Shown one piece after another: positions 1-64,000 of a DNA stretch of 64,000 bases (positions within the stretch are counted from its first letter, which is position 1; each line of letters opens with the position of its first letter). The position numbers were made by a program, and so were the translations under genes. The notes beneath the pieces were generated by a model. It worked only from the letters and a program-made list of their open reading frames with translations. It searched no databases and was not told where the DNA came from. This DNA comes from Amycolatopsis sp. FDAARGOS 1241 (lineage in GTDB: Bacteria; Actinomycetota; Actinomycetes; Mycobacteriales; Pseudonocardiaceae), in assembly GCF_016889705.1 (NCBI RefSeq), contig NZ_CP069526.1:6200001-6264000 (forward strand). The letters run 5' to 3'.

Positions 1-434
1 CACCCGAGGCCGCTGAGCACGGCGGCACGCTCGGCGACCACGTGCGGGTACACGTCCTCCGTGTGCCGCACGTGCGAGCCACCCGCGGTGAGTTCGCGGA
101 CGTCGACCAGGCACAACACCCCGACGGCGGTGCCGTCCATGCCTTCGATGCGGTAGGGCGCCACGAACCCCGCCATCGACCGGTAGTGGCGCGATCGGAT
201 GCGGGCGAGCGCGGCCCGCGCCGACGGCAGCGCCGCCTGGAGGTCGAGACCGCGCGCGAGCGCCGCCGGCGTGCGCGCCGGGTGCTGCACGGCCAGCAGG
301 GTGTCCCCCGCCGCACCGGGGGCGGCCAGGGCGGCGACGACGGCGTCGGGCTCGGCGAACTCGTCGACGTCGGGCCCCGGCACCTCGTCGCGCACGACCC
401 ACCCGCGGCGGATCGGCCGCACCCACGTGTCCAT
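1..434 (-). CDS. DUF1015-family protein, 5' part (3' end outside window)
   Basis: Reading leftward from an ATG at 434, an open frame runs off the window edge for 144 codons. The sequence has the layout of the actinobacterial DUF1015 family: an N-terminal WVRPIRRGWVV segment, then HYRSMAGFVAPYRIEGMDG, and near the edge a histidine/acid stretch (HTEDVYPHVVAERAAVL) like the family's HEDV...VADRA segment. The family's biochemical role is not established, so none is assigned. The gene is divergent from the exporter at 548 and shares a 113-bp upstream region with it. The gene is real with good confidence; the family name is from memory of the motifs only. Confidence 0.6.
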   Translation of the reverse strand, partial: MDTWVRPIRRGWVVRDEVPGPDVDEFAEPDAVVAALAAPGAAGDTLLAVQHPARTPAALARGLDLQAALPSARAALARIRSRHYRSMAGFVAPYRIEGMDGTAVGVLCLVDVRELTAGGSHVRHTEDVYPHVVAERAAVLSGLG

Positions 435-547
435 CCCCTCATCATGGCCGGTCGGGTGAAGCCTGTCCGGCAGTCACTCGTTCGTGGAATGCTTACCGTT
501 GCGAAACAGTTGTCCCCCGCCATGGGCACCCCGAGGAGCGCCACGCG

Positions 548-2071
548 ATGAGCACCCCCGCCGCCGAGAAGCCGGCGACCACGAAAACGGCTGTCGGCCT
601 GCGCTCCGAGCGCGGGCCGGTGCTCGCCGCGGTGATGCTGAGCACCGGGCTCGTCGCACTCGACAGCACGATCATCGCCACCGCGGTGCCCTCGGTCGTC
701 GGCGATCTGGGCGGGTTCTCCCAGTTCCCGTGGCTGTTCTCGGTCTACCTGCTGACCCAGGCCGTCACCGTGCCGCTCTACGGCAAGTTCGCCGACGTCC
801 TCGGTCGCCGCCCGGTGATGTTCTTCGGCATCGCCGCGTTCCTGCTCGGCTCGGTGCTGTGCGGAGCCGCTTGGAGCATGCCGGTGCTCATCGCCGCGCG
901 CGCCGTGCAGGGCATCGGCGCCGGCGCGGTCCAGCCGATCAGCATGACGATGGTGGGTGACCTTTACACCGTCGAGGAACGCGCCCGCGTGCAGGGTTAC
1001 GTCGCCGGCGTGTGGGCCGTCGCGTCGGTGATCGGCCCGACGCTCGGCGGCGTGTTCTCCGAGTACCTGAGCTGGCGGTGGATCTTCTTCGTCAACCTGC
1101 CGCTGGGCGCGGTCGCCGCGTGGATGCTGTACCGGAAGTTCACCGAACGCGTGGAGCGCAGCCGCCACCGCATCGACTACTCGGGCGCCGCCCTGCTCAC
1201 CGGGGGCTGCACGCTGCTGATCCTCGCACTGCTGGAGGGCGGGGTTGCCTGGGGCTGGGCCTCGGTGCCCAGCATCGTCATCTTCGCCGCGGCCGTCCTG
1301 GCGCTGGCCGGGTTCGTGCTGGCCGAGCGCCGCGCTCCCGAACCGGTGCTGCCGCTGTGGGTGTTCACCCGGCGCACGCTCGTCGGCGGCACGCTCGTGG
1401 CCCTCGTCGTCGGCGCGACGCTGATGGGGATGAGCTCCTTCCTGCCGACGTACGCGCAGGGCGTGCTCGGGGAGGACGCGCTGACAGCCGGGTTCGCCCT
1501 GGCCGCGATGTCGGTGGGCTGGCCGCTCGCCGCGTCGTTCTCCGGCCGGTTCTACATGCGCATCGGCTTCCGCGACACGGCGCTGATCGGCGCCGTGTTC
1601 ATCCTCGGTGGCGGCGCGCTCACCACGCTGCTCGGCGAGGGCACCTCGATCTGGTTCGTCGCCGGCGCCGCGTTCCTGCTCGGGCTCGGGCTCGGTCTCG
1701 CGTCGAGCCCCACCGTGGTCGCCGTGCAGTCCAGCGTCGGCTGGGAACGCCGCGGTGTCGTCACGGCCACGAACATGTTCGGCCGGTCCCTGGGCAGCGC
1801 GGTCGGCGCGGCGGTGTTCGGTGCCATCGCCAACGCCACCCTCGCCGGCCGCTTCGCCCACCCGCCCACCGGCGTCGCCGGCCTGCCCGACAGCTCCGAC
1901 GCGACGAGCCTCGTCCTCGGCGGCGACGACCACTCGCCCACCGCGAACTTCGTGCGCGACTCGCTCACCGGCGCGACGCACAACGTGTTCGTCGGCGTCG
2001 TCGTGGTCGGTGTGCTCAGCCTCGTCGCGCTGGCCCTGATGCCGCGCAAGACGGAGCAGCTGGAGTTCTAG
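548..2071 (+). CDS. MFS drug:H+ exporter, DHA2 (14-TM) family
   Basis: Proton-driven efflux pump of the inner membrane, 507 residues, the usual size of 14-helix DHA2 exporters. Visible motifs are LDSTIIATAVP (39-49, helix 1 signature), GKFADVLGRRPV (79-90, MFS motif A) and GPTLGG followed by WRWIFFVNLP (163-185, antiporter motif C region). A GAGG ribosome site lies 5-10 bases before the ATG. It is convergent with the next gene and the two stop codons share the tetranucleotide CTAG (2068-2071). The substrate cannot be read from sequence. No regulator is adjacent on the left, but a TetR gene lies 1 kb to the right. Confidence 0.9.
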   Translation: MSTPAAEKPATTKTAVGLRSERGPVLAAVMLSTGLVALDSTIIATAVPSVVGDLGGFSQFPWLFSVYLLTQAVTVPLYGKFADVLGRRPVMFFGIAAFLLGSVLCGAAWSMPVLIAARAVQGIGAGAVQPISMTMVGDLYTVEERARVQGYVAGVWAVASVIGPTLGGVFSEYLSWRWIFFVNLPLGAVAAWMLYRKFTERVERSRHRIDYSGAALLTGGCTLLILALLEGGVAWGWASVPSIVIFAAAVLALAGFVLAERRAPEPVLPLWVFTRRTLVGGTLVALVVGATLMGMSSFLPTYAQGVLGEDALTAGFALAAMSVGWPLAASFSGRFYMRIGFRDTALIGAVFILGGGALTTLLGEGTSIWFVAGAAFLLGLGLGLASSPTVVAVQSSVGWERRGVVTATNMFGRSLGSAVGAAVFGAIANATLAGRFAHPPTGVAGLPDSSDATSLVLGGDDHSPTANFVRDSLTGATHNVFVGVVVVGVLSLVALALMPRKTEQLEF

Positions 2072-2958
2072 TTCTGCAGCGGCAGCAGCTCGCGGTGCAA
2101 GCCGTCGAGGAACCGCTGGTAGTCCCCCGAATGGCCGGGCCGGATCACGAACTTCGACAGCCCCGCGTCGATGTGCTGCTCCAGCAACCGCCGCGCCTCG
2201 GCCCAGCTCGTGGCGACCAGGTCCGTCACCGGCGTTCCGGGCCGGCGCTTCGCCGCGACAGCGAGCAGCTGGTCGGCAACACCTTCGCTCGCCACGACGA
2301 GGCTCAGGCCGAAGTGGTCGGGCTCGATCTCGCGGCCCGCTTCGGCGGCCGCCTCCTGGATCGCCAGCCGCGCGGCGCGGGCCTGCTCGGGCGAGTGGAA
2401 GCTGCCGAGCCAGCCGTCGGACAACCGTCCGGCGCGGCGCAACGCGGCGGGCGCGCTGCCGCCGAGCCACACGTCGAGCCGCTTCGCCGGCCGTGGCCCG
2501 ATCGTCACGCCGTCGACGTGGTAGAACTCGCCGGCGAAGTGCACGTCGTCCTGCTCCAGCAGGAGTCGCAGCAGCGTGAGCGCTTCGTCGAACACCGCCG
2601 CGCGCTTGCCGGGCACGGGGAACAGGTCGTGCTCCGCCGCGTTGGCGGGCCGCAGCCCGAACACCGGCAGCACGCGTTTCGGCGCCAGCCCGGCCAGCGT
2701 CACCAGCTGCTTGGCGACGAGCACCGGATTGCGGCCCGGCAGGATCGCGACCCCCGTGCCCACCTTCAGCTTCGACGTGCGCGCCAGCGCGTGGGCCATC
2801 CCGACCACCGGGTCCACCTCCGGCGCGTACACCAGCTCCGACAGCCACAGCGAGTCGATCCCGGCCGCCTCCAGCGTTTCCGCCAGACCCGCGAACTCCG
2901 CGGCCCCGGTCCCCGGCGCCGGCGCGACCCCCAGCCGGATCTTCACTTCCTCGCCCAA
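2068..2958 (-). CDS. LLM-class (luciferase-like) F420/FMN oxidoreductase
   Basis: 296-residue TIM-barrel oxidoreductase of the luciferase-like monooxygenase superfamily. In actinomycetes most such proteins use coenzyme F420. Typical segments are the N-terminal IRLGVAP strand, VGTGVAILPGRNPVLVAKQ (about 86-105), LFPVPGKRAAVFDEAL and the late DVWLGGSAPAALRRAGRLSD block. It is transcribed away from the TetR gene at 3057, sharing a 98-bp control region, so that TetR protein is the natural candidate regulator. Substrate unknown. FMN rather than F420 use cannot be excluded. Confidence 0.82.
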   Translation of the reverse strand: MGEEVKIRLGVAPAPGTGAAEFAGLAETLEAAGIDSLWLSELVYAPEVDPVVGMAHALARTSKLKVGTGVAILPGRNPVLVAKQLVTLAGLAPKRVLPVFGLRPANAAEHDLFPVPGKRAAVFDEALTLLRLLLEQDDVHFAGEFYHVDGVTIGPRPAKRLDVWLGGSAPAALRRAGRLSDGWLGSFHSPEQARAARLAIQEAAAEAGREIEPDHFGLSLVVASEGVADQLLAVAAKRRPGTPVTDLVATSWAEARRLLEQHIDAGLSKFVIRPGHSGDYQRFLDGLHRELLPLQN

Positions 2959-3021
2959 CGCGTGCTCCTTCCGGTTCGGGTCGTCCTGCTCAAGGGTGCC
3001 ACCATCTCGACGACGAATTCT

Positions 3022-3051
3022 TTGACGATCATTCCAGATACCGCTAGCGTG
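3022..3051 (+). promoter_or_regulatory. Candidate promoter of the TetR gene, leaderless layout
   Basis: TTGACG (3022-3027) and TAGCGT (3046-3051) are spaced 18 bases apart. The ATG at 3057 falls about where transcription should start, so the message is probably leaderless. Motif inspection only. Confidence 0.45.
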
Positions 3052-3056
3052 TGCTC

Positions 3057-3638
3057 ATGGCACGCACCCGGGAGTTCGACACCGGCCAAGCCGTGGCCGC
3101 GGCGATGGAGGCGTTTCGCCGCAAGGGCTACGAGGGCACGTCGATGCGCGATCTCACGGAGGCGACGGGCGTCGGCAGCGGGTCGCTGTACGCCGCCTTC
3201 GGCAGCAAGGACGGGCTGTACCTGGCGGCGCTGGACCTCTACCGCCAGCGCTACGCCGTGCCGTTGATCGATCTGTTGCGAACACACGGCGACGCCCGCG
3301 CGGTGATCCGCGAGGTCTTCCTGTCGACGGTCGGCGACATCGCGGCCGACGGCCGGCGCCTGGCCTGCCTCATCGTCGCCGGGGCGATGGAGCGAGCCCG
3401 CGACGACAAGCGCGTCGCCGAACGGCTCAAGGCCACCACTCGCGCGCTGGAGCTGGCGCTGTTCGACGTTCTCGCCGAAGGTCAGCTGCGCGGGCGGATC
3501 CCCGGCGACCGCGGTCCAGCCGACCTCGCCGCATTCCTGGTGACGAGCCTGCAGGGGCTTCGCGTGATGGGCGCGATCGACCCCGACCGCGACGCGCTCA
3601 CGAGGTCGGCGGAGGTCGCGCTGACCTGTCTGGGCTGA
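3057..3638 (+). CDS. TetR/AcrR-family transcriptional regulator
   Basis: About 193-residue repressor with an N-terminal helix-turn-helix (residues about 20-45, containing TSMRDLTEATGVGSGSLYAAF) and a variable ligand-binding C-terminus. The ATG at 3057 is preferred over the GTG six bases earlier because it sits at the predicted transcription start. It is divergent from the LLM oxidoreductase and upstream of the Gfo/Idh-quinone oxidoreductase pair. It may control either side. Ligand unknown. Confidence 0.88.
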   Translation: MARTREFDTGQAVAAAMEAFRRKGYEGTSMRDLTEATGVGSGSLYAAFGSKDGLYLAALDLYRQRYAVPLIDLLRTHGDARAVIREVFLSTVGDIAADGRRLACLIVAGAMERARDDKRVAERLKATTRALELALFDVLAEGQLRGRIPGDRGPADLAAFLVTSLQGLRVMGAIDPDRDALTRSAEVALTCLG

Positions 3639-3722
3639 CCCGGTTTCGACCGCCCGGCTCGACTGACCAGGCGCCTTGTCGTCCCGAAATTCTGTAACAG
3701 TCAACCAAGAAATAGGCGAGTC

Positions 3723-4839
3723 ATGGACCCGATCGGAGTGGGCGTGATCGGCGGCAGCACCAGCGGCTGGGCGTCGTTGTCGCACCTGCCGGCCGTCGCT
3801 GCGGCGCCGGCGTTCGGGCTGCGCGCGATCAGCACGTCGCGGCGCAGCTCGGCGGAGGAAGCCTCGCCGAAGTTCGGCGTGCCCGGCTACCCCGGCCACC
3901 AGGACCTCATCGCCCACCCCGGTGTGAACCTGATCGTCGGGTCGGTGAAGGTCACCGACACCACGAGCTGATCTCGGCCGCTCTCGCGGCGGGGAAGATG
4001 GTCTGCAGCGAATGGCCGCTGGGCGCCGGCCTCGCCGAGGCCGAAGACCTCGCCACCCGGCCGGCCGCGCTGGGGTCCGCACTGTGATCGGGTTGCAGGG
4101 CCGGTACGCACCCGAAGTCCGCTACGCCCGCGATCTCGTCCGCGACGGGTTCGTCGGCGAGGTGCTGGGGACCACGATGGTCGGGTCCGGAATGGTCTGG
4201 GGCGGCGAGGTTCCCACGCGCAGCCAGGCTTACTGGTCCGACAACACGAACGGCGCGTCCCCGCTCACCTCGCCGACGCTGCACGCGCTGGACCCGCTGC
4301 ACTTCGTGCTCGGCGAGTGCGAAGCGGTCGCCGCCAATCTCGTCGTCGTCGGCGGCAAGGAAGCGCGGGTGAGCGAGGACGGCACGATCGTCCCGGTGAC
4401 CGTGGCCGACCAGGTGTCGGTGATCGGCACGCCGGCCGGCGGCGCCGCCGCATCGGTGTTCTACCACGGCGGCACGTCCCGCGGCGAGAACTTCCGGTGG
4501 GACATCAACGGAACCGACGGCGACCTGGTCATCACCTCGGCCTGGGGCAACATGCAGGTGGCTTGTCTGACGCCGGCCGGCGGCTGCGGTGGTGAGACGA
4601 GCGCGTCGCCGCTCGCGGTGCCCGCGTCCTGCACCGGCGACGCACCGGCCGAGCCGGCGGGCACAGCCGCAGCGAACGTGGCACACCTGTACGCCGCCGT
4701 TGCCGGCGACCTGGCCGGGAACACCCGCACCGTGCCGGACTTCGCACACGCCCTCGAGCGGCACCGGCTCATCGACGCCGTCGAACGCGCCTCGGCCACC
4801 GGGATCAGCCGGGACCGGCGCACGGGGGTGGTCGCGTGA
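3723..4839 (+). pseudogene. Gfo/Idh/MocA-family NAD(P) oxidoreductase, two single-base frameshifts
   Basis: The N-terminal part reads IGVGVIGGSTSGWASLSHLPA (NAD(P)-binding GxxG). The frame breaks at about 3960, where restoring one base gives the family motif VTDHHELISAALAAGK followed by M-V-C-S-E-W-P-L. It breaks again at about 4075, where one G missing from a G-run restores GVRTVIGLQGRYAPEVRYA. The rest is open to the stop at 4839 and looks conserved, including the substrate-domain half. Both lesions are single-base deletions. Real inactivation or sequencing error are both possible. The stop overlaps the GTG of the next gene (GTGA), so the two form an operon. Confidence 0.75.
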
Positions 4840-5782
4840 GGGCGATCGGCCTGACGAGGTTCAGCGGGCCGAGGTGCTCTCGGTCGCCGTGCTGCCCGAA
4901 GCCCACGCCGGACCGGGCGAAGTCCGCGTCCGGGTGCGCGCCGCCGGCCGACACCCTGATCAGGGTGGGCGCTTCCCCCCGTCCGGCCCCGCGACGACCG
5001 GCCGATCATCCGCGGACTGGACATCGCCGGCACGGTCGACGAGCTCGGCCCTGGCACGGAGACCGGCCTCGTCGTCGGCGACCGCGTGATGGCGATGGTG
5101 AACCCGACCCGGCCCGCGGGCGGCGGATACGCGGAACGGGTCGTCCTGCCCGCCGCGTCGGTCGTGCGCGCGCCGGCCGGGACCGGCCACGCCGAGACCG
5201 CCACGCTGCCCATGAACGGGCTGACCACACTGCACGCCCTCGACGAACTGCGGCTTGCGCCGGGCAGCACGCCGGCCGTGACGGGTGCAGCCGGAGCGGT
5301 CGGCGGATACGCCGTGCAGCTGGCGAAAGCCGCGGCCACCGCGTGCTTGCCGACGCATCTCCTGGCGACACCGAATTGGTGCGGCGGCTCGGTGCGGACG
5401 AAGTCGTCGCGCGGGGCGCCGACGTCGCCGAGCGCATCCGCGAGTTCGCCCCTGGCGGCGCCGACGCGACTGTGGACGCGGCGCTGCTCGGCGCGCCCTT
5501 GCTCGACGACGTACGGCCCCATTGGCTCCCTGGCGCTGGTCCGCACCTCGCCTGAACAAGAGACGCTGAGGCAGGCGGCTGCGGAGCGTGGCGTCGGCCT
5601 GGTGATCGCCTTCGTTCACGCGTCCGACGAGCGCCCGGACAAGCTCGACCTGCTGCGGCACCTGGCGGAAGCGGGCGCGTTGACCCTGCGCGTGGCGGAT
5701 CGGTTCCCGCCGGAGCAGGCGGCCGAGGCTCACCGCAGGCTCGAGGCCGGCGGTGAGCGGACGCCTGATCATCGAGTTCTGA
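4836..5782 (+). pseudogene. Zinc-type alcohol dehydrogenase/quinone oxidoreductase, multiple frameshifts
   Basis: Starts at the GTG overlapping the previous stop with RAIGLTRF, the usual beginning of the MDR quinone-oxidoreductase group. Conserved blocks lie in three frames: EVLSVAVLPEAHAGPGEVRV, DTLIRVGA, a block from RPIIRGLDIAGTVDE to TGAAGAVGGYAVQLAKA (the NADP-binding AAGAVG), then LVRRLGADEVVARGADVAE and SLALVRTSPEQETLRQAA. The last codons (GRLIIEF, stop at 5782) are in yet another frame. I count at least five indels, one apparently removing about ten bases near 4955, so simple base-calling error is less likely here than in the neighbour. Confidence 0.7.
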
Positions 5783-5808
5783 GCCTCGCGCGGTATGCCC
5801 GCCCGTGG

Positions 5809-5849
5809 CGAAGGCCCCCTCCCGGATGGGGGCCGGAAGGAGGCCTTCG
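5809..5849. terminator. Hairpin terminator between two convergent genes
   Basis: CGAAGGCC (5809-5816) pairs with GGCCTTCG (5842-5849), with an inner C5/G5 pairing. It lies between the ends of the quinone oxidoreductase remnant and the LAL regulator and could serve both. No U-tract. Confidence 0.55.
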
Positions 5850-5969
5850 GCTCGGGAGACCGGTGTCCACTCCGGTCCCGGGCCGAGCTGCTCCATCGTG
5901 GAACGCGGCTGTACAAGAGCCGTACACGAACGTTTGTGCCCGTTGCCCCCGGTCCGGTCCGTGGGTTGG

Positions 5970-8720
5970 TTACCCACCACCGCCGCGGTGGGTCCAGGCG
6001 GCGATCTCCGTGCGATTCGCCAGGCCGAGCTTGGCGAGGATGCTGCGGACGTGGCTCTCCACCGTGCGCTCCGAGAGCACGAGCTGCCCGGCGATCGCGC
6101 GGTTGGCGAGCCCGTCGGCCACCAGGGCGGCGATCTCGCGTTCCCGCGGGGTCAGCGGGCCGGCGTCGGTCAGCTTCGCCAGCAGCGACTCGGCGGCACC
6201 CGCGGGGCCCGGCATCACGAGCCTGCGGGCTTCTTCGAGGGCTTGCCGCGCGAGCGACCGCGCCCGGCCCGGCTCGCCCAGCTGTGCGAGCACCTGCGCC
6301 AGCCGCAGCCGGTTCTGCACGACGAACGGCCGCGCGCCGACCCGCACGTCCGTCGCGATGGCCTCTCCGAACAGCCGCGCGGCGTCGTCAAGCTCGCCGA
6401 GGAGCACGGCGAGCCGGGCCTGCCAGCTCGTGCCGCAGTCGGAGCAGAAGATGCCGGCGCCGCCGGACATGGCGAGTGAGTCGTCGCGCACCGCCGGCTC
6501 GAGCCAGCGCGCGGTCTCGACGTCGCCGAACGCCTCGGCCAGCACCACCAGGGTGGGCGGGCCCCACGCCGCCCGCCCGGAGCGCTGAGCCGTCCTGCCG
6601 CACCACGTGCAGCGCGGCTTCGTAGGTCGAACGCGCGGCGTCGCGCTCCCCGCGCGCCAGGTGGATGAGCGGGCGCGACACCACGGCGATGGCCACCATC
6701 GGCACCATCGCCAGCTGCGCGTCGTACGAGGCGTCGAGGTCGCTCGCGTCGCCGGTCACGAGCGCGAGCTGAAGGGTGAACGCGGACGACATCCCGGCGG
6801 CCGAGCGGTCGTCGGCCAGGTCCGTCCGCGCGACCCGGGCCGCCTGCCGGTTGAGCTCACGCGCTTCGGCGAAGGCGCCGCGGAACGCGAGCACCGACGT
6901 TCGCAGCCGCAGGTCGTGCCAGCGCACCAACGGCAGCCGGGTCGTCGCCGCGAGCGCCGTGACGGCCGCGACCTCCTGGTCGACCACCGCCATCGCCCCG
7001 GTTCGAGCGCGGCGTCGATGCGCCACTTGTGGCCCCGCAGCGCGGAAAGCGGCTGCCGCTCGCCGAGCCGCACGGCCAGCGAGCCCAGCCGCAGCCGTTC
7101 TTCGAGCGGCAGCTCGATCGGCAGGATCTTGAACCGCGCGCGGACGGCGTCGAGCAGCACCTCGTCGTCACCCGTGCGCCCGGCCAGCGCGAGGGCCTCG
7201 TCGGCTCGCTCGGGGGCATCGCCGGTGTTGCCGCCGTCTGCGGCTACGGAGGCCGCCTGCGCGAGCAGCCGGACGCGCACGGCGTCCGGCACGTCGCCCG
7301 CGAGCGCGGTTCGGGCGAGCTTTCCCAGGCGCGGCAGAAACTCGGGCGCCGAGAGGTCCTGCACGACGAGCGCGGCCTCCGCGTCCGTCCCGGGGCCGGA
7401 CGCGCGCCTGGCCGCCAGCTCGGCGTGGTCGAGCGCGAGGGCGAAGCTGCCCGAGCGGTACTCGGCCCTCGCCAGGTCCAGGAGCAACCCGGCGAGCCCG
7501 TCGGTGCGGCCGGCGCGCCGCACCGCGTCGACGGCGAACGTCAGGAAGCGCGCGGCTTCGGCGAACGCGAGCGTCCGCGTCGCTTCCCGCGCGGCGCTCA
7601 CCGCCCAGTCGGCCGCGCGCGCGAGGGACTCCGGATCGGCCGCCGCGCGCAGCCAGTGGGAGACGACCACGCCGGCGTGCGCCGCGTCGCACTCGGCGCG
7701 CGGGGTGAGGGCCGCGGCGGCCTTGGCGTGCCAGGCTTCCCGCACGCCCTGGTCCAGGTCTTCGTACGCACCGTCGCGCACCACCGCGTGCGCGAAGCGG
7801 CGACGGCCGGGCGCGACCGGCACGAGCACGCCGGCCCGCACCACATCGTCCAGCAGCGGCACGACCTCGGCGACCGGCCGGCCCGTGACGTCGGCGACCA
7901 CCGCCGCGTCCACCTCCTCCCCCCGCACCGCCGCGACCTCGACCAGCTGCCGGGTCTGCGGCGCAAGCCCGGCCAGGGACGTGCGCACGAGGTGGCGCAG
8001 CTCGGCCTGCCCGCCGCCGGACCCGGCCGAGCGGGCGACCGCGCGCAGGTACAGCGGGTTGCCGCCGGAGCGGTGCAGCACATCGCGCACTTCGCGGTCG
8101 CCGACGGCCGCGCCCGCCACCTCGGTGAGGTACCGGCGCACGTCGGGTTCGGCCAGCGGCGTGACGGTCACGGCGTGGGTGGCGGGGCCGCCGAGCAGGC
8201 CGGGCAGCGCAGCGTCGAGGGCCGCGCCGGTGTCGCGGTAGGTCGCGAGCACCACGAGCCGCGAGCGGCGCAGCTCGCCTGCGAGGTGGCGCAGCAGCCG
8301 CAGCGACGCTTCGTCGGCCCAGTGCAGGTCCTCGAGCACCACGACGAGCCCGGCGGGTTCGGCGGCCGCGACGAGGGCGTCGGCCGCCGTGGCGACGAAC
8401 CGGAACCGCGCGGCGACGAGGTCGGTACCGGCGTGTTCGTCCAGCTCACCGAGGGCCCGCGTGACCTCGGCGGCCACCTCGGGCAGCGCGGCGAGCACGC
8501 GGCGCCACGGCCACAACGGCGGCGCGCCGGGGTCGTCGACGCAGCGGCCCCAGACCGTGGACAGACCTTCGGTCGCGGCTCCGGCGAGCGTCGTCTTGCC
8601 GATACCGGCGGGCCCGCCGAGCAGCACGAGCGCGCCCGTGCCCGCGGCGCCGGCCGCGAACCGGCCGCGCAGGTCGGCGAGCGCCCCGGCCCGGCCGACG
8701 AACGGCTCCGTGCCACTCAC
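5970..8720 (-). pseudogene. LAL-type LuxR regulator (AAA ATPase + HTH), two compensating frameshifts
   Basis: About 917 codons from an ATG at 8720. The N-terminus has Walker A GPAGIGKT (36-43) and Walker B with VVVLEDLHWAD. The C-terminus has a LuxR helix-turn-helix ([19 protein letters not shown], then [19 protein letters not shown]). This is the layout of large ATP-binding LuxR activators. The frame shifts at about 6997 (one G short in a G-run; repair gives EPGAMAVVDQEV) and back at about 6585 (repair gives [14 protein letters not shown]). Everything between reads as normal protein in the shifted frame. As given it would make a truncated ATPase without the DNA-binding domain. Two sequencing errors would explain it equally well. 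Confidence 0.75.
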
Positions 8721-8837
8721 GCTCCGAAGTATGCGCGTCGGTGCCCGGTTTCAGTGGTCCGGCTGCGTACTGGCACTGATGTCCGGATCGCCCGTGAGCC
8801 GGAAGGTGAACGGCGTCCCGATTTTTGGAGGAACAGC

Positions 8838-9440
8838 ATGTACGCCACCGTCCACCAGTTCCGGCGCGCCACCGCCGGCGAAAGCGACGGCTGGGGCCCG
8901 GCCCTCGCCGCCGACCTGCACCACGATCCGGCACCCCTCGGCGGATGCGTGCTCGGCCAGGTGGCCGGCGTGCACGGCGCCGCCGTGGCGTTCTGGCCCG
9001 ACGCCGCCGCGGCGGCCGAGGCTTCGGCGCACACCGCGACCGGCCCGACATGGCTCGACACCGACGTGTTCGACGTCGTCCAAGCCGAGTTCGCACCCGG
9101 CGCGCCGCGCTACGCCCAGGCAACCTGGTTCGCCGGCCCGCGCGACGCGGCGCGGGTGCGTGCCGAGTCCTTCGCGGGCACCCAACGCGTCTGGCCGGCG
9201 GCCCGGCAGGTGCCCGGTGCCGGCCCCGTGTTCGTCCTGCGCGGCGCCGACGGCGCGGCGCTCGTGCTCGGGTTCGCCGAGTCCGTCACCGCGATCGAAG
9301 CGATCCAGCGCGCGGTGCTGGCCACCGAGCTGCTGCCGGGCGAGGACCTGGCGCTGCTGACCGGACCCGACCGGATCGACCTGCACCGCGTTTTCCACGA
9401 CGCCCTGCCCGCCGACGTCACCCTCGGAGGTACCCGATGA
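8838..9440 (+). CDS. Conserved hypothetical protein, possible dimeric alpha/beta-barrel
   Basis: 200 residues from the ATG at 8838, chosen because GGAGGA sits 5 bases upstream (8827-8832). It starts MYATVHQFRRA, and has two similar halves: a first with GGCVLGQVAGVHGAAVAFWPD and a second with GPVFVLRGADGAALVLGF. This resembles a duplicated antibiotic-biosynthesis-monooxygenase-type alpha/beta barrel, but that is only a structural guess. It overlaps the next start by ATGA, so it is translated together with the YceI protein. No signal peptide. Confidence 0.6.
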   Translation: MYATVHQFRRATAGESDGWGPALAADLHHDPAPLGGCVLGQVAGVHGAAVAFWPDAAAAAEASAHTATGPTWLDTDVFDVVQAEFAPGAPRYAQATWFAGPRDAARVRAESFAGTQRVWPAARQVPGAGPVFVLRGADGAALVLGFAESVTAIEAIQRAVLATELLPGEDLALLTGPDRIDLHRVFHDALPADVTLGGTR

Positions 9441-9964
9441 GCACGCCCACCACCACCCGCCTGCGTCCCGGCACCTGGACCGTCCGCACCGGATGGACAT
9501 CGGCCGCGTTCACCGTGCGCAAGCTCGGTTTCCACCTCGTGCACGGTACGATCCCCGTTCGGGCCGCGACGGTGCACGTGAACTCCGCCGGCACGCCGGC
9601 CACCGTGCGGGCCGAACTCGACCTGACGGCCATCCGCACCGGCATCACCCGCCGCGACCGCGACCTGCAGAGCGCCACCTGGCTCGGCTGCTCCGCGAAC
9701 CGTCTGATGACCTTCACCGCCGCCGACATCCGGACCACGCCCGACGGCTGGGAGGCCCACGGCCTCGTGGCCCTTCGCGGCACCTCGTGCCCGCTCACGC
9801 TCACCGTCACTCGCCCCGGCGCCCCCACCCGCGCCTCCGTTCGCGTCCAGGCTCACGCCACGCTCGACCGGGCGCCGCTCGGCATGCGCGCACCACGCGC
9901 AGTGGTGGGCCGCTACGTGGAGATCACCATCGACGCGGTGCTCGTCGCACCCCCTGCCGGCTGA
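9437..9964 (+). CDS. YceI-family protein
   Basis: 175 residues of the YceI lipocalin-like family (isoprenoid-binding beta barrel). It has the expected opening TWTVRTGWTSAAFTVRKLGF (about 13-32) followed by VHGTIPVRAATVHVN and a late GRYVEITIDAVL strand. No signal peptide, so a cytoplasmic member. The start is fixed by the ATGA overlap with the upstream gene. The pair is probably one small operon. YceI proteins are often stress-linked; which stress cannot be inferred here. Confidence 0.8.
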   Translation: MSTPTTTRLRPGTWTVRTGWTSAAFTVRKLGFHLVHGTIPVRAATVHVNSAGTPATVRAELDLTAIRTGITRRDRDLQSATWLGCSANRLMTFTAADIRTTPDGWEAHGLVALRGTSCPLTLTVTRPGAPTRASVRVQAHATLDRAPLGMRAPRAVVGRYVEITIDAVLVAPPAG

Positions 9965-10472
9965 CCGCGCTCGGACCGGTGGGCCTGCCCGGTGCGCAGC
10001 GCCCGCGGCCGGGCAAGCCGCCGCCCTCCTCGAGCGGGCGTTTTCCGCAAAGTCGTCGTGTGTGGTGTTCAGCGGTGGATGCCGAGCAGGGTGCCAGGTG
10101 ATTTCGCTGCCTCCGACCGAGCCCGGGCATCGACTGAGGACCGATGGCCCGCTCATGAGTCATCGCCGCAAGCAGGCGCACTCCCGTCGCGCGGTTGTGC
10201 AGCACACCCCGGGGGCGTCCCGACTCCATTCTATCGGCCACCACCGACGAAAACGGCCCGCAAGCCGATCCGGGGCCGACCTGTCCACAACTCGGCCGAG
10301 GTGTGGACAATCCGGCAGAAGCGCTTGACCGCGCGCCCGCTCAGCAGTGGAGATCTGCGCTCAGCGCGGCCCCGCGCCGGCACGACCGCGAGCACCAGCC
10401 CGGCGAGGGCGATCGTGATCCGCCAGGGCGTTCGCGGGAGGCCCTCGGAGCCCCAGGCGGACTCGGCCGGAC
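9965..10472. other. 508-bp convergent intergenic region with a long palindrome
   Basis: No credible gene. The only structure I see is the 28-bp near-palindrome at 10282-10309. Confidence 0.6.
10282..10309. repeat. 28-bp near-perfect palindrome (DnaA-box-like arms)
   Basis: TGTCCACA (10282-10289) and TGTGGACA (10302-10309) flank a CTCGGCCGAG core that is itself palindromic. Only one symmetric base pair mismatches. The right arm extends to TGTGGACAA, an exact complement of the high-GC DnaA box TTGTCCACA; the left arm is CTGTCCACA (8 of 9). Function unknown. Confidence 0.6.
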
Positions 10473-10916
10473 TCAGGCGGTCGCCTCGATCACGCGGCCC
10501 AGGGCGGCGTGGAGGGACTCCAGTTCGGACACCTCCATACCCAGCGTTTCGACCACGCGGTACGGGATCTTCTCGGCTTCGGCGCGCAGCTCACGGCCCT
10601 TTTCGGTCAGCTCGACGGTCAGCACCCGCTCGTCGGAACGGCTGCGGCCGCGTGTGACGTAACCGATGGCTTCCAGCCGCTTCAGCAGCGGGGACAGCGT
10701 GGCGGGTTCGTGGCGCAGCGCTGCCCCAAGGTCCTTCACCGACCTCGGGGCCTTCTCCCACAGGGCGAGCATCACGAGGTACTGCGGGTGAGTCAGCCCG
10801 TACGGCTCGAGCAGCGGGCGGTAGACCGCGATGACGCTGCGCGAGGCGACCGACAGCGCGAAGCACACCTGGCGGTCGAGCTTGAGCGGGTCCTCACCCA
10901 GGTCGATCTCTGCCAC
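10473..10916 (-). CDS. MarR-family regulator, OhrR-like peroxide sensor
   Basis: 147 residues from a GTG at 10916, chosen because AGGAGGA lies about six bases upstream. The opening LKLDRQVCFALSVASRSVI followed by YRPLLEPYGLTHPQYLVMLA matches the OhrR branch of MarR repressors, and C18 sits where the redox-sensing cysteine is. HTH and wing: LGAALRHEPATLSPLLKRLE and RSRSDERVLTVELTEKG. OhrR proteins release DNA when organic peroxides oxidise this cysteine. No ohr gene is in view. The divergent partner is a DUF5313 gene, with a perfect palindrome between them. Confidence 0.85.
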   Translation of the reverse strand: MAEIDLGEDPLKLDRQVCFALSVASRSVIAVYRPLLEPYGLTHPQYLVMLALWEKAPRSVKDLGAALRHEPATLSPLLKRLEAIGYVTRGRSRSDERVLTVELTEKGRELRAEAEKIPYRVVETLGMEVSELESLHAALGRVIEATA

Positions 10917-10974
10917 GGGTCCTCCTCCTGGTCCGGGCCACCCTATCGGATGCTGTGGCCTCGGTAACGCCATC

Positions 10975-10992
10975 GATTAGCGTGCTAATCGT
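10975..10992. promoter_or_regulatory. Perfect 18-bp palindrome, probable OhrR/MarR operator
   Basis: CGATTAGC-GT-GCTAATCG, eight-base arms, between the divergent marR-type gene and the DUF5313 gene. A-T-rich relative to its surroundings. Flanked by a 10-bp direct repeat ACCCTATCGG at 10941-10950 and 11000-11009. Confidence 0.65.
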
Positions 10993-11027
10993 TAGTGTAC
11001 CCTATCGGTAGCCGAAGAGGAGGCGTG

Positions 11028-11465
11028 ATGGATCGTCCCGGGGTGTTCCGCTGGTTCTGGTACGCGGTGGGCGGCCGGCTGCCCGAGCGTTACCACGACT
11101 GGATCCTGCACGACACGACGTCGAAGCACTGGAAAGCGCGGCACGTGGTCCGCAGCTCGGTGGGCCTGATCCCGCTGTGCCTGGTGTGGCTGCTGCTGCC
11201 GGGGCCGATCGCGCTGCGCCTGGCGATCGTCCTGATGGCGGCGCTCGTCGCGTACTTCTACTCGAGCGTGTACATGGAGGAGAGCATCGAGCACCGGCTC
11301 GCGCGCAACGGCTTCCCGCCCGGCACCGGCAAGCGCATCCGCCGCGAGGCCGCCGAAGCCGCCGATGCCGAGGCGAAGGCCCGCTACATCGCAATCTACC
11401 GCCAGAACACGGGCGAGCAGAGCACGACCACTTCCGAAACCACGCCGCCCCACGGCTCGAACTGA
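11028..11465 (+). CDS. DUF5313-family membrane protein
   Basis: 145 residues from the ATG at 11028, preceded by GAGGAGG. It begins RPGVFRWFWYAVGGRLPERYHDWILHD-type sequence characteristic of the actinobacterial DUF5313 family. It has two adjacent hydrophobic segments (about 47-64 and 66-83, VGLIPLCLVWLLLPG and LRLAIVLMAALVAYFY) and a charged cytoplasmic tail. Function unknown. It is divergent from the OhrR-like regulator across a perfect palindrome, so it may be peroxide- or redox-regulated (inference). Confidence 0.75.
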   Translation: MDRPGVFRWFWYAVGGRLPERYHDWILHDTTSKHWKARHVVRSSVGLIPLCLVWLLLPGPIALRLAIVLMAALVAYFYSSVYMEESIEHRLARNGFPPGTGKRIRREAAEAADAEAKARYIAIYRQNTGEQSTTTSETTPPHGSN

Positions 11466-11490
11466 CCCTCGCGGTTAGACTCGGCGTCCG

Positions 11491-12483
11491 ATGAGACGCA
11501 AGCTTCGCGGTCCGCTGCCGCAGCGGCACGGCCTGGACCCGGCGCGGCTGAGGCTGCCCGACGAGGGATGGTGGGGAACGCTGCTCGAGCACCTCGTCGA
11601 GCGGCTCCCCCGGCTGGACCCCTCGCGCATCGAGGAGATGCTGCGCGAGGAGCGCATCCACAACCTGAACGGACCGCTGGCCGTGGACGCCGCGTTCGAG
11701 CCCGGCACGTTCATCTGGTTCCACCGCGACCTGCCCGACGAGGTGCCGGTGCCGTTCGACGTCACCGTCGTGCACCGCGACGAGCACCTCCTGGTGGTCG
11801 ACAAACCCCATTTTCTGGCAACAATCCCACGCGGCCGGCACGTGCTGGAAACAGCGCTTGTTCGGCTGCGCCGCGACCTCGACCTCCCACAGCTGTCCCC
11901 CGCGCACCGGCTCGACCGCGTCACCGCGGGGCTGGTGATGTTCGTGATCACACCCGACGTGCGCGGGAAGTACCAGACGATGTTCCGCGATCGACGCGTG
12001 CAGAAAGAATACGAAGCGATCGCACCGCACGATCCCTCCCTCCAACTGCCAAGAACGGTCCGAAGCCGGATCGTCAAGGAACGCGGAGTCCTTGCCGCAC
12101 AAGAAGTCGACGGACCACCGAACGCGGAAACCCGCGTCGAGCTCGTGGAGCACCGCGACGGTCTCGGCCGCTACCGCCTGGTGCCCGCCACCGGCCGAAC
12201 GCACCAGCTGCGCGTGCACCTGAGCGGCCTGGGCGTCCCTATTCTCGGCGACGACTTCTACCCGGTGCTCAACGAAAAACCGCTCGACGACTTCACGAAA
12301 CCTTTGCAGCTGCTGGCGAAGGAGCTCGAGTTCGACGACCCGGTCACCGGCGAACACCGAAAGTTCACGAGCGGACGACGCCTCACCGCGTGGGATTCCC
12401 TCGACGAGTGGGCGACGCCCCGCAGTACAGTGCCGTTCGTCACCAATCCGACCACAGTGACGGCGAAAACCGTTGGCACTTAA
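11491..12483 (+). CDS. RluA-family pseudouridine synthase
   Basis: 330 residues. The RluA catalytic block HRLDRVTAGL contains the nucleophilic Asp at 142, and GRTHQLRVHLSGLGVPILGD is the second family signature. The N-terminal about 70 residues could include a small S4-like region (RIEEMLREERI) but this is weak. It isomerises specific uridines in rRNA or tRNA; the target cannot be assigned. A TAGACT box at 11476-11481 ends about 9 bases before the ATG and no ribosome site is visible, so the message may be nearly leaderless. Confidence 0.88.
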   Translation: MRRKLRGPLPQRHGLDPARLRLPDEGWWGTLLEHLVERLPRLDPSRIEEMLREERIHNLNGPLAVDAAFEPGTFIWFHRDLPDEVPVPFDVTVVHRDEHLLVVDKPHFLATIPRGRHVLETALVRLRRDLDLPQLSPAHRLDRVTAGLVMFVITPDVRGKYQTMFRDRRVQKEYEAIAPHDPSLQLPRTVRSRIVKERGVLAAQEVDGPPNAETRVELVEHRDGLGRYRLVPATGRTHQLRVHLSGLGVPILGDDFYPVLNEKPLDDFTKPLQLLAKELEFDDPVTGEHRKFTSGRRLTAWDSLDEWATPRSTVPFVTNPTTVTAKTVGT

Positions 12484-12550
12484 AGTAGTTTGCGGTTGGG
12501 TGCCGCCTACTTTTGATCGGATTGGCAACGGGCGAGGGCGCCGCGCGAAC

Positions 12551-13156
12551 TCACTTCGTCCAGAATTTCACACCGCTCCACTGCACGGTGATCGGACCCG
12601 CACCACTTGAGGTGCGGTACGAACCGAATTTGTCGTAATAAGAACCGCTCGGGCTGTCGATGGTCTGCTTCAGCGAACCGTTGACGTAGACCTTGTGCGT
12701 GCTGCCGACCTGGTTGATGGTGTTCACCCGCACCGATGTGCCCACGGTGGCGCCGCTGGCGAGCGTCTGCCCGCCTTCCACCGCGTACATGCGGCCGCCC
12801 TTTTCGACCGCCAGCAGGAAGTACGGGCCGGCGTTCGCCCCGTCGCGGAACGTCTGCTTCACGCTGAGGCGCGAGCCGCTCATGCTGGTGATCTTGAAGG
12901 AACCCTCGAACTGGTGCGTGCCGCCGGTGTAGGTGTCGTACCGGCGTTCGGCCCGCTGGTCACCGCTGCCCGTGGAGCAGGTGAGCTGGAACGTGAGCCC
13001 GTTGATCTGCCCGCATCCGCGCTCCTGCTCGGAGTACCCCGGCGACCACGATTTCCACGGACCCGTGCCCACCTGCGCGCTCGCGACGGGTGCGACCACC
13101 GCCAGCCCGCACACGACCCCGGCGAGCACCCCACCGATGCGTAGTCTTCCGCGCAC
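12551..13156 (-). CDS. Secreted protein, probable jelly-roll (concanavalin A-like) fold
   Basis: 201 residues from the GTG at 13156, preferred because GGAGG lies 7 bases upstream. It has a Sec signal peptide with a hydrophobic core (GGVLAGVVCGLAVVAPVASA) and a predicted AxA cleavage near residue 28. The mature protein is rich in beta-type sequence: THQFEGSFKITSM, VKQTFRDGANAGPYFLLAVE, then YVNGSLKQTI and VQWSGVKFW at the end. This layout resembles alginate-lyase-like or lectin/glucanase jelly rolls. Catalytic residues were not identified, so polysaccharide binding or cleavage is a guess. Confidence 0.65.
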   Translation of the reverse strand: MRGRLRIGGVLAGVVCGLAVVAPVASAQVGTGPWKSWSPGYSEQERGCGQINGLTFQLTCSTGSGDQRAERRYDTYTGGTHQFEGSFKITSMSGSRLSVKQTFRDGANAGPYFLLAVEKGGRMYAVEGGQTLASGATVGTSVRVNTINQVGSTHKVYVNGSLKQTIDSPSGSYYDKFGSYRTSSGAGPITVQWSGVKFWTK

Positions 13157-13277
13157 TTGCCAACCTCCGTGCAACTCAGGGCGGCGGTAGTGGGACAGGT
13201 TCAGACCACTGGGGTCGAACCTGGGTGATCACTGTACGAGAGCGGGCGAAAACAGACAAGAGCCGAATTCCCGACCC

Positions 13278-13297
13278 TTGACGACAAACTTTGTCAA
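13278..13297. promoter_or_regulatory. Promoter/operator of the ArsR-like gene
   Basis: GACAAA-C-TTTGTC (13283-13295) is a perfect palindrome nested in TTGAC...GTCAA (13278-13297). It overlaps a TTGACG -35-like box and ends 15 bases before the ATG, so autorepression is plausible. Confidence 0.5.
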
Positions 13298-13312
13298 TGC
13301 TTGGCTCGACGG

Positions 13313-13912
13313 ATGCGGGACGTCGAAGTGATCGAGGACCCGGCCGCCGCGGCGGTCGCGCTGGAGCCGGTTCGCGCGCGCCTGCTGGCGGAGCTGGCCG
13401 AACCGGCGTCGGCGGCCGCGCTCGCCACGCGCCTCGGGCTCACCCGGCAGAAGATCAACTACCACTTGCGCGCCCTCGAGTCGCACGGCCTCGTCGAGCC
13501 CGCGGGCGAACGCCGCTGGGGCGGGCTGACCGAGCGCCTGTTCACCGCGACGGCCGCGTCGTACCAGGTCTCCCCCGCCGCACTCGGCGAAGCCGGCACG
13601 CCGGCGGTCGAGCCCGATCGCCTGTCGTCCGGGTACCTGCTCGCGATCGCGGGCCGGACCGTGCGCGAGGTCGCCGGGCTGATACGCCGCGCCACCGACG
13701 CCGGGAAACCGTTGCCGACGCTGGCTCTGGACACCGAGATCGCGTTCCGCTCGGCGCGCGAGCGGGCGGCGTTCACCGACGAACTCACCACGGCGGTGAC
13801 CGACCTCGTGTCCCGCTACCACGACGAAACGGCACCGGGTGCGCGAACCCACCGGCTGGTGGTGTCCGCACACCCGAAACCCGCGGCTCCGCCTGCTACG
13901 CGGGCTGGATGA
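13313..13912 (+). CDS. ArsR-like winged-helix transcriptional regulator
   Basis: 199 residues from the ATG at 13313. The N-terminal winged helix (about residues 15-70: VRARLLAELAEPASAAALA, then LGLTRQKINYHLRALESHGL) is the HTH_20/ArsR type. The rest (about 90-199) is a helical domain of unknown ligand. No metal-binding cysteine pair is seen, so it is not a classical metal sensor. It is divergent from the secreted protein and has a palindrome over its own promoter. It ends 17 bp inside the 3' end of the convergent dehydrogenase. Confidence 0.8.
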   Translation: MRDVEVIEDPAAAAVALEPVRARLLAELAEPASAAALATRLGLTRQKINYHLRALESHGLVEPAGERRWGGLTERLFTATAASYQVSPAALGEAGTPAVEPDRLSSGYLLAIAGRTVREVAGLIRRATDAGKPLPTLALDTEIAFRSARERAAFTDELTTAVTDLVSRYHDETAPGARTHRLVVSAHPKPAAPPATRAG

Positions 13913-14948
13913 TCACCTTCAGCGCCTGGTGGTCGGCGGCGTTGCCGAACACGTCGTAGGCCTGGTCGAGCTGGCCGAAGGTGAACGTGTGCGTGCCCAT
14001 CTTCTCCGCGGGGATGCGCCCGCTCGCCACCATCTTCAGCAGCGTCGGGATCGAGACGGTGTCCACGAGCCCCATGGTGATGGTGATGTTGCGGATCCAC
14101 AGGTCCTGCATCGGGAGCTCGACGCCCGCGCCGTGCACGCCGATGTTGGCGACGTGCCCGCCGGGCCGCACGAGCGCCGCGGTCGTCTGCAGGGTTTCCG
14201 GGAAGCCGACGGCTTCGATGGCGACGTCGACGCCGAGGCCGTCGGTGTGCCCGAGGACCTCCGCGACGGTGTCGGGTCCGGCGGCGACCGTGTCCGTCGC
14301 GCCGAACTCGAGGGCCTTCTCGAGGCGGAACTTGTTGGCGTCGACGGCGATCACCTTCGACGCACCCCACAGGCCGGTGGTGAGGATCGCGGCGAGGCCG
14401 ACCGCGCCGGCCCCCACGACGGCGACGGTGTCGCCGGGGCGGACCTGGCCGGCGAGCACGCCGACCTCGTAGCCGGTGGGCAGGGAGTCGGCGAGGAAGA
14501 TGGCCTGCTCGTCGGTGACCTCGGCCGGCACGTGGTAGAGCGAGGTATCGGCGAAGGGCACGCGGACGTACTCGGCCTGCGTGCCGTCGATGAGGTGCCC
14601 GAAGATCCAGCCCACACCGCCGACCGTGCGGCAGTGCGAAGGCATGCCGCGCTGGCAGTAGTCGCAGCGCCCGCACCGCGTGACGGCCGGGACGAGCACG
14701 CGGTCGCCGACCTTGAAGCTGCCCACCGCGTCGCCGACCGCCGTGACGGTGCCGACGGCTTCGTGCCCGAGGATGCGGCCGTCGGTGACCGCGGGGACGT
14801 CGCCGTGGAGGATGTGCAGGTCGGTGCCGCAGATCGTGGTTGTGTCGACCTTCACCACGACGTCGGTCACCTCTTTGACGGTTGCGTCGGGAACGTCTTC
14901 CCACGCCTTGCTTCCGGGACCGTGATAGACCAGCGCCTTCATCGCCAC
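13896..14948 (-). CDS. Zinc-dependent alcohol dehydrogenase (medium-chain)
   Basis: 350 residues, the normal length. Catalytic zinc ligands C40 (ICGTDLH), H62 and E63 (GHEAVG) are present, as are the four structural-zinc cysteines at 92, 95, 98 and 106 (CGRCDYCQRGMPSHC). The nucleotide-binding motif is VVGAGAVGLAA, and the acidic VDAN at the end of the next strand suggests NAD+. It oxidises alcohols or diols; the exact substrate is not inferable. Convergent with the ArsR-like gene and divergent from alkB. Confidence 0.9.
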   Translation of the reverse strand: MAMKALVYHGPGSKAWEDVPDATVKEVTDVVVKVDTTTICGTDLHILHGDVPAVTDGRILGHEAVGTVTAVGDAVGSFKVGDRVLVPAVTRCGRCDYCQRGMPSHCRTVGGVGWIFGHLIDGTQAEYVRVPFADTSLYHVPAEVTDEQAIFLADSLPTGYEVGVLAGQVRPGDTVAVVGAGAVGLAAILTTGLWGASKVIAVDANKFRLEKALEFGATDTVAAGPDTVAEVLGHTDGLGVDVAIEAVGFPETLQTTAALVRPGGHVANIGVHGAGVELPMQDLWIRNITITMGLVDTVSIPTLLKMVASGRIPAEKMGTHTFTFGQLDQAYDVFGNAADHQALKVIIQPA

Positions 14949-15017
14949 CTCCGGGTTCGGGCCGGCCCTCGACGCTACGACGGCTCCGGCCGGACGCCGG
15001 TCTCAAATTCAGACACC

Positions 15018-15031
15018 CGAACAGGTGTTCG
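15018..15031. promoter_or_regulatory. LexA (SOS) box upstream of alkB
   Basis: CGAACAGGTGTTCG: GAAC-N4-GTTC with extended flanks, matching the actinobacterial SOS box TCGAAC-N4-GTTCGA at all but the first base. It lies 23 bases before the alkB ATG. Confidence 0.8.
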
Positions 15032-15053
15032 ATCATCGTGTACGGTGGAGTGC

Positions 15054-15683
15054 ATGAGTCACGCACTGCAGGGATCACTCTTCGGCTCCGGGTCGACGGG
15101 GGTTTCGCTGACCTCCCTCGACGGCCTCAGGCGCACGGAGCTGGGCCGCGGAGCGTGGATCGACGTGCTGCCGGGCTGGCTGTCGGGCTCCGACGAGCTG
15201 TTCACGCAGCTCGCTTCGGACGTGCCGTGGCACGCCGAGCGGCGGCAGATGTACGACCGGGTGGTCGCCGTGCCCCGGCTGCTGTGCTTCTACCGCGAGG
15301 ACGAGCCGTTGCCACACCCGGTGCTCGCCGAAGCGCGCTCGGGGCTGTCCGAGCACTACGCCGCCGAGCTCGGCGAACCCTTCCGCACCGCAGGCCTCTG
15401 CTACTACCGCGACGGGCGCGACAGCGTCGCCTGGCACGGCGACACCATCGGCCGCGGCAGCGCCGAGGACACCATGGTCGCGATCGTCTCGGTGGGCACC
15501 GCGCGCCACCTCGCACTCCGCCCCCGCGGCGGCGGCGAGTCCCTCCGCTACCCGCTGGGCCACGGCGACCTGATCGTCATGGGCGGCTCGTGCCAGCGCA
15601 CGTGGGAACACGCCATTCCCAAGACCGGTAAGGGGGTGGGGCCGAGGATCAGCATCCAGTTCCGGCCGCGAGGAGTCCGGTGA
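15054..15683 (+). CDS. alkB: AlkB-type 2-oxoglutarate/Fe(II) dioxygenase, DNA/RNA demethylase
   Basis: 209 residues. The iron ligands H128-x-D130 (WHGDTIG) and H186 (WEHAIPKT) and the 2-oxoglutarate arginine R198 with R204 (PRISIQFRP) are all visible, with the family lead-in ERRQMYDRVV and PRLLCFY. It directly reverses N-alkyl lesions such as 1-methyladenine and 3-methylcytosine. The LexA box immediately upstream places it in the SOS response (seen in sequence), unlike E. coli alkB, which is under Ada control. Confidence 0.9.
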   Translation: MSHALQGSLFGSGSTGVSLTSLDGLRRTELGRGAWIDVLPGWLSGSDELFTQLASDVPWHAERRQMYDRVVAVPRLLCFYREDEPLPHPVLAEARSGLSEHYAAELGEPFRTAGLCYYRDGRDSVAWHGDTIGRGSAEDTMVAIVSVGTARHLALRPRGGGESLRYPLGHGDLIVMGGSCQRTWEHAIPKTGKGVGPRISIQFRPRGVR

Positions 15684-15704
15684 GGCCGTGACCGGTCCCG
15701 GCCG

Positions 15705-16979
15705 TCAGCGCACCAGGACCGGCAGTGAATCCAGCCCGTAGACGATCGACACCTTGCGGAACTCCAGCTCGTCCGGCGCCACCGCCAGACGCAGGTCCGG
15801 GAAGCGCTTGACAAGGGCCGGGTAGGCGGTGCGGAGTTCCATGCGGGCGAGTTCGGCGCCGATGCAGCGGTGGATGCCGTAGCCGAACGCGAGGTGCGAC
15901 GTGGGCTCACGGGTGGGGTCGAAGTGGTCCATGCCGGCGCCCAGGACGGGGTCGCGGTCGGCGACCGAGAGGGACACCAGCACGATGTCGCCCTTGGCGA
16001 TGGAGACGCCGGCGACCTCCATGTCCTCCTTGGCGAAGCGCGGGAACGCCATCTGCACCACCGTGAGGTAGCGCAGCAGCTCCTCCACGAACCGGTGCAC
16101 GGAGTCCTCGTCGCCGCGGACAGCTTCGAAGGCGGCGTGGTCGCGCAGCAGGACGATGGCGCCGAGAGCGAGCATGCTGGCCGTGGTCTCGAGTCCGCCC
16201 GTGAGCACACCGTCGGCGAGGCCGGCGAGCTCGCGGTCGTCGATCTCGTCGCCGTGTTCCTTGATGAGCATGCCGAGCAGGCCGTCGCCCGGTTGTTCGC
16301 GTTGCTTCTTGACGATCTCGAGCAGGTAGGTCAGCGATTCCGAGATCGCGCCCAGCGACGCGCCCGCGCCGCCGAACAGGTCGAAACGCGCGGTGCTCAG
16401 GCGCTGGAAGTCGGCGCGGTCCTCATAGGACACACCGAGCAGCTCGCAGATCGTGAGCGACGGGATCGGCAGCGCGAACGACTCCCACAGGTCCACCGGC
16501 CCCTCGGCGGCGGCCATCGCGTCGAGTTGCTCGGACACGATCTCGTCGATCCGCGGCGTCAGCCGGGAAAGCCGGCGCATCGTGAACTCCGGCGTGAGCA
16601 GTTTGCGCAGCCGCGAGTGCACGGGGGGATCGGCGAAGCCCAGCCCGCCCGGGTTCTGGTCCTCAGTTACGCCGGCATTGCCGACGAGGTTGGTGAAGTC
16701 GTTGCTGAACTCGGTCACCTTGCCCAGGACGGCCTTGGCCTCCTCGTACCCGGTCACGAGCCAGGCGTTCATGCCGAACGGCAGGTCGAGCTTACTGATG
16801 GGCTCCTCGGCCTGGCGCTCGCCCAGCGACGGCACCGGGTCCAGCCCCACACGCCGCAGCGGCTCCAGCGCGGAATCGGGCAGAAACGCCATTTTTTCGA
16901 GGTCGAAGCCCTTTTTCTGCTGCCGGGCGATGTACCGGCGGCCTGCCCAGGCGAGGACACGCGAGCGGAGACTCCCCAT
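15705..16979 (-). CDS. Cytochrome P450
   Basis: 424 residues from the ATG at 16979. A TAGTGT box ends seven bases before it, giving a leaderless layout, so the longer 5' extension is rejected. Signatures: I-helix GGLETT (261-266), K-helix EELLR (E300, R303) and heme loop FGYGIHRC with the axial Cys at 372. A soluble class-I bacterial P450 needing ferredoxin partners, none of which is adjacent. Substrate unknown. The N-terminus carries a basic helix (RRYIARQQKKG). No biosynthetic cluster surrounds it. Confidence 0.9.
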   Translation of the reverse strand: MGSLRSRVLAWAGRRYIARQQKKGFDLEKMAFLPDSALEPLRRVGLDPVPSLGERQAEEPISKLDLPFGMNAWLVTGYEEAKAVLGKVTEFSNDFTNLVGNAGVTEDQNPGGLGFADPPVHSRLRKLLTPEFTMRRLSRLTPRIDEIVSEQLDAMAAAEGPVDLWESFALPIPSLTICELLGVSYEDRADFQRLSTARFDLFGGAGASLGAISESLTYLLEIVKKQREQPGDGLLGMLIKEHGDEIDDRELAGLADGVLTGGLETTASMLALGAIVLLRDHAAFEAVRGDEDSVHRFVEELLRYLTVVQMAFPRFAKEDMEVAGVSIAKGDIVLVSLSVADRDPVLGAGMDHFDPTREPTSHLAFGYGIHRCIGAELARMELRTAYPALVKRFPDLRLAVAPDELEFRKVSIVYGLDSLPVLVR

Positions 16980-17166
16980 GTCGGCGACACTACCCCACGC
17001 GGCATTCGGGTGATCCGCGCGGCGACGCCTGTCACCTGCGGTTGGGGAGCACGACATGTGCCGTGACCAGGCCGTGATCACCGGCGCTGGAAACGCGGCC
17101 GGCCGCCGACGGCGCCGGGCTCGGCGACGACCGGACGCGCCACCGCTCGTCCCTCCGTGCGGCGGG

Positions 17167-18126
17167 TCACGCGCGGTTGTTCACCCAGCCCTTGATCGCA
17201 CCGGCGCACTGGTAGCGGACGACCACGTGGGACTTGTTCGCGTAGTCCGCGCTGGCCCCGGCCAGATCCCACGGCCCCGGCCGGTCCGCGTCGACCTTCC
17301 CGCCGGCCTGGACGGTCACCACGTCGCGGCCCGCGAGTCCCGGGGTGTCCCCCACGAGCGAGATGCCGTCGAGGGTGATCGGCTGGTCGTAGCTCGACGC
17401 CAGCCTGAGGTACCGGCCCCCGTTCACCGGGATGTGCAGCTTGCCCCACTCGCCGGGTTCGGTCGCTTCTCCGCGGTCACTGCTCATGTCTTCGTCCTCC
17501 TCGTCTCCCGGTATTTTGAACGCGCCGAGGTGCGCGCCGGTGTAGGACTCGTCGAGGTCCACCCCGGCGGCGGTGATACCGGGGATCGAGCCTGACGAGC
17601 TGTACTGGTGGATGTCGTAGCGGCCGGCCGCCGCTGCGGGCCGCGCGCCGTAGCGGGCGATCCAGATCACGAGCCCCGGGATGCCCCAGTTGTCCGGGCG
17701 CAGCAGGGTCGCGAGCGCGTTGTTCATGTACACGCCGGGCCGGAACCCACGAGCGTCGAGCCGCCGGCAGAACGCCTTGCCGAACGCGGCTTTCTGACTG
17801 TCGGGGATGTTCGGCATCGCCGAACCGGCCGGGTTGTCCTCCAGGTCCAGCATCGGGACGCAGCCGGTGGCGCCGAGCCGGGTCACCTCGCCGAGCAGGA
17901 TGTCGGCCTGCGCTTCCGCGCCGGGATTGGCCTGGACGAAGTGGTAACCGCCGACGGGGATGCCGACCGATCGAGCGCCGTTCACCTCGTTGTCCCCGGT
18001 GCCGCCGGCGGGCGTGCCCCCACCGTCGGTCAGCTTGACGTAGACGAACGTGACGCCGGCCTGTTTGACCCTGGGCCAGCTGGTGACGGTCTGGAACCTG
18101 CGGTAGATGTCGATGCCGAGCGCCAT
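17167..18126 (-). CDS. GH25-type lysozyme with C-terminal extra domain
   Basis: 319 residues from the ATG at 18126. The GH25 barrel (1-200) shows D6 (GIDIY), D94 and E96 (LDLED) and a later acidic GVDLDESY, the positions used by Chalaropsis-type muramidases, with ARSVGIPVGGYHFVQ between. A linker rich in acids (GDEEDEDMSSDRGE) leads to a C-terminal domain of about 100 residues (WGKLHIPVNGGRYLRL..., VVVRYQCAGAIKGW) that I do not recognise. It may bind the wall. No signal peptide is seen, so export, if any, is non-classical. Confidence 0.8.
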   Translation of the reverse strand: MALGIDIYRRFQTVTSWPRVKQAGVTFVYVKLTDGGGTPAGGTGDNEVNGARSVGIPVGGYHFVQANPGAEAQADILLGEVTRLGATGCVPMLDLEDNPAGSAMPNIPDSQKAAFGKAFCRRLDARGFRPGVYMNNALATLLRPDNWGIPGLVIWIARYGARPAAAAGRYDIHQYSSSGSIPGITAAGVDLDESYTGAHLGAFKIPGDEEDEDMSSDRGEATEPGEWGKLHIPVNGGRYLRLASSYDQPITLDGISLVGDTPGLAGRDVVTVQAGGKVDADRPGPWDLAGASADYANKSHVVVRYQCAGAIKGWVNNRA

Positions 18127-18522
18127 CAGCAACCGCCTTCCGTGAAGGAGGGGGCCGTTGCGCCTGCGCCCGGCTCGCGAATGGTGTGCACCACGCGCCG
18201 ATCCCCCCAGTTCATCCGACAGCCTTGTGAGAGCCGGAGCCACTTCGCAATGTGCCACGCTCGCCACCCGGACGAAACCGCCAGTGTGAGTAGTAACCCA
18301 CCCGAACGTCGGATTGTCGGGGGACCCTCGCATGCCCGAGGACGCCCACCGGTTCGTGCGACGGCGCTACGCGCGCGCCCGGATTGTCGGTGTCGCCCGT
18401 CAGACTGGGACCGGCCGAGGCCTGCCCGGCACACAGGCCGTCGGACGGGAAAGGCGGGAGAAAGGGCGCGACGAACCACGCCACGGCGTGAGACTCCGCC
18501 CTCAGAAAGGGAGGAAACGGAC
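18127..18522. other. 396-bp divergent intergenic region
   Basis: Lies between the GH25 lysozyme and the truncated LAL regulator. No gene is supported. GGGAGGA at 18510-18516 is the ribosome site for the ATG at 18523. I saw no strong operator. Confidence 0.5.
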
Positions 18523-19330
18523 ATGACGGCGGCGCTCATCGGGCGCGAGCACCCCGCCTCGGTGCTGCGCGCCGAGCTGGCGCGCGCGATGGCGAGCCAC
18601 GGCGGCCTCGTGCTGGTCACGGGCGAGGCGGGCATCGGCAAGACCACGCTCGTGACCGGGCTGGCCGACGAGGCACGCGAACACGGCGCGCTGGTGCTCG
18701 CCGGCACGTGCGGGGAATCCGGCAGCGGCGCGAGCCCGGCTACTGGCCGTGGGTGCAGGTCGTGCGGGCGCTGCGCCGGGCCGCCGAGCCGCACGAGTGG
18801 GCCGCCGCCGATTCCGGGACGCTGTCGGCTCTGCTGGGCGAGTCCCCCGAGCCCGGTGACGTCTTCCGGCTGCACGACGCCGTCACAAGCGCCCTCGTCA
18901 CGCTGGCGCACGACCGGCCCGTGGTGGTCGTGCTCGACGACCTGCACTGGGCCGACCCGTCGTCGCTGCGGCTGCTGGACTTCGCGGCCCGTCACACGTG
19001 GTTCGAGCAGCTGCTGCTCATCGGGACCTACCGCGACGTCGAGGTCGATGCTTCGGACCACCCGCTGCACCCGCTGGTGCTGCCGCTGGTCGCGAAGGCC
19101 ACCACCGTCACGCTCACCGGCCTGGCACCGGCGGAGGTCGCCGAACTCATGGTCCGCACCGCGGGTACGGATCCCGGCGTGGAGCTGGCCGCGGACGTCC
19201 ACCGGCGCACCGGAGGCAACCCCTTCTTCGTCGAACAGACCGCGCGGCTGTGGCGCAGCAGCAGTCCGGTGTCGGCCGTGGCGCCGGGCGTCGCCGACGC
19301 GTTGCGGCGCCGCCTTTCGCTGCTCCCCAG
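18523..19330 (+). pseudogene. LAL-type AAA/LuxR regulator, frameshifted and truncated
   Basis: Starts with a good ribosome site and reads ALIGREHPASVLRAELARAM, then Walker A GEAGIGKT (34-41). A one-base shift at about 18725 moves the frame to EPGYWPWVQVVRALRR and Walker B VVVVLDDLHWADPS. The gene stops abruptly after ADALRRRLSLLP at about 19328. The remaining 500 or so residues and the LuxR HTH of such regulators are missing. What follows is the antisense of an ABC permease start. The junction is inside both genes. Confidence 0.75.
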
Positions 19331-19396
19331 CACGGCGGCCAGGTCCTCCGTCTTCAGCGCCGCGAGCTCGACGTCCGCTTCCCGAACCGTGGTCAC
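19325..19396 (-). pseudogene. ABC-2 type permease, first about 22 codons only
   Basis: Begins at a GTG (19396) overlapping the ABC ATPase stop (GTGA) and reads TTVREADVELAALKTEDLAAV before it hits the junction with the LAL fragment at about 19325-19333. The position directly after a DrrA-like ATPase suggests a DrrB-type membrane partner, but too little is left to prove it. Confidence 0.5.
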
Positions 19397-20208
19397 GCTG
19401 GCACCCCCTCGCCGGCCGGGTGGTCCGTCAACGCGAGGAACACCTCGTCGAGGCTCGGTTGCCCCAGTGAGAACGTGTCCACGGTGATCCCCTCTCTCGC
19501 CAGGTGCGCCAACGCCATCGACGCGCGATCGGCGACTCCGGTGTGCGCCTCGGCGCTGAGCCGCGCCGTCACCGCCACCGGGTCTTGTTCGAGCTGCACG
19601 CTCGCCTCCAACATCCGGGCGAGCACCTCCGCCGCGGCCGGCCGCTGAGCCGGATCCCGCAGCCGCAGGTGCACTGCGCCGACGCCGACCGACGCCTTCA
19701 GCTCCCCCTTGGTCCCCTCGGCGATGACCTTGCCGTGGTCGATGACCGCGATGCGCGACGCGAGCTGGTCGGCTTCGTCGGGGTACTGCGTGGTGAGCAG
19801 GACGGTCGTCCCCTGCGCGACGATCGCGCGCACGGTGTCCCACACCTGGTTGCGGCTGCGTGGGTCGAGGCCGGTGGTGGGTTCGTCGAGGAAATGCAGG
19901 TCGGGCGTGTTGAGGATGCTCGACGCGATGTCGAGGCGCCGCCGCATGCCGCCGGAGTAGTTCTTGACCTGTTTGCCCGCCGCGTCGGTGAGGCCGAACG
20001 CCGCCGGCAGCTGCGCGGCCCGTTCGCGTGCGGCCGGTGTGCGGTGCCCGAGCAGCCGGCCGAGCATCACGAGGTTCTCGGTGCCGGTGAGGTCTTCGTC
20101 GACGGACGCGTACTGGCCCGTGAGGCTCACACGGCTGCGGACGGCGTCGGCGTCGCGCACCACGTCCTTGCCGACCACGCGCGCTTCGCCGCCGTCGGGC
20201 CGGGTCAG
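19393..20208 (-). pseudogene. DrrA-like ABC transporter ATPase, 5' end missing
   Basis: About 270 codons open to the TGA at 19393. Present: [21 protein letters not shown]-loop [21 protein letters not shown] signature [13 protein letters not shown], Walker [26 protein letters not shown] and the long C-terminal domain ending [18 protein letters not shown], typical of daunorubicin-resistance-type exporters. The N-terminal about 50 residues with Walker A are gone. The sequence passes directly into a rhamnosidase at about 20208. Nonfunctional as it stands. Confidence 0.8.
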
Positions 20209-22448
20209 CTCCGTCGGGGAGCATCGAGTCCCAGCGTTCCCAGATCGTGGTGGCGCCCATGGTCACCGGATACAGCCACGACGGGTTGCCGCGCTCCAGC
20301 AGCAGCCGGTAGGCGAGGTCGGGGCGGCCCGACGTGGTCAGGGCGTCGGCCACGAGCGGGGTGCCGACGAAACCCGTGCCGATGCGGAAACCGCTCGAGC
20401 GGACGAGGTCGGCGAGGCGACGGCCCGCCGCTTCACGCTGGGCGGCGTCCGGCAGGAGCGCGACTTCGAGGGCCGGCGCGTACGCCGTCTGCGCGTCGCT
20501 CAGCACCCGGCCGGTGCCGGTGACGTATTCGCGGGCGAAGGCTTTTCGCGTGCGGGCCGCGAGGTCCGCGTAGCGCGCCCCGTCGAGGCCGAGCACGCGC
20601 GCGGCGTCCGCGACGATGCCCGCGGAGTGCGCGAGGTACGCCGTGGCCACCACGTCCGGATCGGTCTTCGCGGCGAACGGGTTGTCGGGCGAGGCCGCCG
20701 GGTCGTGCCAGTCGCCGAACTGGAAGCCGCCGGACCACACGCCGCGGGTGGCGGCCGCGGCCATACGATCGACCCAGCCGCGCATGCTCGCGAACTGCCG
20801 GCACAGGACCTCGACATCGCCGAAGTGCCGGTACAGCACCCACGGCACGACGGTCGCGGCGTCGCCCCACGCGGTCGCGGCAGGCGAGTCGGTGTTCAGC
20901 ACGTCGGGCACCACGAACGGCACCGAACCGTCCTCGAACTGCTCGCTCGCGAGGTCCTTCAGCCACGACGACAGGAACCCGGCGGTGTCGAACAGGAACG
21001 ACGCGGTCGGCGAGAACACCTGGATGTCCCCGGTCCAGCCGAGCCGCTCGTCGCGCTGCGGGCAGTCGGTGGGCAGGTCGACGAAGTTGCCGCGCCTGCT
21101 CCACACCACGTTGTCGTGGATTCGGTTCCAGCAACGGCTCCGAGCACCCGAACCACCCGTTGCGGCGCAGGTCGCTGCCCACGACCAAACCCTCCACATC
21201 GGACACGGTGAGCCTGTCGACGCCGCTGATCTCGGCGTAGCGGAAACCGTGGAACGTGAACTCGGGCTCGAGCGTCACCTCGCCGGCGTCATCGAGGACA
21301 TACGCATCAGCCGCTTTGGCACTGCGCAACGGCCGCGTGCCCAGCTCGCCGTGTGCCAGCACCTCCGCGTGGCGCACCACCACCTCTTGGCCGGCCTTCG
21401 CACCACGCACGCGCAGCCGCACCCGGCCGACGAAGTTCTGCCCGAAGTCGACCAGAGTCCCGCCGGACGGCGATTCCGAAAGGGAAACCGCCCGCAGCAC
21501 CTCGGTCACCCGCACCGGCGGGCCGTCGGGTGCGACGAGCGTGGTGAGGTCCGCGTCGAGCACCCTCGACACCGTCCACAACGGACTCGTGTGGCCGCAG
21601 ATCCGTGCGCTGGCCGTCGTAGAGGTCGTCGTCCACGATGGAGCTCTCCCGAGCCGTCCACCGCTCGTCGGTGGCGACGACCTCGGTCGTGCCGTCGCGG
21701 TAGGTCACCTCCAGCTGGGCCAGCAGCGCGGCGCGGTCACCGTAGACGCCGCGGCGGCCGGTCCAGCCGAGCCGGCCGCGGAACCAGCCGTTGCCGAGCA
21801 GCACGTCGAGCGAGTTCTCGCCGTCGCGCAGCAACGCCGTGAGTCGTGCGTCCGGTACCGCAAGCGATGGCGGTAGCTGGTCCAGCCCAGTGCGAGCACC
21901 TCGTCGCCGACGCGCGTGCCGTTGAGCGTGGCCACGTACACCCCGCGCGCCGTGACGTACAACCGCGCCGAGGCCACCGGACCCCGCGCCGTCCACGTGC
22001 GAGACACGACGGGCGCGCGCTGCCCGATGACCTCGATCGTGCGCGGCGAGACGAACTTCGCCGGCCAGTCCGAAGTGGTCAGTAACCCGGCCTCCACAGT
22101 GGCCGGTTCACTCCAGTCGCTCCACTGCGGGCCCGACGCCACCCGCACCCGCACCGTCGCGCGTTCCCGCGCCGCGAGCGGCGCGAACGGCCACGGCACC
22201 AGCACCTGTTCGGCCGAGTCGACCCGGACGACCTCACCGCCGTCGCGCTCCACTTCGTAGGCGGTCTGCGCCCAGCCCGGCTCGTCCGTGCGGAACTGCC
22301 ACGACAGTCGGGGCTCGGCGGTGCCGATGCCCAGTGCGCTGTCACGGTGTTCGAAGCGGACGGCGGCGACGGACCACTTCCACTGCTGCCGGCTGACCGC
22401 CTCGCCGTCTTCGGCGCTGGTCACCCGGACCGGTTCGCGTGATGTCAT
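20209..22448 (-). pseudogene. GH78-family alpha-L-rhamnosidase, 3' truncated with three frameshifts
   Basis: Starts at 22448 with a typical N-terminal sequence (VRFEHRDSALGIGTAEPRLSW). Single-base lesions near 21848, 21597 and 21130 move it through three other frames, carrying ALLRDGENSLDVLLGNGWF, VDFGQNFVGRVRLRVRGA, and DLPTDCPQRDERLGWTGDIQ plus FQFGDWHDP. It ends at [14 protein letters not shown], 20-30% short of the family length, where it meets the ABC fragment. L-rhamnoside hydrolysis is the family role. No signal peptide. A LacI-type operator lies upstream. Confidence 0.8.
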
Positions 22449-22486
22449 GCCCTCTCCTAGTCGCCGTTGAGCTAGGAATTTCGATC

Positions 22487-22500
22487 ACGTTTTGAAACGT
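22487..22500. promoter_or_regulatory. LacI-type operator before the rhamnosidase
   Basis: ACGTTT-TG-AAACGT, a perfect palindrome 39 bases upstream of the rhamnosidase start. It contains the half site TGAAACGT shared with the site at 22725. Confidence 0.6.
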
Positions 22501-22724
22501 ATCAATCGTCCGGTAGATGTCAGAGTGTCGCACCACGTCGAACAAGGGTAGTGAGCCGGTTGTCCGAACGTCGTGAGTCGTTTTAGGCCGAACTGGGGCG
22601 CGTGGGCGGTGACGGAGAGCGGAACGTGGCCGCCGTCGCGCATACTTGCTCCGCAGCCGATGCGGTCGACGACCGCGTACTGTCCGCGGCGGGAAATCGT
22701 CGCGACCGGACGTTGCCTGGGCCA

Positions 22725-22736
22725 TGAAACGTTTCA
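22725..22736. promoter_or_regulatory. LacI-type operator before lacI-family gene
   Basis: TGAAACGTTTCA, a perfect 12-bp palindrome with the central CG typical of LacI-family sites. It sits just upstream of a TAGGCT -10-like box (22746-22751), so binding should block transcription of the regulator itself. Confidence 0.65.
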
Positions 22737-22781
22737 CCCGCGTGATAGGCTGACGACCGTCTCGCGGGCGAGGGGAGGGCT

Positions 22782-23780
22782 GTGGTCGGCATCAAGGACG
22801 TCGCCAAACGGGCGGGCGTTTCGATCGGCACCGTGTCCAATGTGGTCAACCGGCCCCACGTGGTGGCGACGGCCACACGCAACCGCGTGCTGTCCGTGAT
22901 CGAGGAGCTGGGGTACGTGCGCGACGAGTCCGCGCGCCAGCTGCGCGCGGGGCGTTCGCGGATCATGGCACTGCTCGTGCTGGACCTCGGGAACCCCTTT
23001 TTCGTGGACGTCGCGCGCGGCGCCGAGGAGGCCGCCCACGCGCGGAGCCTCAACATCATCACGTGCAACAGCGGCCAGCGGGTGGAGACGGAGGCGTCGT
23101 ACCTCTCGATGCTCGCCGAGCAACGCGTGCGCGGGGTGCTGCTGAGCCCGGTCGACACGGCCGGCGACGCGATGCAGGCGTTCCGCCGCAGCGGCATCCC
23201 GTACGTGTTCGTCGACCGCAAGGTGTCGGCGGACGACGCGAGCTCCGTGTCGGTCGACGACGTCGCCGGCGGCGCGCTCGCGGCGCGGCACCTGCTCGAG
23301 ACCGGGCACCGGCACATCGGGTTCGTGAACGGTCCCATGATCCTCACGCAGTGCCGCGACCGTGACCAGGGCGTGCGCTCGGCGCTCACCGGCTCGGGCG
23401 CGCAGCTGTCGGTGGTGGAGGCGATCGGCCTCGACGTCGCCTCCGGCCGCGACGCCGGTGCGCGCCTGCTCGGCATGAGCCCCCGTCCGACGGCCGTGTT
23501 CTGCGCCAACGACCTGCTCGCCCTCGGCGTCCTGCAGGCCATGGTCGGCGCGGGCATCCGCGTCCCGCACGAGATGGCGATCGTCGGCTACGACGACATC
23601 GAGTTCGCCGGCGCCGCGGCCGTCCCGCTCACGTCCGTGCGCCAGCCGGCGCTGCGCCTGGGCCGCACGGCCGCCGAACAGCTGCTCGCCGAGACGGAAG
23701 AGGAGCCCGCGCCGCACCGCCAGGTGGTGTTCACGCCGGAGCTGGTCGTCCGGGAGTCCACGCGCGTCCGCCCCGCGTGA
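22782..23780 (+). CDS. LacI-family transcriptional regulator
   Basis: 332 residues from a GTG with a GGAGG-rich ribosome site. The HTH and hinge are IKDVAKRAGVSIGTVSNVVN (about 4-23). The periplasmic-binding-protein-like core includes LGNPFFVDVARGAEEAA, RVRGVLLSPVD, the effector-domain segment GFVNGP and VGYDDIEFAGAAAVPLTSVR. It is divergent from the GH78 rhamnosidase and has matching operators at both ends of the shared 333-bp region, so it probably represses itself and that gene. The likely inducer is a rhamnose-type sugar (inference). Confidence 0.88.
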   Translation: MVGIKDVAKRAGVSIGTVSNVVNRPHVVATATRNRVLSVIEELGYVRDESARQLRAGRSRIMALLVLDLGNPFFVDVARGAEEAAHARSLNIITCNSGQRVETEASYLSMLAEQRVRGVLLSPVDTAGDAMQAFRRSGIPYVFVDRKVSADDASSVSVDDVAGGALAARHLLETGHRHIGFVNGPMILTQCRDRDQGVRSALTGSGAQLSVVEAIGLDVASGRDAGARLLGMSPRPTAVFCANDLLALGVLQAMVGAGIRVPHEMAIVGYDDIEFAGAAAVPLTSVRQPALRLGRTAAEQLLAETEEEPAPHRQVVFTPELVVRESTRVRPA

Positions 23781-24400
23781 CCTACCCCGACGTCGGTCGC
23801 TTCGACGCGCCAGGACGTACGACAACCCGGCGCTGCAAGGGTTCTGCGGCGCGGTGCATCGCGCCACACTGGCGGCCGTCGCTGGCTTGGCGCCCGCCCG
23901 CGTGCTCGACGTCGGCGCCCGCACGGGTGAACTGCTGAGGCTCACCCACGCCCGCTTCCCCGGCGCCGAATTGCACGGCGTGCATCCCGCCGCGCGCATG
24001 CTCGCGCGCGCCCGGGCTGAGCGCCGCGCCGGAACTGGAACGCATCGTGCACCTCGGCGGTCCGGGTGGACCCGGCCTTGCGTGCCGTGCTGACCGATCG
24101 CCACGGCCGAAGCCCTCCCCTACCCCGACGGCTGCTTCGACCTGGTCCTGTCGACGATGTCCTTCCACCACCGGACGGACCCCGCGCGCGGCCTCGCGGG
24201 GATCCACCGCGTCCTTGCCCCGGGCGGCACGGCGCTGCTCACTTCGCCCGCGGCCGGCTGCGCGTGCTGTTCCGCGTCCTGCCCCGACGCAACCGGACGG
24301 AGAACCTGGCGCACGTCGCTGCCCTCGCCCGCGCGGCCGGCCTCCACCCCACCGCGCGGACGAGCCCGCACTACCAGGCCACAACGTCGGAAAGCCCTGA
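23777..24400 (+). pseudogene. Class I SAM-dependent methyltransferase, decayed
   Basis: The first GTG overlaps the lacI-family stop (GTGA). Pieces of one methyltransferase lie in different frames: TYPDVGRFDA, then LAPARVLDVGARTGELLRL (SAM motif I), PYPDGCFDLVLSTMSFHH (motif with acidic residue and partner loop) and GIHRVLAPGGTALLTSPA (motif III), then HVAALARAAGLHP. At least four frame changes. It ends without a clear stop near the repeats at 24408. Too damaged to be a few errors in a good gene. Confidence 0.65.
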
Positions 24401-24407
24401 CGGTCGC

Positions 24408-24655
24408 ACCGAAAATCGGCACCGCCCTCGGAAAGTGGGTGCCGGAGGTCGGGGCACCGGCACGCCGCCGGGAGTCCGTAGGCCGAACCCGGACCAGCAC
24501 CCGGGCCGGAGGAAAACCGAGGGGCGGCACCGAAAACTGCACCGCCCCTCAGAAAGTGGGTTCCCCGCGGTGTGAGGGGGGAAGCGGGGCCCCGGCGGTG
24601 TGCCGGAGGTCGGGGCGCCGGCACACCGTCGGGAGTCTGTCAGCCGGAACCCGAA
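24408..24655. repeat. Two-part direct repeats (A1-B1, A2-B2)
   Basis: A copies at 24408-24440 and 24529-24561 share ACCGAAAA..GCACCGCC and GAAAGTGGGT. B copies at 24440-24494 and 24601-24655 share TGCCGGAGGTCGGGGC, then CCGGCAC and GGGAGTC. B2 runs into the last codons of the ROK kinase. Confidence 0.6.
24519..24550. terminator. Hairpin terminator after the ROK kinase operon
   Basis: GAGGGGCGG (24519-24527) pairs perfectly with CCGCCCCTC (24542-24550) around a 14-base loop, 90 bases past the ROK stop. No U-tract. Confidence 0.5.
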
Positions 24656-25560
24656 CCCAGGTCAGAACCCGGTCCCAGAGCCAAAGCCACCGCGCCCAGC
24701 AGCGACGCGTCCTGGTCGAACCGAGCCGCCACGAGTTCAGGCGGGAACGGCACCGCCGCAGCCAGGCGGTCGCGCAAGGCGGGCAGCAGGACGTCCGCCG
24801 AACGCACCAGCCCGCCGCCGACGGCGATGCGCTCCGGGTCGAGCGCGATGGCCAAGTTGGCCACGTGCATGGACAACTCGTCGAGTGCCGCTGTGATGAG
24901 TTCCTCGGCTTGCGTGTTCGTCCGGGCCAGGGAGAACAGCTCCGCGGCCGTGACCGCGCGGCCCAGGAGCGAGCGCGCGCGGGTGGCGAGGCCGCGGCCC
25001 CCGACGGCTTCCTCCAGCGGCGCGGCGCCGCTGGCGAAGGCGTCGGTGTCCTGCGGGGCGCGGAGGTTGTAGCCGATCTCGCCGGCCGCCCCGTTGGCGC
25101 CGCCGAGCAGCACCCCGCCGACGAGGGCGGCGGCGGCGATGCCGGTGCCGAGCGAGAGGAACACCGCCGGGTCGGCGCCGGCGAGGGTGCCCCACCTCCA
25201 CTCGGCCAGGGCGGCCGCCTTCGCGTCGGTGCCGGTGGTGATGGGCACGTCGGCGAATTCGGCGGCCACGAGCTGGGCCAGGTGCAGCCGCTCCCAGCCC
25301 GGCACGTTCGGCGCGAGCAGGATGCGGTCGGGCAGGACGATCCCGGGGCTGACGACACCGATGGCCCCGACGCGCGCGCCCTGGTCGGCCACCAGGGCCC
25401 TGGCCCCGGCGAGCGCGCGCGTCACGACCTGCTCGGCCCCCGCCTCGGCGTCGGTGTCCAGCCGGCGCGTGGCCAGCAGGGTTCCGGCGCGGTCGGCGAG
25501 CCCCAGCGCCACCTTGGTGCCGCCGAAGTCGATGCCCAGGGTCAGCTCTCCGTCCGTCAC
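24640..25560 (-). CDS. ROK-family sugar kinase (no zinc motif)
   Basis: 306 residues. ATP-binding motif DFGGTK (11-16), the catalytic Asp at 112 in GTDAKAAALAE, phosphate loop SLGTG (136-140) and GEIGYN (160-165) are present. The zinc-binding His/Cys cluster normally following GEIGH in ROK kinases is absent: the region reads NLRAPQDTDAFASG without cysteine. Start overlaps the GH2 stop (4 bp), so it is the third gene of a chitosan/glucosamine operon and probably phosphorylates glucosamine or an N-substituted hexose (inference). The extreme C-terminus (GPGSDLGSGSG) is low complexity. Confidence 0.82.
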   Translation of the reverse strand: MTDGELTLGIDFGGTKVALGLADRAGTLLATRRLDTDAEAGAEQVVTRALAGARALVADQGARVGAIGVVSPGIVLPDRILLAPNVPGWERLHLAQLVAAEFADVPITTGTDAKAAALAEWRWGTLAGADPAVFLSLGTGIAAAALVGGVLLGGANGAAGEIGYNLRAPQDTDAFASGAAPLEEAVGGRGLATRARSLLGRAVTAAELFSLARTNTQAEELITAALDELSMHVANLAIALDPERIAVGGGLVRSADVLLPALRDRLAAAVPFPPELVAARFDQDASLLGAVALALGPGSDLGSGSG

Positions 25561-28460
25561 TCGCGAGTCCCCTCGACGAGCGGCGGGCGCACGCCGTGGT
25601 TGCCCCGCGAGGCGGGCACGACCACGCTGCCGGTGTTGAACCCGTCGACGGTGATCACGGCCGGCGCGCCGTGCAGGTCAGCCGAGCGGTAGGTCACCGT
25701 CAGCGTCTGCGACTCACCGGGCCACAGCGTGATGTCGTTGTCGTCCCATGTCGCCGCCGCCAGCTGGTTGTCCCCGAGCGCCACACCACCGGAAGCGGTG
25801 CCCCGGCGGACATCGGCGCGCAGGAAGAACCCGACAGTCGGCGTCTTCGACGTGTTCGTCACCGTCACGGTGGTCGCCGTGTCGGCGCCGTCCGGGCCGG
25901 CGACGCGCTTGGTCGAGGACTGCACGCCGACCTGCGCCTCAGGCAGGTCCCGCAGCGCGGACAGGTTGCTGTACTGGCTGAGCGTGGCCTGCGGCTCGCC
26001 CAGCGTCCTGTTCCAGTCCACGACGTCCTTCTGCGTCGAGAGCCAGTAGACGTTGCGGTCCACGACCTTCCCGCCCCGGCTCACCTGCAGTTCCACGAAG
26101 TACACCTGCGCCTTGGCCGGCGGCTTCGTCTCGGCGGGCACCTTCGGCTTGAGCAGACCGGTCACGACACCCTGCGAGTTCAGCGACACGTTCTGCGCCG
26201 TCTGCTCGTCGAGCACCTTGCCCGCGGTGTCGTAGACCTTGGCCTGCACCGAAAGCCCGGACTGCGTGCCGGCGCCGAGGTTGGCGACGGTCACCGACCC
26301 GTTGTCGTATCCGTAGCTCGCGTGCACCGGCTCGTTGGCCTTCTTGGCGCCGAAGAACGCACCCGGCTGGTCACCGTCGTCGTTGTAGAGCGACCACAGC
26401 AGCGTCGGCCAGCCCTTGTTCAGCTGCCAGTACACGACCCCGGTCGACGGGTTGTCCTTGTCCGTCGAGTGCGCGATGAACGACTCGAACTGCGAGCGCG
26501 TGTTCTCGTAGTTCGCGATCTGCGCGGACTCCACGTAGGACTCCAGCGAATCCCACTTGCCGTAGCGCTGGGTGATGGAGTTGTCCAACGTGTACAACGT
26601 CCCGAACGCGTAGCCGCCGTGGCCGGGCTCGAAGTTCGCGTGGTACTGGTTGTACTCCGGGTCCTGCCACAGCTTCGCCTGCTCCTCCGGGGAGAGGAAC
26701 CGCTTCAGCGAGTCCAGAGTGGGCACGGTGTGGCCCGCGCTCTGCTCGCTCGCGAAGCCCCACGAACCACCCGCGTTGGTGCGGCTGGAGTCACCGGAGT
26801 CGAAGTGCGCCGTGTCGTACCAGTACGCCGGCGGAACCCAATCGTAGGGCCCTTCCTTCTCACCGGAGACACCGAGCGCCGGGGTGCTCTTGTACTCCGC
26901 CGATGCGATCACCGGCACCTGGAAGTCCGCGTCCGTGAACGCGGCGAGCGTCTCGCTCTCCTGCCGCGGGACCGGCTCGTTGTCGCTCCAGCCGTAGTTG
27001 AACACGCTCGGGTGGTTGCGCTCGCGCTGCGCGATCGAGTACGCGGAGTCGTGCATGATCCGGTAGTCGCGGTCGGTCAGCTTCGACGCGTCCTCGGGCT
27101 GCCAGGCGTCGCAGCACAGGAAGCCGCCGATCACCAGCAGACCCGCGCGGTCGGCCTGATCGTAGAAGTCCTGTGGCATGTCGTGGCCTTCGAGCCGCAC
27201 GCCGGTGAGGCCCATGTTCTTGATGAGCGCCAGCTGGTGCGCGGTGTCGGCCTTGTCGTAGCGCAGGAACAGGTCCGGGGCGAACCCGCCGCCGCGGAAC
27301 ACGAAGTCCTTGCCGTTGATGGCGAACAGCCGCGCGCCCTGCGGCAGCGGCGCCGACTTACCGACCAGCTTCGAAGTCACCGTGCGGATGCCGAAGGTGT
27401 CCGAAGAGGACGTCGACACCACCCCGCCCTGCGTCACCGCGGTGTCCAGTGTGTACAGCGGCTGCGCGCCCATCGAGTACGGCCACCACACCTGCGGCTT
27501 GCGGATCTTCAGCGCGCCGAACGTCGCCGGCGTGAACGTCACGGTCTGCTTGGTGTGCGCCGGGACCGTCACCCGCTGTGCGACCACGATCGGCGAACCG
27601 GCGGACGGCGGGGTGATCGTGGCGGTCACGTCACCGGTCTGCGCGGACGCGGCGTCGTTGGTGACGTCGACCTTCACCGTGAGCGACGACGTCGACAGGT
27701 CGGCCGCGTTGTCCTGTACCACGTGGGCGTTGTCGCCGCTGAGCGCGTCGGACAGCTGCAGAGTGGGCGCATACTGGATGCCGGTGTTGTTGTCCGGCGG
27801 GATCTGGCCCCAGTCGACCTGGTCGAGGGTGTACATCGTCAGCGGGTTGTTGGGGTACACCTTGATCGCCAAGGTGTTCTCGCCCGGCTTCAGCAGCTTC
27901 GTGACGTCGAAGGTGTGCCCGGCGAACGCGCCACTCACCACGTCCTTGCCCGCGACCAGCGTGCCGTTGACCCACACGTCGCCCTCGCCGACGATCCCGG
28001 GGATCGTGAGCTTGGCGTTCTTGCCCTTGGTGAAGCCGGGATCGAAGTCCGTGCGGTACCACCACGGGTCGGCGAACGGCTTCGTGATCACCGGGCCCAG
28101 CTTGTCCACGTACCCGAAGCACTTGCGCAGGTTGTCCGAGTAGAACACGTTGGGACACTTGCCGTTCTGCACCAGCGCGGTGATTTCGGTGCCCGGTGCG
28201 CCCGCGTCGTCCGGCTTGACCGGCAGCCAGCCCTTCGTGGAGTACCGCGGCTGCGAGACGCGGTCACCGCCGTCCTTGACGCTCGCGGTGGTCAGCACCT
28301 GCCAGCCGGCGGTGCCGATCGTGGACAGCCCCTGCTCGCGGGGCTGGTGGTGCTGCGGCTGCGCGCCGGGCGCCTGCGCGGACGCCGTGGCGCTCACCAC
28401 CCCGGGCACCAGGACCAGCGCGGCGGCCGCCGCGATCCCGGCGACGAGCGGTTTCTTCAT
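25557..28460 (-). CDS. csxA: Secreted GH2 exo-beta-D-glucosaminidase, CsxA type
   Basis: 967 residues with a Sec signal peptide (cleavage near ASA-QA, 26-30). GH2 modules: sugar-binding jelly roll (about 55-240), Ig-like (about 245-355), TIM barrel (about 365-690), then two C-terminal beta domains. The usual GH2 acid/base Asn-Glu is replaced by Ser-Asp: GWSDNEP with D493. The nucleophile is E572 in FASEQSAG. This substitution marks exo-glucosaminidases (CsxA of Amycolatopsis: Asp acid, Glu nucleophile), which remove glucosamine from the non-reducing end of chitosan. Middle gene of a permease-hydrolase-kinase operon. CsxA itself is slightly longer. Confidence 0.85.
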   Translation of the reverse strand: MKKPLVAGIAAAAALVLVPGVVSATASAQAPGAQPQHHQPREQGLSTIGTAGWQVLTTASVKDGGDRVSQPRYSTKGWLPVKPDDAGAPGTEITALVQNGKCPNVFYSDNLRKCFGYVDKLGPVITKPFADPWWYRTDFDPGFTKGKNAKLTIPGIVGEGDVWVNGTLVAGKDVVSGAFAGHTFDVTKLLKPGENTLAIKVYPNNPLTMYTLDQVDWGQIPPDNNTGIQYAPTLQLSDALSGDNAHVVQDNAADLSTSSLTVKVDVTNDAASAQTGDVTATITPPSAGSPIVVAQRVTVPAHTKQTVTFTPATFGALKIRKPQVWWPYSMGAQPLYTLDTAVTQGGVVSTSSSDTFGIRTVTSKLVGKSAPLPQGARLFAINGKDFVFRGGGFAPDLFLRYDKADTAHQLALIKNMGLTGVRLEGHDMPQDFYDQADRAGLLVIGGFLCCDAWQPEDASKLTDRDYRIMHDSAYSIAQRERNHPSVFNYGWSDNEPVPRQESETLAAFTDADFQVPVIASAEYKSTPALGVSGEKEGPYDWVPPAYWYDTAHFDSGDSSRTNAGGSWGFASEQSAGHTVPTLDSLKRFLSPEEQAKLWQDPEYNQYHANFEPGHGGYAFGTLYTLDNSITQRYGKWDSLESYVESAQIANYENTRSQFESFIAHSTDKDNPSTGVVYWQLNKGWPTLLWSLYNDDGDQPGAFFGAKKANEPVHASYGYDNGSVTVANLGAGTQSGLSVQAKVYDTAGKVLDEQTAQNVSLNSQGVVTGLLKPKVPAETKPPAKAQVYFVELQVSRGGKVVDRNVYWLSTQKDVVDWNRTLGEPQATLSQYSNLSALRDLPEAQVGVQSSTKRVAGPDGADTATTVTVTNTSKTPTVGFFLRADVRRGTASGGVALGDNQLAAATWDDNDITLWPGESQTLTVTYRSADLHGAPAVITVDGFNTGSVVVPASRGNHGVRPPLVEGTRE

Positions 28461-28463
28461 CCC

Positions 28464-29906
28464 TCACGCCCCTTCGGTCTGCTGCTGCGCGAGGACGAAC
28501 GCCTCGCGGATCTCCTTGGGCCCGAACGGCCACGTCTTCTCCGCCGCCGCGTAGATTCCGAACGCGATGACGCCGAGCACGATCCACGCGATCGACAGGA
28601 TGATCGAGAGCGTCGTGGCCGAGACGTAGATGTAGACCCACCCGGCGAGCGCGATGATCGTCGGGATCGGGTAGAGGAACTGCCGGTACGGGCGGCGCAG
28701 CCGCGGCTGACGGCGGCGCAGCACCCAGATCGCGGCGACCTGCGCGAGCGACTGGATGATGACGAGCACGGTGACGGCCGCGTTGATCACGTCGGTCAGC
28801 GTGAACAGCGAACCGATCGCGGTGATCACCCCCATCGTCAGCACGCCGGCGGTGGGCAGGTTCAGCTTGGGGTGCAGCTTGCCGAACACCGGCAGGAACA
28901 CCTTGTCGCGCGCGGCTTCGAACGGCACGCGCGAGCCGCCGAGCAGGCCGGCGAACACCGAGCCGATGGCCGCGATCACGATGAAGACCGTGATCACCTT
29001 GGCGGTGACCGAACCCCACGCCTGCTCGAGCACCGTCGAGGCGACCGACGTCGCGTTCTTCAGCTCCGCCAACGGGATCGAGCCGAGCACGCCCACCTGC
29101 AGCAGGAAGTACAACGACATGATGCCGAGGATCGAGAAGATGATCGACCTCGGGATCGTGCGGCCCGGGTCGCGCACCTCACCACCGAGGTACGCGCTGG
29201 TGTTGTACCCGAGGTAGTCGTAGATCGCGATCACGAGGCCGGCGCCGAGGCCGGTCCAGAACGCGCCGCCCGAACCGAACGCGCCGGGTGTGAAGGCGAA
29301 CGCCTGGCCGCCGCTGAAGTGCGAGAAGGCGGCGATGATCACCGTGAGCACGGCGAACAGCATGATCACGAACAGGACGGTGGTGAGCTTGCCGATCTGG
29401 CCGATGCGGCGGAACAGGGCCAGCACGATCACGGCGATGATGACGATGCCGATGATCTTGCCGAGCGGGGTGACGGCGCCGTCGTCGACCACACCCGGGA
29501 CCAGGTAACCGAGGTACTGGACGAGGCCGATGATCCCGGTGGACATGATCAGCGGGATGAACAGCACGGCGCTCCAGGCGAACAGGAACGGCATCAGGCG
29601 GCCGGTGCGGTACTGGAACGCTTCGCGGAGGTAGATGTAGGTGCCGCCCGCCCCGGGCAGCGCGGCGCCGAGCTCGGCCCAGACGAGGCCGTCGGCGAGC
29701 GCGATGATCGCGCCGACGATCCAGCCGAACATCGCTTGCGGGCCGCCCATGGTCGCGACCATCGCGGGGATCGTCACGAACGGGCCGATGCCGCACATCT
29801 GCGTCATGTTGATCGCGGTCGCCTGCAGCGGCCCGATCTTGCGTTCGAGGCCGGTGCGGGGCAGATCCGCCGTCCCGGAACCCCCCGAACGGGTGGGTGA
29901 GCTCAC
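28464..29906 (-). CDS. APC-superfamily permease
   Basis: 480 residues, 12 hydrophobic segments. The first helix has the APC pattern ATAINMTQMCGIGPFVTIP and the sixth to eighth region IYDYLGYNTSAYLGGEVRDPGRTIPR. It is the first gene of the operon with the exo-glucosaminidase (3 bp away) and ROK kinase. APC members usually carry amino acids. The neighbourhood suggests an amino sugar such as glucosamine or a small chitosan product (inference). A GGAGG ribosome site and a ROK-like operator lie directly upstream. Confidence 0.82.
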   Translation of the reverse strand: MSSPTRSGGSGTADLPRTGLERKIGPLQATAINMTQMCGIGPFVTIPAMVATMGGPQAMFGWIVGAIIALADGLVWAELGAALPGAGGTYIYLREAFQYRTGRLMPFLFAWSAVLFIPLIMSTGIIGLVQYLGYLVPGVVDDGAVTPLGKIIGIVIIAVIVLALFRRIGQIGKLTTVLFVIMLFAVLTVIIAAFSHFSGGQAFAFTPGAFGSGGAFWTGLGAGLVIAIYDYLGYNTSAYLGGEVRDPGRTIPRSIIFSILGIMSLYFLLQVGVLGSIPLAELKNATSVASTVLEQAWGSVTAKVITVFIVIAAIGSVFAGLLGGSRVPFEAARDKVFLPVFGKLHPKLNLPTAGVLTMGVITAIGSLFTLTDVINAAVTVLVIIQSLAQVAAIWVLRRRQPRLRRPYRQFLYPIPTIIALAGWVYIYVSATTLSIILSIAWIVLGVIAFGIYAAAEKTWPFGPKEIREAFVLAQQQTEGA

Positions 29907-29925
29907 ATCGCGCCTCCGTCCACTA

Positions 29926-29944
29926 GTTAGTAAAGATTCTTAAC
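29926..29944. promoter_or_regulatory. Probable ROK-repressor operator
   Basis: GTTAGTAAAGATTCTTAAC: A/T-rich imperfect palindrome (GTTA..AA....TT..TAAC) 20 bases upstream of the permease start, in the 124-bp region shared with the broken ROK regulator. Strikingly A/T-rich for this genome and like operators of NagC/XylR-type proteins. Confidence 0.55.
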
Positions 29945-30030
29945 ATAAGATGTGCGGGGCCGGAAGGGCTCCGTTCGCAAAGTTGTGGAAACACCGTCCG
30001 GGCGAGCGGTAGCACCATCGGCGGTCTCCG

Positions 30031-31090
30031 GTGACCATGCGCGAGCAGAACCAGCGGTTGGTGCTGCAGCGGCTGCGCGCCGGCGGTTCGGCGACGCGGC
30101 CGCGGATCGCCGCGGGCACCGGGCTGTCGAAGCCGACGGTGGGCCAGGCGTTGCCCGATCCGGAGCAGTGCCGGCTCGTCCGCGCGGTGGGCCGCCGCCC
30201 GGCCCATCCGAGGCGCTCCGCCGCCTCGTGTACCGCGCGGCGCCGGAGGCCAGCCACGTGGCGGGCGTGGACGTCGGCCGGCGCTCGATCCGCGTGGCGA
30301 TCGCGGACCTCGGTGGAAGGGTCGTCGCGCGACCGGACGAACTGGACCGGTGCCGTTCGGGCAGCGCGCTCGTCCGGACGGTCGCCGACGTGGTGGCCCG
30401 CGCGGTCTCCTCGGTCCGGGGCTGTGCACCGAACACGCCCGGCTGGGACCGCACGGACCTGCCGCACGAACCGGCGGCGCGCCCGTGGACGGATCCGAGC
30501 TCCCGACGCGAACCTGTGGGCCGTCGGCGAGCACGGGCTGGGTGCGCTGCTCGGCGTGGAGGTGCTCGTGAGCCTCACGGTCGGGACGGGCATCGGGATG
30601 GGCGTGCTGGTGGGCGGCAAGCTGTTCCGCGGCGCGCACGGAGCGGCGGGCGGGCTCGCCGACCTCCCGACGGGCCATTCGACGAGCACCGCCGCGCCGG
30701 GCGCGCGGGCCCACCGCCTCGGCCCGGTGGAGGACGTCGCTTCGGAGCACGCGATCGTCGGGCACGCACACGCGCTGGCGTGACCGCCGCGCGGGCCGCC
30801 CAGGACGTCTTCGCGCCTCGCGCAGGGCAGCGATCCGGTGGCGATTGCGCGTGCTCGAGGACCAGGTGCGGCACCTCGCACACCTGGTCGCCGCCGTGAC
30901 GGTGGTGCTCGATCCGGGGATGATCGTGCGGCCGGTGGCATCAGCGGCGACGAGCCGATGCGCCGAGCGCCAGTGTGCCCGCGGGCCGGCCGGTCTACAG
31001 CGTAGATCGACGAGGGGAACCCGATCGAGGGACACGCCGCAGCCAGGCCGTGGTGCCGACCGTCCACTGTGGCCGGTGGGAGGCTTCGAT
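30031..31090 (+). pseudogene. ROK-family transcriptional repressor, decayed
   Basis: Opens MREQNQRLVLQRLRAGGSATR and TGLSKPTVGQAL, the winged-helix of ROK repressors. Later pieces in other frames are HVAGVDVGRRSIRVAIADLG (sugar-kinase fold), NLWAVGEHGLGALLGVEV, VSLTVGTGIGMGVLVGGKLF, GAHGAAGGLADLP and HLVAAVTVVLDPGMIV. At least five frame changes; the zinc motif cannot be recovered. The 3' limit is uncertain. It is divergent from the chitosan operon and would be its repressor. Probably inactive. Confidence 0.7.
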
Positions 31091-31188
31091 GAACACGGTT
31101 CACCCCGGCGCGCGGCGGAGGCGGTTGCCGATCGCGATCACGGACCCCATATCGTTGCGCGGCAGTCATCCGGAGGTGGAACGCGAAC

Positions 31189-32280
31189 GTGCCCGAAGTC
31201 GACTACTACGCGGTGCTCGGCGTGGGGAAGACGGCGTCGCCCGCGGACATCAAAGCCGCCTACCGCCGGCTGGCGAAGACGCTGCACCCCGACGCCGGTG
31301 GCACCGTGGGCACGTTCCAGCTGCTGCGCGAGGCGTACGACACGCTGAGTGATCCCCGCGCTCGCGCTGGGTACGACGCGGGCATTCCGGCCGTGCACAC
31401 GCGCCCGCCGGCCAAGCCGAAGCGCCGCCGGTTCAGCGAAGAGCCCGGGTTCGTGCCGGAGCCGCTGGACCTGGTGCCGGACGAGCTCGAGTGGTGGGAG
31501 TTCGCAGCACAGGATCCGCGCATGCGCCACGGGCGCCGCCGCGGGCCGGGGCACACGCCGGTCGTCGCGGCGGTCTCCGGGCTGGTGCTGGTGCTCGCGC
31601 CGCTGGTGTTCGGCGTGGACTTCACGCCGCCGGTGCTCGTGGTGTGGCTGCTGCTCACGGCGGGCACGGCGCTGCTCGTGCAGCGGCTGGCCCGCGGCTA
31701 CCTCGCCGCGCGGCGCGCCCGCAGGGAGTTCGCGGCCGAGTTCGGCGGCGGTGCGGTGTTCGGCAGTCCGGGCGTCGAGGCCGACGAGCTCGCCGAACGG
31801 CTCACCGCCGACCTGCTCGAGCGGTACCTGACACGCCTGCCCGGCGCCCGCATCTTCCACGGCCTGGCCTGGCCGGGCTCCGTCTTCGCCGACGTCGACC
31901 ACGCCGTGCTGTGCGGCAAGCGCCTCGTGCTCATCGAATCGAAGCAGTGGCTGCCCGGCCACTACGAAACCGCCGACGACGGCCGCCTGCTCCGCAACGG
32001 CCGCCCGTTCCGCGGCGGCGGCTCCCGCCTGGCCGAAAGCCTCGACGCCTACCGCACCCTGCTCCCCGGTGTGGCCCTGCGCGGCGCGATGATCGTCTAC
32101 CCGAGCCACACGGGCGCCCTGACCACGGCCGAGCCGGGCCCCGAACCCGGCCCGCCGATGACGCCGGAGCAGTTCCTGCACGAGATCGGCACCTGGCTGT
32201 CCGCCGAACCATCCACTGTGGACCACGACGCGCTGCGGACGATGCGCGCGCAGGTCGTCGGGAGCGGCCGGGCCGCCTGA
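31189..32280 (+). CDS. Membrane protein with N-terminal J-domain and C-terminal NERD domain
   Basis: 363 residues from a GTG with GGAGGTGG upstream. Residues 4-65 form a DnaJ domain with the HPD motif (33-35: TLHPDAGG), needed to stimulate Hsp70. Two hydrophobic helices follow (about 123-143 and 146-165). Residues about 190-290 form a NERD (nuclease-related) domain: GARIFHGLAWPG, ADVDHAVLCGKRLVLIESKQ, with the D...ESK pattern of the restriction-like fold. The C-terminus ends with a helical extension. This links a chaperone recruiter to a putative nuclease domain at the membrane; its role is unknown. Confidence 0.8.
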   Translation: MPEVDYYAVLGVGKTASPADIKAAYRRLAKTLHPDAGGTVGTFQLLREAYDTLSDPRARAGYDAGIPAVHTRPPAKPKRRRFSEEPGFVPEPLDLVPDELEWWEFAAQDPRMRHGRRRGPGHTPVVAAVSGLVLVLAPLVFGVDFTPPVLVVWLLLTAGTALLVQRLARGYLAARRARREFAAEFGGGAVFGSPGVEADELAERLTADLLERYLTRLPGARIFHGLAWPGSVFADVDHAVLCGKRLVLIESKQWLPGHYETADDGRLLRNGRPFRGGGSRLAESLDAYRTLLPGVALRGAMIVYPSHTGALTTAEPGPEPGPPMTPEQFLHEIGTWLSAEPSTVDHDALRTMRAQVVGSGRAA

Positions 32281-32335
32281 CGGCCGGCAGCCGGGGCGTT
32301 GGTGCGCGAGCGCGGTGGCGGTGGCCGGAGCGCAG

Positions 32336-32390
32336 GAACCGATGACTTTCGCACAGACCGTAGCGAACCGATGCACGTCAAGCGCCCGCC
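32336..32390. repeat. Intergenic repeat, copy 1
   Basis: About 55 bp. Shares the 19-base core TGACTTTCGCACAGACCGT (32343-32361) and a downstream GCACGTC-AGCGCCCGC with copy 2, 243 bp away. One small indel between the copies. Confidence 0.65.
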
Positions 32391-32578
32391 CACGATCACC
32401 AAACCGTGCCCGAAACAACAGCACCCAACCGGCTTCCCCCATGCGGGGCCCGAACGGCCACCATGCTCACCGCCGCAACCGCCGCTGTCACCGAATGACG
32501 CCGACAGCGGCGATTCGAAAGTTGTTCAGCCACCACCCACCGCGCTCTCCGCCGTGCTGGGTGGCGGCGCGAGCACCC

Positions 32579-32633
32579 GAACCGGTGACTTTCGCACAGA
32601 CCGTGCGGGGCAACGCACGTCGAGCGCCCGCGA
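32579..32633. repeat. Intergenic repeat, copy 2
   Basis: Second copy; core at 32586-32604. Similarity extends weakly upstream (GGTGGCGG) in both copies. Confidence 0.65.
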
Positions 32634-32765
32634 ACAGCCGGCGTTCGCAGAGCCGCGACGCGCACTTGCGCCGGCTGGACCCGGTGCCCACGGAGACCGG
32701 GCGCGCACCGCGACCGCCATACTCGGCACAGTGCTCCCCCATCACCTCACCAGGCCGGTGACCGC

Positions 32766-33371
32766 GTGAACACCGTGGCCACGCTCGGCACCGTGCTGCT
32801 CGGGCACGCACCCGCGGCCCTCACGCCGGGGCCGAACTTCGTGTTGATCGCGCACACGGCGGCCGCCGGGTCGAGGCGGGCGGCCCTCGCGGTGGCGTTG
32901 GGCGTAGTAGCGGCCGGCGGTTTGCTCGCAACGGTCGCGGTGTTCGGCCTGGGGACGTTGCTCGCGGCGACGCCGTGGCTGGCGACGGCGCTGCGCGTCG
33001 TCTGCGGGCTGTACCTGGCGTGGCTGGGCGTCCGGCTGTGGCTGAAAGCCCGGACGCCCGACGGGAAACCGCCGCCGGAGCGGGGGAACGCGTTCGGGCA
33101 GGGAATGCTGAGCAACGTCACCAACCCGAAGGCCGCGGTGTTCTTCGGGAGCGTCCTCACGGCCACGCTGCCCCCGACGGAACCCACCGCGACGAAGGTC
33201 GCGGCGATCTGCCTGATCGTGCTGGCCTCGGCGACGTGGCACCTGTCCGTGGCGCTGCTGTTCTCCTCCCCCGCCACGCAGCGCTGGTACGACCGGGCGC
33301 GGCCGGCGCTCAACCGCGTGGTCGGCACCGTCCTGGTCGTGCTCGGGGTGGCGCTGGCGGTCGCGGGGTGA
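32766..33371 (+). CDS. LysE/RhtB-family amino-acid exporter
   Basis: 201 residues, six hydrophobic segments, standard for LysE. Family signatures are TPGPNFVLIAHTAAAGSR (about 20-37), LRVVCGLYLAWLGVRLW and GMLSNVTNPKAAVFF (about 114-128). The start is a GTG. Exports small amino acids or their derivatives across the inner membrane. Substrate not assignable. Convergent with the M14 peptidase. Confidence 0.88.
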   Translation: MNTVATLGTVLLGHAPAALTPGPNFVLIAHTAAAGSRRAALAVALGVVAAGGLLATVAVFGLGTLLAATPWLATALRVVCGLYLAWLGVRLWLKARTPDGKPPPERGNAFGQGMLSNVTNPKAAVFFGSVLTATLPPTEPTATKVAAICLIVLASATWHLSVALLFSSPATQRWYDRARPALNRVVGTVLVVLGVALAVAG

Positions 33372-33399
33372 GAGCGGCGCCCCCACCCCGCGAGTCGCG

Positions 33400-35877
33400 T
33401 CAGCGCCGCTTCGCCGCGCGTGCCGAGTCGGTGCAGACCTCACCGACGTCGACGGTCTGGCCGCGGTCGAGGTAGACGTCCGCGATGCCGGCCAGCTTGC
33501 CCTTCGGCGTGGTGCAGGTCAGCTGGTAGGCCTCCTTCGGCCCGTACGTCGGCGGCACCGGCGAAGCGAACGAAACGCCCCCGGTCCAGTCGTCCACCTG
33601 CGCCGGGTTGGCCTGCGCGTAGTTCACCATCACGGCCCGGTAGTCGCCGGCGGGCGGGTCGAACAGCACGGCGTGCTCGGACGTCGTGCCGCCGTTGGCC
33701 GACGACGTCACGAGGTTGCCCGCGGCGTCGTACACGTACAGGTCCCAGTCGGTGTCCGGGTTCACCCAGTTCACGTCTACGCTGAACCGCCCGTTGTCCA
33801 CCTTGGGCAGTCCGTCGACGTGGAACGTGAAGCTCTCCGAGGCCAGGTCGTCCGGGTACGACTGGTTGATCGGCGGCACGCCCGCCGGGTTCGCCACCGC
33901 GTACCCGGCCTGCGCCGGGCCCTGCGGGTCGCGCCCGTAGCGGCCGGCGACGTACGGCCGCGTCGACGGGTTCACCGACCACGCGAACCGCCCGCCACGG
34001 GACGTGTACGTGGAGTTCAGGTTGTCGGTGACGTACAGCGGCGGCTTGGTCGAGCCGTCGGGTTGCACCACCGGCGACGTCGGGGTCTGGAACGTCTTGT
34101 GCAGCTTCAGCTGGTAGCCCTTCGGCGCCGTGCCGATCAGCGTCGAGTGCGCGGCCGGATCGGCGGTGTTGCGCAGCATTTCCACCAGCGCCGCGCTGTT
34201 GCCGCCCTTGCCCGCGCCGGACGACGGGGCCAAGCCCTCGTACTCGGCCACCACACCCACTTCGTACGGCGTGTGGAACCCGGCACCGCCGATCTCGATG
34301 GTGAAGCCCCAGCCTCCGGTGGCCCAGTAGGACCAGTCCTCCGTGGTGCCGGTGGTGTCGTACAGCATCCAGCTCGGTTCGTTCGTGTACCCATTGTGCG
34401 CGGCCAGCTTCGCACCCAGCGCCTCGTACGCCGGATCTTCGAGCGGCGGGCGGACGTCGGCCACACCCGGCGGGCGCAGGACGAGCGCCGCGTTGGTGTG
34501 GAACGTGATCAGGTTCGTGACCTGCTGCGACGACACGACCGAGCGGATGTTGCGCGACTCCGGTTCGCTGAACGGCGCCGAACCGCGGAACGTCTCACTG
34601 CTCCACGTCAGGCCCGCTCCCCCGCCGCCCCAGAAGCCGGCGTAGTTGCGGTTCGGGTCGGTGCCGCGCTGCGCGCCGCCGGGGTTGGCCTTGCACACGC
34701 CCGTCGCGTACTGCGGCGGGGAGTCGGCGGCGTTGCAGTTCTTGCGTTTCATCTCGTAGTCGAACCTCGTGAAGTCCCCACGGGGTTCGGCTTCGCGGGA
34801 GATCGAGAAGCCGTCGGGGTTCACGATCGGGACGACGATGTTGCGCGTCTTGCTGACCAGGCCGCGCAGCTCGCTGTCGTGGGCATAGCCGTTGATCAGC
34901 TGGTAGGCCCACTCCATCGCGGTCTCGCCGGCCGGCCATTCGCGCGCGTGGTGCACACCCATGGTGAAGTCGACCGGCTTGCCGTCGGCGGTGTTGGCTA
35001 CGTCCGTTCCGATCTCGAGACCGACGACGTCACGGCCTTCCCACGTGGGCTCGGGCAGCGTGAACGCCTTGACCAGCTTGGGGTTCTTGCGCGCGAGCTC
35101 CTTCATCTCGTACTCGTAGTCGTAGAGGTGGCGGTAGCTCGTCCGGCCGGACGGCAGCGCCGACGCGGCCGTCTTGGCGGCGTACTCGCGGTCGGCTTTG
35201 GCGTCACGGATCGACTTCGCCGACAGGTCCGCCTCGACGACGGTGGATTTGAGCCCGCTCGCGGCGAGCGTGCGGCGGTCGGCGTCGCCGGCGAGCACGA
35301 CCTCGACGCCCGTGGCGTCGCCCTTCTCGGTGACGTCGAGGCCGAGGCCGAGCAGCTTGTCCTTGTCCGCGCGAGACGGGGTGTGCACGCGGACGAGCTC
35401 GGCCTTCTCGGTCGGCGCCCCCTGCGGGGTCAGGGCGAGGAAGTCGACACCGAGGGTCACGTTCTTGCTGTTCCCGCCGTAGCGGCACCCCTGGACCACG
35501 AGCTGCTGGCCCTTCTTCACGAAGCTCTCGGCGAGCTCGTGGCTGCGCAGCGCCGCCGAGGCCGCGACGAGCGCCCCGGTGGACTTGTCGAACACGGCGA
35601 GATCCCAGTCGCCCTCGGCGCCGGCACTCGGTGCCAGCCGGGCCTGGACCAGGCCGTCGACCGTCGAGGCGAGCTCGCGGCGGTCGGTACCCGGTGCGCC
35701 CTGCGGCTGCAGGGCGGCGAAACACGACCGCGTCACGGCGCGGTCGGCGTGCAACACGTTCTGCGCGGCTGTCGCCGACGTCGGCAGGGCGACGACCGCC
35801 CCCGCCACGACGCCGGCCGCGGCCAGCAGGACCAGCGGTCTCCGTCTTCTGGCTGTAGGTGAACTCCCCACGATCAC
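33400..35877 (-). CDS. Secreted M14 zinc carboxypeptidase with C-terminal PPC-like domain
   Basis: About 825 residues with a basic N-region and Sec signal peptide (ARRRRPLVLLAAAGVVAGA, cleavage near ATA-AQ). After a propeptide-like region, the M14 domain (about 245-640) shows the zinc motif H310-x-x-E313 in GVHHAREW, the third ligand in LITFHTNA, substrate loops NPDGFSIS and TDPNRNYAGFWGG, and the catalytic Glu in FTIEIGG. The tail (about 715-800) resembles a pre-peptidase C-terminal beta domain (DTDWDLYVYD...PAGDYRAVMV). Removes C-terminal residues from peptides outside the cell. The GTG at 35871, 9 bases after GGAGG, is an alternative start. Confidence 0.88.
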   Translation of the reverse strand: MIVGSSPTARRRRPLVLLAAAGVVAGAVVALPTSATAAQNVLHADRAVTRSCFAALQPQGAPGTDRRELASTVDGLVQARLAPSAGAEGDWDLAVFDKSTGALVAASAALRSHELAESFVKKGQQLVVQGCRYGGNSKNVTLGVDFLALTPQGAPTEKAELVRVHTPSRADKDKLLGLGLDVTEKGDATGVEVVLAGDADRRTLAASGLKSTVVEADLSAKSIRDAKADREYAAKTAASALPSGRTSYRHLYDYEYEMKELARKNPKLVKAFTLPEPTWEGRDVVGLEIGTDVANTADGKPVDFTMGVHHAREWPAGETAMEWAYQLINGYAHDSELRGLVSKTRNIVVPIVNPDGFSISREAEPRGDFTRFDYEMKRKNCNAADSPPQYATGVCKANPGGAQRGTDPNRNYAGFWGGGGAGLTWSSETFRGSAPFSEPESRNIRSVVSSQQVTNLITFHTNAALVLRPPGVADVRPPLEDPAYEALGAKLAAHNGYTNEPSWMLYDTTGTTEDWSYWATGGWGFTIEIGGAGFHTPYEVGVVAEYEGLAPSSGAGKGGNSAALVEMLRNTADPAAHSTLIGTAPKGYQLKLHKTFQTPTSPVVQPDGSTKPPLYVTDNLNSTYTSRGGRFAWSVNPSTRPYVAGRYGRDPQGPAQAGYAVANPAGVPPINQSYPDDLASESFTFHVDGLPKVDNGRFSVDVNWVNPDTDWDLYVYDAAGNLVTSSANGGTTSEHAVLFDPPAGDYRAVMVNYAQANPAQVDDWTGGVSFASPVPPTYGPKEAYQLTCTTPKGKLAGIADVYLDRGQTVDVGEVCTDSARAAKRR

Positions 35878-36018
35878 GGACCTCCCAGGGCCGAGCCGGG
35901 GCCGGGACGCTCCGGCAGCGAACGACCATATCGGCGCAAAACGCCCCAGGTAACCTTCGGAAGTACTGGACCAATCGGCTCACAGCGGGCGCACGGGCCC
36001 GCTGGCTAATCTCGAAGG

Positions 36019-36705
36019 ATGACGACCCTCGCCGAGGACCGCCGCCCCGCGATGCTGTCGATCGCCGGCATCACGCTGTTCGCGGTCGGCGCCGCCCTGG
36101 TCCTGCTGCTGCAGCTCGTTCCCCCGACGGACGAGATCAGCGTGACCAGCCGCACGATCAGCGAGTACGGGCTCTCGGACAACAAGTGGGTGTTCAACCT
36201 CGCCGTGGTCCTGGTGGCCGTCGGGTCCGCCGTGACGCTCGCCGTGCTGCGCCTGCAACGCCGGCTGCCCGTGGTGTCGGCCGCCTTCGGTGCACTGTGG
36301 ACGATCGGCCTGCTCGTCATCGTGGCCTTCCCCAAGACCAACTGGGCCAGCGCCACCGGCTCCGGCGCCGGCGGCACGCTGCACCGCGTCGCGAGCGTTG
36401 TCGCCTTCGTCTGCCTGCCGCTGGCCGTGCTCATCGCCGCGCGCACCACGTTCCCGCGCTCGCCCCACCGGCGCTTCGCCGCCCACCTGCTCGCCGCGCT
36501 GTCCCTCGGCTGGTTCGCGATCATCCTGGGCGCCGTGGCGGTCGCCGCCGTGAACGACGAGCGCTGGTGGCAGCTCATCCCGCTCGGCATCGTGGAACGC
36601 GGGATGGCCCTGACGGAACTCGTCGCGCTGGCCGCGCTGGCCGCGCCGGTCCGCGCTAAGGCCAGGGGTCAGGCGCCGGACGAACCGGCAACCGTCACGC
36701 CCTGA
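36019..36705 (+). CDS. DUF998-family membrane protein
   Basis: 228 residues with six hydrophobic helices. The DUF998 features are the first helix followed by the conserved TISEYGLSDNKWVFN (45-59) and LVIVAFPKTNW. Function unknown. TAATCT at 36007-36012 ends six bases before the ATG, giving a leaderless layout. Divergent from the carboxypeptidase across a 141-bp region. Confidence 0.82.
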   Translation: MTTLAEDRRPAMLSIAGITLFAVGAALVLLLQLVPPTDEISVTSRTISEYGLSDNKWVFNLAVVLVAVGSAVTLAVLRLQRRLPVVSAAFGALWTIGLLVIVAFPKTNWASATGSGAGGTLHRVASVVAFVCLPLAVLIAARTTFPRSPHRRFAAHLLAALSLGWFAIILGAVAVAAVNDERWWQLIPLGIVERGMALTELVALAALAAPVRAKARGQAPDEPATVTP

Positions 36706-36750
36706 CGCGGCCGGCTCCCCGCACCGCTCCAACTCCGTGGCCCGCAGCGG

Positions 36751-37149
36751 TCAGAACTCGTCGCCCTGGCCCAGTTCGCGTTCCAGCTCATCGGCACGAG
36801 CCACGAGCGTGCGCAGGGGCTGGTCCAGCTCCTCCGCGATGTCCAGCGACGCGAGCGGCACGGTGTGTTTGATCAGCGCCACCCCGTCCACGATCGCGGC
36901 ACCGCCGACGCCCTCGGCGCCGACCAGCTCCAGCAGCCGGCGGAGGTCGACACGGTCGGCCCAGCCCACGGGGGACGACAACTCGGCCCACGCGACGCCG
37001 CTGTGGTCGGGCAGGAGGTGGACGGTCGCCTGCTGGGTGCGGCCGTCCTCGGTGGGGAGCCGGAAGCGCAGCCAGCCGTCGTGGTCTTCGAGCACCTCGT
37101 AGCGCAGGCGCACGAAACTGGTCACGTCGTTCCAGATGGTCACGGTCGA
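36751..37149 (-). CDS. Conserved hypothetical protein, possible YbjN/T3SS-chaperone-like fold
   Basis: 132 residues from the GTG at 37149 (GAGGGG 6-7 bases upstream); a second GTG at 37140 is also possible. Small acidic protein: TIWNDVTSFVRLRYEVLEDH, LRFRLPTEDGRTQQATVHLL, WAELSSPVGWADRVDLRRLL and a last helix ending ERELGQGDEF. The alternation of strand and helix recalls YbjN or secretion-chaperone-like proteins. This is weak and no function is claimed. Confidence 0.6.
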   Translation of the reverse strand, partial: STVTIWNDVTSFVRLRYEVLEDHDGWLRFRLPTEDGRTQQATVHLLPDHSGVAWAELSSPVGWADRVDLRRLLELVGAEGVGGAAIVDGVALIKHTVPLASLDIAEELDQPLRTLVARADELERELGQGDEF

Positions 37150-37215
37150 CACCTCTCGCCCCTCGGACACGGGCGCCAGCTTATCGGGCCTGCGGCAGCG
37201 GGCGCCCGCCCGAGG

Positions 37216-39144
37216 TCACCCCGCCGAGACGGCCGCGAGCACCGCGTCGAGCGCGCCCGGGTCCTCCATCGCGCTGGTGTCGCCGCTGGGCCCGCCCTCG
37301 ACGAGGACGTCGCGTAGCAGGCGGCGCATCGTCTTGCCCGTGCGGGTCTTCGGCAGGGCGGTCACGGGGTAGACGCGGGCCAGCCGCGCGTACCCGCCGA
37401 GCTCCGCGCCCACCCGGTGGATCAGGTCGTCGGCGACGGTGCGGGCGTCCGCGCCGGGCAGGAGCGTCACGAAGGCGACCGGAACCGTGCCCTTCGTCGC
37501 GTCGGGCACGCCGACCACGGCGGCCTCGGCGACGCGGTCGTCGGCGGTCACCACGCCCTCGATCTCCATCGTGGAGATCCGGTGGGCCGCGACGTTGATG
37601 ACGTCGTCCGCCCGCCCGAGCACCCACAGGTGCCCATCGGCGTCGAGCACCGCTTCGTCGTTCGTGCAGTACTTGCCCGGGTAGCGCGTGAAGTACGCCG
37701 AGAGGTAGCGCTCGTGGTCGTGCCACACGGTGCGCGCCAGCGTCGGGAAGGGCCGCGTGATCACCAGGTTGCCCTTGGTCCCGGCCGGCACGGGCACGCC
37801 GTCGTCGTCCACGACCTCGCAGCCGTGGCCCGGCAGCGGCCGCCCCGCCGAGCCGGCCTTGAGTGCGTCGACGCCCGTCACCGGGTAGGTCCAGGTCGAG
37901 CCGGTTTCGGTCTGCCCGTATGCGTTGACGATCGGCACGCCGAGCCGCGTGAGCCCCCAGGTGAACGTGTCCGCGTCGAGCGGCTCGCCCTGCACGGTCA
38001 CCAGCTGCAGCCGCGGCAGCGGGTGCGCCGCGCGCAGCTCTTCGCCGAACGACCGCAGCATCCGCAGCACCGTCGGCGCCGCCAGCACTTTCGTGACCTC
38101 GTGGCGTTCGCAGAACTCGTAGAACCGCGCGTTCGTCGGGGTGTCCAGCGCGCCCTCGTAGCACGCGATGGTCGTCCCGCAGGCCAGGCCACCGATCACC
38201 GCCTGGATCGGAAACGTCAGCCAGCCGACGTCGGCGGCCACCCAGTAGACGTCGCCCTCCTCGAGGCCCGCTTGCCAGTACGCGTTGGCCCACGTGCCCA
38301 CCAGGAAGCCGGCGACGGAGTGGACCACACCCTTCGGGGTCGATTCCGTGCCGCTGGTGAAGATCAGGAACGCCGGGTCGTTCGCCTCCAGCGGCACGGC
38401 CGGGGTGCCCTCGGGGTGCCGGGCGACCAGGTCCGCGTACCGGACCTCACCGGATTCCAGCTCCACGTCGCGCCCGGTGCGGTCGAGCACCACCACGCGC
38501 TCGAGCGAGGGCAGGCCCGCCCGGGCCGCCCGCAGCGTGTCCAGCAGCGGCACGAGCTTCCCGCGCCGGTACGACGCGTCCGCGACGACCACCGCCTTCG
38601 CCCCGGACACCTTGAGCCGTGCGGCCACGGCGTCCTTGCCGAACCCGGAGAACAGGACCGTATAGATCGCGCCGATCCGGTTGCAGGCGTGGATCGCGGT
38701 GAACGCCTCGACGAGGTTCGGCAGGTAGATCGCGACGACGTCGCCTTTGCCGACCCCGAGTGCGAGCAGCCCCGCGGCGAGCGAGGACGACTCGCGGGCG
38801 AGTTTGGCGTAGGTCACCGTGCGCGTGTCGCCCGGCTCGCCCTCCCACACCACGGCCGGCCGGTCGGCCGTCGCGGGATCCTCGGCCCACCGGTCGACGC
38901 AGTTGTCCGCGACGTTGATCAACCCGCCCGTGAAGTACCGGAAGTTCGGCAGGTTCCCGGAGCGCACCTCGTCCCACGGCCGGATCCACCGCTGCCTGCC
39001 CGCGACCCATGCCCAGTACTCGTCCGGGTCCCGGTCGTGCATCGCCCGCGCCCGCGCGATCTCCGCGGCCCGGCCCGGTGACCGCCACCGTTCGGGAAGC
39101 TCCTGCACCGGAACGGAGATCAGCTGTTCCACGCTGTCGGCCAC
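37216..39144 (-). CDS. AMP-forming acyl-CoA synthetase (acetyl/propionyl-CoA synthetase branch)
   Basis: 642 residues from the GTG at 39144, chosen because AAAGGAG precedes it by 7 bases. An ACAS N-terminal region is present (DPDEYWAWVAGRQRWIRPWDEV), then the P-loop IFTSGTESTPKGVVHS (usual TSGTTGxPKG altered to TESTPKG), NAYGQTE, and C-terminal PKTRTGKTMRRLLRD with the acylation-regulated Lys. It activates a short carboxylic acid to its CoA ester. Lies 41 bp downstream of an acyl-CoA dehydrogenase gene, likely one transcript, so product and dehydrogenase may act in sequence. Confidence 0.85.
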   Translation of the reverse strand: MADSVEQLISVPVQELPERWRSPGRAAEIARARAMHDRDPDEYWAWVAGRQRWIRPWDEVRSGNLPNFRYFTGGLINVADNCVDRWAEDPATADRPAVVWEGEPGDTRTVTYAKLARESSSLAAGLLALGVGKGDVVAIYLPNLVEAFTAIHACNRIGAIYTVLFSGFGKDAVAARLKVSGAKAVVVADASYRRGKLVPLLDTLRAARAGLPSLERVVVLDRTGRDVELESGEVRYADLVARHPEGTPAVPLEANDPAFLIFTSGTESTPKGVVHSVAGFLVGTWANAYWQAGLEEGDVYWVAADVGWLTFPIQAVIGGLACGTTIACYEGALDTPTNARFYEFCERHEVTKVLAAPTVLRMLRSFGEELRAAHPLPRLQLVTVQGEPLDADTFTWGLTRLGVPIVNAYGQTETGSTWTYPVTGVDALKAGSAGRPLPGHGCEVVDDDGVPVPAGTKGNLVITRPFPTLARTVWHDHERYLSAYFTRYPGKYCTNDEAVLDADGHLWVLGRADDVINVAAHRISTMEIEGVVTADDRVAEAAVVGVPDATKGTVPVAFVTLLPGADARTVADDLIHRVGAELGGYARLARVYPVTALPKTRTGKTMRRLLRDVLVEGGPSGDTSAMEDPGALDAVLAAVSAG

Positions 39145-39185
39145 GGTCACACTCCTTTGTGTGTCGGGTTGTGGGTCGGGGTTCG

Positions 39186-40403
39186 TCAGACGGCGAGCCC
39201 CAGCGAGCGGGCGATGAGCATCCGCTGCACCTCCGACGTGCCTTCGCCGATGGTGAGGATGCGGGCGTCCTGGTGGTGCCGTGTCGCCGCGGTTTCTTCG
39301 ATGAAGCCGTACCCACCTTGCAGCTGGGTCGCGATGTACGCAGCCTTGTTGGCCGCTTCCGACGCCACGAGCTTCGCGGTCGCGGCGGCTTCGCGGATGG
39401 GCAGCCCGTGGTCGTACTTCCACGCGCCGTCGTAGGTCAGCGTCCGGGCGGTGGCGGCGAGCGCGGCGATGTCCGCGGTCTGGAACGCGACCGCCTGGTG
39501 GCGGCCGAGCGGCCGGCCGAACGACGAGCGTTCCGAGACGAACCGCAGCGTGTCGGCGAGGCAGCCACGAGCCAGCCCGGCACTCATCGCGGCGATGGGC
39601 AGCCGCGCCCAGGTGAGGAACTCCAGCGCGTCGTGGTACCCGTGTCCCGGTTCGGACAGCAGCGCGTCGGCCGGCACCCGGACGTCGTCGAAGAACAGCG
39701 GGTGCGTGTCGGACGAGCGCCAGCCCAGCTTCGGGTAGGCCTTGCCGACGGTGACGCCCGGCGCGTCCAGCGGGACGAGGAACGCCGACACCGGCGGCCG
39801 GCCGCGTTCGCTGTCCCCCACCGCGGCCATGAGGATCACGTACCGCGAGAACGGGGTGCCGGAGTTCGTGATGAACTGCTTGGCGCCGTTGACGAGCCAG
39901 CCGTCACCGTCCTGCCGTGCGACGGTGCTGATGTTGCCGGCGTCGGACCCGCCCGAGGGCTCGGTGAGACCGATCGAGATGAACGTTTCGCCGGTCGCGG
40001 CCGACGGCAGGATCTCGCGGCACAGCTCGGGCCGGTCGGCCGCGAGGTGGGCCAGCAGTGCCGCGCAGATCGCCTGGACGTGCACCGTCACCGCGAGCGA
40101 AGAGTCCACCGTGGCCAGCTCCTCGATCGTCAGGCACAGAGTGCGCAGGTCCGCACCGGCGCCGCCGAACTCGGTGGGCACGAGCAGGCCGAAGACCCCG
40201 AGCTGTCCGGCCCGCCGCACCAGGTCCGCGTCGAAGCGCGATTCGATGCTGCGCCGGCCCGCCTCCGGAGCGACCACCTCGGCCGTGAACTCCCGCACGG
40301 TGTCACGCCACTGCAGATGCTCCGGCGTGAACGCCCACGGCAGTTCGTACCCGTGGTCCACGACGTGGCCACCCCGCGCGGAGTTCGTGGTGGTCGCGGT
40401 CAT
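39186..40403 (-). CDS. Acyl-CoA dehydrogenase
   Basis: 405 residues, FAD-dependent. Signatures: SIGLTEPSGGSDAGN (the FAD/substrate loop), WLVNGAKQFITNSG, LGRHQAVAFQTADIA, and near the end DARILTIGEGTSEVQRMLIAR with the catalytic Glu in GEGTSE. A full-length, conventional short/branched-chain enzyme. Upstream on the same strand lie a TetR and a GAF-LuxR regulator; downstream the CoA synthetase. Introduces the alpha,beta double bond in an acyl-CoA. Chain length not inferable. Confidence 0.9.
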   Translation of the reverse strand: MTATTTNSARGGHVVDHGYELPWAFTPEHLQWRDTVREFTAEVVAPEAGRRSIESRFDADLVRRAGQLGVFGLLVPTEFGGAGADLRTLCLTIEELATVDSSLAVTVHVQAICAALLAHLAADRPELCREILPSAATGETFISIGLTEPSGGSDAGNISTVARQDGDGWLVNGAKQFITNSGTPFSRYVILMAAVGDSERGRPPVSAFLVPLDAPGVTVGKAYPKLGWRSSDTHPLFFDDVRVPADALLSEPGHGYHDALEFLTWARLPIAAMSAGLARGCLADTLRFVSERSSFGRPLGRHQAVAFQTADIAALAATARTLTYDGAWKYDHGLPIREAAATAKLVASEAANKAAYIATQLQGGYGFIEETAATRHHQDARILTIGEGTSEVQRMLIARSLGLAV

Positions 40404-40485
40404 TCGGCATCACCCGTTCTTCCGATCCTGCGGCCGCGCTGGGCCATCCGGAGCAACGGTAGGTCCGGTCCGCTCACCGCAGATA

Positions 40486-40497
40486 CCCACGAGTGGG
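40486..40497. promoter_or_regulatory. Palindrome upstream of acyl-CoA dehydrogenase
   Basis: CCCAC-GA-GTGGG, 83 bases before the dehydrogenase start and 15 bases past the TetR stop. Possible operator; short arms. Confidence 0.35.
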
Positions 40498-40511
40498 GGT
40501 GGTGAAGCAGC

Positions 40512-41135
40512 TCAGTCCCGCTTCGCCAGGAACGGCTCGACGAGCAGCCCGGCGAGGTCGTCGGCCAGCTCGCCCGGCCCGACCTCGCCCTCCGGGTCGT
40601 ACCAGTCCGGCAGATAGGCCAGGGTGCCGTACGCGATCTCCAGGCACAACCTGGTCCTGGTCCGGTCGGTGCCGGTCTGCCGCGCGAGCTCGCGCGCGGT
40701 CTCCTCGAACAGCCGAGCGTGTTCGCGGCGCAACGTCAGCACCGCGTCGGCGAGCCGGTCGACGCTCACTCGCGCCTTGAAGAAGAGCGGGACGTACTCG
40801 GGGTAGTCGCGGACCTCGATCAGCACCTGTTCGCGGAACAGCAGGTGCAGCCGCCGCGCCGGGTCGGGCTCGGCTTCGGCGATAGCGCCGAGGCGCGTGG
40901 ACACGTCCGCTGCGGACTTGCGCAGGCAGCGCAGGAACAGCTCCTCCTTGGAGGAGACGTAGTAGTAGAGGCTGGCGCCCCGCAGGTCGAGTTCGGCCGC
41001 GATGAGGTCGAGGTTCGTACCTTCGTAGCCGTGGCGCGCGAAGACCCGCGCCGCGACGCGTTCGAGGCGCGCCAGGCGTTCGGCGCGCTTGCGCCCGGCC
41101 CGGGTCACCGGCTCGTCTTCGGTCCGCCCGGCCAT
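40512..41135 (-). CDS. TetR-family regulator (fatty-acid/acyl-CoA type)
   Basis: 207 residues from the ATG at 41135, with AGGAGG seven bases upstream. The HTH is VFARHGYEGTNLDLIAAELD followed by LRGASLYYYVSSKEELF, and the C-terminus has the helical pattern of TetR proteins that sense acyl-CoAs (inference). It lies between the GAF-LuxR gene and the acyl-CoA dehydrogenase on the same strand. It is one of two TetR proteins in this locus that could read the shared palindromes. Confidence 0.85.
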   Translation of the reverse strand: MAGRTEDEPVTRAGRKRAERLARLERVAARVFARHGYEGTNLDLIAAELDLRGASLYYYVSSKEELFLRCLRKSAADVSTRLGAIAEAEPDPARRLHLLFREQVLIEVRDYPEYVPLFFKARVSVDRLADAVLTLRREHARLFEETARELARQTGTDRTRTRLCLEIAYGTLAYLPDWYDPEGEVGPGELADDLAGLLVEPFLAKRD

Positions 41136-41164
41136 CGGCTGCCTCCTGCCCCGCGCGAGCGCCG

Positions 41165-41941
41165 TCACGGTAGCAAGCCGGCTCGCCGGGCGCGGTAGAC
41201 GGCTTCGCCGCGGGTGTGACTGTCCAATTTGGCCATCGCGCTCTTGAGGTACGACTTCACGGTCTGCACGGTCAGCCCGAGCCGTCCGGCGATCTCGACA
41301 TTGCCGTCCCCCATCGCGACGGCCGTGAGCACGTCCAGCTCGCGCGGCGACAACCGCACCGGCAGGTCCTCTTCGGCCGGCTGCCCGGACAGGCACGCGC
41401 CCAGCTCGCGCAGCCGGCGGCCCACTGCGGGATCCGGCACCGCCGCGGCGAGTTCCGCGAGTTCCGCCGCGACTTCCCGCACCGTCAGCTGCTTCGGCCG
41501 GTCTTCGCGCACCGGCGCGGCGGCCGAACGCTTCACGAGGTCGACGGCGCGGTCGATGAGGCGTTCCCCGAACACCACCGGGGTGCGCGCGGCGCCGTAT
41601 ACGACGAAGCGCACCGCGCCGCCGCTCGTGACGGGCACGGCGAACATCGCGCTCAGGCCTTCGCCGGCCACCGCGCCGTCGAAGCGGTGCGTGATGCCGC
41701 GCGCCGCCACGTAGTCCTTGACGAACACGGGCCGCCCGAGCGCGATGCAACGGCCGCCGACACCGTCGCCGATCGGGATGACCAGGTTCCGCAGCAGGTC
41801 GGTGCGCGCGCCGTCGAACCGGTCGAGCACGAAGGTCCCGGCAGTGCCGTCGACGGAGGCGGCGAACGCGACGTCGACGTGGTCCAGGGACCGCACCGCC
41901 CGCAGCAACCCGGCCACCCGGCGCCGCTCCTCGCCCGGCAT
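41165..41941 (-). CDS. GAF-domain LuxR-type transcriptional regulator
   Basis: 258 residues, ATG at 41941 after GGAAGGAGG. The N-terminal half (about 20-120) reads as a GAF domain: IPIGDGVGGRCIALGRPVFV and AVPVTSGGAVRFVVYG. The C-terminal LuxR HTH is LSPRELDVLTAVAMGDGNVE followed by LTVQTVKSYLKSAMAKL. No receiver domain, so it is controlled by a small ligand rather than phosphorylation. Neighbouring acyl-CoA genes make it a candidate activator of that pathway. Divergent from the SDR operon at 42178. Confidence 0.83.
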   Translation of the reverse strand: MPGEERRRVAGLLRAVRSLDHVDVAFAASVDGTAGTFVLDRFDGARTDLLRNLVIPIGDGVGGRCIALGRPVFVKDYVAARGITHRFDGAVAGEGLSAMFAVPVTSGGAVRFVVYGAARTPVVFGERLIDRAVDLVKRSAAAPVREDRPKQLTVREVAAELAELAAAVPDPAVGRRLRELGACLSGQPAEEDLPVRLSPRELDVLTAVAMGDGNVEIAGRLGLTVQTVKSYLKSAMAKLDSHTRGEAVYRARRAGLLP

Positions 41942-42100
41942 CCGCGCCTCCTTCCCCGCGCTGACCGCCGGCAGCTGAGACCCAGCTCACTTTACGGAGC
42001 CGTGCCTAGGTTTTCTAGCCGAGCCTTGAAAAACCAGGCGCCCGTCCGGGCGAACATGAACCGGGTCACAGTCGTGCCGCCGACCGGCAGAGGTATCTTC

Positions 42101-42116
42101 CTGAGCGGGCGCTTAG
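42101..42116. promoter_or_regulatory. Operator type 1 (CTNAGC-N4-GCTTAG), copy 1
   Basis: CTGAGC-GGGC-GCTTAG, 62 bases before the SDR start at 42178. Same arms and spacing as the site at 57401; one mismatch in symmetry. Confidence 0.6.
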
Positions 42117-42177
42117 TCAGGCAGACTGCGTGCCCGACCGCTTCTTGCTCAACGACGAGAACGACGAGGAGGTCCTC

Positions 42178-42939
42178 GTGACCGATTCCCCCTCCCGAGT
42201 TGCCATCGTGACCGGCGCCGGCCGCGGCATCGGCGCCGCCGTGGCCCGCCGCCTCGCTGCCGACGGGTTCGCCGTCGGGCTGCTGGACCTCGACGAGTCC
42301 GCGGTGAAGGCCGGCGCCGAGGCGATCGTCGCCGAGGGCGGCAAGGCTGTCGGCGTTTCGCTGGACGTCAGCGACGCCGACCAGGTCGAGGCCGCCGTCA
42401 CCCGCGTCGCCGAGGAACTCGGCGCGCCGACCGTGCTGGTCAACAACGCGGGCATCACCCGCGACAACCTGCTGTTCAAGATGACCGAGAACGACTGGGA
42501 CTCCGTGCTCGGCGTGCACCTCAAGGGCTCGTTCCTGATGACCCGCGCGGTGCAGAAGTACCAGACGCAGGAGAAGTGGGGCCGGATCGTCAACCTGTCC
42601 AGCACCTCCGCGCTGGGCAATCGCGGCCAGGTCAACTACTCCGCCGCCAAAGCCGGCATGCAGGGCTTCACCAAGACACTGGCCATCGAACTCGGCAAGT
42701 TCGGGATCACCGCCAACGCGATCGCCCCCGGGTTCATCGCCACGGACATGACCGCGGCCACCGCGGAGCGGCTCGGCATGGACTTCGAGGACTTCAAGGC
42801 CGCGGCCGCCTCGCAGATCCCCGTCCAGCGCGTAGGCACCCCGGACGACATCGCGCACGTGACGTCGTTCCTCGTGAGCGAAGGCGCGGGCTTCGTCTCG
42901 GGCCAGGTCATCTACGTCGCCGGCGGACCGAAGGACTGA
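42178..42939 (+). CDS. SDR-family 3-oxoacyl reductase (FabG-like)
   Basis: 253 residues from the GTG at 42178, with GAGGAGG five bases upstream; a longer 5' frame is rejected. NAD(P) motif TGAGRGIG, NNAG, the Ser-Tyr-Lys triad (LSSTSALG...YSAAK) and the FabG-like LLFKMTENDWDSVLGVHLKG and IAPGFIATDMT are all present. Interconverts a ketoacyl- and hydroxyacyl thioester. Its stop overlaps the MaoC start (TGATG), giving a reductase-hydratase pair. Could play the part of LvaD, which reduces the 4-keto group in levulinate breakdown (inference). Confidence 0.9.
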   Translation: MTDSPSRVAIVTGAGRGIGAAVARRLAADGFAVGLLDLDESAVKAGAEAIVAEGGKAVGVSLDVSDADQVEAAVTRVAEELGAPTVLVNNAGITRDNLLFKMTENDWDSVLGVHLKGSFLMTRAVQKYQTQEKWGRIVNLSSTSALGNRGQVNYSAAKAGMQGFTKTLAIELGKFGITANAIAPGFIATDMTAATAERLGMDFEDFKAAAASQIPVQRVGTPDDIAHVTSFLVSEGAGFVSGQVIYVAGGPKD

Positions 42940-43397
42940 TGGCCATGCGCGTGTTCACGAACATCGACGAGTTCGCCGCAGCGGCGGGTGAGCACCTCGG
43001 CGAGAGCGAGTGGCTCACCGTCACGCAGGAGCGGGTGCAGCGGTTCGCCGAAGCCACGGACGACTACCAGTGGATCCACCTCGACACCGAGAAGGCCGCC
43101 GCGGGCCCGTTCGGCACGACGATCGTCCACGGGTTCCTCACGCTGTCGCTGCTGCCGCACTTCGGCTCGCAGGTGTACCGGGTGGACGGCCTGAAGATGG
43201 GCATCAACTACGGCCTCAACAAGGTGCGCTTCCCGCAGCCGGTGAAGGTCGGTGCCAAGGTGCGCGGCAGCGCGGACCTGCTCGAGGTGACAGATGTGGC
43301 CGGTGGCAAGCAAGCTGTGGTGCGGTGGACCGTCGAAATCGACGGCGAGGCCAAGCCCGCCTGCGTCGCCGAGTTCGTCGCCCGCTTGATCGCCTGA
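42939..43397 (+). CDS. MaoC-family (R)-specific enoyl-CoA hydratase
   Basis: 152 residues, single hot-dog domain. The hydratase motif has D42 and H47 (ATDDYQWIHLD) and the second strand GPFGTTIVHGFLTLSLL. Adds water to trans-2-enoyl-CoA to give the (R)-3-hydroxyacyl-CoA. Overlaps the SDR by one base. A second in-frame ATG at 42945 is possible. Both genes are under the type 1 palindrome. Confidence 0.9.
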   Translation: MAMRVFTNIDEFAAAAGEHLGESEWLTVTQERVQRFAEATDDYQWIHLDTEKAAAGPFGTTIVHGFLTLSLLPHFGSQVYRVDGLKMGINYGLNKVRFPQPVKVGAKVRGSADLLEVTDVAGGKQAVVRWTVEIDGEAKPACVAEFVARLIA

Positions 43398-43439
43398 GCC
43401 GCCGGCCCGGGAACGCCCCGGGCCGGTGGCTGTACGACA

Positions 43440-43455
43440 TACCGACTAGTCGGTA
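43440..43455. promoter_or_regulatory. Operator type 2 (ACCGAC-YA-GTCGGT), copy 1
   Basis: TACCGACTAGTCGGTA, perfect 16-bp palindrome 30 bases before the kinase ATG, overlapping a TAGCGT -10-like box (43454-43459). Identical arms recur at 55706-55719. Confidence 0.75.
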
Positions 43456-43485
43456 GCGTGATTCGTCGAACCCCGAGGAGACCCG

Positions 43486-44511
43486 ATGACCCCGTCCGAC
43501 CCGCCCGGTCTCGACCTGGCCCGCCTGCGCGCGTACCTCGACGAGCAGCGGCCCGGCCTGGTCGCCGGCGAGCTGACCGGTGAAGTGGTGCAGGGCGGCC
43601 GCTCGAACCTCACGTACATCGTGGACGACGGCGCGAGCCGCTGGGTGGTGCGCCGCCCGCCGCTCGGGCACGTGCTGCCGACCGCGCACGACATGGCGCG
43701 CGAGTTCACGGTGATCTCCGGCCTGGCCGGCACGGCGGTCCCGGTGCCGGGCACCGTCCTGCTGTGCCAGGACCCGGATGTGCTCGGCGCGCAGTTCTAC
43801 GTCATGGAGTTCGTCGAGGGCACGCCGTACCGCACCGATGCCGAGCTCGCGAAGCTGGGCACCGAGCGCACGCGCGAGATCGGCTACCGGCTCGTGGACA
43901 CGCTCGTCGACCTGCACGCCGTGAACCCCGGCGACGTCGGGCTCGGCGACTTCGGGCGGCCGGACGGCTTCCTCGAACGCCAGCTGCGCCGCTGGAAGAA
44001 GCAGCTCGACGGCTCCCGCAGCCGCGACCTGCCCGGTGCGGATGAGCTGCACGACAGCCTCGCCGCGAAGCTGCCCACCTCGCCGCCGGCGACGATCGTG
44101 CACGGCGACTACCGCCTCGACAACGTGCTCGTCGACGCCGACGACCGCATCACCGCCGTGCTCGACTGGGAGATGTCCACGCTCGGCGACCCGCTCACGG
44201 ACCTCGCGCTGCTGGTGGCCTACGCCGAGCGCGACAAGGTTTCGCTGCAGATGGTGTCGAACGCCAGCTCGGCACCCGGCTACCCGAGCCCCGACGAGGT
44301 GATCGCCCGCTACGCCGAACTCTCCGGGCGCGACGTGTCGGCGCTCAACTGGTACGTGAGCTTCGCGTTCTTCAAGCTCGCGGTGATCCTGGAAGGCATC
44401 TACTTCCGCTACCGCAAAGGCCAGACCGTCGGGGCCGGGTTCGAGAGCATCGGCGATGCCGTGGCCCCGCTCGTCTCGCACGGCTACGAGACGCTCAAAG
44501 AGGAGAAGTAG
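43486..44511 (+). CDS. APH-type kinase, LvaA/ACAD10-11 kinase-domain homologue
   Basis: 341 residues of the aminoglycoside-phosphotransferase fold. Visible: GGRSNLTYIVDDG (nucleotide loop), the hinge FYVMEFVEG, the catalytic loop HGDYRLDN (206-213, D208) and the metal Asp in LDWEMSTLGDPLTDL (D227). It is followed two bases later by an ACAD11-type dehydrogenase. The same two domains are fused in human ACAD10/11 and adjacent as LvaA and LvaC in Pseudomonas putida, where the kinase phosphorylates a 4-hydroxyacyl-CoA. So a hydroxyacyl-CoA, not an antibiotic, is the likely substrate (inference from family and context). Confidence 0.82.
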   Translation: MTPSDPPGLDLARLRAYLDEQRPGLVAGELTGEVVQGGRSNLTYIVDDGASRWVVRRPPLGHVLPTAHDMAREFTVISGLAGTAVPVPGTVLLCQDPDVLGAQFYVMEFVEGTPYRTDAELAKLGTERTREIGYRLVDTLVDLHAVNPGDVGLGDFGRPDGFLERQLRRWKKQLDGSRSRDLPGADELHDSLAAKLPTSPPATIVHGDYRLDNVLVDADDRITAVLDWEMSTLGDPLTDLALLVAYAERDKVSLQMVSNASSAPGYPSPDEVIARYAELSGRDVSALNWYVSFAFFKLAVILEGIYFRYRKGQTVGAGFESIGDAVAPLVSHGYETLKEEK

Positions 44512-44513
44512 TC

Positions 44514-45737
44514 ATGGACTTCGCGTTCGACTCCCGCACCGAGGAGCTGCGCGGGCAGCTCCTCGAGTTCATGGACTCGCACGTCTACCCCGCCGAACCG
44601 GTCTTCGAGGAGCAGCTGGCCCAGCGGGAGAACCCGTGGACGTCGGTGCCGATCGTCGAGGAGCTCAAGGCCGAGGCGCGCAAGCGCGGCCTGTGGAACT
44701 TCTTCCTGCCGGGTGAGGACGGCGCGGGCCTGACCAACTTGCAGTACGCGCCGCTGGCCGAGATCACGGGCCGCAGCCCGCGGCTCGCGCCGACGGCCGT
44801 GAACTGCGCCGCGCCGGACACCGGGAACATGGAAGTGCTCCACATGTTCGGTTCGGAGCAGCAGAAGAAGCAGTGGCTGCAGCCGTTGCTGGACGGCGAG
44901 ATCCGCTCCGCGTTCGCGATGACCGAACCCGACGTGGCCTCGTCCGACGCGCGCAACATCGCCACGAGCATCCGCCGCGACGGCGACGAGTACGTGGTCA
45001 ACGGCCGCAAGTGGTTCATCTCCGGCGCGATGAACCCGAACTGCAAGATCATGATCGTGATGGGCAAGACCGATCCGGACGCCCAGCCACACCGGCAGCA
45101 GAGCATGATCCTCGTCCCGCGCGATACCCCGGGCGTCACGATCAAGCGCGGCATGCACGTGTTCGGCTACACCGACGGCGACCACGGCGGTCACGCCGAG
45201 GTGCTCTTCGACGGCGTGCGCGTGCCGGCCGAAAACCTCATCGCCACCGAGGGCGCCGGGTTCGCGATCGCCCAGGCCCGACTCGGCCCCGGCCGCATCC
45301 ACCACTGCATGCGCGCGATCGGCATGGCCGAGCGGGCGCTGGAGCTCATGTGCCGCCGCACGCTCTCGCGCGAGACGTTCGGGAAGCCGATCGCCGAGTC
45401 CGGGGTGGTGCAGGACTGGATCGCCGAATCGCGCGTGAAGATCGAGCAGCAGCGGCTGCTGGTGCTCAAGACCGCGTGGCTGATGGACACCGTGGGCAAC
45501 CAGGGCGCGCACACGGAAATCCAGGCCATCAAGATCTCCACGCCGATCACCGTGGAGTGGATCCTCGACAAGGCCGTGCAGGCCCACGGCGCCGGTGGCG
45601 TGAGCCAGGACTTCCCGCTGGCCGAGCTGTGGGCGGGCGTGCGCACGCTGCGCCTGGCCGACGGGCCGGACGAGGTGCACAAGCGGTCGCTGGCGCGCCG
45701 CGAGCTGAAGAAGTACCGGGCGGAGGCAGGCCGATGA
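44514..45737 (+). CDS. Acyl-CoA dehydrogenase-family protein, LvaC/ACAD11 type
   Basis: 407 residues. ACAD signatures FAMTEPDVASSDARNI and YVVNGRKWFISGAMNP, then RETFGKPIAESGVVQDWIAE. At the place of the usual catalytic Glu (EGTSE) it has RLADGPDEVHKRSLAR, with Asp at 383, the ADGPDEVH signature of the ACAD10/11 and LvaC branch. In that branch the enzyme removes phosphate from 4-phosphooxyacyl-CoA on the way to an enoyl-CoA (established for the lva and ACAD10/11 systems). Starts two bases after the kinase, so the pair is translationally linked. Confidence 0.85.
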   Translation: MDFAFDSRTEELRGQLLEFMDSHVYPAEPVFEEQLAQRENPWTSVPIVEELKAEARKRGLWNFFLPGEDGAGLTNLQYAPLAEITGRSPRLAPTAVNCAAPDTGNMEVLHMFGSEQQKKQWLQPLLDGEIRSAFAMTEPDVASSDARNIATSIRRDGDEYVVNGRKWFISGAMNPNCKIMIVMGKTDPDAQPHRQQSMILVPRDTPGVTIKRGMHVFGYTDGDHGGHAEVLFDGVRVPAENLIATEGAGFAIAQARLGPGRIHHCMRAIGMAERALELMCRRTLSRETFGKPIAESGVVQDWIAESRVKIEQQRLLVLKTAWLMDTVGNQGAHTEIQAIKISTPITVEWILDKAVQAHGAGGVSQDFPLAELWAGVRTLRLADGPDEVHKRSLARRELKKYRAEAGR

Positions 45738-46918
45738 CCGTGACCGCGGACGACCTGCGCGGGCAGGTGGAACAGTTCCTCGCCGCGCACGACCCGAAGA
45801 CCACCGAGCGGCTGGAGTTCCTGCGCGCCCGCTACGACGCGGGGCTCGCGTGGGTGCACTTCCCCGAGGGCCTCGGGGGCCAGGCCGCGCCGCGGGCGCT
45901 GCAGCCGGTCGTCGACGCCGCGTTCGCCGCGGCCGGCGCGCCGGACAACGACCCGCGCCGCATCGGTATCGGCCTCGGCATGGCCGCGCCGACCATCCTC
46001 GCGTTCGGCACCGACGAGCAGCGCAAGCGCTACCTGCGTCCACTGTGGACGGGGGTGGAGGTGTGGTGCCAGCTGTTCAGTGAACCCGGCGCCGGCTCCG
46101 ACCTCGCCGCGCTCGGCACGCGCGCGGTGCGCGACGGCGACGACTGGGTCGTGACCGGGCAGAAGGTGTGGACCTCGGGCGCGCACAACGCGCAGTGGGC
46201 CATCCTCGTCACCCGCACTGACCCGGACGTGCCCAAGCACCAGGGCATGACGTACTTCATGTGCGACATGACCGCCCCGGGGGTCGAGGTGCGGCCACTG
46301 CGCCAGATCACCGGTGAGGCCGAGTTCAACGAGGTCTTCCTCACCGGTGTACGGATCCCCGATGCGCAGCGGCTCGGCGCCGTCGGCGAAGGCTGGAAGG
46401 TCGCGCAGACCACGCTGATGAACGAGCGCGTGGCCATCGGCGGCAACGCGCTGCCGCGCGAGGGCGGCCTGGTCGGCATGGTCGCGAAGACCTGGCGCGA
46501 GCGGCCCGAGCTGCGCACGCCGGAGCTGCGCGACCGGCTCGTGCAGCACTGGGTGGAGGCCGAATCGTTGCGGCTGGCGGGTTCGCGGCTGCGCCAGCAG
46601 CTCGCGGCGGGCGCGCCCGGGCCGGAGGGCTCCGCGATGAAGGTGGCGTTCTCCGAGCTGAACCAGAAGCTCACCGGCCTGGAGATCGAGCTGCTCGGGG
46701 AAGAGGGCCTGCGCTACGACGACTGGACGCTGCGGCGGCCGGACAAGGTCGACTTCCTCGGGCGCGAAGCGGGGTACCGCTACCTGCGCGCGAAGGGCAA
46801 TTCGATCGAGGGCGGGACCTCGGAGATCCTGCGCAACATCATCTCCGAACGCGTGCTCGGGCTGCCGTCCGAGCCGCGGGTGGACAAGGACGTCGCCTGG
46901 AAGGACCTGCCGCGATGA
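45734..46918 (+). CDS. Acyl-CoA dehydrogenase, catalytic partner of a heteromeric pair
   Basis: 394 residues from the ATG overlapping the previous stop (ATGA). Motifs: QLFSEPGAGSDLAALGTRA, WVVTGQKVWTSGAHNA, MNERVAIGGNALP, and near the C-terminus GNSIEGGTSEILRNIISERV with the catalytic Glu. Such genes directly followed by a second, Glu-less ACAD gene form alpha2beta2 enzymes acting on CoA thioesters of bulky side chains, as in mycobacterial steroid breakdown. Fourth gene of the operon from 42178 or third from the kinase promoter. Confidence 0.88.
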   Translation: MTVTADDLRGQVEQFLAAHDPKTTERLEFLRARYDAGLAWVHFPEGLGGQAAPRALQPVVDAAFAAAGAPDNDPRRIGIGLGMAAPTILAFGTDEQRKRYLRPLWTGVEVWCQLFSEPGAGSDLAALGTRAVRDGDDWVVTGQKVWTSGAHNAQWAILVTRTDPDVPKHQGMTYFMCDMTAPGVEVRPLRQITGEAEFNEVFLTGVRIPDAQRLGAVGEGWKVAQTTLMNERVAIGGNALPREGGLVGMVAKTWRERPELRTPELRDRLVQHWVEAESLRLAGSRLRQQLAAGAPGPEGSAMKVAFSELNQKLTGLEIELLGEEGLRYDDWTLRRPDKVDFLGREAGYRYLRAKGNSIEGGTSEILRNIISERVLGLPSEPRVDKDVAWKDLPR

Positions 46919-48033
46919 GCGAACTGCCCACCCCGGACCTGCTGTACTCCGACGTCGAAGAGGACCTGCGCGCGTCGGTGCGCGACCTGCTCACCGACCA
47001 GGTCTCCCCCGCCGCGCTGCTCGCCCGGGTGGAGACGAGCGAGCCGTACGACCTGAAGCTGTGGCGCACGCTCGCCGCCGACCTCGGCGCGGCCGGGCTG
47101 ATGGTGCCCGAAGAGCTCGGCGGGCACGGCGCTTCGGCGCGCGAAGTGGCCGTGGTGCTGGAAGAACTGGGCCGCAGCGTGGCGCCGGTGCCCTACCTCG
47201 GCAGCGCGGTGCTGGCCACCTCGGCGCTGCTGGCCGCGGGCGGTGCCGTCGCGGCCGAGCTGCTGGGCCGCCTGGCTCCCGGTGAGCTGATCGGCGCGCT
47301 GGCCGTGCCGCTCTCGACCGCGCCGGGTTCGCCGTTCCCCACCTCCGTTTCGGTGAGCACCGACGGCACGCTGAGCGGGCGCGTGGGCACGGTCGCCGAC
47401 GGGTCCGTTTCCGAGGTGTTCGTGGTGCCCGCGACCGGTCCGGACGGACCCGGGCTGTACGCGGTCGAAGCGCCGGCAGCCCAGGTGACCGAGCTGGTGT
47501 CGCTGGACCTCACGCGGCGGATCGCCGACGTCGAGCTGGCCGGCGCTCCCGCGCGGCTGATCGTCGCCGGCGCAGCGGCCGAAGCGGCGCTGGACACGGC
47601 GTTGAGCACGGCGGCGGGCCTGCTCGCCTCGGAGCAGACCGGGCTCACCGAATGGGCGCTGACCACCACCGTCACCTACCTCAAGGGCCGCTACCAGTTC
47701 GGCCGTCCGGTCGGCGGGTTCCAGTCGCTCAAGCACCGCCTGGCGAACGTGTACACGGACCTGGTCAACGCGCGCGCCACCGCCCGGTACGCCGCCGACG
47801 CGCTCGCCGGCGGGTACGACGTGCCGATCGCGGTGGCCGTCGCCCAGGCCCGGTGCGCGCCGATCGCGGTGCACGCCGTCGAGGAGGCGATCCAGCTGCA
47901 CGGCGGGATCGGGATGACGTGGGAGCACCCCGCGCACCTGTTCCTCAAGCGCGCCAAGAGCGACGAGCTCGCATTCGGCACGCCGGGGCGCCACCGCGCG
48001 CGGCTGGCAGATCTCGTGGACCTGCCCGCCTGA
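46915..48033 (+). CDS. Acyl-CoA dehydrogenase-like subunit lacking the catalytic Glu
   Basis: 372 residues, start overlapping the previous stop (ATGA). General ACAD layout is kept: WRTLAADLGAAGLMVPEELG, TVTYLKGRYQFGRPVGGFQ and IQLHGGIGMTWEHPAHLF. But the C-terminal EGTSE block is absent; the sequence ends KSDELAFGTPGRHRARLADL. The middle FAD loop is also degenerate (AVPLSTAPGSPF). This matches the non-catalytic partner of heterotetrameric acyl-CoA dehydrogenases, with 45734 as its mate. Confidence 0.85.
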   Translation: MSELPTPDLLYSDVEEDLRASVRDLLTDQVSPAALLARVETSEPYDLKLWRTLAADLGAAGLMVPEELGGHGASAREVAVVLEELGRSVAPVPYLGSAVLATSALLAAGGAVAAELLGRLAPGELIGALAVPLSTAPGSPFPTSVSVSTDGTLSGRVGTVADGSVSEVFVVPATGPDGPGLYAVEAPAAQVTELVSLDLTRRIADVELAGAPARLIVAGAAAEAALDTALSTAAGLLASEQTGLTEWALTTTVTYLKGRYQFGRPVGGFQSLKHRLANVYTDLVNARATARYAADALAGGYDVPIAVAVAQARCAPIAVHAVEEAIQLHGGIGMTWEHPAHLFLKRAKSDELAFGTPGRHRARLADLVDLPA

Positions 48034-48085
48034 ATCGGGGTCCGGAGCCCCGCCGGCCGCTCGTCTGACGGGGCTCCTGCACGTC

Positions 48086-48112
48086 GTGGACACTGTGGAC
48101 ACTGCGGACACT
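48086..48112. repeat. Tandem 9-bp repeat
   Basis: Three units GTGGACACT, GTGGACACT, GCGGACACT in the 168-bp gap before the hydrolase gene. Confidence 0.6.
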
Positions 48113-48201
48113 GTGCGCGGGGCGCGCAGGCGTAAGAACAGGCGGCAAGAGTGCACTTTTTCCTGTGCAGCGGGGAGCTTCGGCTTCCTAGCCTGGTGAT
48201 C

Positions 48202-49059
48202 ATGGTGACGGACCCCGAGCAGCTGACGCTCACCGTCGGCACGCACCGGCACAGTGCGCTCGCGGCCGGACCCGAGTCCGGGGAGCTCGTCCTGTTGCTG
48301 CACGGATGGGCCGAGTTCGCCGATTCGTGGACCGCGGAGCTTGGCGCGCTCGGCGCGGCCGGTTACCGCGCCGTCGCCGTCGACCAGCGCGGGTACGCCG
48401 CCGGCGCGCGCCCGCTGGACGTCGACCAGTACTCGGTGCGCCACCTCATCACCGACGTGATCGCCTTCGCCGCGGCGCTCGGCCACGACCGCTTCCACCT
48501 CGTCGCCCACGACTGGGGCGGCATGGTCGGCTGGGCGTTCGCCAGCGCGCACCCGGACCAGCTCCGCTCGCTGACCGTGCTCACCACCCCGCACCCGGCC
48601 GCCCTGCACCGCGCGGCGACCGACGACCAGCGGCAGTTCCGCGACCTCGGCTACGTGCGCTTCTTCCGAAACCCCGACGGGCGCGCCGAGGCCTCCCTGC
48701 TGGCCGACGACGCCGCCGGACTGCGCGCCACGTACGGCGACCGCGTGCCGGCCGAGCTGGTCGAACGCAACATCTCGCGCCTCACCGAACCGGGTGCGCT
48801 GACCGCGGCCCTCAACTGGTACCGCGGCGGCCCGGCCACCGACGAGTTCGACATCCCCGCCGGCCGCATCTCCGTGCCGACGCTGTACCTGTGGGGCAGC
48901 GAAGACCCGTACCTGGGGCGCACGGCCGCCGAGCTGACGCGCTCGTACGTCGACGGGTCGTACGAGTTCGAGGTGGTCGAGGGCGCGAGCCACTGGCTGC
49001 CGGAGGAGGCCGCGGACTTCATCGTGCCGCGCATCTTGGACCACCTGCGCCGGCATTGA
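48202..49059 (+). CDS. Alpha/beta-hydrolase, epoxide hydrolase/dehalogenase type
   Basis: 285 residues from the ATG at 48202; TAGCCT (48189-48194) is seven bases upstream, giving a leaderless layout. Oxyanion region LLLHGWAEFADSW, nucleophile elbow VAHDWGG with Asp104 (not Ser), acid in LWGSEDPYLG and base in GASHWLPEEA. The Asp nucleophile places it with epoxide hydrolases and haloalkane dehalogenases. It may open an epoxide formed during degradation of the pathway substrate (inference). Its last 48 bases have decayed tandem copies downstream. Confidence 0.82.
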   Translation: MVTDPEQLTLTVGTHRHSALAAGPESGELVLLLHGWAEFADSWTAELGALGAAGYRAVAVDQRGYAAGARPLDVDQYSVRHLITDVIAFAAALGHDRFHLVAHDWGGMVGWAFASAHPDQLRSLTVLTTPHPAALHRAATDDQRQFRDLGYVRFFRNPDGRAEASLLADDAAGLRATYGDRVPAELVERNISRLTEPGALTAALNWYRGGPATDEFDIPAGRISVPTLYLWGSEDPYLGRTAAELTRSYVDGSYEFEVVEGASHWLPEEAADFIVPRILDHLRRH

Positions 49060-49350
49060 TTCGCCCGCCACCGCGACCCCCTCGCATGGCTCGCCGTTTC
49101 GGCCCCCATGGCCCGCCCCGCACCCAGCCACAAACCGAGAGAACCCCGGCTACCGGACTCAGCGGACTTCATCACGCCTTGTACCTCGGACCACCTGAGC
49201 CGGCACTGATTCGCCCGCCACCGCAACGCCCTCGCATGCATCCCCGGTCCGGTTCACCTGACACCCACCCACAGCGCGAGATCGCGCCGGCTACTGGACT
49301 CAGCGGACTTCATCACGCCCCGCACCTCGGGACACCTGAGCCGACATCAA
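49012..49350. repeat. Decayed tandem duplication of the hydrolase 3' end
   Basis: The block GCGGACTTCATC...CCTG(A)GCCGGCA is found at 49012 (in the gene), 49162 and 49303, periods 150 and 141. Each is followed by TTCGC(C/T)C and a CTCGCATG block. Copies 2 and 3 lie in non-coding DNA with in-frame decay. Confidence 0.7.
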
Positions 49351-49574
49351 TTCGCTCCCCACCGCGCCGCTCGCATGCCTCCCCGCTCCGCTCCCCATCG
49401 CCCGCACCCACACCCAGCCACACCGCGAGATCGCTCAAGAGCGATCTCGCCGTCTCGGCGAAGCCGAGACAAACAACACGGAAATGTGTTCGCAATTTCC
49501 GAAAACGTCTTGGCAATCATCGGGTCTTAGCGTCGCGCGTGCCCCTCCCCACTTGCTCGGAAGCGAGGCAGTAC
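49060..49574. other. 515-bp intergenic region made largely of repeats
   Basis: Holds tandem copies of the hydrolase 3' end and copy A of the intergenic inverted-repeat element (49270-49479). No gene is supported. Confidence 0.65.
49270..49479. repeat. Intergenic inverted-repeat element, copy A
   Basis: Left part 49270-49306 matches copy B 52285-52321 at 33 of 37 bases. Right part 49441-49479 matches 52373-52411 at 36 of 39. Contains a perfect 12-bp inverted repeat GCGAGATCGCTC/GAGCGATCTCGC (49425-49450) and hairpin GTCTCGGC-GAA-GCCGAGAC (49452-49470). Could also act as a double terminator. Confidence 0.7.
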
Positions 49575-51452
49575 GTGGCAAGACCCAGAAGACTCACCCG
49601 GCGATCCGTGCTCGGCGGCGCCGGGGCGGCGGTCGCCGGTGGCACCCTTTCTCTCACCCTGGGTGCGGCGCCGGCGAGCTCGGCGCCGTCCCCCGCGGCC
49701 GGCGGGCCGGCTCTGCCGTCGGTGAACCAGATCCCCCACCGCAGCCGGCTCGTGGACTACGAGATCACCGAGCTCGCCGCGCTGCTGCGCGCGGGCCGCA
49801 CGTCGAGCGTCGAAATCACCCAGGCCTACCTCGACCGGATCTCGAAGTTCAACGGCCCCTTCGAGAAGTACGGCGACAACGGCGCGTACAACGCGTTCGT
49901 GCGCGTCGACACCGCGAGCGCGCTCGCCGCCGCGCGAACTGCCGACCAGCGGATCTCGAACTGGCACCGGCACGGCGGCGACCTGTCGCCGTTGTGCGGG
50001 ATCCCCATGGGCATCAAGGACTCCGTGGGCATCAAGGGCCTGAACGCGCAGGACGGCAGCCCGGCGTTCGAGGGCAACAAGGCGCTGCAGGACGCCACGG
50101 TGGTCGCCCGGCTGCGCGCGGCCGGCGTGGTGCTGCTGGGCAACACCATCTGCTCGGCGTTCTCGGGCTCGATCACCGGCACGTTCGCGGGCAACGCCTG
50201 GAGCCCGGCGCACGTGCCGGGCGGATCGAGCCAGGGCTCAGGAGTCGCGCCCATCGCACGGCTGGCCGCGGGCTGCATCGGCGAGGAGACCGGCGGCAGC
50301 ATCATCATGCCGTCGGCCGCGAACGGCGCCAGCGGGATCAAGCCGTCGCTGGGCACGGTGTCGATCGCCGGGCTCATGCCACTCTCACCGGGTTACGACG
50401 TGCTCGGCCCGATCTCCCGCAGCGCACGGGACTCCGCGCTGATCCTGAGCACGATCCTCGGACCGGATCCGGTGAACGACCCGCAGACGCTCTCGGCACC
50501 CCTGCCGTTCCCGGCGATCCCGTCGTCGCCGCGCCCCGGGCGGACTCCGTTGCAGGGCCAGACGATCGGCATTCCGCAGACGGACTGGATGAACGTGGGC
50601 GGCACTATCAAGACCGGGGTCAGCCCGCAGGACACCTACGGCGCCGAGCACCTGAAGGCGTTCAACCGGCTGGTGGGCCAGCTGAAGAGCCTCGGCGCGC
50701 AGGTGAAGGAGTTCCCCGGCCTGGACATGACCGACCCCGCACGAAACCCGTACTTCGCATCGGCGGACGTGCTGGCGACGGTGGACGGCTCGCCCGTGTC
50801 GCCCTCGGCTGCGGTGGTGAACGCGAACCGGTACGAGGTCCGGTTCGTCGCGGCGGTGGCGGACTTCTGCGCGAGCGGCATCCCGACGCCCGACGCCGTG
50901 GCGACCCTCACCGGCCAGTACGGCCGGCGCGCGCCCGGCGAGACGGCGGCGAGTTTCGCGAGCGCCGACCGCTTCAACGGCGGCATCCCCGCCTCCGTTC
51001 GCTACGAGGGCGAACAGCGGCGGCGCCGGCTCATCGCCAACTACACGCGAGCGCTGGAAGACGCCGGCGTCGATTTCATGCTCGTGCTGGCGCTGGGCGA
51101 CGTGATCGGCGAACGCGCCGGCGGTGGCCTCGGCTTCCCGGTTTACCGGGCGTACTACCAGGTGCCGAACGCGCTGGGCTGGCCGATGGTCAGCTTCCCC
51201 GTCGGCTACACCGCGGGCCTGCCGATCTCGGCCCAGTTCTGGGGACCGCGCTTCGCGGAGCCCGCCCTGGTCCAGTCCATGGTGGACTACCAGGCGCACT
51301 TCCCCGAGTACCACACCGCGGCCCCACCGGACCCGGTGTTCGGGACCCTCACCCCGAAGACAGCGCCGCGCGCTCTCACCACCCCGGCCTTCGAGGACCC
51401 GACCAACGACCCGATCCTGGGCGAAGAAGCGATCAGGAGGGCTCTCTCATGA
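49575..51452 (+). CDS. Tat-exported amidase (amidase-signature family)
   Basis: 625 residues from a GTG (weak GCGAGG upstream). The N-terminus is a Tat signal: RRLTRRSVLGGAGAAVAGG with an ASA-type cleavage near residue 37. Amidase-signature triad: Lys in GIPMGIKDS, Ser in VPGGSSQGSG, and the nucleophilic Ser in GEETGGSIIMPS. Hydrolyses an amide, outside the membrane after folding in the cytoplasm. Substrate unknown. Translationally coupled to a 66-residue partner gene. The two-gene unit is flanked by the inverted-repeat element copies. Confidence 0.87.
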   Translation: MARPRRLTRRSVLGGAGAAVAGGTLSLTLGAAPASSAPSPAAGGPALPSVNQIPHRSRLVDYEITELAALLRAGRTSSVEITQAYLDRISKFNGPFEKYGDNGAYNAFVRVDTASALAAARTADQRISNWHRHGGDLSPLCGIPMGIKDSVGIKGLNAQDGSPAFEGNKALQDATVVARLRAAGVVLLGNTICSAFSGSITGTFAGNAWSPAHVPGGSSQGSGVAPIARLAAGCIGEETGGSIIMPSAANGASGIKPSLGTVSIAGLMPLSPGYDVLGPISRSARDSALILSTILGPDPVNDPQTLSAPLPFPAIPSSPRPGRTPLQGQTIGIPQTDWMNVGGTIKTGVSPQDTYGAEHLKAFNRLVGQLKSLGAQVKEFPGLDMTDPARNPYFASADVLATVDGSPVSPSAAVVNANRYEVRFVAAVADFCASGIPTPDAVATLTGQYGRRAPGETAASFASADRFNGGIPASVRYEGEQRRRRLIANYTRALEDAGVDFMLVLALGDVIGERAGGGLGFPVYRAYYQVPNALGWPMVSFPVGYTAGLPISAQFWGPRFAEPALVQSMVDYQAHFPEYHTAAPPDPVFGTLTPKTAPRALTTPAFEDPTNDPILGEEAIRRALS

Positions 51453-51649
51453 GCGTCGCCGAACCCGCCCGGTTCCTGACCGTGGACTTCTCGACCCCGG
51501 TGGACATCGGGTTCCTCCCGCAGCACGCGGAGAACCCGGCCGTGCCCCCGCTGACGATCGGCTGGGCTCCCCGGATCGGTACGACCTACCTCCCGTTCGA
51601 CCCGGCGGACGAAACGGTGCCGGGCAGCAGGACGTCCCCGCGCCCGTGA
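51449..51649 (+). CDS. Small protein of unknown function coupled to the amidase
   Basis: 66 residues. The ATG overlaps the amidase stop (ATGA) and has a perfect AGGAGG (51435-51440). Sequence: acidic and proline-rich (EPARFLTVDFSTPVDIGFLP, then GWAPRIGTTYLPFDPADETV), with no signal or membrane helix. I do not recognise it. The coupling suggests it assists the amidase or completes its pathway. Confidence 0.55.
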   Translation: MSVAEPARFLTVDFSTPVDIGFLPQHAENPAVPPLTIGWAPRIGTTYLPFDPADETVPGSRTSPRP

Positions 51650-51652
51650 TCC

Positions 51653-51702
51653 CCGGCGGGCACCGGCAACCGGCGGGCGCCGGAAATGTCGGTGCCCGCC
51701 GG
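51653..51702. terminator. Hairpin terminator after the amidase pair
   Basis: CCGGCGGGCACC (51653-51664) pairs perfectly with GGTGCCCGCCGG (51691-51702), with further GC pairing inside. Begins four bases after the small gene's stop. Confidence 0.6.
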
Positions 51703-51714
51703 TAGCGTCCGACC

Positions 51715-52206
51715 ATGACCGAACCCCCGGCCTGGGCCCACGAGAAACCCCACATCGCCGCCCCCGACCCCGCGTGGGCCGCGCGCGGCGCTGCTCTGTG
51801 CGCGCGTGTGGCATCGCTGCTGACGCCGTGGCTGGTCGACGGCGTGGTGCACGTCGGCTCGACGTCTGTGCCGGGTCTGGCGGCGAAACCGGTGGTGGAC
51901 GTAATGGCTTCGGTGCGGGACGTCGACGAGGTGGTGACTTCGGCCGGCGCGGCCCTGTCTGCCGACGGCTGGTCCTATGTCCCGCCTTCACTGGACGTCG
52001 GCGCGCCCTACCGCCGCTTCTTCGTCCTACCCGACTCCACCGCTGAGCACCGGCTGGCCCACCTGCACGTCCTCCCCGCGAACCACCCGCGCTGGCACGC
52101 CCAGCTCACCTTCCGCGACGCCCTCCGCGCCGACCCATCGCTGGCCGCGCAGTACGCCGACCTCAAACGCCGCCTCGCCACGTCCGAAACCGACCGCGAA
52201 CGCTAA
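51715..52206 (+). CDS. GrpB-family nucleotidyltransferase-like protein
   Basis: 163 residues. The GrpB signature VVHVGSTSVPGLAAKPVVDV (about 44-63) carries the GS...D pattern of the nucleotidyltransferase fold; later YRRFFVLPDS and LAHLHVLPANHPRW are also typical. The family occurs alone or fused to other enzymes; its reaction is not established. The gene stands alone between a terminator and the intergenic element. Confidence 0.82.
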   Translation: MTEPPAWAHEKPHIAAPDPAWAARGAALCARVASLLTPWLVDGVVHVGSTSVPGLAAKPVVDVMASVRDVDEVVTSAGAALSADGWSYVPPSLDVGAPYRRFFVLPDSTAEHRLAHLHVLPANHPRWHAQLTFRDALRADPSLAAQYADLKRRLATSETDRER

Positions 52207-52284
52207 CAGCCGGCAAAACGACGTTCGTCACGAGCGTTCTGGCCCAGCATGGGGTGGTGCTCCCCACAGACTGAGGAACCCGAC

Positions 52285-52411
52285 CACAGCGCGAGATCGC
52301 GCCGGTTTCCGGATTCAGCGGTGCGATCGCCGCCGGCCGATCCGACCGCTGAATCCAGAAGCCGGCTCAAAGGCGATCTCGCCGCCTCGGCGAAGCCGAG
52401 GCAGACAACAC
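52285..52411. repeat. Intergenic inverted-repeat element, copy B
   Basis: Perfect 12-bp arms GGATTCAGCGGT (52311-52322) and ACCGCTGAATCC (52345-52356), extending outward to 22-bp arms with two mismatches. Then hairpin GCCTCGGC-GAA-GCCGAGGC (52384-52402). The right end lies inside the TetR gene and supplies its last codons. Confidence 0.7.
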
Positions 52412-52996
52412 AGCCAACAGCATGTCGGCGAAGTGGTCGCCCACTTCGCGGGCCGAGAGTGGGCCGCCGCGGCGGTACCACGTGCCCAGGTGGTGCACTG
52501 CGCCGAAGAAGAAGTCGACGACCAGGTCGGCAGGTTTGTCGCTGCGGAATTCGCCGGAGGCCTGGCCTTCTTCGATGAGGCGGCGGAAGCGTTCGTGGTA
52601 CTTGCGGCGCTCGGCGCGCACCATCTTGCGCTTTTCGGCGCTGAGCTGATGCATGGACTGCAGGAAGATGGTGTTGTCGTCGAGGTTGTCGATGCTGCTG
52701 ACGACCACGTCGGACGCGGCGGCGGCCAGGCGTTCACGCAAGGGCGCGGCGCTGGAGGCGACGCGTTCGAGCTGGGAGGTCTGCTCGCGCAGCACGCGGG
52801 CGTAGATCTCGTAGAGCAGGTCGTCCTTCGAGCCGAAGTAGTGGTACAGCGCGCCCTTGGTGACGCCCGCCGCCTCGACGATCTCCTGCACCGACGTGCG
52901 GTCGAAGCCCTTTTTGGCGAAGAGCTTCGTCGCCTGCTTCAGCAGGCGCCGGGGCACGGCAGCCTGCTCGTCGGGAGCGGTTTTCGCTCGCGTCAC
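52367..52996 (-). CDS. TetR-family regulator of the acyl-CoA/lactonase operon
   Basis: 209 residues from the GTG at 52996 (GGAGGGG seven bases upstream). The HTH is FAKKGFDRTSVQEIVEAAGV followed by TKGALYHYFGSKDDLL. The C-terminal domain reads like the fatty-acid-responsive TetR group (inference). The final residues (LSASASPRRRDRL) are encoded by the intergenic element, so the C-terminus has been replaced. Third gene after the CoA ligase and lactonase. The likely reader of the ACCGACYAGTCGGT sites at 43440 and 55706. Confidence 0.85.
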   Translation of the reverse strand: MTRAKTAPDEQAAVPRRLLKQATKLFAKKGFDRTSVQEIVEAAGVTKGALYHYFGSKDDLLYEIYARVLREQTSQLERVASSAAPLRERLAAAASDVVVSSIDNLDDNTIFLQSMHQLSAEKRKMVRAERRKYHERFRRLIEEGQASGEFRSDKPADLVVDFFFGAVHHLGTWYRRGGPLSAREVGDHFADMLLAVLSASASPRRRDRL

Positions 52997-53048
52997 CACC
53001 CCACCCCTCCCCTCGCGGCCCGCCGAGAAAGCCCAGCGTACCGTTCCG

Positions 53049-54023
53049 TCAGTACGCGCCGCCGTGGTCGAGCAAGCGGCGTGGGTTGTCCACGAGCATC
53101 GTCGTGAGGTCGGCTTCGCTGACGCCGCGTTCACGCAGCGCGGGCAGCACATCGTTGGTGATGTGCAGGTAGTGCCAGTTGGGCAGCACCGCTTCGCGCG
53201 TCGGCGCCTCGAGCCAGTCGAAGTAGCACGACGCGTCGTGCGAGAGCACCATGCTGCGGGCGTACCCGCGCTCGCACAGCGCCGCCACGGTCGCCACGCG
53301 CTGCTCGAAGGGCAGGTAGACATCGATGCCGAAGCGGTCCATGCCGAGCAGCGACCCGCGGTCGGCGATCGCCCTGAGGTAGCCGAGGTCGGCCGAGTCG
53401 CCGCAGTGCCCGATCAGCACGCGGGACAGGTCCACACCCTCGGCCTCGAACACGTCCTGCTGCTCGAGCCCGCGCCGCGTGCCCGCGTGCGTGTGGGTCA
53501 TGATCGGCACGCCCGTGGCCCGGTGCGCTTGCGCGACCGCGCGCAGCACCCGCTCCACCCCCGGCGTCATCCCCGGCTCGTCCGTCGCGCACTTGAGCAC
53601 ACCGGCCTTCACGCCGGTACCGGAGATGCCGTCGGTGATGTCGCCGACGAACAGCTCGACCAGCGGTTCGGCCCCGCCCAGCAGCGTGCCCGGTCCGCGC
53701 AGGGACAGATAGTGCGGCAGGTCGTTGTAGGTGTACAACCCGGTCGCGACCACGATGTTCAGGTCCACCTCGGCGGCGACCTTCTGCACGCGCGGCAGGT
53801 AGCGCCCGAGCCCGATCACGGTCGGATCCACGATCGTGTCGATCCCGGCGTCCTTCAGCGTCCGCAGCTTCGCGATCGCCTCCGGCACGTGCACGGTCTC
53901 GTCGAAGCCCTCGTGCTCCGGGTAGTTGGCGACGAACTCCGGGCTCAACACGAAGATGTGCTCGTGCATCAGCACCTTGCCCAGTTCGGCCGGCTCAACC
54001 GCGCCGCGGACCGTCTCGACCAT
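53049..54023 (-). CDS. Phosphotriesterase-family metallohydrolase, probable lactonase
   Basis: 324 residues from the ATG at 54023 (GGGAGG three bases upstream); an ATG at 54038 overlapping the ligase stop is an alternative. The binuclear-metal set is visible: HEHIF (H20, H22), carbamylated Lys in GVKAGVLKCAT, His in THTHAGTRRG and LIGHCGDS, and Asp in SHDASCYFDW. PTE-like proteins of this shape mostly open lactones. Between a CoA ligase and a TetR gene, it probably makes the hydroxy acid that the ligase activates (inference). Confidence 0.83.
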   Translation of the reverse strand: MVETVRGAVEPAELGKVLMHEHIFVLSPEFVANYPEHEGFDETVHVPEAIAKLRTLKDAGIDTIVDPTVIGLGRYLPRVQKVAAEVDLNIVVATGLYTYNDLPHYLSLRGPGTLLGGAEPLVELFVGDITDGISGTGVKAGVLKCATDEPGMTPGVERVLRAVAQAHRATGVPIMTHTHAGTRRGLEQQDVFEAEGVDLSRVLIGHCGDSADLGYLRAIADRGSLLGMDRFGIDVYLPFEQRVATVAALCERGYARSMVLSHDASCYFDWLEAPTREAVLPNWHYLHITNDVLPALRERGVSEADLTTMLVDNPRRLLDHGGAY

Positions 54024-54031
54024 CGTCCTCC

Positions 54032-55687
54032 CTAACATCGGGCGCGCAGCTCGCGCCTCAGGATCTTCCCGCTGGTGGTCTTCGGCAGCTCGGCGAGCAC
54101 CTCGACCGATCGGGGGTACTTGTAGGCGGCCAGCCGCTCCCGGCAGTACGCCACGAGCTCGTCCGGATCCGGCTGCGCACCGGGCGCCGGGCTCACGTAC
54201 GCCTTCACGGTCTCGCCGCGGTACGCGTCGGGCACCCCGACCACCGCGGCTTCCCGCACGGCCGGGTGCGTGTACAGCACGTCTTCGACCTCACGCGGCC
54301 ACACCTTGAACCCGGCCGCGTTGATCATGTCCTTCTTGCGGTCCACCACGTAGACCCAGCCGCGCTCGTCCATGAACCCGACATCGCCGGTGAGCAGCCG
54401 GCCACCGGGCAGCGCCTCGGCCGTCGCGTCCGGCCGGTTCCAGTACCCGGGCACGACCATCGGCCCCTCGACGGCGATCTCCCCCGCCTCGCCGAACGGG
54501 AGCTCTTTCCCGTCGTCGGAGAGGATCCGCACCACGACACCGGGCACCGGCAGACCGATCGACAGCGTGCCCGAAGCCGGGTCGACCGGCGCTTCCATGC
54601 CGCTGGGCACGACGACGCAGCCGGCCGTGGTCTCGGTAAGGCCGTAGCCGTTGTGGATGTAGTGGCCGAAGCGGTCGCGGAACGTGCCCACGACCGCGGG
54701 CGGCAGTGCCGCGCCGCCGGAATACAGCGCCTCGAACGACGCGAAGTGCTCCGGCGTCACGTCCGGGTGCGCCATCAGCGCCATGTACGCCGTCGACGGC
54801 CCGACCATGTACGCCGGCTGGTGCTCCCGCAGCGCGGCGAGCACCACGCCGGCCTCGAAACGGTACGCGAGCGCCAGCGTGCCCGCGATCTCGATGGCAT
54901 AGGCGATCTCGCACACCATCCCGGTGATGTGGAACAGCGGCGCGAGCGCGAACACCGTGGCACCGGCGCGGACCTCGCCCGAGCGGGCGAGGATCACCGC
55001 GTTGGTCCCGATGTTGCCGTGGGTGTTGGTGGCGCCCTTGGGTTTCCCGCTCGTGCCCGACGTGTAGCTGATCAGGGCGACATCGTCGAGGCCGAACCCC
55101 GGGTCGGGCGGCGGGTCGCCGGGTGTCGAGCGCGCGATCTCGAGCAGATCGGCCGCGCCGGGCGTCGCCTCACGCCGGATCTTGCCGAGCACGCGCTCGT
55201 CGTCGCGGGTCTGCAAGTCGAGCTCGCTCGTGGTCAGGGCGATGGCCAGGCCGTGCTCGGCAGCGAGCGCGCCGACGTACTCGTGCCACGCGTGCTGCGA
55301 GCAGACGATCGCCGTGACACCGGCATCGGTGAGCACGTGGGCCAGTTCCCCCGTGCGGTACATCGGGTTCACTGGCACCACGATCCCGCCGGCCTTCCAC
55401 GCGGCGAGCAGCGTGAGCACGAACTGCGGCACGTTCTGCAGCACCAGCGCGAGCCGGTCGCCACGGCCGAACCCGGCTGCCGTGAGGTGGCGCGCGACCG
55501 CGTCGGACAGCTCGTCGAGCTCGCGGTAGGAGACGCGGCCGTCGAAGTACGCCAGCGCGGCGGTGTCCGGGGCCTGCGCGACGCTCCGGCGGAAGGTGGC
55601 CAGCGGCGTGGCCGGCGCGAACTCCTGGGCGGCGGCGCGGCGCTCGTCGTAGCTCGCGACCCACGGCTTCGCGTCGTACCAGCTCAT
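54032..55687 (-). CDS. AMP-forming acyl-CoA ligase (FadD-like)
   Basis: 551 residues. P-loop SYTSGTSGKPKGATNTH, NGYGLTETT, the hinge LLTGDVGFMDERGWVYVVDR and the C-terminal LPKTTSGKILRRELR with the catalytic Lys are all intact. Activates a carboxylic acid with ATP and CoA. First gene of an operon with the lactonase and TetR genes; AGGGAGG precedes the ATG and the type 2 operator lies 19 bases upstream. Plays the part of LvaE in the proposed pathway. Confidence 0.9.
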   Translation of the reverse strand: MSWYDAKPWVASYDERRAAAQEFAPATPLATFRRSVAQAPDTAALAYFDGRVSYRELDELSDAVARHLTAAGFGRGDRLALVLQNVPQFVLTLLAAWKAGGIVVPVNPMYRTGELAHVLTDAGVTAIVCSQHAWHEYVGALAAEHGLAIALTTSELDLQTRDDERVLGKIRREATPGAADLLEIARSTPGDPPPDPGFGLDDVALISYTSGTSGKPKGATNTHGNIGTNAVILARSGEVRAGATVFALAPLFHITGMVCEIAYAIEIAGTLALAYRFEAGVVLAALREHQPAYMVGPSTAYMALMAHPDVTPEHFASFEALYSGGAALPPAVVGTFRDRFGHYIHNGYGLTETTAGCVVVPSGMEAPVDPASGTLSIGLPVPGVVVRILSDDGKELPFGEAGEIAVEGPMVVPGYWNRPDATAEALPGGRLLTGDVGFMDERGWVYVVDRKKDMINAAGFKVWPREVEDVLYTHPAVREAAVVGVPDAYRGETVKAYVSPAPGAQPDPDELVAYCRERLAAYKYPRSVEVLAELPKTTSGKILRRELRARC

Positions 55688-55705
55688 CCGAGTCCTCCCT
55701 TGGAC

Positions 55706-55719
55706 ACCGACCAGTCGGT
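55706..55719. promoter_or_regulatory. Operator type 2 (ACCGAC-YA-GTCGGT), copy 2
   Basis: ACCGAC-CA-GTCGGT, arms identical to those at 43440-43455, 19 bases upstream of the ligase start, over its promoter region. Confidence 0.75.
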
Positions 55720-55807
55720 ATGACGACGCTAGAGATCCGCCCGGTCACGCGTCAAGACCCGGGAGGCGGTCGTCCACTGTGGGGGGCACAGAGGGGCACT
55801 GAGGAGC

Positions 55808-55841
55808 ACGGGCGGGCACCGCGAAACCGGTGCCCGCCCGT
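55808..55841 (-). terminator. Strong hairpin terminator of the SDR operon
   Basis: ACGGGCGGGCACC (55808-55820) pairs perfectly over 13 bp with GGTGCCCGCCCGT (55829-55841), 8-base loop, seven bases after the SDR stop. Confidence 0.7.
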
Positions 55842-55847
55842 GAGTGC

Positions 55848-56618
55848 TCAGCCCTCGGGCAGCTGCTCGATCTTGCGCTGCAGCTTGTTCATCCCGCCGA
55901 GCCAGCGGTCGGTTTGCGTGGCGCGCAGTGCGTAGTACTCCGCGACCTCCGGGTGCGGCAGCACGAGGAACCGGCCCTCGTCGATGGCGGCGAACAGCGC
56001 GTCCGCCACCTGCTCGGGCTCGATCGCGGACGCGCCCATGATCAGCTCGCCGCGCGGGCCGCTGCTTTCGAGCATCGCCGTGCGCACGCCCTGCGGGCAG
56101 ATGGCCTGCACGGTGATCCCGCGGTGGCGGTAGGTCGCCGACAGCCACTCGGCGAAGGCGAGTGCGCCGTGCTTGGTCACGGAGTAGGGCGCCGAGCCGA
56201 GCGTGGTCAGTAGGCCCGCGGCCGAGGCCGTCGCGATGAAGTGGCCCTTGCCGCGCTCGAGCCACGCGGGCAGGAGCTGCTTCGCGGCGCGGACGTGGGC
56301 CATGACGTTGACGTCCCAGGTGCGGGCCCAGTCTTCTTCGGTGGACTGCTCGTCGCCGAAGGGGGCGATGCCGGCGTTGGCGCAGTAGACGTCGATCTCG
56401 CCGAGCGTCTCGCGGGCCGAGGCGAGGAGCTTGGTGACGCCGTCTTCACTCGCCACGTCGCCGACGTACGCTGTGCCGCCGACCTCGGCCGCGACCTCCG
56501 CCACGCGGTCGCCGTCGAGGTCGGCGACGACCACGCGCGCACCGTCGGCCGCGAAGCGCCGGGCCAGCGCGCGGCCGATCCCGCCGCCACCACCCGTGAT
56601 GACGACCCCGGCGCTCAC
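55848..56618 (-). CDS. SDR-family oxidoreductase
   Basis: 256 residues. NAD(P) motif TGGGGGIG, NAG, the active-site Ser in ATASAAG, YSVTK (Tyr/Lys), and a long C-terminus (EYYALRATQTDRWLGGMNKL) beyond the usual SDR core. VVVADLDGDRV with an acidic residue at the end of strand 2 favours NAD+. Its start overlaps the stop of the next SDR (ATGA), so they are co-transcribed from the type 1 operator. Likely oxidises a hydroxyacyl or side-chain alcohol. Substrate unknown. Confidence 0.87.
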   Translation of the reverse strand: MSAGVVITGGGGGIGRALARRFAADGARVVVADLDGDRVAEVAAEVGGTAYVGDVASEDGVTKLLASARETLGEIDVYCANAGIAPFGDEQSTEEDWARTWDVNVMAHVRAAKQLLPAWLERGKGHFIATASAAGLLTTLGSAPYSVTKHGALAFAEWLSATYRHRGITVQAICPQGVRTAMLESSGPRGELIMGASAIEPEQVADALFAAIDEGRFLVLPHPEVAEYYALRATQTDRWLGGMNKLQRKIEQLPEG

Positions 56619-57367
56619 AGGCCACCGCCGAGGGTCACACCGCCGTCGAGGACCACGGTCTGGCCGGTGATCCAGCCCGCGTCGTCGGAGAGCAGGAACG
56701 CCACCGCGCCGGCGATGTCCTCGGGCACGCCGAGGCGCTTCATCGGGTAGGCCGAGGCGACCTCCTCTTCCTTGCCCTCGTACAGCGCCGTCGCGAACTT
56801 GGTCTTGACCACAGCCGGGGCCACGGCGTTCACCCGGATCTTCGGCCCGAGCTCAGCGCCCAGCTCCTGCGTCAGCCGGATCAGCGCCGCCTTGCTCACG
56901 CCGTACATGCCGATGCCGAGCGACGCGCGCAGGCCGGCGATCGAAGCGACGTTGACGACCGCGCCGCCGTGCTCGCCCATCCACGCATCGCGGGCGCGCT
57001 TGGTCCACGCGAGCGGCGCCAGCACGTTCACGGCGAGGATCTTGGCGGCGGCAGCCGGATCGACGTCGAGCGAGGGACCGTAGACCGGGTTGATGCCGGT
57101 GTTGTTCACGAGCATGTCGAGCCGGCCGAACCGCTCGATCGTCTTGGCGACCGCCTCGTCCTGGTGCTCGGTGTCGTCGGCCTTTCCGGCGACGAACATC
57201 GCGTGGTCCTCGCCGCCCAGCTCGGCGACAGCCTCGGCCAGCGGCTCGGGCTTCCGCGCGGTGATGCACACCTTCGCGCCCCGCTCGACCAGGCCCTTCG
57301 CGATGGCGAGGCCGATCCCGCGGCTGGCGCCGGTCACGATCGCCACGCGGTCCTTGAACGAGTTCAC
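56615..57367 (-). CDS. SDR-family oxidoreductase (FabG-like)
   Basis: 250 residues, GTG start. TGASRGIG, NNTG, VNVASIAG, YGVSK and VAPAVVKTKF are the standard SDR blocks. ITARKPEPLAEA after strand 2 carries an Arg, favouring NADP+. First gene of a two-SDR operon. The palindrome CTAAGC-GCTT-GCTTAG lies 33 bases upstream. Confidence 0.88.
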   Translation of the reverse strand: MNSFKDRVAIVTGASRGIGLAIAKGLVERGAKVCITARKPEPLAEAVAELGGEDHAMFVAGKADDTEHQDEAVAKTIERFGRLDMLVNNTGINPVYGPSLDVDPAAAAKILAVNVLAPLAWTKRARDAWMGEHGGAVVNVASIAGLRASLGIGMYGVSKAALIRLTQELGAELGPKIRVNAVAPAVVKTKFATALYEGKEEEVASAYPMKRLGVPEDIAGAVAFLLSDDAGWITGQTVVLDGGVTLGGGL

Positions 57368-57400
57368 AGCACTGGTCTCCTGTTCTGCAGCGGACGGCGG

Positions 57401-57416
57401 CTAAGCGCTTGCTTAG
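57401..57416. promoter_or_regulatory. Operator type 1 (CTNAGC-N4-GCTTAG), copy 2
   Basis: CTAAGC-GCTT-GCTTAG, perfect 6-bp arms with 4-base spacer, 33 bases before the SDR start. Matches 42101-42116. Confidence 0.7.
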
Positions 57417-57593
57417 AGGAAAGGGTAACGGCGATCCGGCCGGACTCAAGCCACCGGCCCTGAGCTCACCCGTGAAAACACGGGATGTGACGAACCCGGC
57501 CACGCTCCGTACCGACCGAGACCCTTCGCGCACGCTGGAAAACCACGCTCCCGAGCGGGACGCCGGACCCGCGTCCCACCAGGCCACCAGTCC

Positions 57594-57609
57594 GACCCCG
57601 GGCGGGGTC
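57594..57609 (-). terminator. Short hairpin after the aconitase X operon
   Basis: GACCCC-GGGC-GGGGTC, 35 bases past the small-subunit stop. Weak terminator candidate. Confidence 0.4.
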
Positions 57610-57643
57610 ACCCGGCCGGGGTCACTTGTCCGCTGGTCACCCG

Positions 57644-58075
57644 TCAGCGCGAGAGCACCCGCACCAGCCCGTGGTCGGCGTCGACCTCGACCACGTCTCC
57701 GGTAGCGATGCGCGCCACCGGGTCGTCGTCGAGATCCGTGATCGCCGGGACCCGGGTCACGATCGCCCCGAGCGCGGCTTTCGTCGTGAGGTGGGTGAAG
57801 ACCATCGCGAGCGGCGCGGTGCCGAGCAGCCGCGTGGACTGGAAGAAGCCCGACCACCCGGAGGATCCCTTGGCACCCGGGAACACCAGGACTTTCCCGG
57901 TGAAGCAGACACCGAACAGTTCGTGCCGGCGTTCGATGATCGTGCCCGTCGCCGGGTCGATCCCGCCCCAGCCCGAGATCGTTTCGTGCGAGACCAGCGC
58001 CTCACCGACGACCCGGCCGGGAACGATGCCGCGGCCGTGCAGCAGCACGCCGCCGGCCTGCTCGGCCGCGGTCAC
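57644..58075 (-). CDS. Aconitase X swivel-domain (small) subunit
   Basis: 143 residues from the GTG overlapping the large-subunit stop (GTGA). The DUF126 swivel-domain features are VLLHGRGIVPGRVVGEALVS, the Ser-containing GAKGSSGWSGFF, and the tail DVVEVDADHGLVRVL. Works with the large subunit to form the active aconitase X (AcnX), known as cis-3-hydroxy-L-proline dehydratase in bacteria and phosphomevalonate dehydratase in archaea. Last gene of the five-gene operon. Confidence 0.87.
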   Translation of the reverse strand: MTAAEQAGGVLLHGRGIVPGRVVGEALVSHETISGWGGIDPATGTIIERRHELFGVCFTGKVLVFPGAKGSSGWSGFFQSTRLLGTAPLAMVFTHLTTKAALGAIVTRVPAITDLDDDPVARIATGDVVEVDADHGLVRVLSR

Positions 58076-59376
58076 CGGAGCACCTTCTCGGCGCGCGCGA
58101 GCGAGCCGCGCCACCGGCCGGTGACGGCTGCGTCGACACACTCCTCGAGAGTGCCGAACCACGCCTCGATCCCGAGGATCGCGGGCAGGTAGTGGGCCTG
58201 CTTCGCGGAGTCGGTCGCGAACACCTTCGTGCCTTCCGGAGCGACGCGCGACATCGCCGGGCAGGAGTCGGTGAGGACCCGCCCGCCTGCCCGCTGGATG
58301 GTGCCGGTCCAGCCGTTGCGGTCGGCGACCGTGCGCAGCGCGCGAGGGGTCATCAGCCACAGCTCGCACCCGGGCGAGATCGTGCGGCCCTCCAGCGCGC
58401 GGGCGACCCGGCCGATCTGCTCCAGCGAAGCGTGCGGACAGCCGATGAGGACGAAGTCGACGTCCTCGCTCTCCCCGATCGAGTTGAGCGATTCGTACAC
58501 AGCGCGGCGCTCGGCCTCGCCGTACCGGATCGGCGCGGGGATCGAGCGGCCACCGAAAGCGGCCTCGAGCGTCGGCGCGTCGGGGGTCCGGCCCGGCAGG
58601 TGGTACATCTCCACACCGCCCGAGGACGCGGCGGCAGCACCGAAGTGCTTGAGATCGGCCAGATCCGGCGTGCCGAGCTCGCCGAGGATGACCGGTCGCT
58701 CCTCCTGGACGACGTCGCCGGCGAAGTAGCCGAGCATCCCCCAGTCCTGGAACCCGTTCATCGCCAGCGTCGTCTCGATGAGGTGCGTGCCGTAGCGGTT
58801 TTCCACGTGGTGGTTGCCCCAGCACGGGATCCGCCCGGTCAAGCTCGCGGCGCCCGTCGAGGCGCCACCCTCGCAGTTGGTGCGAGCGCCCAGCACGGAA
58901 TTGGCGTAGACCACCGCCGAGGATTCCATCCAGGCGACGTGTTCCCCGTAGGTCGGGAGGTTGCCGACCTGGTACGGCGTGCAGGTGGCGAGCACGTTGA
59001 CGCCACGGCTGCTCGCGAACGACTCGGCCTCCGCCTGCAGGTCGATCTTGTGCTCGGGGTAGGGCATGATGCCGCGGGCGTCTTCGCCGAAACCGTGCTG
59101 CAGCTGGCAGGTCGGGACCCGCATCGGCGGGATTTCGAGGTCGTCGTCGCAGTCGAGGCTGATCACCGAGAACGCCTTCGCCCAGCCGCCTTCGGCGACC
59201 AGCTTCTCCTTGGCGGGCGAAGGCTGTGTCGTCGTGCCCGCGACGTTGCGGGTCTCGCACAGCCGCTCGGCGCCGAGCGCGTCGGCGTACCGGATCAGCA
59301 GATCCATCGCCGCCGCGACCGCGTCGCCTTCCGCACCATCGCGCATCCGCCGCTCTTCGTCAGTGAGCCGCACCAC
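58072..59376 (-). CDS. Aconitase X catalytic (large) subunit
   Basis: 434 residues. DUF521 features: LTDEERRMRDGAEGDAVAAA at the start, CTPYQVGNLPTYGEHVAW, ESSAVVYANSVLGARTNCEGG and the late LTDSCPAM. Cysteines at 132, 168 and 372 lie at the family's iron-sulphur positions (inference). A hydro-lyase: bacterial homologues dehydrate cis-3-hydroxyproline. The neighbours here (IlvD/Edd dehydratase, FAD oxidoreductase, sugar-acid-type MFS) do not match the known hydroxyproline genes, so the substrate may differ. Start GTG lies three bases after the FAD gene's stop. Confidence 0.87.
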   Translation of the reverse strand: MVRLTDEERRMRDGAEGDAVAAAMDLLIRYADALGAERLCETRNVAGTTTQPSPAKEKLVAEGGWAKAFSVISLDCDDDLEIPPMRVPTCQLQHGFGEDARGIMPYPEHKIDLQAEAESFASSRGVNVLATCTPYQVGNLPTYGEHVAWMESSAVVYANSVLGARTNCEGGASTGAASLTGRIPCWGNHHVENRYGTHLIETTLAMNGFQDWGMLGYFAGDVVQEERPVILGELGTPDLADLKHFGAAAASSGGVEMYHLPGRTPDAPTLEAAFGGRSIPAPIRYGEAERRAVYESLNSIGESEDVDFVLIGCPHASLEQIGRVARALEGRTISPGCELWLMTPRALRTVADRNGWTGTIQRAGGRVLTDSCPAMSRVAPEGTKVFATDSAKQAHYLPAILGIEAWFGTLEECVDAAVTGRWRGSLARAEKVLR

Positions 59377-59379
59377 CGC

Positions 59380-60669
59380 TCAGCCCTCCACGTTGTCGCG
59401 GATCCGGTCGCGCAAGGCGGTCAGATCGACGTCGTGGACATCGCCACCGAGGGTCAGGTCCAACGCGTGCGCGGCGGCGCTGCCCATCGCCGAACACGGG
59501 CCCATCACCCGGACGCTCGACAGCGCCGCCGCGTCGCCGTCGACGCACCGCCCGGCAGCGACCAGGTTCCGCGCGTCCGGGGAGGTCAGGCTCCGCAAGG
59601 GGATGTAGTGGACGTGGTCGGGCCCGAAGGGTTCCCACGCGTAGCCCGATGCCCGGTCGTGCAGCTCGACCGGCCAAGCCGTCCGCGCCACCGCGTCCGC
59701 GAAACCGGTGCCCCGCTGGACTTCGTCGAGCGTGAGCTGGTGATCGGCGGCCAGCCACCGGGTCTGCCGTCGCCCGGGCAAACCGTAGGCCAGCACGGAG
59801 GCTTCCTTGAAGGCCGCCGGGAACTCGGTGCGCAGGAACTCGACGACCCGGTCTGCCTGCGCCCGTCCGCGCAACTGCGCCTCGGTCGCGTCGACCGCGG
59901 TCAGCGGTGCCTCCACGTGGGTCATGTTCATCACGGCGGTGTTGCGCCCGGGGAAGAAGAAGGCGAGTCCGTCGCGGCGGATGAGGCCGTACTCATCGGC
60001 CTTCTCGTCGATGCGGGCAACCAACTCAGCCGCTTCCGGCTTGGCCGATTCGACGAGGCCGGTGAGCCGGATCTGCTGCGATCCCCACACCGTGCGCTCC
60101 GGTACGCGGCACGGCAGCCCGGCTTCCCACGCCAGCGCCGCGTCGCCGGTCGCGTCCACGAATCCCTTCGCGCGCACCGCGACCGGACCGTAGCGGCTCG
60201 AGAAGTCCACCTGCTCGAGCACTCCGCCGTCGCGGCCGACCCCGCTGATCGAGGCGCCCAGCACCACCCTGATCCCGAGCTCGGAAACGAGGTTCTCGAA
60301 CCACCGGCCCAGCGCCACCTCGTCGTAGGGCACGGTCTGGGTGTGGGTGCGGTTGTACGCGAGGTCGCCGGAGCGCTCCAGCGCCGGGAACATCTCGTCG
60401 AAGATCCCGTGCGTCAGCTGGTGGTACTCGGGAGCGTTTCCATAGATCCCGCAGAACAGCCCGATCATGGAGTTCACGCACTGTCCACCCAGGACGGGGA
60501 GCGCGTCGACGAGCACGACGTCACGGCCGAGCCGTTTCGCGTCGATCGCCGCGGTCAGACCGGCGATCCCGGCGCCGACGACGAGGAGGTCGGCCTCGAG
60601 CCGTTCTACGGAGCGGTCCGTGGGCCGGGTGACGGTGTTGACGCGCAGCTCGGTCAGTGCGTGGGGCAA
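59380..60669 (-). CDS. FAD-dependent oxidoreductase (FAD_oxidored family)
   Basis: 429 residues. The FAD Rossmann motif LLVVGAGIAGLTAA, GGQCVNSMIG after strand 2, GFVDATGDAALAWEAGLP, and the C-terminal NLVAAGRCVDGDAAALSSVR are typical of the PF12831 group. Starts with TTG (GGAG upstream), nine bases after the dehydratase stop. Probably oxidises a hydroxy group of the operon's substrate or intermediate. No membrane anchor. Electron acceptor not inferable. Confidence 0.84.
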   Translation of the reverse strand: MPHALTELRVNTVTRPTDRSVERLEADLLVVGAGIAGLTAAIDAKRLGRDVVLVDALPVLGGQCVNSMIGLFCGIYGNAPEYHQLTHGIFDEMFPALERSGDLAYNRTHTQTVPYDEVALGRWFENLVSELGIRVVLGASISGVGRDGGVLEQVDFSSRYGPVAVRAKGFVDATGDAALAWEAGLPCRVPERTVWGSQQIRLTGLVESAKPEAAELVARIDEKADEYGLIRRDGLAFFFPGRNTAVMNMTHVEAPLTAVDATEAQLRGRAQADRVVEFLRTEFPAAFKEASVLAYGLPGRRQTRWLAADHQLTLDEVQRGTGFADAVARTAWPVELHDRASGYAWEPFGPDHVHYIPLRSLTSPDARNLVAAGRCVDGDAAALSSVRVMGPCSAMGSAAAHALDLTLGGDVHDVDLTALRDRIRDNVEG

Positions 60670-60678
60670 GAGAACTCC

Positions 60679-62409
60679 TCAGGACGAAGTGGACGAACGG
60701 CGCAGCGTCGCGCCTTTGTCGAGCGGTTCCACGGCGCCGGCGTAGACACCGAGCCACGAACCGCGCCGGGCAGGCCAGGTCTGCGGGGGGCGCGTGGCCG
60801 GGTACTCCGCGAGCCGCCGGTCGAGTTCGGCTGGATCCACGAGCAGCTCGACGGTGCGGGCCGGCACGTCGATCGCGATCTCGTCCCCGGTGCGCACCAC
60901 GCCGAGCGGGCCGGGGACCCCGCCTTCGGGGGTGACCTCCCCGACGACGATGCCCTTGTTGACGAGCCCGGAGAGCTGCCCATCGGTGACGAAGGCGACC
61001 TGCTCGCTCAAGCCGGCGCCGTTGAGCGCGAAAACCACGCTCGAGGCCATGCCCATGCCCGGCGTGCCGGTGACGCCGAGCCCGCGGAGCACGAGCACCT
61101 CGCCGGGCTGCACCCCGCCGCTCTCGATCGCCGCGGTGGCCGCGGGCGCCGACTCGTAGACCCGCGCCGGGCCGCGGAATGCCCGGGCGCGCGTCTCGGT
61201 GACCGAGAGCTTCACGATCCCGGTGCCGGGGCAGAGACTGCCCCGCATCACCACGATCGTCGATTCCGGCCGGATCGGTTCGGCTCTGATCACGGCCGGG
61301 TCGACCACCACGCCGGCGAGGTTCTCCGCCATCGTCCGGCCGTTGACCGTCACGACCGAGCCGTCGACGACGTCGCCGAGCTGGGCCAGCACCGCACGGG
61401 CACCGCCGGCGTCGTCGAACTCCTCGATCGACGACGGCCCGTTGGGCCGCACCGCCGCGAGCGGGCCGACGTGGCGGCCGAGCTCCTCGAACAGGCCGTG
61501 CACGTCGAGGTCGCCGGGGAGTTCGGCGGCGATCGCCTCGAGGTGCTTCACCGCGTTGATCGACCCGCTGACGGCGATCACCGCCGCCACCGCGTTGCGG
61601 ACCGCACCCCGCGTCATCACGGTGCTGGGCCGCCGATCGGCCTCGACCGCGGCCATGATCGCGGCACCCGAAGCCCGGACCGCCGCCCACATGGTGTCGC
61701 TGTTGGCACGGGTGGGCGCCGTGCCGGGCAGTGCCATGCCGAGAGCTTCGGCGACGATGTGCATCGTGTTGGCCGTGCCCATGCCGGTGCAGACTCCGGG
61801 GCTGGTGATGGCCCGGTCCGACGCGGCGCACAGGTCTTCGAAGCTGATCGCGCCCGACGCCAGCTTGCCGGCATCGACGAACACGTCCTCGATGTCCACC
61901 CGGCGGCCGCTCTCGAGCGCTCCGCAGCTGTGGTAGCCGCAGGCGATGACCAGCGTGGGCACGTCGGTGCGCGCGGCGGCCATCAGCTGACCGGGCGTGG
62001 TCTTGTCGCACGAGGCCAGGCAGACCATCCCGTCGAGCTGCGCCCCGTCGACCACGGCTTCGATGTCGTAGGACACCAAGTCCCGGCCCGAAAGGACGTA
62101 ACCACCACCACGGCCGGCGGCCATGATGAAGTCGGTCGGGGCCACCGTCCGGATTTCGAACGCCAGCCCGCCGGCGGCATCGATCGAATCCCACACCGCG
62201 GTGGCGATCGCGTCGAGGTGGGAGAAGCAGGGGGCCAGGCCGGAGGAGGAGTTGACCACGGCGATCTTGGGGCGCCGGATCTGCTCGTCGGTGTAGCCCA
62301 TCGACTTCCACTGCGTCCGCGTCGTCGCCCATCGGGGCGAGCCGACCGGGTGGTTGCTGCGCAGTTCGGGTCTGGTGATCGTGACCTCCTGGGTTTCGGG
62401 CGGGATCAT
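60679..62409 (-). CDS. IlvD/Edd-family dehydratase
   Basis: 576 residues from the ATG overlapping the MFS stop (ATGA). The three iron-sulphur cysteines are C61 (APCFSHLD), C134 (LASCDKTTPG) and C207 (SPGVCTGMGTANTM), and K136 is at the metal site. C-terminal swivel: TDGQLSGLVNKGIVVGEVTP. The family dehydrates 2,3-dihydroxy acids, either branched-chain precursors or sugar acids. Next to an MFS carrier and far from ilv genes, a sugar-acid or related hydroxy-acid substrate is more likely than isoleucine/valine synthesis (inference). Confidence 0.87.
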   Translation of the reverse strand: MIPPETQEVTITRPELRSNHPVGSPRWATTRTQWKSMGYTDEQIRRPKIAVVNSSSGLAPCFSHLDAIATAVWDSIDAAGGLAFEIRTVAPTDFIMAAGRGGGYVLSGRDLVSYDIEAVVDGAQLDGMVCLASCDKTTPGQLMAAARTDVPTLVIACGYHSCGALESGRRVDIEDVFVDAGKLASGAISFEDLCAASDRAITSPGVCTGMGTANTMHIVAEALGMALPGTAPTRANSDTMWAAVRASGAAIMAAVEADRRPSTVMTRGAVRNAVAAVIAVSGSINAVKHLEAIAAELPGDLDVHGLFEELGRHVGPLAAVRPNGPSSIEEFDDAGGARAVLAQLGDVVDGSVVTVNGRTMAENLAGVVVDPAVIRAEPIRPESTIVVMRGSLCPGTGIVKLSVTETRARAFRGPARVYESAPAATAAIESGGVQPGEVLVLRGLGVTGTPGMGMASSVVFALNGAGLSEQVAFVTDGQLSGLVNKGIVVGEVTPEGGVPGPLGVVRTGDEIAIDVPARTVELLVDPAELDRRLAEYPATRPPQTWPARRGSWLGVYAGAVEPLDKGATLRRSSTSS

Positions 62410-63758
62410 TCGGACGCGGTGTCCGCGCGCGAGGCCGCCGGCTCGGCCGGCGCACCCAGGAGCACGGTGCCCCGGGTCTCCGGGCCTATCCACGCTCCGG
62501 CGAAGAAGAGCACACCGCCGAGAACGATCAGGACCACCGCGGTGTACTCGTACGGCATCACGGTCTGCAGGACGGTGATCCAGACGCTGTAGAGGGCGGG
62601 CAGGATGAGGCTCAGCGTGTAGACGCTGCCGTAGCCCGAGGAGCGGACCCCGGCGCCGAAGCGTTCGTTGAGGTAGACGACCAGGCACCCGAGCGGGGCG
62701 TTGGGCAGCACGAAGGCGACGAACGCGATCGGCAGGAACCCCGCCCCGGACCGCGCGAGCAGCACGAGGACCAGGTAGGCGAGGCTCGCGCCGACGGTGA
62801 TGGCGACGGCGCAGCCGAGCAGCAGTTTGCGGCGGCCGATCCGCTGCCCCAGCACGCCGGCGAGGATCATGCTGATGATCGTCGCGACGTTGGCGACGAT
62901 CTCCAGGGTGCTGACGTTGGAGGGGTTCTGGTGAAGCACCCCGACCAGCAGCCCGGGCATGAAGGAGAGCACGACCTGGGCGGCGAACCACATCCCGGTC
63001 ATGAGAAGGAACACCTGGCCGAAACCGCGGATGTTCCGTCGGCTGAACAGCTCGAAAATCGGCGCGCGATTTCCTTCCCGCGATTTCTTGAGTTCCTTGA
63101 GGTCGACCTCGGGCACGCGTGAGTAGTAGGCGATGTAGGCAATTCCGAGCAGGAATCCGAAGAAGAACGGAATCCGCCAGCCCCAGGACTTCAGTTCCTC
63201 GTCGGGAAACCGTTCCAGCACGACGAGCTGGATGATGCTGATGAGCGTGATGGCCGCGGGGGCACCGGCGGCCATCACCCCGCCGACCAGGCCGCGCCGG
63301 CGCATCGGCGAGCGCTCGATGGCCAGCGGGACCGGCCCCGCGTACCCGCCGCCGAGGAAGATACCGCCGATGAGGCGGAGCAGGATCAACCCGACGATCG
63401 ACCCGTAACCCCAGGTCGCGTAACCGGGCATGAGGCCGATCAGCAGTGTCACGACGGTGAAGCCGACGCCCGTGATCAGGGTGACCCGCCGTCGCCCGAT
63501 CTTGTCGGCCAGGTTGCCGAAGATCGGGCCGCCGATCGGCCGTCCGAGCAGGGTGACGACGAAGATGACGGTCACGAGGGTGACCTTCGTCGTGGCCGAC
63601 ATGGAGTCGGGTTCGAAGTAGTCCATCACCGCCGGCAGCACGAGCGCGGGCAGGTAGATGTCGAAGCTGTCAACGAACAGCGAAAGGATGCCGCCGACGA
63701 CTGATCGTCGTGCTTCCGGTGTCAGTCGCTCGTCTGTTACGGGTGCGTTCGTCGACAT
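62406..63758 (-). CDS. MFS transporter, organic-acid or sugar-acid type
   Basis: 450 residues, 12 hydrophobic helices. Opening LSLFVDSFDIYLPALVLP resembles metabolite:H+ symporters. Motif A GNLADKIGRRRV is at loop 2-3, and LRLIGGIFLGGGYAGPVPLAIE is the helix 4 region. Imports the operon's growth substrate, probably an acid such as an aldonic or hydroxy acid (inference). First gene of the five-gene operon; a palindromic operator lies directly upstream. Confidence 0.87.
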   Translation of the reverse strand: MSTNAPVTDERLTPEARRSVVGGILSLFVDSFDIYLPALVLPAVMDYFEPDSMSATTKVTLVTVIFVVTLLGRPIGGPIFGNLADKIGRRRVTLITGVGFTVVTLLIGLMPGYATWGYGSIVGLILLRLIGGIFLGGGYAGPVPLAIERSPMRRRGLVGGVMAAGAPAAITLISIIQLVVLERFPDEELKSWGWRIPFFFGFLLGIAYIAYYSRVPEVDLKELKKSREGNRAPIFELFSRRNIRGFGQVFLLMTGMWFAAQVVLSFMPGLLVGVLHQNPSNVSTLEIVANVATIISMILAGVLGQRIGRRKLLLGCAVAITVGASLAYLVLVLLARSGAGFLPIAFVAFVLPNAPLGCLVVYLNERFGAGVRSSGYGSVYTLSLILPALYSVWITVLQTVMPYEYTAVVLIVLGGVLFFAGAWIGPETRGTVLLGAPAEPAASRADTASE

Positions 63759-63782
63759 CCAGGGAATTCCTTCCGATCACGA

Positions 63783-63807
63783 ATATCGCACCGATGCGAT
63801 ATATCGC
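63783..63807. promoter_or_regulatory. Operator of the MFS-dehydratase-AcnX operon
   Basis: ATATCGCACCGATGCGATAT (63783-63802), perfect 8-bp arms, overlapping a second perfect palindrome GCGATATATCGC (63796-63807). Three TGCGATAT-like half sites, 25 bases upstream of the MFS start. Confidence 0.65.
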
Positions 63808-63871
63808 TTGTCGCGAAAGAGTCTAAGAATCCTCGGGGTTACCCGGAAGTCAGAAATCCTGATCCTGAGCA

Positions 63872-64000
63872 TCAGTCCAGGTTATGATCACGCAACCGCT
63901 CACCGAGGCCGCGCAGCGCCTCGCGCAGCCAGGCGTGCGCGGGGTCGGGATCGAGATCTTCGTGCCACCACAAGCTCTCCACGATCCCCTCCGGCTCACC
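63872..64000 (-). CDS. LysR-family regulator, C-terminal 42 codons only
   Basis: In-frame to the TGA at 63872: IVESLWWHEDLDPDPAHAWL then REALRGLGERLRDHNLD. This is the usual end of LysR-type regulators (LWWH...DPAHxWLRE). The DNA-binding half lies beyond the window. Same strand and 113 bp before the MFS gene, so it may regulate the operon, though it is not in the usual divergent arrangement. Confidence 0.6.
   Translation of the reverse strand, partial: GEPEGIVESLWWHEDLDPDPAHAWLREALRGLGERLRDHNLD

Follow-up and report, generated by a model that had tools for sequence, protein, structure and literature searches.

The question raised by this locus of the soil actinobacterium Amycolatopsis sp. 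FDAARGOS 1241 is which pathway could unite a kinase and an acyl-CoA dehydrogenase (ACAD) of the ACAD10/ACAD11 type with a phosphotriesterase (PTE)-like lactonase encoded in the same neighbourhood. On which substrates PTE-like lactonases precisely act, and what they do biologically, was still unknown according to a 2012 paper (PMC3468530, excerpts), and the excerpted text on the gamma-lactone pathway of Rhodococcus gives the fate of the opened lactone only as beta- or omega-oxidation (PMC3689677). The analysed window, a stretch of 64,000 nt, contains a gene set in two arms, apparently under joint control, which we interpret, at a probability of roughly 0.6, as a regulon for the catabolism of gamma-lactones and 4-hydroxy (or 4-keto) acids in an Amycolatopsis-like actinobacterium. 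The genes, residues, neighbourhood conservation and shared palindrome are read from sequence, and every enzyme activity, substrate and TetR-site contact named below is predicted from them.

A split kinase-dehydrogenase pair

As pointed out in an earlier note on this DNA, a gene for an APH-fold kinase (43486..44511, + strand; PF01636), whose motif HGDYRLDN spans H206-N213, is followed after two bases by a gene for an ACAD with the motif ADGPDEVH (44514..45737, + strand), referred to as ACAD1; the two are separate genes without any fusion. The kinase scores 231 bits with 9o56, 184 and 180 bits with mouse ACAD11 (34% identity) and 180 bits with 3dxp, and its residues D208, N213 and R165 match D220/N225 and R176 of the ACAD11 kinase, the published R86 not being matched by number. 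With 9fsg and 3ats, the scores drop to 58 and 48 bits, and with macrolide, hygromycin and viomycin kinases they stay below 30 bits; the NCBIfam model for APH(3'), whose cut-off is 205, gives 39.8 bits. A function as antibiotic-resistance enzyme was rejected on these scores, and the earlier expectation that the kinase does not group with antibiotic kinases therefore holds by score. From family, scores and residues, it is a putative 4-hydroxyacyl-CoA kinase of the ACAD10/11 kinase-domain or LvaA type. The 9o56 chain is titled aminoglycoside phosphotransferase, yet belongs by sequence to the ACAD11-type kinase family.

ACAD1 shares 56% identity with mouse ACAD11 and yields 455-467 bits with ACAD11 and 4hr3, compared with 154 for the next ACAD. 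The residues named for phospho-elimination in the excerpted ACAD11 study are R626, H634, R637 and the catalytic D753, together with R631 (PMC12440821). All five active-site residues tested are present in ACAD1 (R256, R261, H264, R267, D383), with R256/H264/R267 representing the R626/H634/R637 cluster and D383 corresponding to D753, an Asp that replaces the catalytic Glu. Every one of the 96 full-length rows scanned for ACADs that go with a kinase, some of them repeats of one gene, keeps the same five, and the set does not occur in the two further ACADs of the locus. In the phylogenetic tree, ACAD1 falls into a 17-row fork (89/99) together with ACAD11; ordinary ACADs are represented in this tree by a single row, whose branch is long and flagged. 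Of the phylogeny suggested earlier, the grouping of ACAD1 with ACAD11 was recovered, while the tree held neither labelled LvaA or LvaC rows nor antibiotic kinase rows. No labelled LvaA or LvaC was found among the matches listed from plasmid records (60 of 135 records in each of two listings), and an lva-like set from Pseudoalteromonas was used as proxy; a Cupriavidus record has no kinase beside its ACAD, and the stretch of a Nonomuraea record carries no annotation. The likeness to ACAD10/11 and LvaA/LvaC claimed earlier is borne out by the kinase scores, the fork shared with ACAD11 and the R/R/H/R/D set of the ACAD10/11-LvaC group, so that the kinase and ACAD1, predicted to eliminate phosphate, are by sequence criteria a split bacterial form of these systems.

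Conservation of the pair was followed in the best 80 of at least 584 stretches encoding homologues (the best 80 loci), 30 of which come from Amycolatopsis, Prauserella or Saccharomonospora (the Amycolatopsis group) and 50 from others, mainly Streptomyces, with flanks ending at 10 kb. In 74 of the best 80 loci, the kinase gene has a co-directional ACAD1 homologue of more than 60% identity behind it, showing that the adjacency is not due to chance; at least two of the other six end at a contig end. Such pairs are common, as indicated by three further ones in the same genome and by 8000 of 8000 scored database candidates reaching E<=1e-20, and the pair itself is consequently not new. The idea of an undescribed version going beyond the lva operon does not apply to this already known pair, but it retains some ground in the surrounding locus, which appears to add the lactonase and other genes.

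The genes of the two arms

The kinase arm begins with a FabG-like SDR assigned by Pfam and NCBIfam, a candidate 3-hydroxyacyl-CoA dehydrogenase (42178..42939, + strand), and a MaoC-type enoyl-CoA hydratase (42939..43397, start approximate, + strand; PF01575), and continues behind ACAD1 with ACAD2 (45734..46918, + strand) and ACAD3 (46915..48033, + strand). ACAD2 keeps the EGGTSE motif and is nearest to the PimC large subunit (NCBIfam, 186.5 bits against a cut-off of 624), and ACAD3, its probable partner, is nearest to the small subunits IpdE2 and PimD (186 bits for IpdE2 against a cut-off of 450).

The second arm, on the - strand, encodes SDR17 (56615..57367), SDR16 (55848..56618), a possible 4-ketoacyl/4-hydroxyacyl oxidoreductase, a FadD-like acyl-CoA ligase recognised by Pfam and NCBIfam (54032..55687), a PTE-like lactonase (PLL) of the PPH/QsdA type (53049..54038; PF02126), which overlaps the ligase gene by 7 bases, and a TetR-family regulator. 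The binuclear metal site of PLLs is formed by the ligands H/H/K/H/H/D. The lactonase contains H25, H27, K149, THTH at 181, GHCGD at 210 and SHD at 266, all of which are also present in 4if2. It is proposed to open gamma-lactones, as another PLL, SisLac, is described to do in the excerpts consulted (PMC3468530).

The MaoC protein, the further ACADs and the lactonase had been correctly recognised in the earlier note, and SDRs are present as stated, with one inside the interval 42178..55687 and SDR16 and SDR17 past its right end. The claim of two CoA ligases in the locus did not hold, because the interval contains only one; the other (37216-39423) lies outside and was rejected as a member of the set, no match being assigned in the best 80 loci. 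Likewise, the three genes between the arms are regarded as passengers, being too rare among the best 80 loci to count as conserved members: at 50% identity or more, the a/b-hydrolase (48151-49059) occurs in 8/30 and GrpB (51715-52206) in 5/30 loci of the Amycolatopsis group and both in 0/50 others, and the amidase (~49587-51452) in none of the 80.

Kinase, ACAD, TetR, CoA ligase and SDR16 stay together in many Streptomyces among the best 80 loci, 57 of which have an SDR16 homologue. The lactonase was matched in at least 11 of the 30 Amycolatopsis-group loci and in 0 of the 50 others, figures which are lower bounds given the 10-kb flanks. In a Tsukamurella record, ten homologues form one co-directional run of three SDRs, MaoC, kinase, three ACADs, lactonase and CoA ligase; the SDRs are 78% (FabG-like), 60% (SDR16) and 66% (SDR17) identical to those described here, the ligase only 40%. 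In genome G060 (locus L149), the lactonase gene precedes those of kinase and CoA ligase, and in genome G117 (locus L160) an ACAD11-type gene comes directly after the lactonase. In a sample of 40 lactonase regions, a kinase homologue lies within 10 kb in five, compared with 0.37 expected (Poisson P ~4e-5, shared ancestry ignored), and 35 have no kinase nearby. The lactonase, not being universal and mostly lacking a kinase neighbour in these regions, may therefore be an add-on to the set. That it would feed the kinase-ACAD pair, as suggested earlier, is supported by the gene orders of these other lineages and by an operator-like site shared by both arms.

Palindromes and the TetR regulator

This site, motif A, is the palindrome ACCGACNNGTCGGT, which has seven exact copies in the 9.8-Mb genome. 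One (ACCGACTAGTCGGT, 43441..43454) lies 31 bases before the kinase gene, another (ACCGACCAGTCGGT, 55706..55719) 18 bases before the CoA ligase gene. With at most one mismatch, motif A precedes the kinase in 63 of the best 80 loci, and the CoA ligase in 6/8 loci of the Amycolatopsis group and 0/33 others from the same set; at this stringency it was found before none of the ACAD1, ACAD3, MaoC, FabG-like SDR and lactonase genes of the best 80 loci, nor anywhere in L099, L149, L154 and L160. Allowing two mismatches, it stands before SDR16, which is upstream of the ligase there, in 37 of 40 other loci of the best 80. In these loci, motif A precedes SDR16 only at two mismatches. A scan of the window with up to three mismatches gave 3 sites versus 2.7 in shuffles, i.e., no excess. 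Of the five other exact sites of the genome, three fall within mechanically predicted reading frames, the remaining two being intergenic, and the evidence was too weak to accept the genes near any of the five as regulon members. One of the intergenic sites lies between genes resembling, by eye, those of a TetR regulator and an MFS transporter, the other about 185 bases before genes resembling, by eye, those of CoA-transferase subunits.

The TetR gene (52367..52999, start approximate, - strand), unmentioned in the earlier note, proves central. Its product, TetR13, is encoded on the same strand as the lactonase, about 50 bases after the lactonase gene, and is assigned by Pfam. Motif A before the kinase goes with a TetR13 homologue, occurring in 58/61 of the best 80 loci that have one versus 5/19 without (the Fisher test ignores shared ancestry), and we infer from this that TetR13 binds motif A. 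Among the matches listed (60 of 216 structures), TetR13 scores 73 bits with KstR2 and 92 bits with the uncharacterised 3dcf, and no entry titled QsdR was seen, the titles being generic.

A further palindrome, motif B (TAAGCGNNCGCTTA), occurs with one mismatch before the SDR-MaoC genes (42102..42115) and before SDR17-SDR16 (57402..57415). Its frequency in the genome (7) does not exceed that of the reversed control (9), and the two sites in the window compare with 0.9 expected, a count reached by 22 of 100 shuffles. The case for motif B rests on the relatives from the best 80 loci, where it precedes the SDR in 13/29 and SDR17 in 14/14.

Proposed pathway, rival readings and known systems

In the proposed pathway, the PTE-like lactonase would open a lactone to the 4-hydroxy acid, which the FadD-like ligase would convert to its CoA thioester, and SDR16 or SDR17 may bring in 4-keto acids by reducing them. 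The kinase would then phosphorylate the 4-hydroxyl group of the 4-hydroxyacyl-CoA, and ACAD1, as an ACAD11/LvaC-type enzyme using FAD without net oxidation, would remove the phosphate to yield a 2-enoyl-CoA. Hydration by MaoC, oxidation by the FabG-like SDR and cleavage by a thiolase encoded elsewhere would follow, and an ACAD2/ACAD3 heteromer may desaturate either the acyl-CoA shortened in this way or a bulky acyl-CoA. With its 4-hydroxyl stripped by phosphorylation, the carbon could be burnt like ordinary fat. A TetR repressor on ACCGACNNGTCGGT would control both the kinase-ACAD genes and its own CoA ligase-lactonase-TetR operon.

Alternatively, the locus may be an actinobacterial counterpart of the lva pathway, with free acids of the 4-keto or 4-hydroxy type (levulinate, for example) as core substrates and the lactonase as an occasional accessory in some Amycolatopsis. 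Neither LvaB nor an lva-type regulator was seen, none of the SDRs of the Pseudoalteromonas proxy exceeds 27% identity with SDR16, and Tsukamurella and genomes of other families have the lactonase next to kinase or ACAD. The genome lacks DUF6285, a family that might correspond to LvaB. We consider this counterpart unlikely, even if most of the 50 other loci among the best 80 keep kinase, ACAD, TetR, CoA ligase and SDR16 with no lactonase match and the enzyme kinds agree with LvaA, LvaC, LvaE and LvaD in the excerpted description (PMC6692424). Bulky ring-derived acids such as terpenoid or steroid fragments, from which the pair would remove one hydroxyl group with ACAD2/ACAD3 working on a side chain that bears a ring, appear quite improbable as substrates: the affinities of ACAD3 to IpdE2, of ACAD2 to PimC and of TetR13 to KstR2 point that way, but the first two scores are far below the curated cut-offs, TetR13 scores higher with 3dcf, and the conserved genes of the window include no steroid or terpene ring-cleavage gene. 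A chance neighbourhood of unrelated beta-oxidation genes would agree with the passengers separating the arms, the abundance of such genes (30 ACAD matches in the genome) and the many sampled lactonases without a kinase; it is very improbable in view of the shared motif A, its co-occurrence with TetR and the co-directional run of Tsukamurella.

The gamma-lactone regulon would supply the step after ring opening left as beta- or omega-oxidation in the excerpted Rhodococcus pathway (PMC3689677), as the locus puts the presumed 4-hydroxyl-removing enzymes beside the ring-opening one, a placement supported by the operator-like site common to both arms and by a number of distinct gene arrangements. 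PTE-like lactonases have mainly been studied as quorum quenchers; among the papers listed in a search of open-licence PMC text, none joined such a lactonase with an LvaA/ACAD11-type kinase. As a wider proposal, of which we are slightly more doubtful than convinced, some actinobacterial PTE-like lactonases may be the entry of a carbon-use pathway for gamma-lactones, with the ACAD10/11-type phosphorylate-and-eliminate step as its missing middle and a TetR sensing a lactone- or hydroxyacyl-derived ligand at ACCGACNNGTCGGT, which would switch on ring opening, CoA activation and dehydroxylation jointly. With this locus, lactonase function and the fate of opened lactones both become testable in harmless soil actinobacteria. 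TetR13 is a candidate lactone or hydroxy-acid sensor, and with the separate kinase and ACAD proteins the unusual redox-neutral chemistry of ACAD10/11 could be studied.

Among the known systems, mammalian ACAD10/ACAD11, for which a function was not reported until 2024-2025 (PMC12440821, PMC11342911), share the domain types, the active-site cluster and the Asp with the pair described here. They are fusions, in contrast to the two proteins encoded two bases apart, next to genes for a lactonase, a CoA ligase and a TetR. The lva operon of Pseudomonas putida, as excerpted (PMC6692424), has the same kinds of kinase, phospho-eliminating ACAD, CoA ligase and SDR, but forms one operon instead of two divergently placed arms and is governed by a sigma54-type LvaR instead of a TetR; in the Amycolatopsis locus, no LvaB-like gene was recognised, and lactonase, MaoC, further SDRs and ACAD2/ACAD3 are added. 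In the qsd operon of Rhodococcus erythropolis, a PTE-like lactonase gene likewise adjoins one for a fatty-acyl-CoA ligase, together with a TetR gene (PMC6262395, PMC4640858, PMC3689677, excerpts); the latter is divergent from the lactonase gene, whereas that of TetR13, not confirmed as a QsdR orthologue among the structure matches listed, is co-directional, and the kinase and ACAD come in addition here, the qsd passages naming no kinase step. Finally, the lactonase aligns with PPH (PDB 4if2) almost from end to end, at 450 bits, and has the same metal-site motifs; what distinguishes the Amycolatopsis enzyme is its position beside its proposed downstream enzymes.

Gene content and the kinase/dehydrogenase pair

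The genome comprises 9.8 Mb, with Amycolatopsis as its nearest protein relatives. All genes named in the earlier note were recovered in the window, but limits of about 42102-57415 suit the unit better; it contains three short-chain dehydrogenases (SDRs) and one CoA ligase, not two. On the forward strand, a FabG-like SDR (42178-42939) and a MaoC gene (about 42939-43397) are followed, after a gap of 88 bases, by the APH-fold kinase (43486-44511), the acyl-CoA dehydrogenase ACAD1 (44514-45737) and two further acyl-CoA dehydrogenases, ACAD2 (about 45734-46918) and ACAD3 (46915-48033). An a/b-hydrolase, an amidase with a Tat-like N-terminus (read by eye) and a GrpB-like gene come next, in that order. 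The reverse strand carries SDR17 (57367-56615), SDR16 (56618-55848), the CoA ligase (55687-54032), a PTE-like lactonase (54038-53049) and the TetR-family regulator TetR13 (about 52999-52367). At 58072-60669 and 62406-63758 lies a separate catabolic set, in which the gene for an Aconitase X (PF04412) adjoins that for an FAD-dependent oxidoreductase and an MFS transporter is encoded farther along.

The likeness of the kinase/ACAD pair to ACAD10/11, as claimed previously, is borne out by scores and active-site residues. The best PDB matches of the kinase are 9o56 (231 bits), mouse ACAD11 (184 and 180 bits) and 3dxp (180 bits), followed at a distance by 9fsg (58 bits) and 3ats (48 bits). An assignment as antibiotic kinase was rejected, as macrolide, hygromycin and viomycin kinases all stayed below 30 bits in the PDB comparison and the NCBIfam APH(3') model gave 39.8 bits versus a cut-off of 205. 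Stand-alone kinases of this family (PDB 3dxp and 9o56; P0043, P0096, P0119) are titled either acyl-CoA dehydrogenase or, as in the case of 9o56, aminoglycoside phosphotransferase, and both labels are misleading. ACAD1 matches mouse and human ACAD11 at 457-467 bits and 4hr3 at 455 bits, and the next ACAD reaches 154 bits. Identities to mouse ACAD11 are 34% for the kinase and 56% for ACAD1.

According to PMC12440821, R626, H634 and R637 of ACAD11 lie beside the catalytic D753. R256, H264, R267, D383 and R261 of ACAD1 correspond to ACAD11 R626, H634, R637, D753 and R631; these five residues are kept in 96/96 full-length ACAD rows taken from loci that bear the kinase or match the ACAD (some rows repeat one gene), and the set is absent from ACAD2 and ACAD3. 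In the kinase, D208, N213 and R165 match ACAD11 D220, N225 and R176, and R72 is the Arg beside the alphaC Glu, for which the number R86 given in PMC12440821 does not fit the residue count. Trees of 23 and 20 rows, drawn without an antibiotic kinase or labelled LvaA/LvaC and with one ordinary ACAD flagged as a long branch, place ACAD1 among actinobacterial rows in a clade of 8 (100/99) within a 17-row fork (89/99) containing ACAD11, and the kinase in a 10-row clade (100/99), next to a group that unites the ACAD11 kinase, 3dxp and a kinase from Sphingobium.

The pair by itself is ordinary, because three more occur in the same genome (contig positions 4539977/4541021, 5619009/5617951 and 9473818/9472523, spanning 4539977-4542226, 5617951-5619980 and 9472523-9474654) and all 8000 scored candidates in the database reached E<=1e-20. 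Both gene orders are found among the extra pairs, whose ACADs read VDGP, YDGP and YDGP where ACAD1 has ADGP and retain the R/R/H/R/D set. Another setting is seen on a Sphingobium plasmid (AP027328.1), where an ACAD-kinase pair lies by a 3-hydroxyacyl-CoA dehydrogenase, an epoxide hydrolase and a P450.

Conserved neighbourhood and shared palindromes

Relatives were compared in the best 80 of at least 584 encoding stretches, 30 from Amycolatopsis, Prauserella and Saccharomonospora (the Amycolatopsis group) and 50 others, mainly Streptomyces. An ACAD1 homologue (>60% identity) follows the kinase match by 3-103 bases on the same strand in 74 of these 80. At a presence threshold of >=50% identity, the left arm is nearly constant in the 30 Amycolatopsis-group loci (SDR 29, MaoC 29, ACAD1 30, ACAD2 28, ACAD3 28). 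The right-hand genes (TetR13 17, lactonase 11, CoA ligase 8, SDR16 16, SDR17 15) are undercounted, since no flank extends past 10 kb or the end of its contig. In the 50 other loci, with the same limit on right-hand genes, ACAD1 is present in 44, TetR13 in 44, SDR16 in 41, CoA ligase in 34 and MaoC in 11; a lactonase homologue was found in none of them at this identity within flanks of up to 10 kb. Kinase, ACAD, TetR, CoA ligase and SDR16 seem to form the older core, with SDR-MaoC and ACAD2/3, and in some loci the lactonase, as apparent additions in the Amycolatopsis group. A Nonomuraea locus (L100, NZ_LT559118.1) has ACAD1-ACAD2-ACAD3 homologues and TetR13 and no kinase match across 21 kb.

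Comparison of the regions upstream of the kinase and the CoA ligase yielded the palindrome ACCGAC-N2-GTCGGT (motif A), present at 43441-43454, 31 bases before the kinase, and at 55706-55719, 18 bases before the ligase. The genome holds 7 exact sites, and 146 at one mismatch or fewer versus 62 for the reversed pattern. The case for motif A rests on exact sites and conservation, because its 16-base form at up to three mismatches shows no excess in the window (3 versus 2.7 in shuffles). In the 150 bases before the gene, at up to one mismatch, it precedes the kinase in 63/80 loci (19/30 Amycolatopsis group, 44/50 others) and the CoA ligase in 6/8 Amycolatopsis-group loci and 0/33 others. In the other loci SDR16 stands upstream of the ligase and is preceded by motif A in 37/40 cases at two mismatches and 0/40 at one (Amycolatopsis group, 0/14). 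At up to one mismatch, motif A was not found before ACAD1 (74 loci), MaoC (31), SDR (29), ACAD3 (28), SDR17 (14) or the lactonase (10), and before TetR13 itself in 2/17 Amycolatopsis-group and 0/44 other loci; shuffled upstream sequences gave 0.0-0.2 matches per set. Its presence before the kinase tracks TetR13 (58/61 loci with versus 5/19 without; Fisher 4e-9, shared ancestry ignored), and in Nonomuraea L100, where TetR13 is present, sites lie at 9975 and 14015, one immediately upstream of ACAD1 and the other past the TetR gene. Exact sites elsewhere on the source contig (7172953 and 9658706) lie, as read by eye, one about 185 bases before CoA-transferase-subunit-like genes and one between TetR-like and MFS-like genes, which are possible further members.

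A second palindrome, TAAGCG-N2-CGCTTA (motif B), precedes SDR and SDR17 in the window with one mismatch each, and in relatives occurs before SDR in 13/29 and before SDR17 in 14/14 cases; genome-wide it shows no excess at up to one mismatch (7 sites versus 9 for the reversed control). Of three sites on the source contig (399882, 1868279, 2786362), one immediately precedes an ACAD gene and the other two stand just upstream of genes that resemble, by eye, a P450 and an LLM-type oxidoreductase.

Linkage of lactonase and kinase

The lactonase (PF02126; 450 bits with PPH; metal-site motifs complete) has matches at E<=1e-70 in 45/121 genomes of the order. Among 40 regions examined of 59 matches outside the source genome, some ended by contig ends, 35 have no kinase nearby, which counts against a linked pathway; a kinase homologue within 10 kb is found in five (L136, L149, L154, L157, L160), versus 0.37 expected from a kinase density of 75 at E<=1e-40 across the roughly 180 Mb of the 35 genomes concerned (Poisson P ~4e-5; 4/38 and P 5e-4 on leaving out two same-genus regions). 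In L149 (G060:C46, 8779-13129) a TetR gene (read by eye) is divergent to a run of lactonase, kinase and CoA ligase genes, a layout close to the published qsdR-qsdA-qsdC but with the kinase inserted; if the longest frames are taken, the lactonase and kinase genes share 4 bases (with a later start of the kinase, a gap of about 50 bases would remain), and the ligase starts 15 bases past the kinase. L160 has an ACAD11-type gene directly after the lactonase. In a Tsukamurella tyrosinosolvens record, a single-strand run of thiolase, two SDRs, NADPH:quinone oxidoreductase and HAD phosphatase continues with FabG, MaoC, kinase, three ACADs, lactonase and CoA ligase, with identities to the window of 66% (SDR17), 60% (SDR16), 78% (SDR), 54% (MaoC), 53% (kinase), 75% (ACAD1), 72% (ACAD2), 50% (ACAD3), 52% (lactonase) and 40% (ligase). 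The Tsukamurella sequence NZ_LR134470.1 (L099, L185) is labelled a plasmid; no replication gene figures in its listed annotation, which includes a sigma factor, helicases and other genes of housekeeping type, and the sequence may be a chromosome piece.

Proposed pathway and relation to known systems

As predicted from the genes, the lactonase would open a lactone to a 4-hydroxy acid, which the CoA ligase would convert to its CoA ester. By analogy with ACAD10/11 and LvaA/LvaC, as described in PMC12440821 and PMC11342911, the kinase would phosphorylate the 4-hydroxyl group and ACAD1 would eliminate the phosphate to give a 2-enoyl-CoA, to be taken onward by MaoC and the FabG-like SDR. ACAD2 and ACAD3 are nearest to PimC and IpdE2, respectively, at scores far below the family cut-offs, and probably form one heteromer. 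A 5-hydroxyl becomes a 3-hydroxyl after one round; this and the presence of the kinase partner argue for 4-hydroxy rather than 5-hydroxy substrates. Another PLL, SisLac, hydrolyzes gamma-lactones according to PMC3468530. The substrate and enzyme activities of the locus are predictions.

The locus would work like the lva pathway and ACAD10/11, but kinase and ACAD1 are separate genes here, whereas they are fused in ACAD10/11, and a TetR protein stands in place of the lva system's own regulator. At its entry, the combination of lactonase and CoA ligase resembles the qsd operon, in which, according to PMC3689677, QsdA opens gamma-lactones, FadD/QsdC activates the acid and the open chain enters beta- or omega-oxidation; qsdR is divergent there, whereas TetR13 is co-directional. 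Among the papers listed by our search of open-licence PMC literature, none joins a qsd-type lactonase entry with an lva- or ACAD10/11-type kinase step. Judged from gene content and order, the locus appears to combine known parts in a new way, and the genomic case for a single pathway is good.
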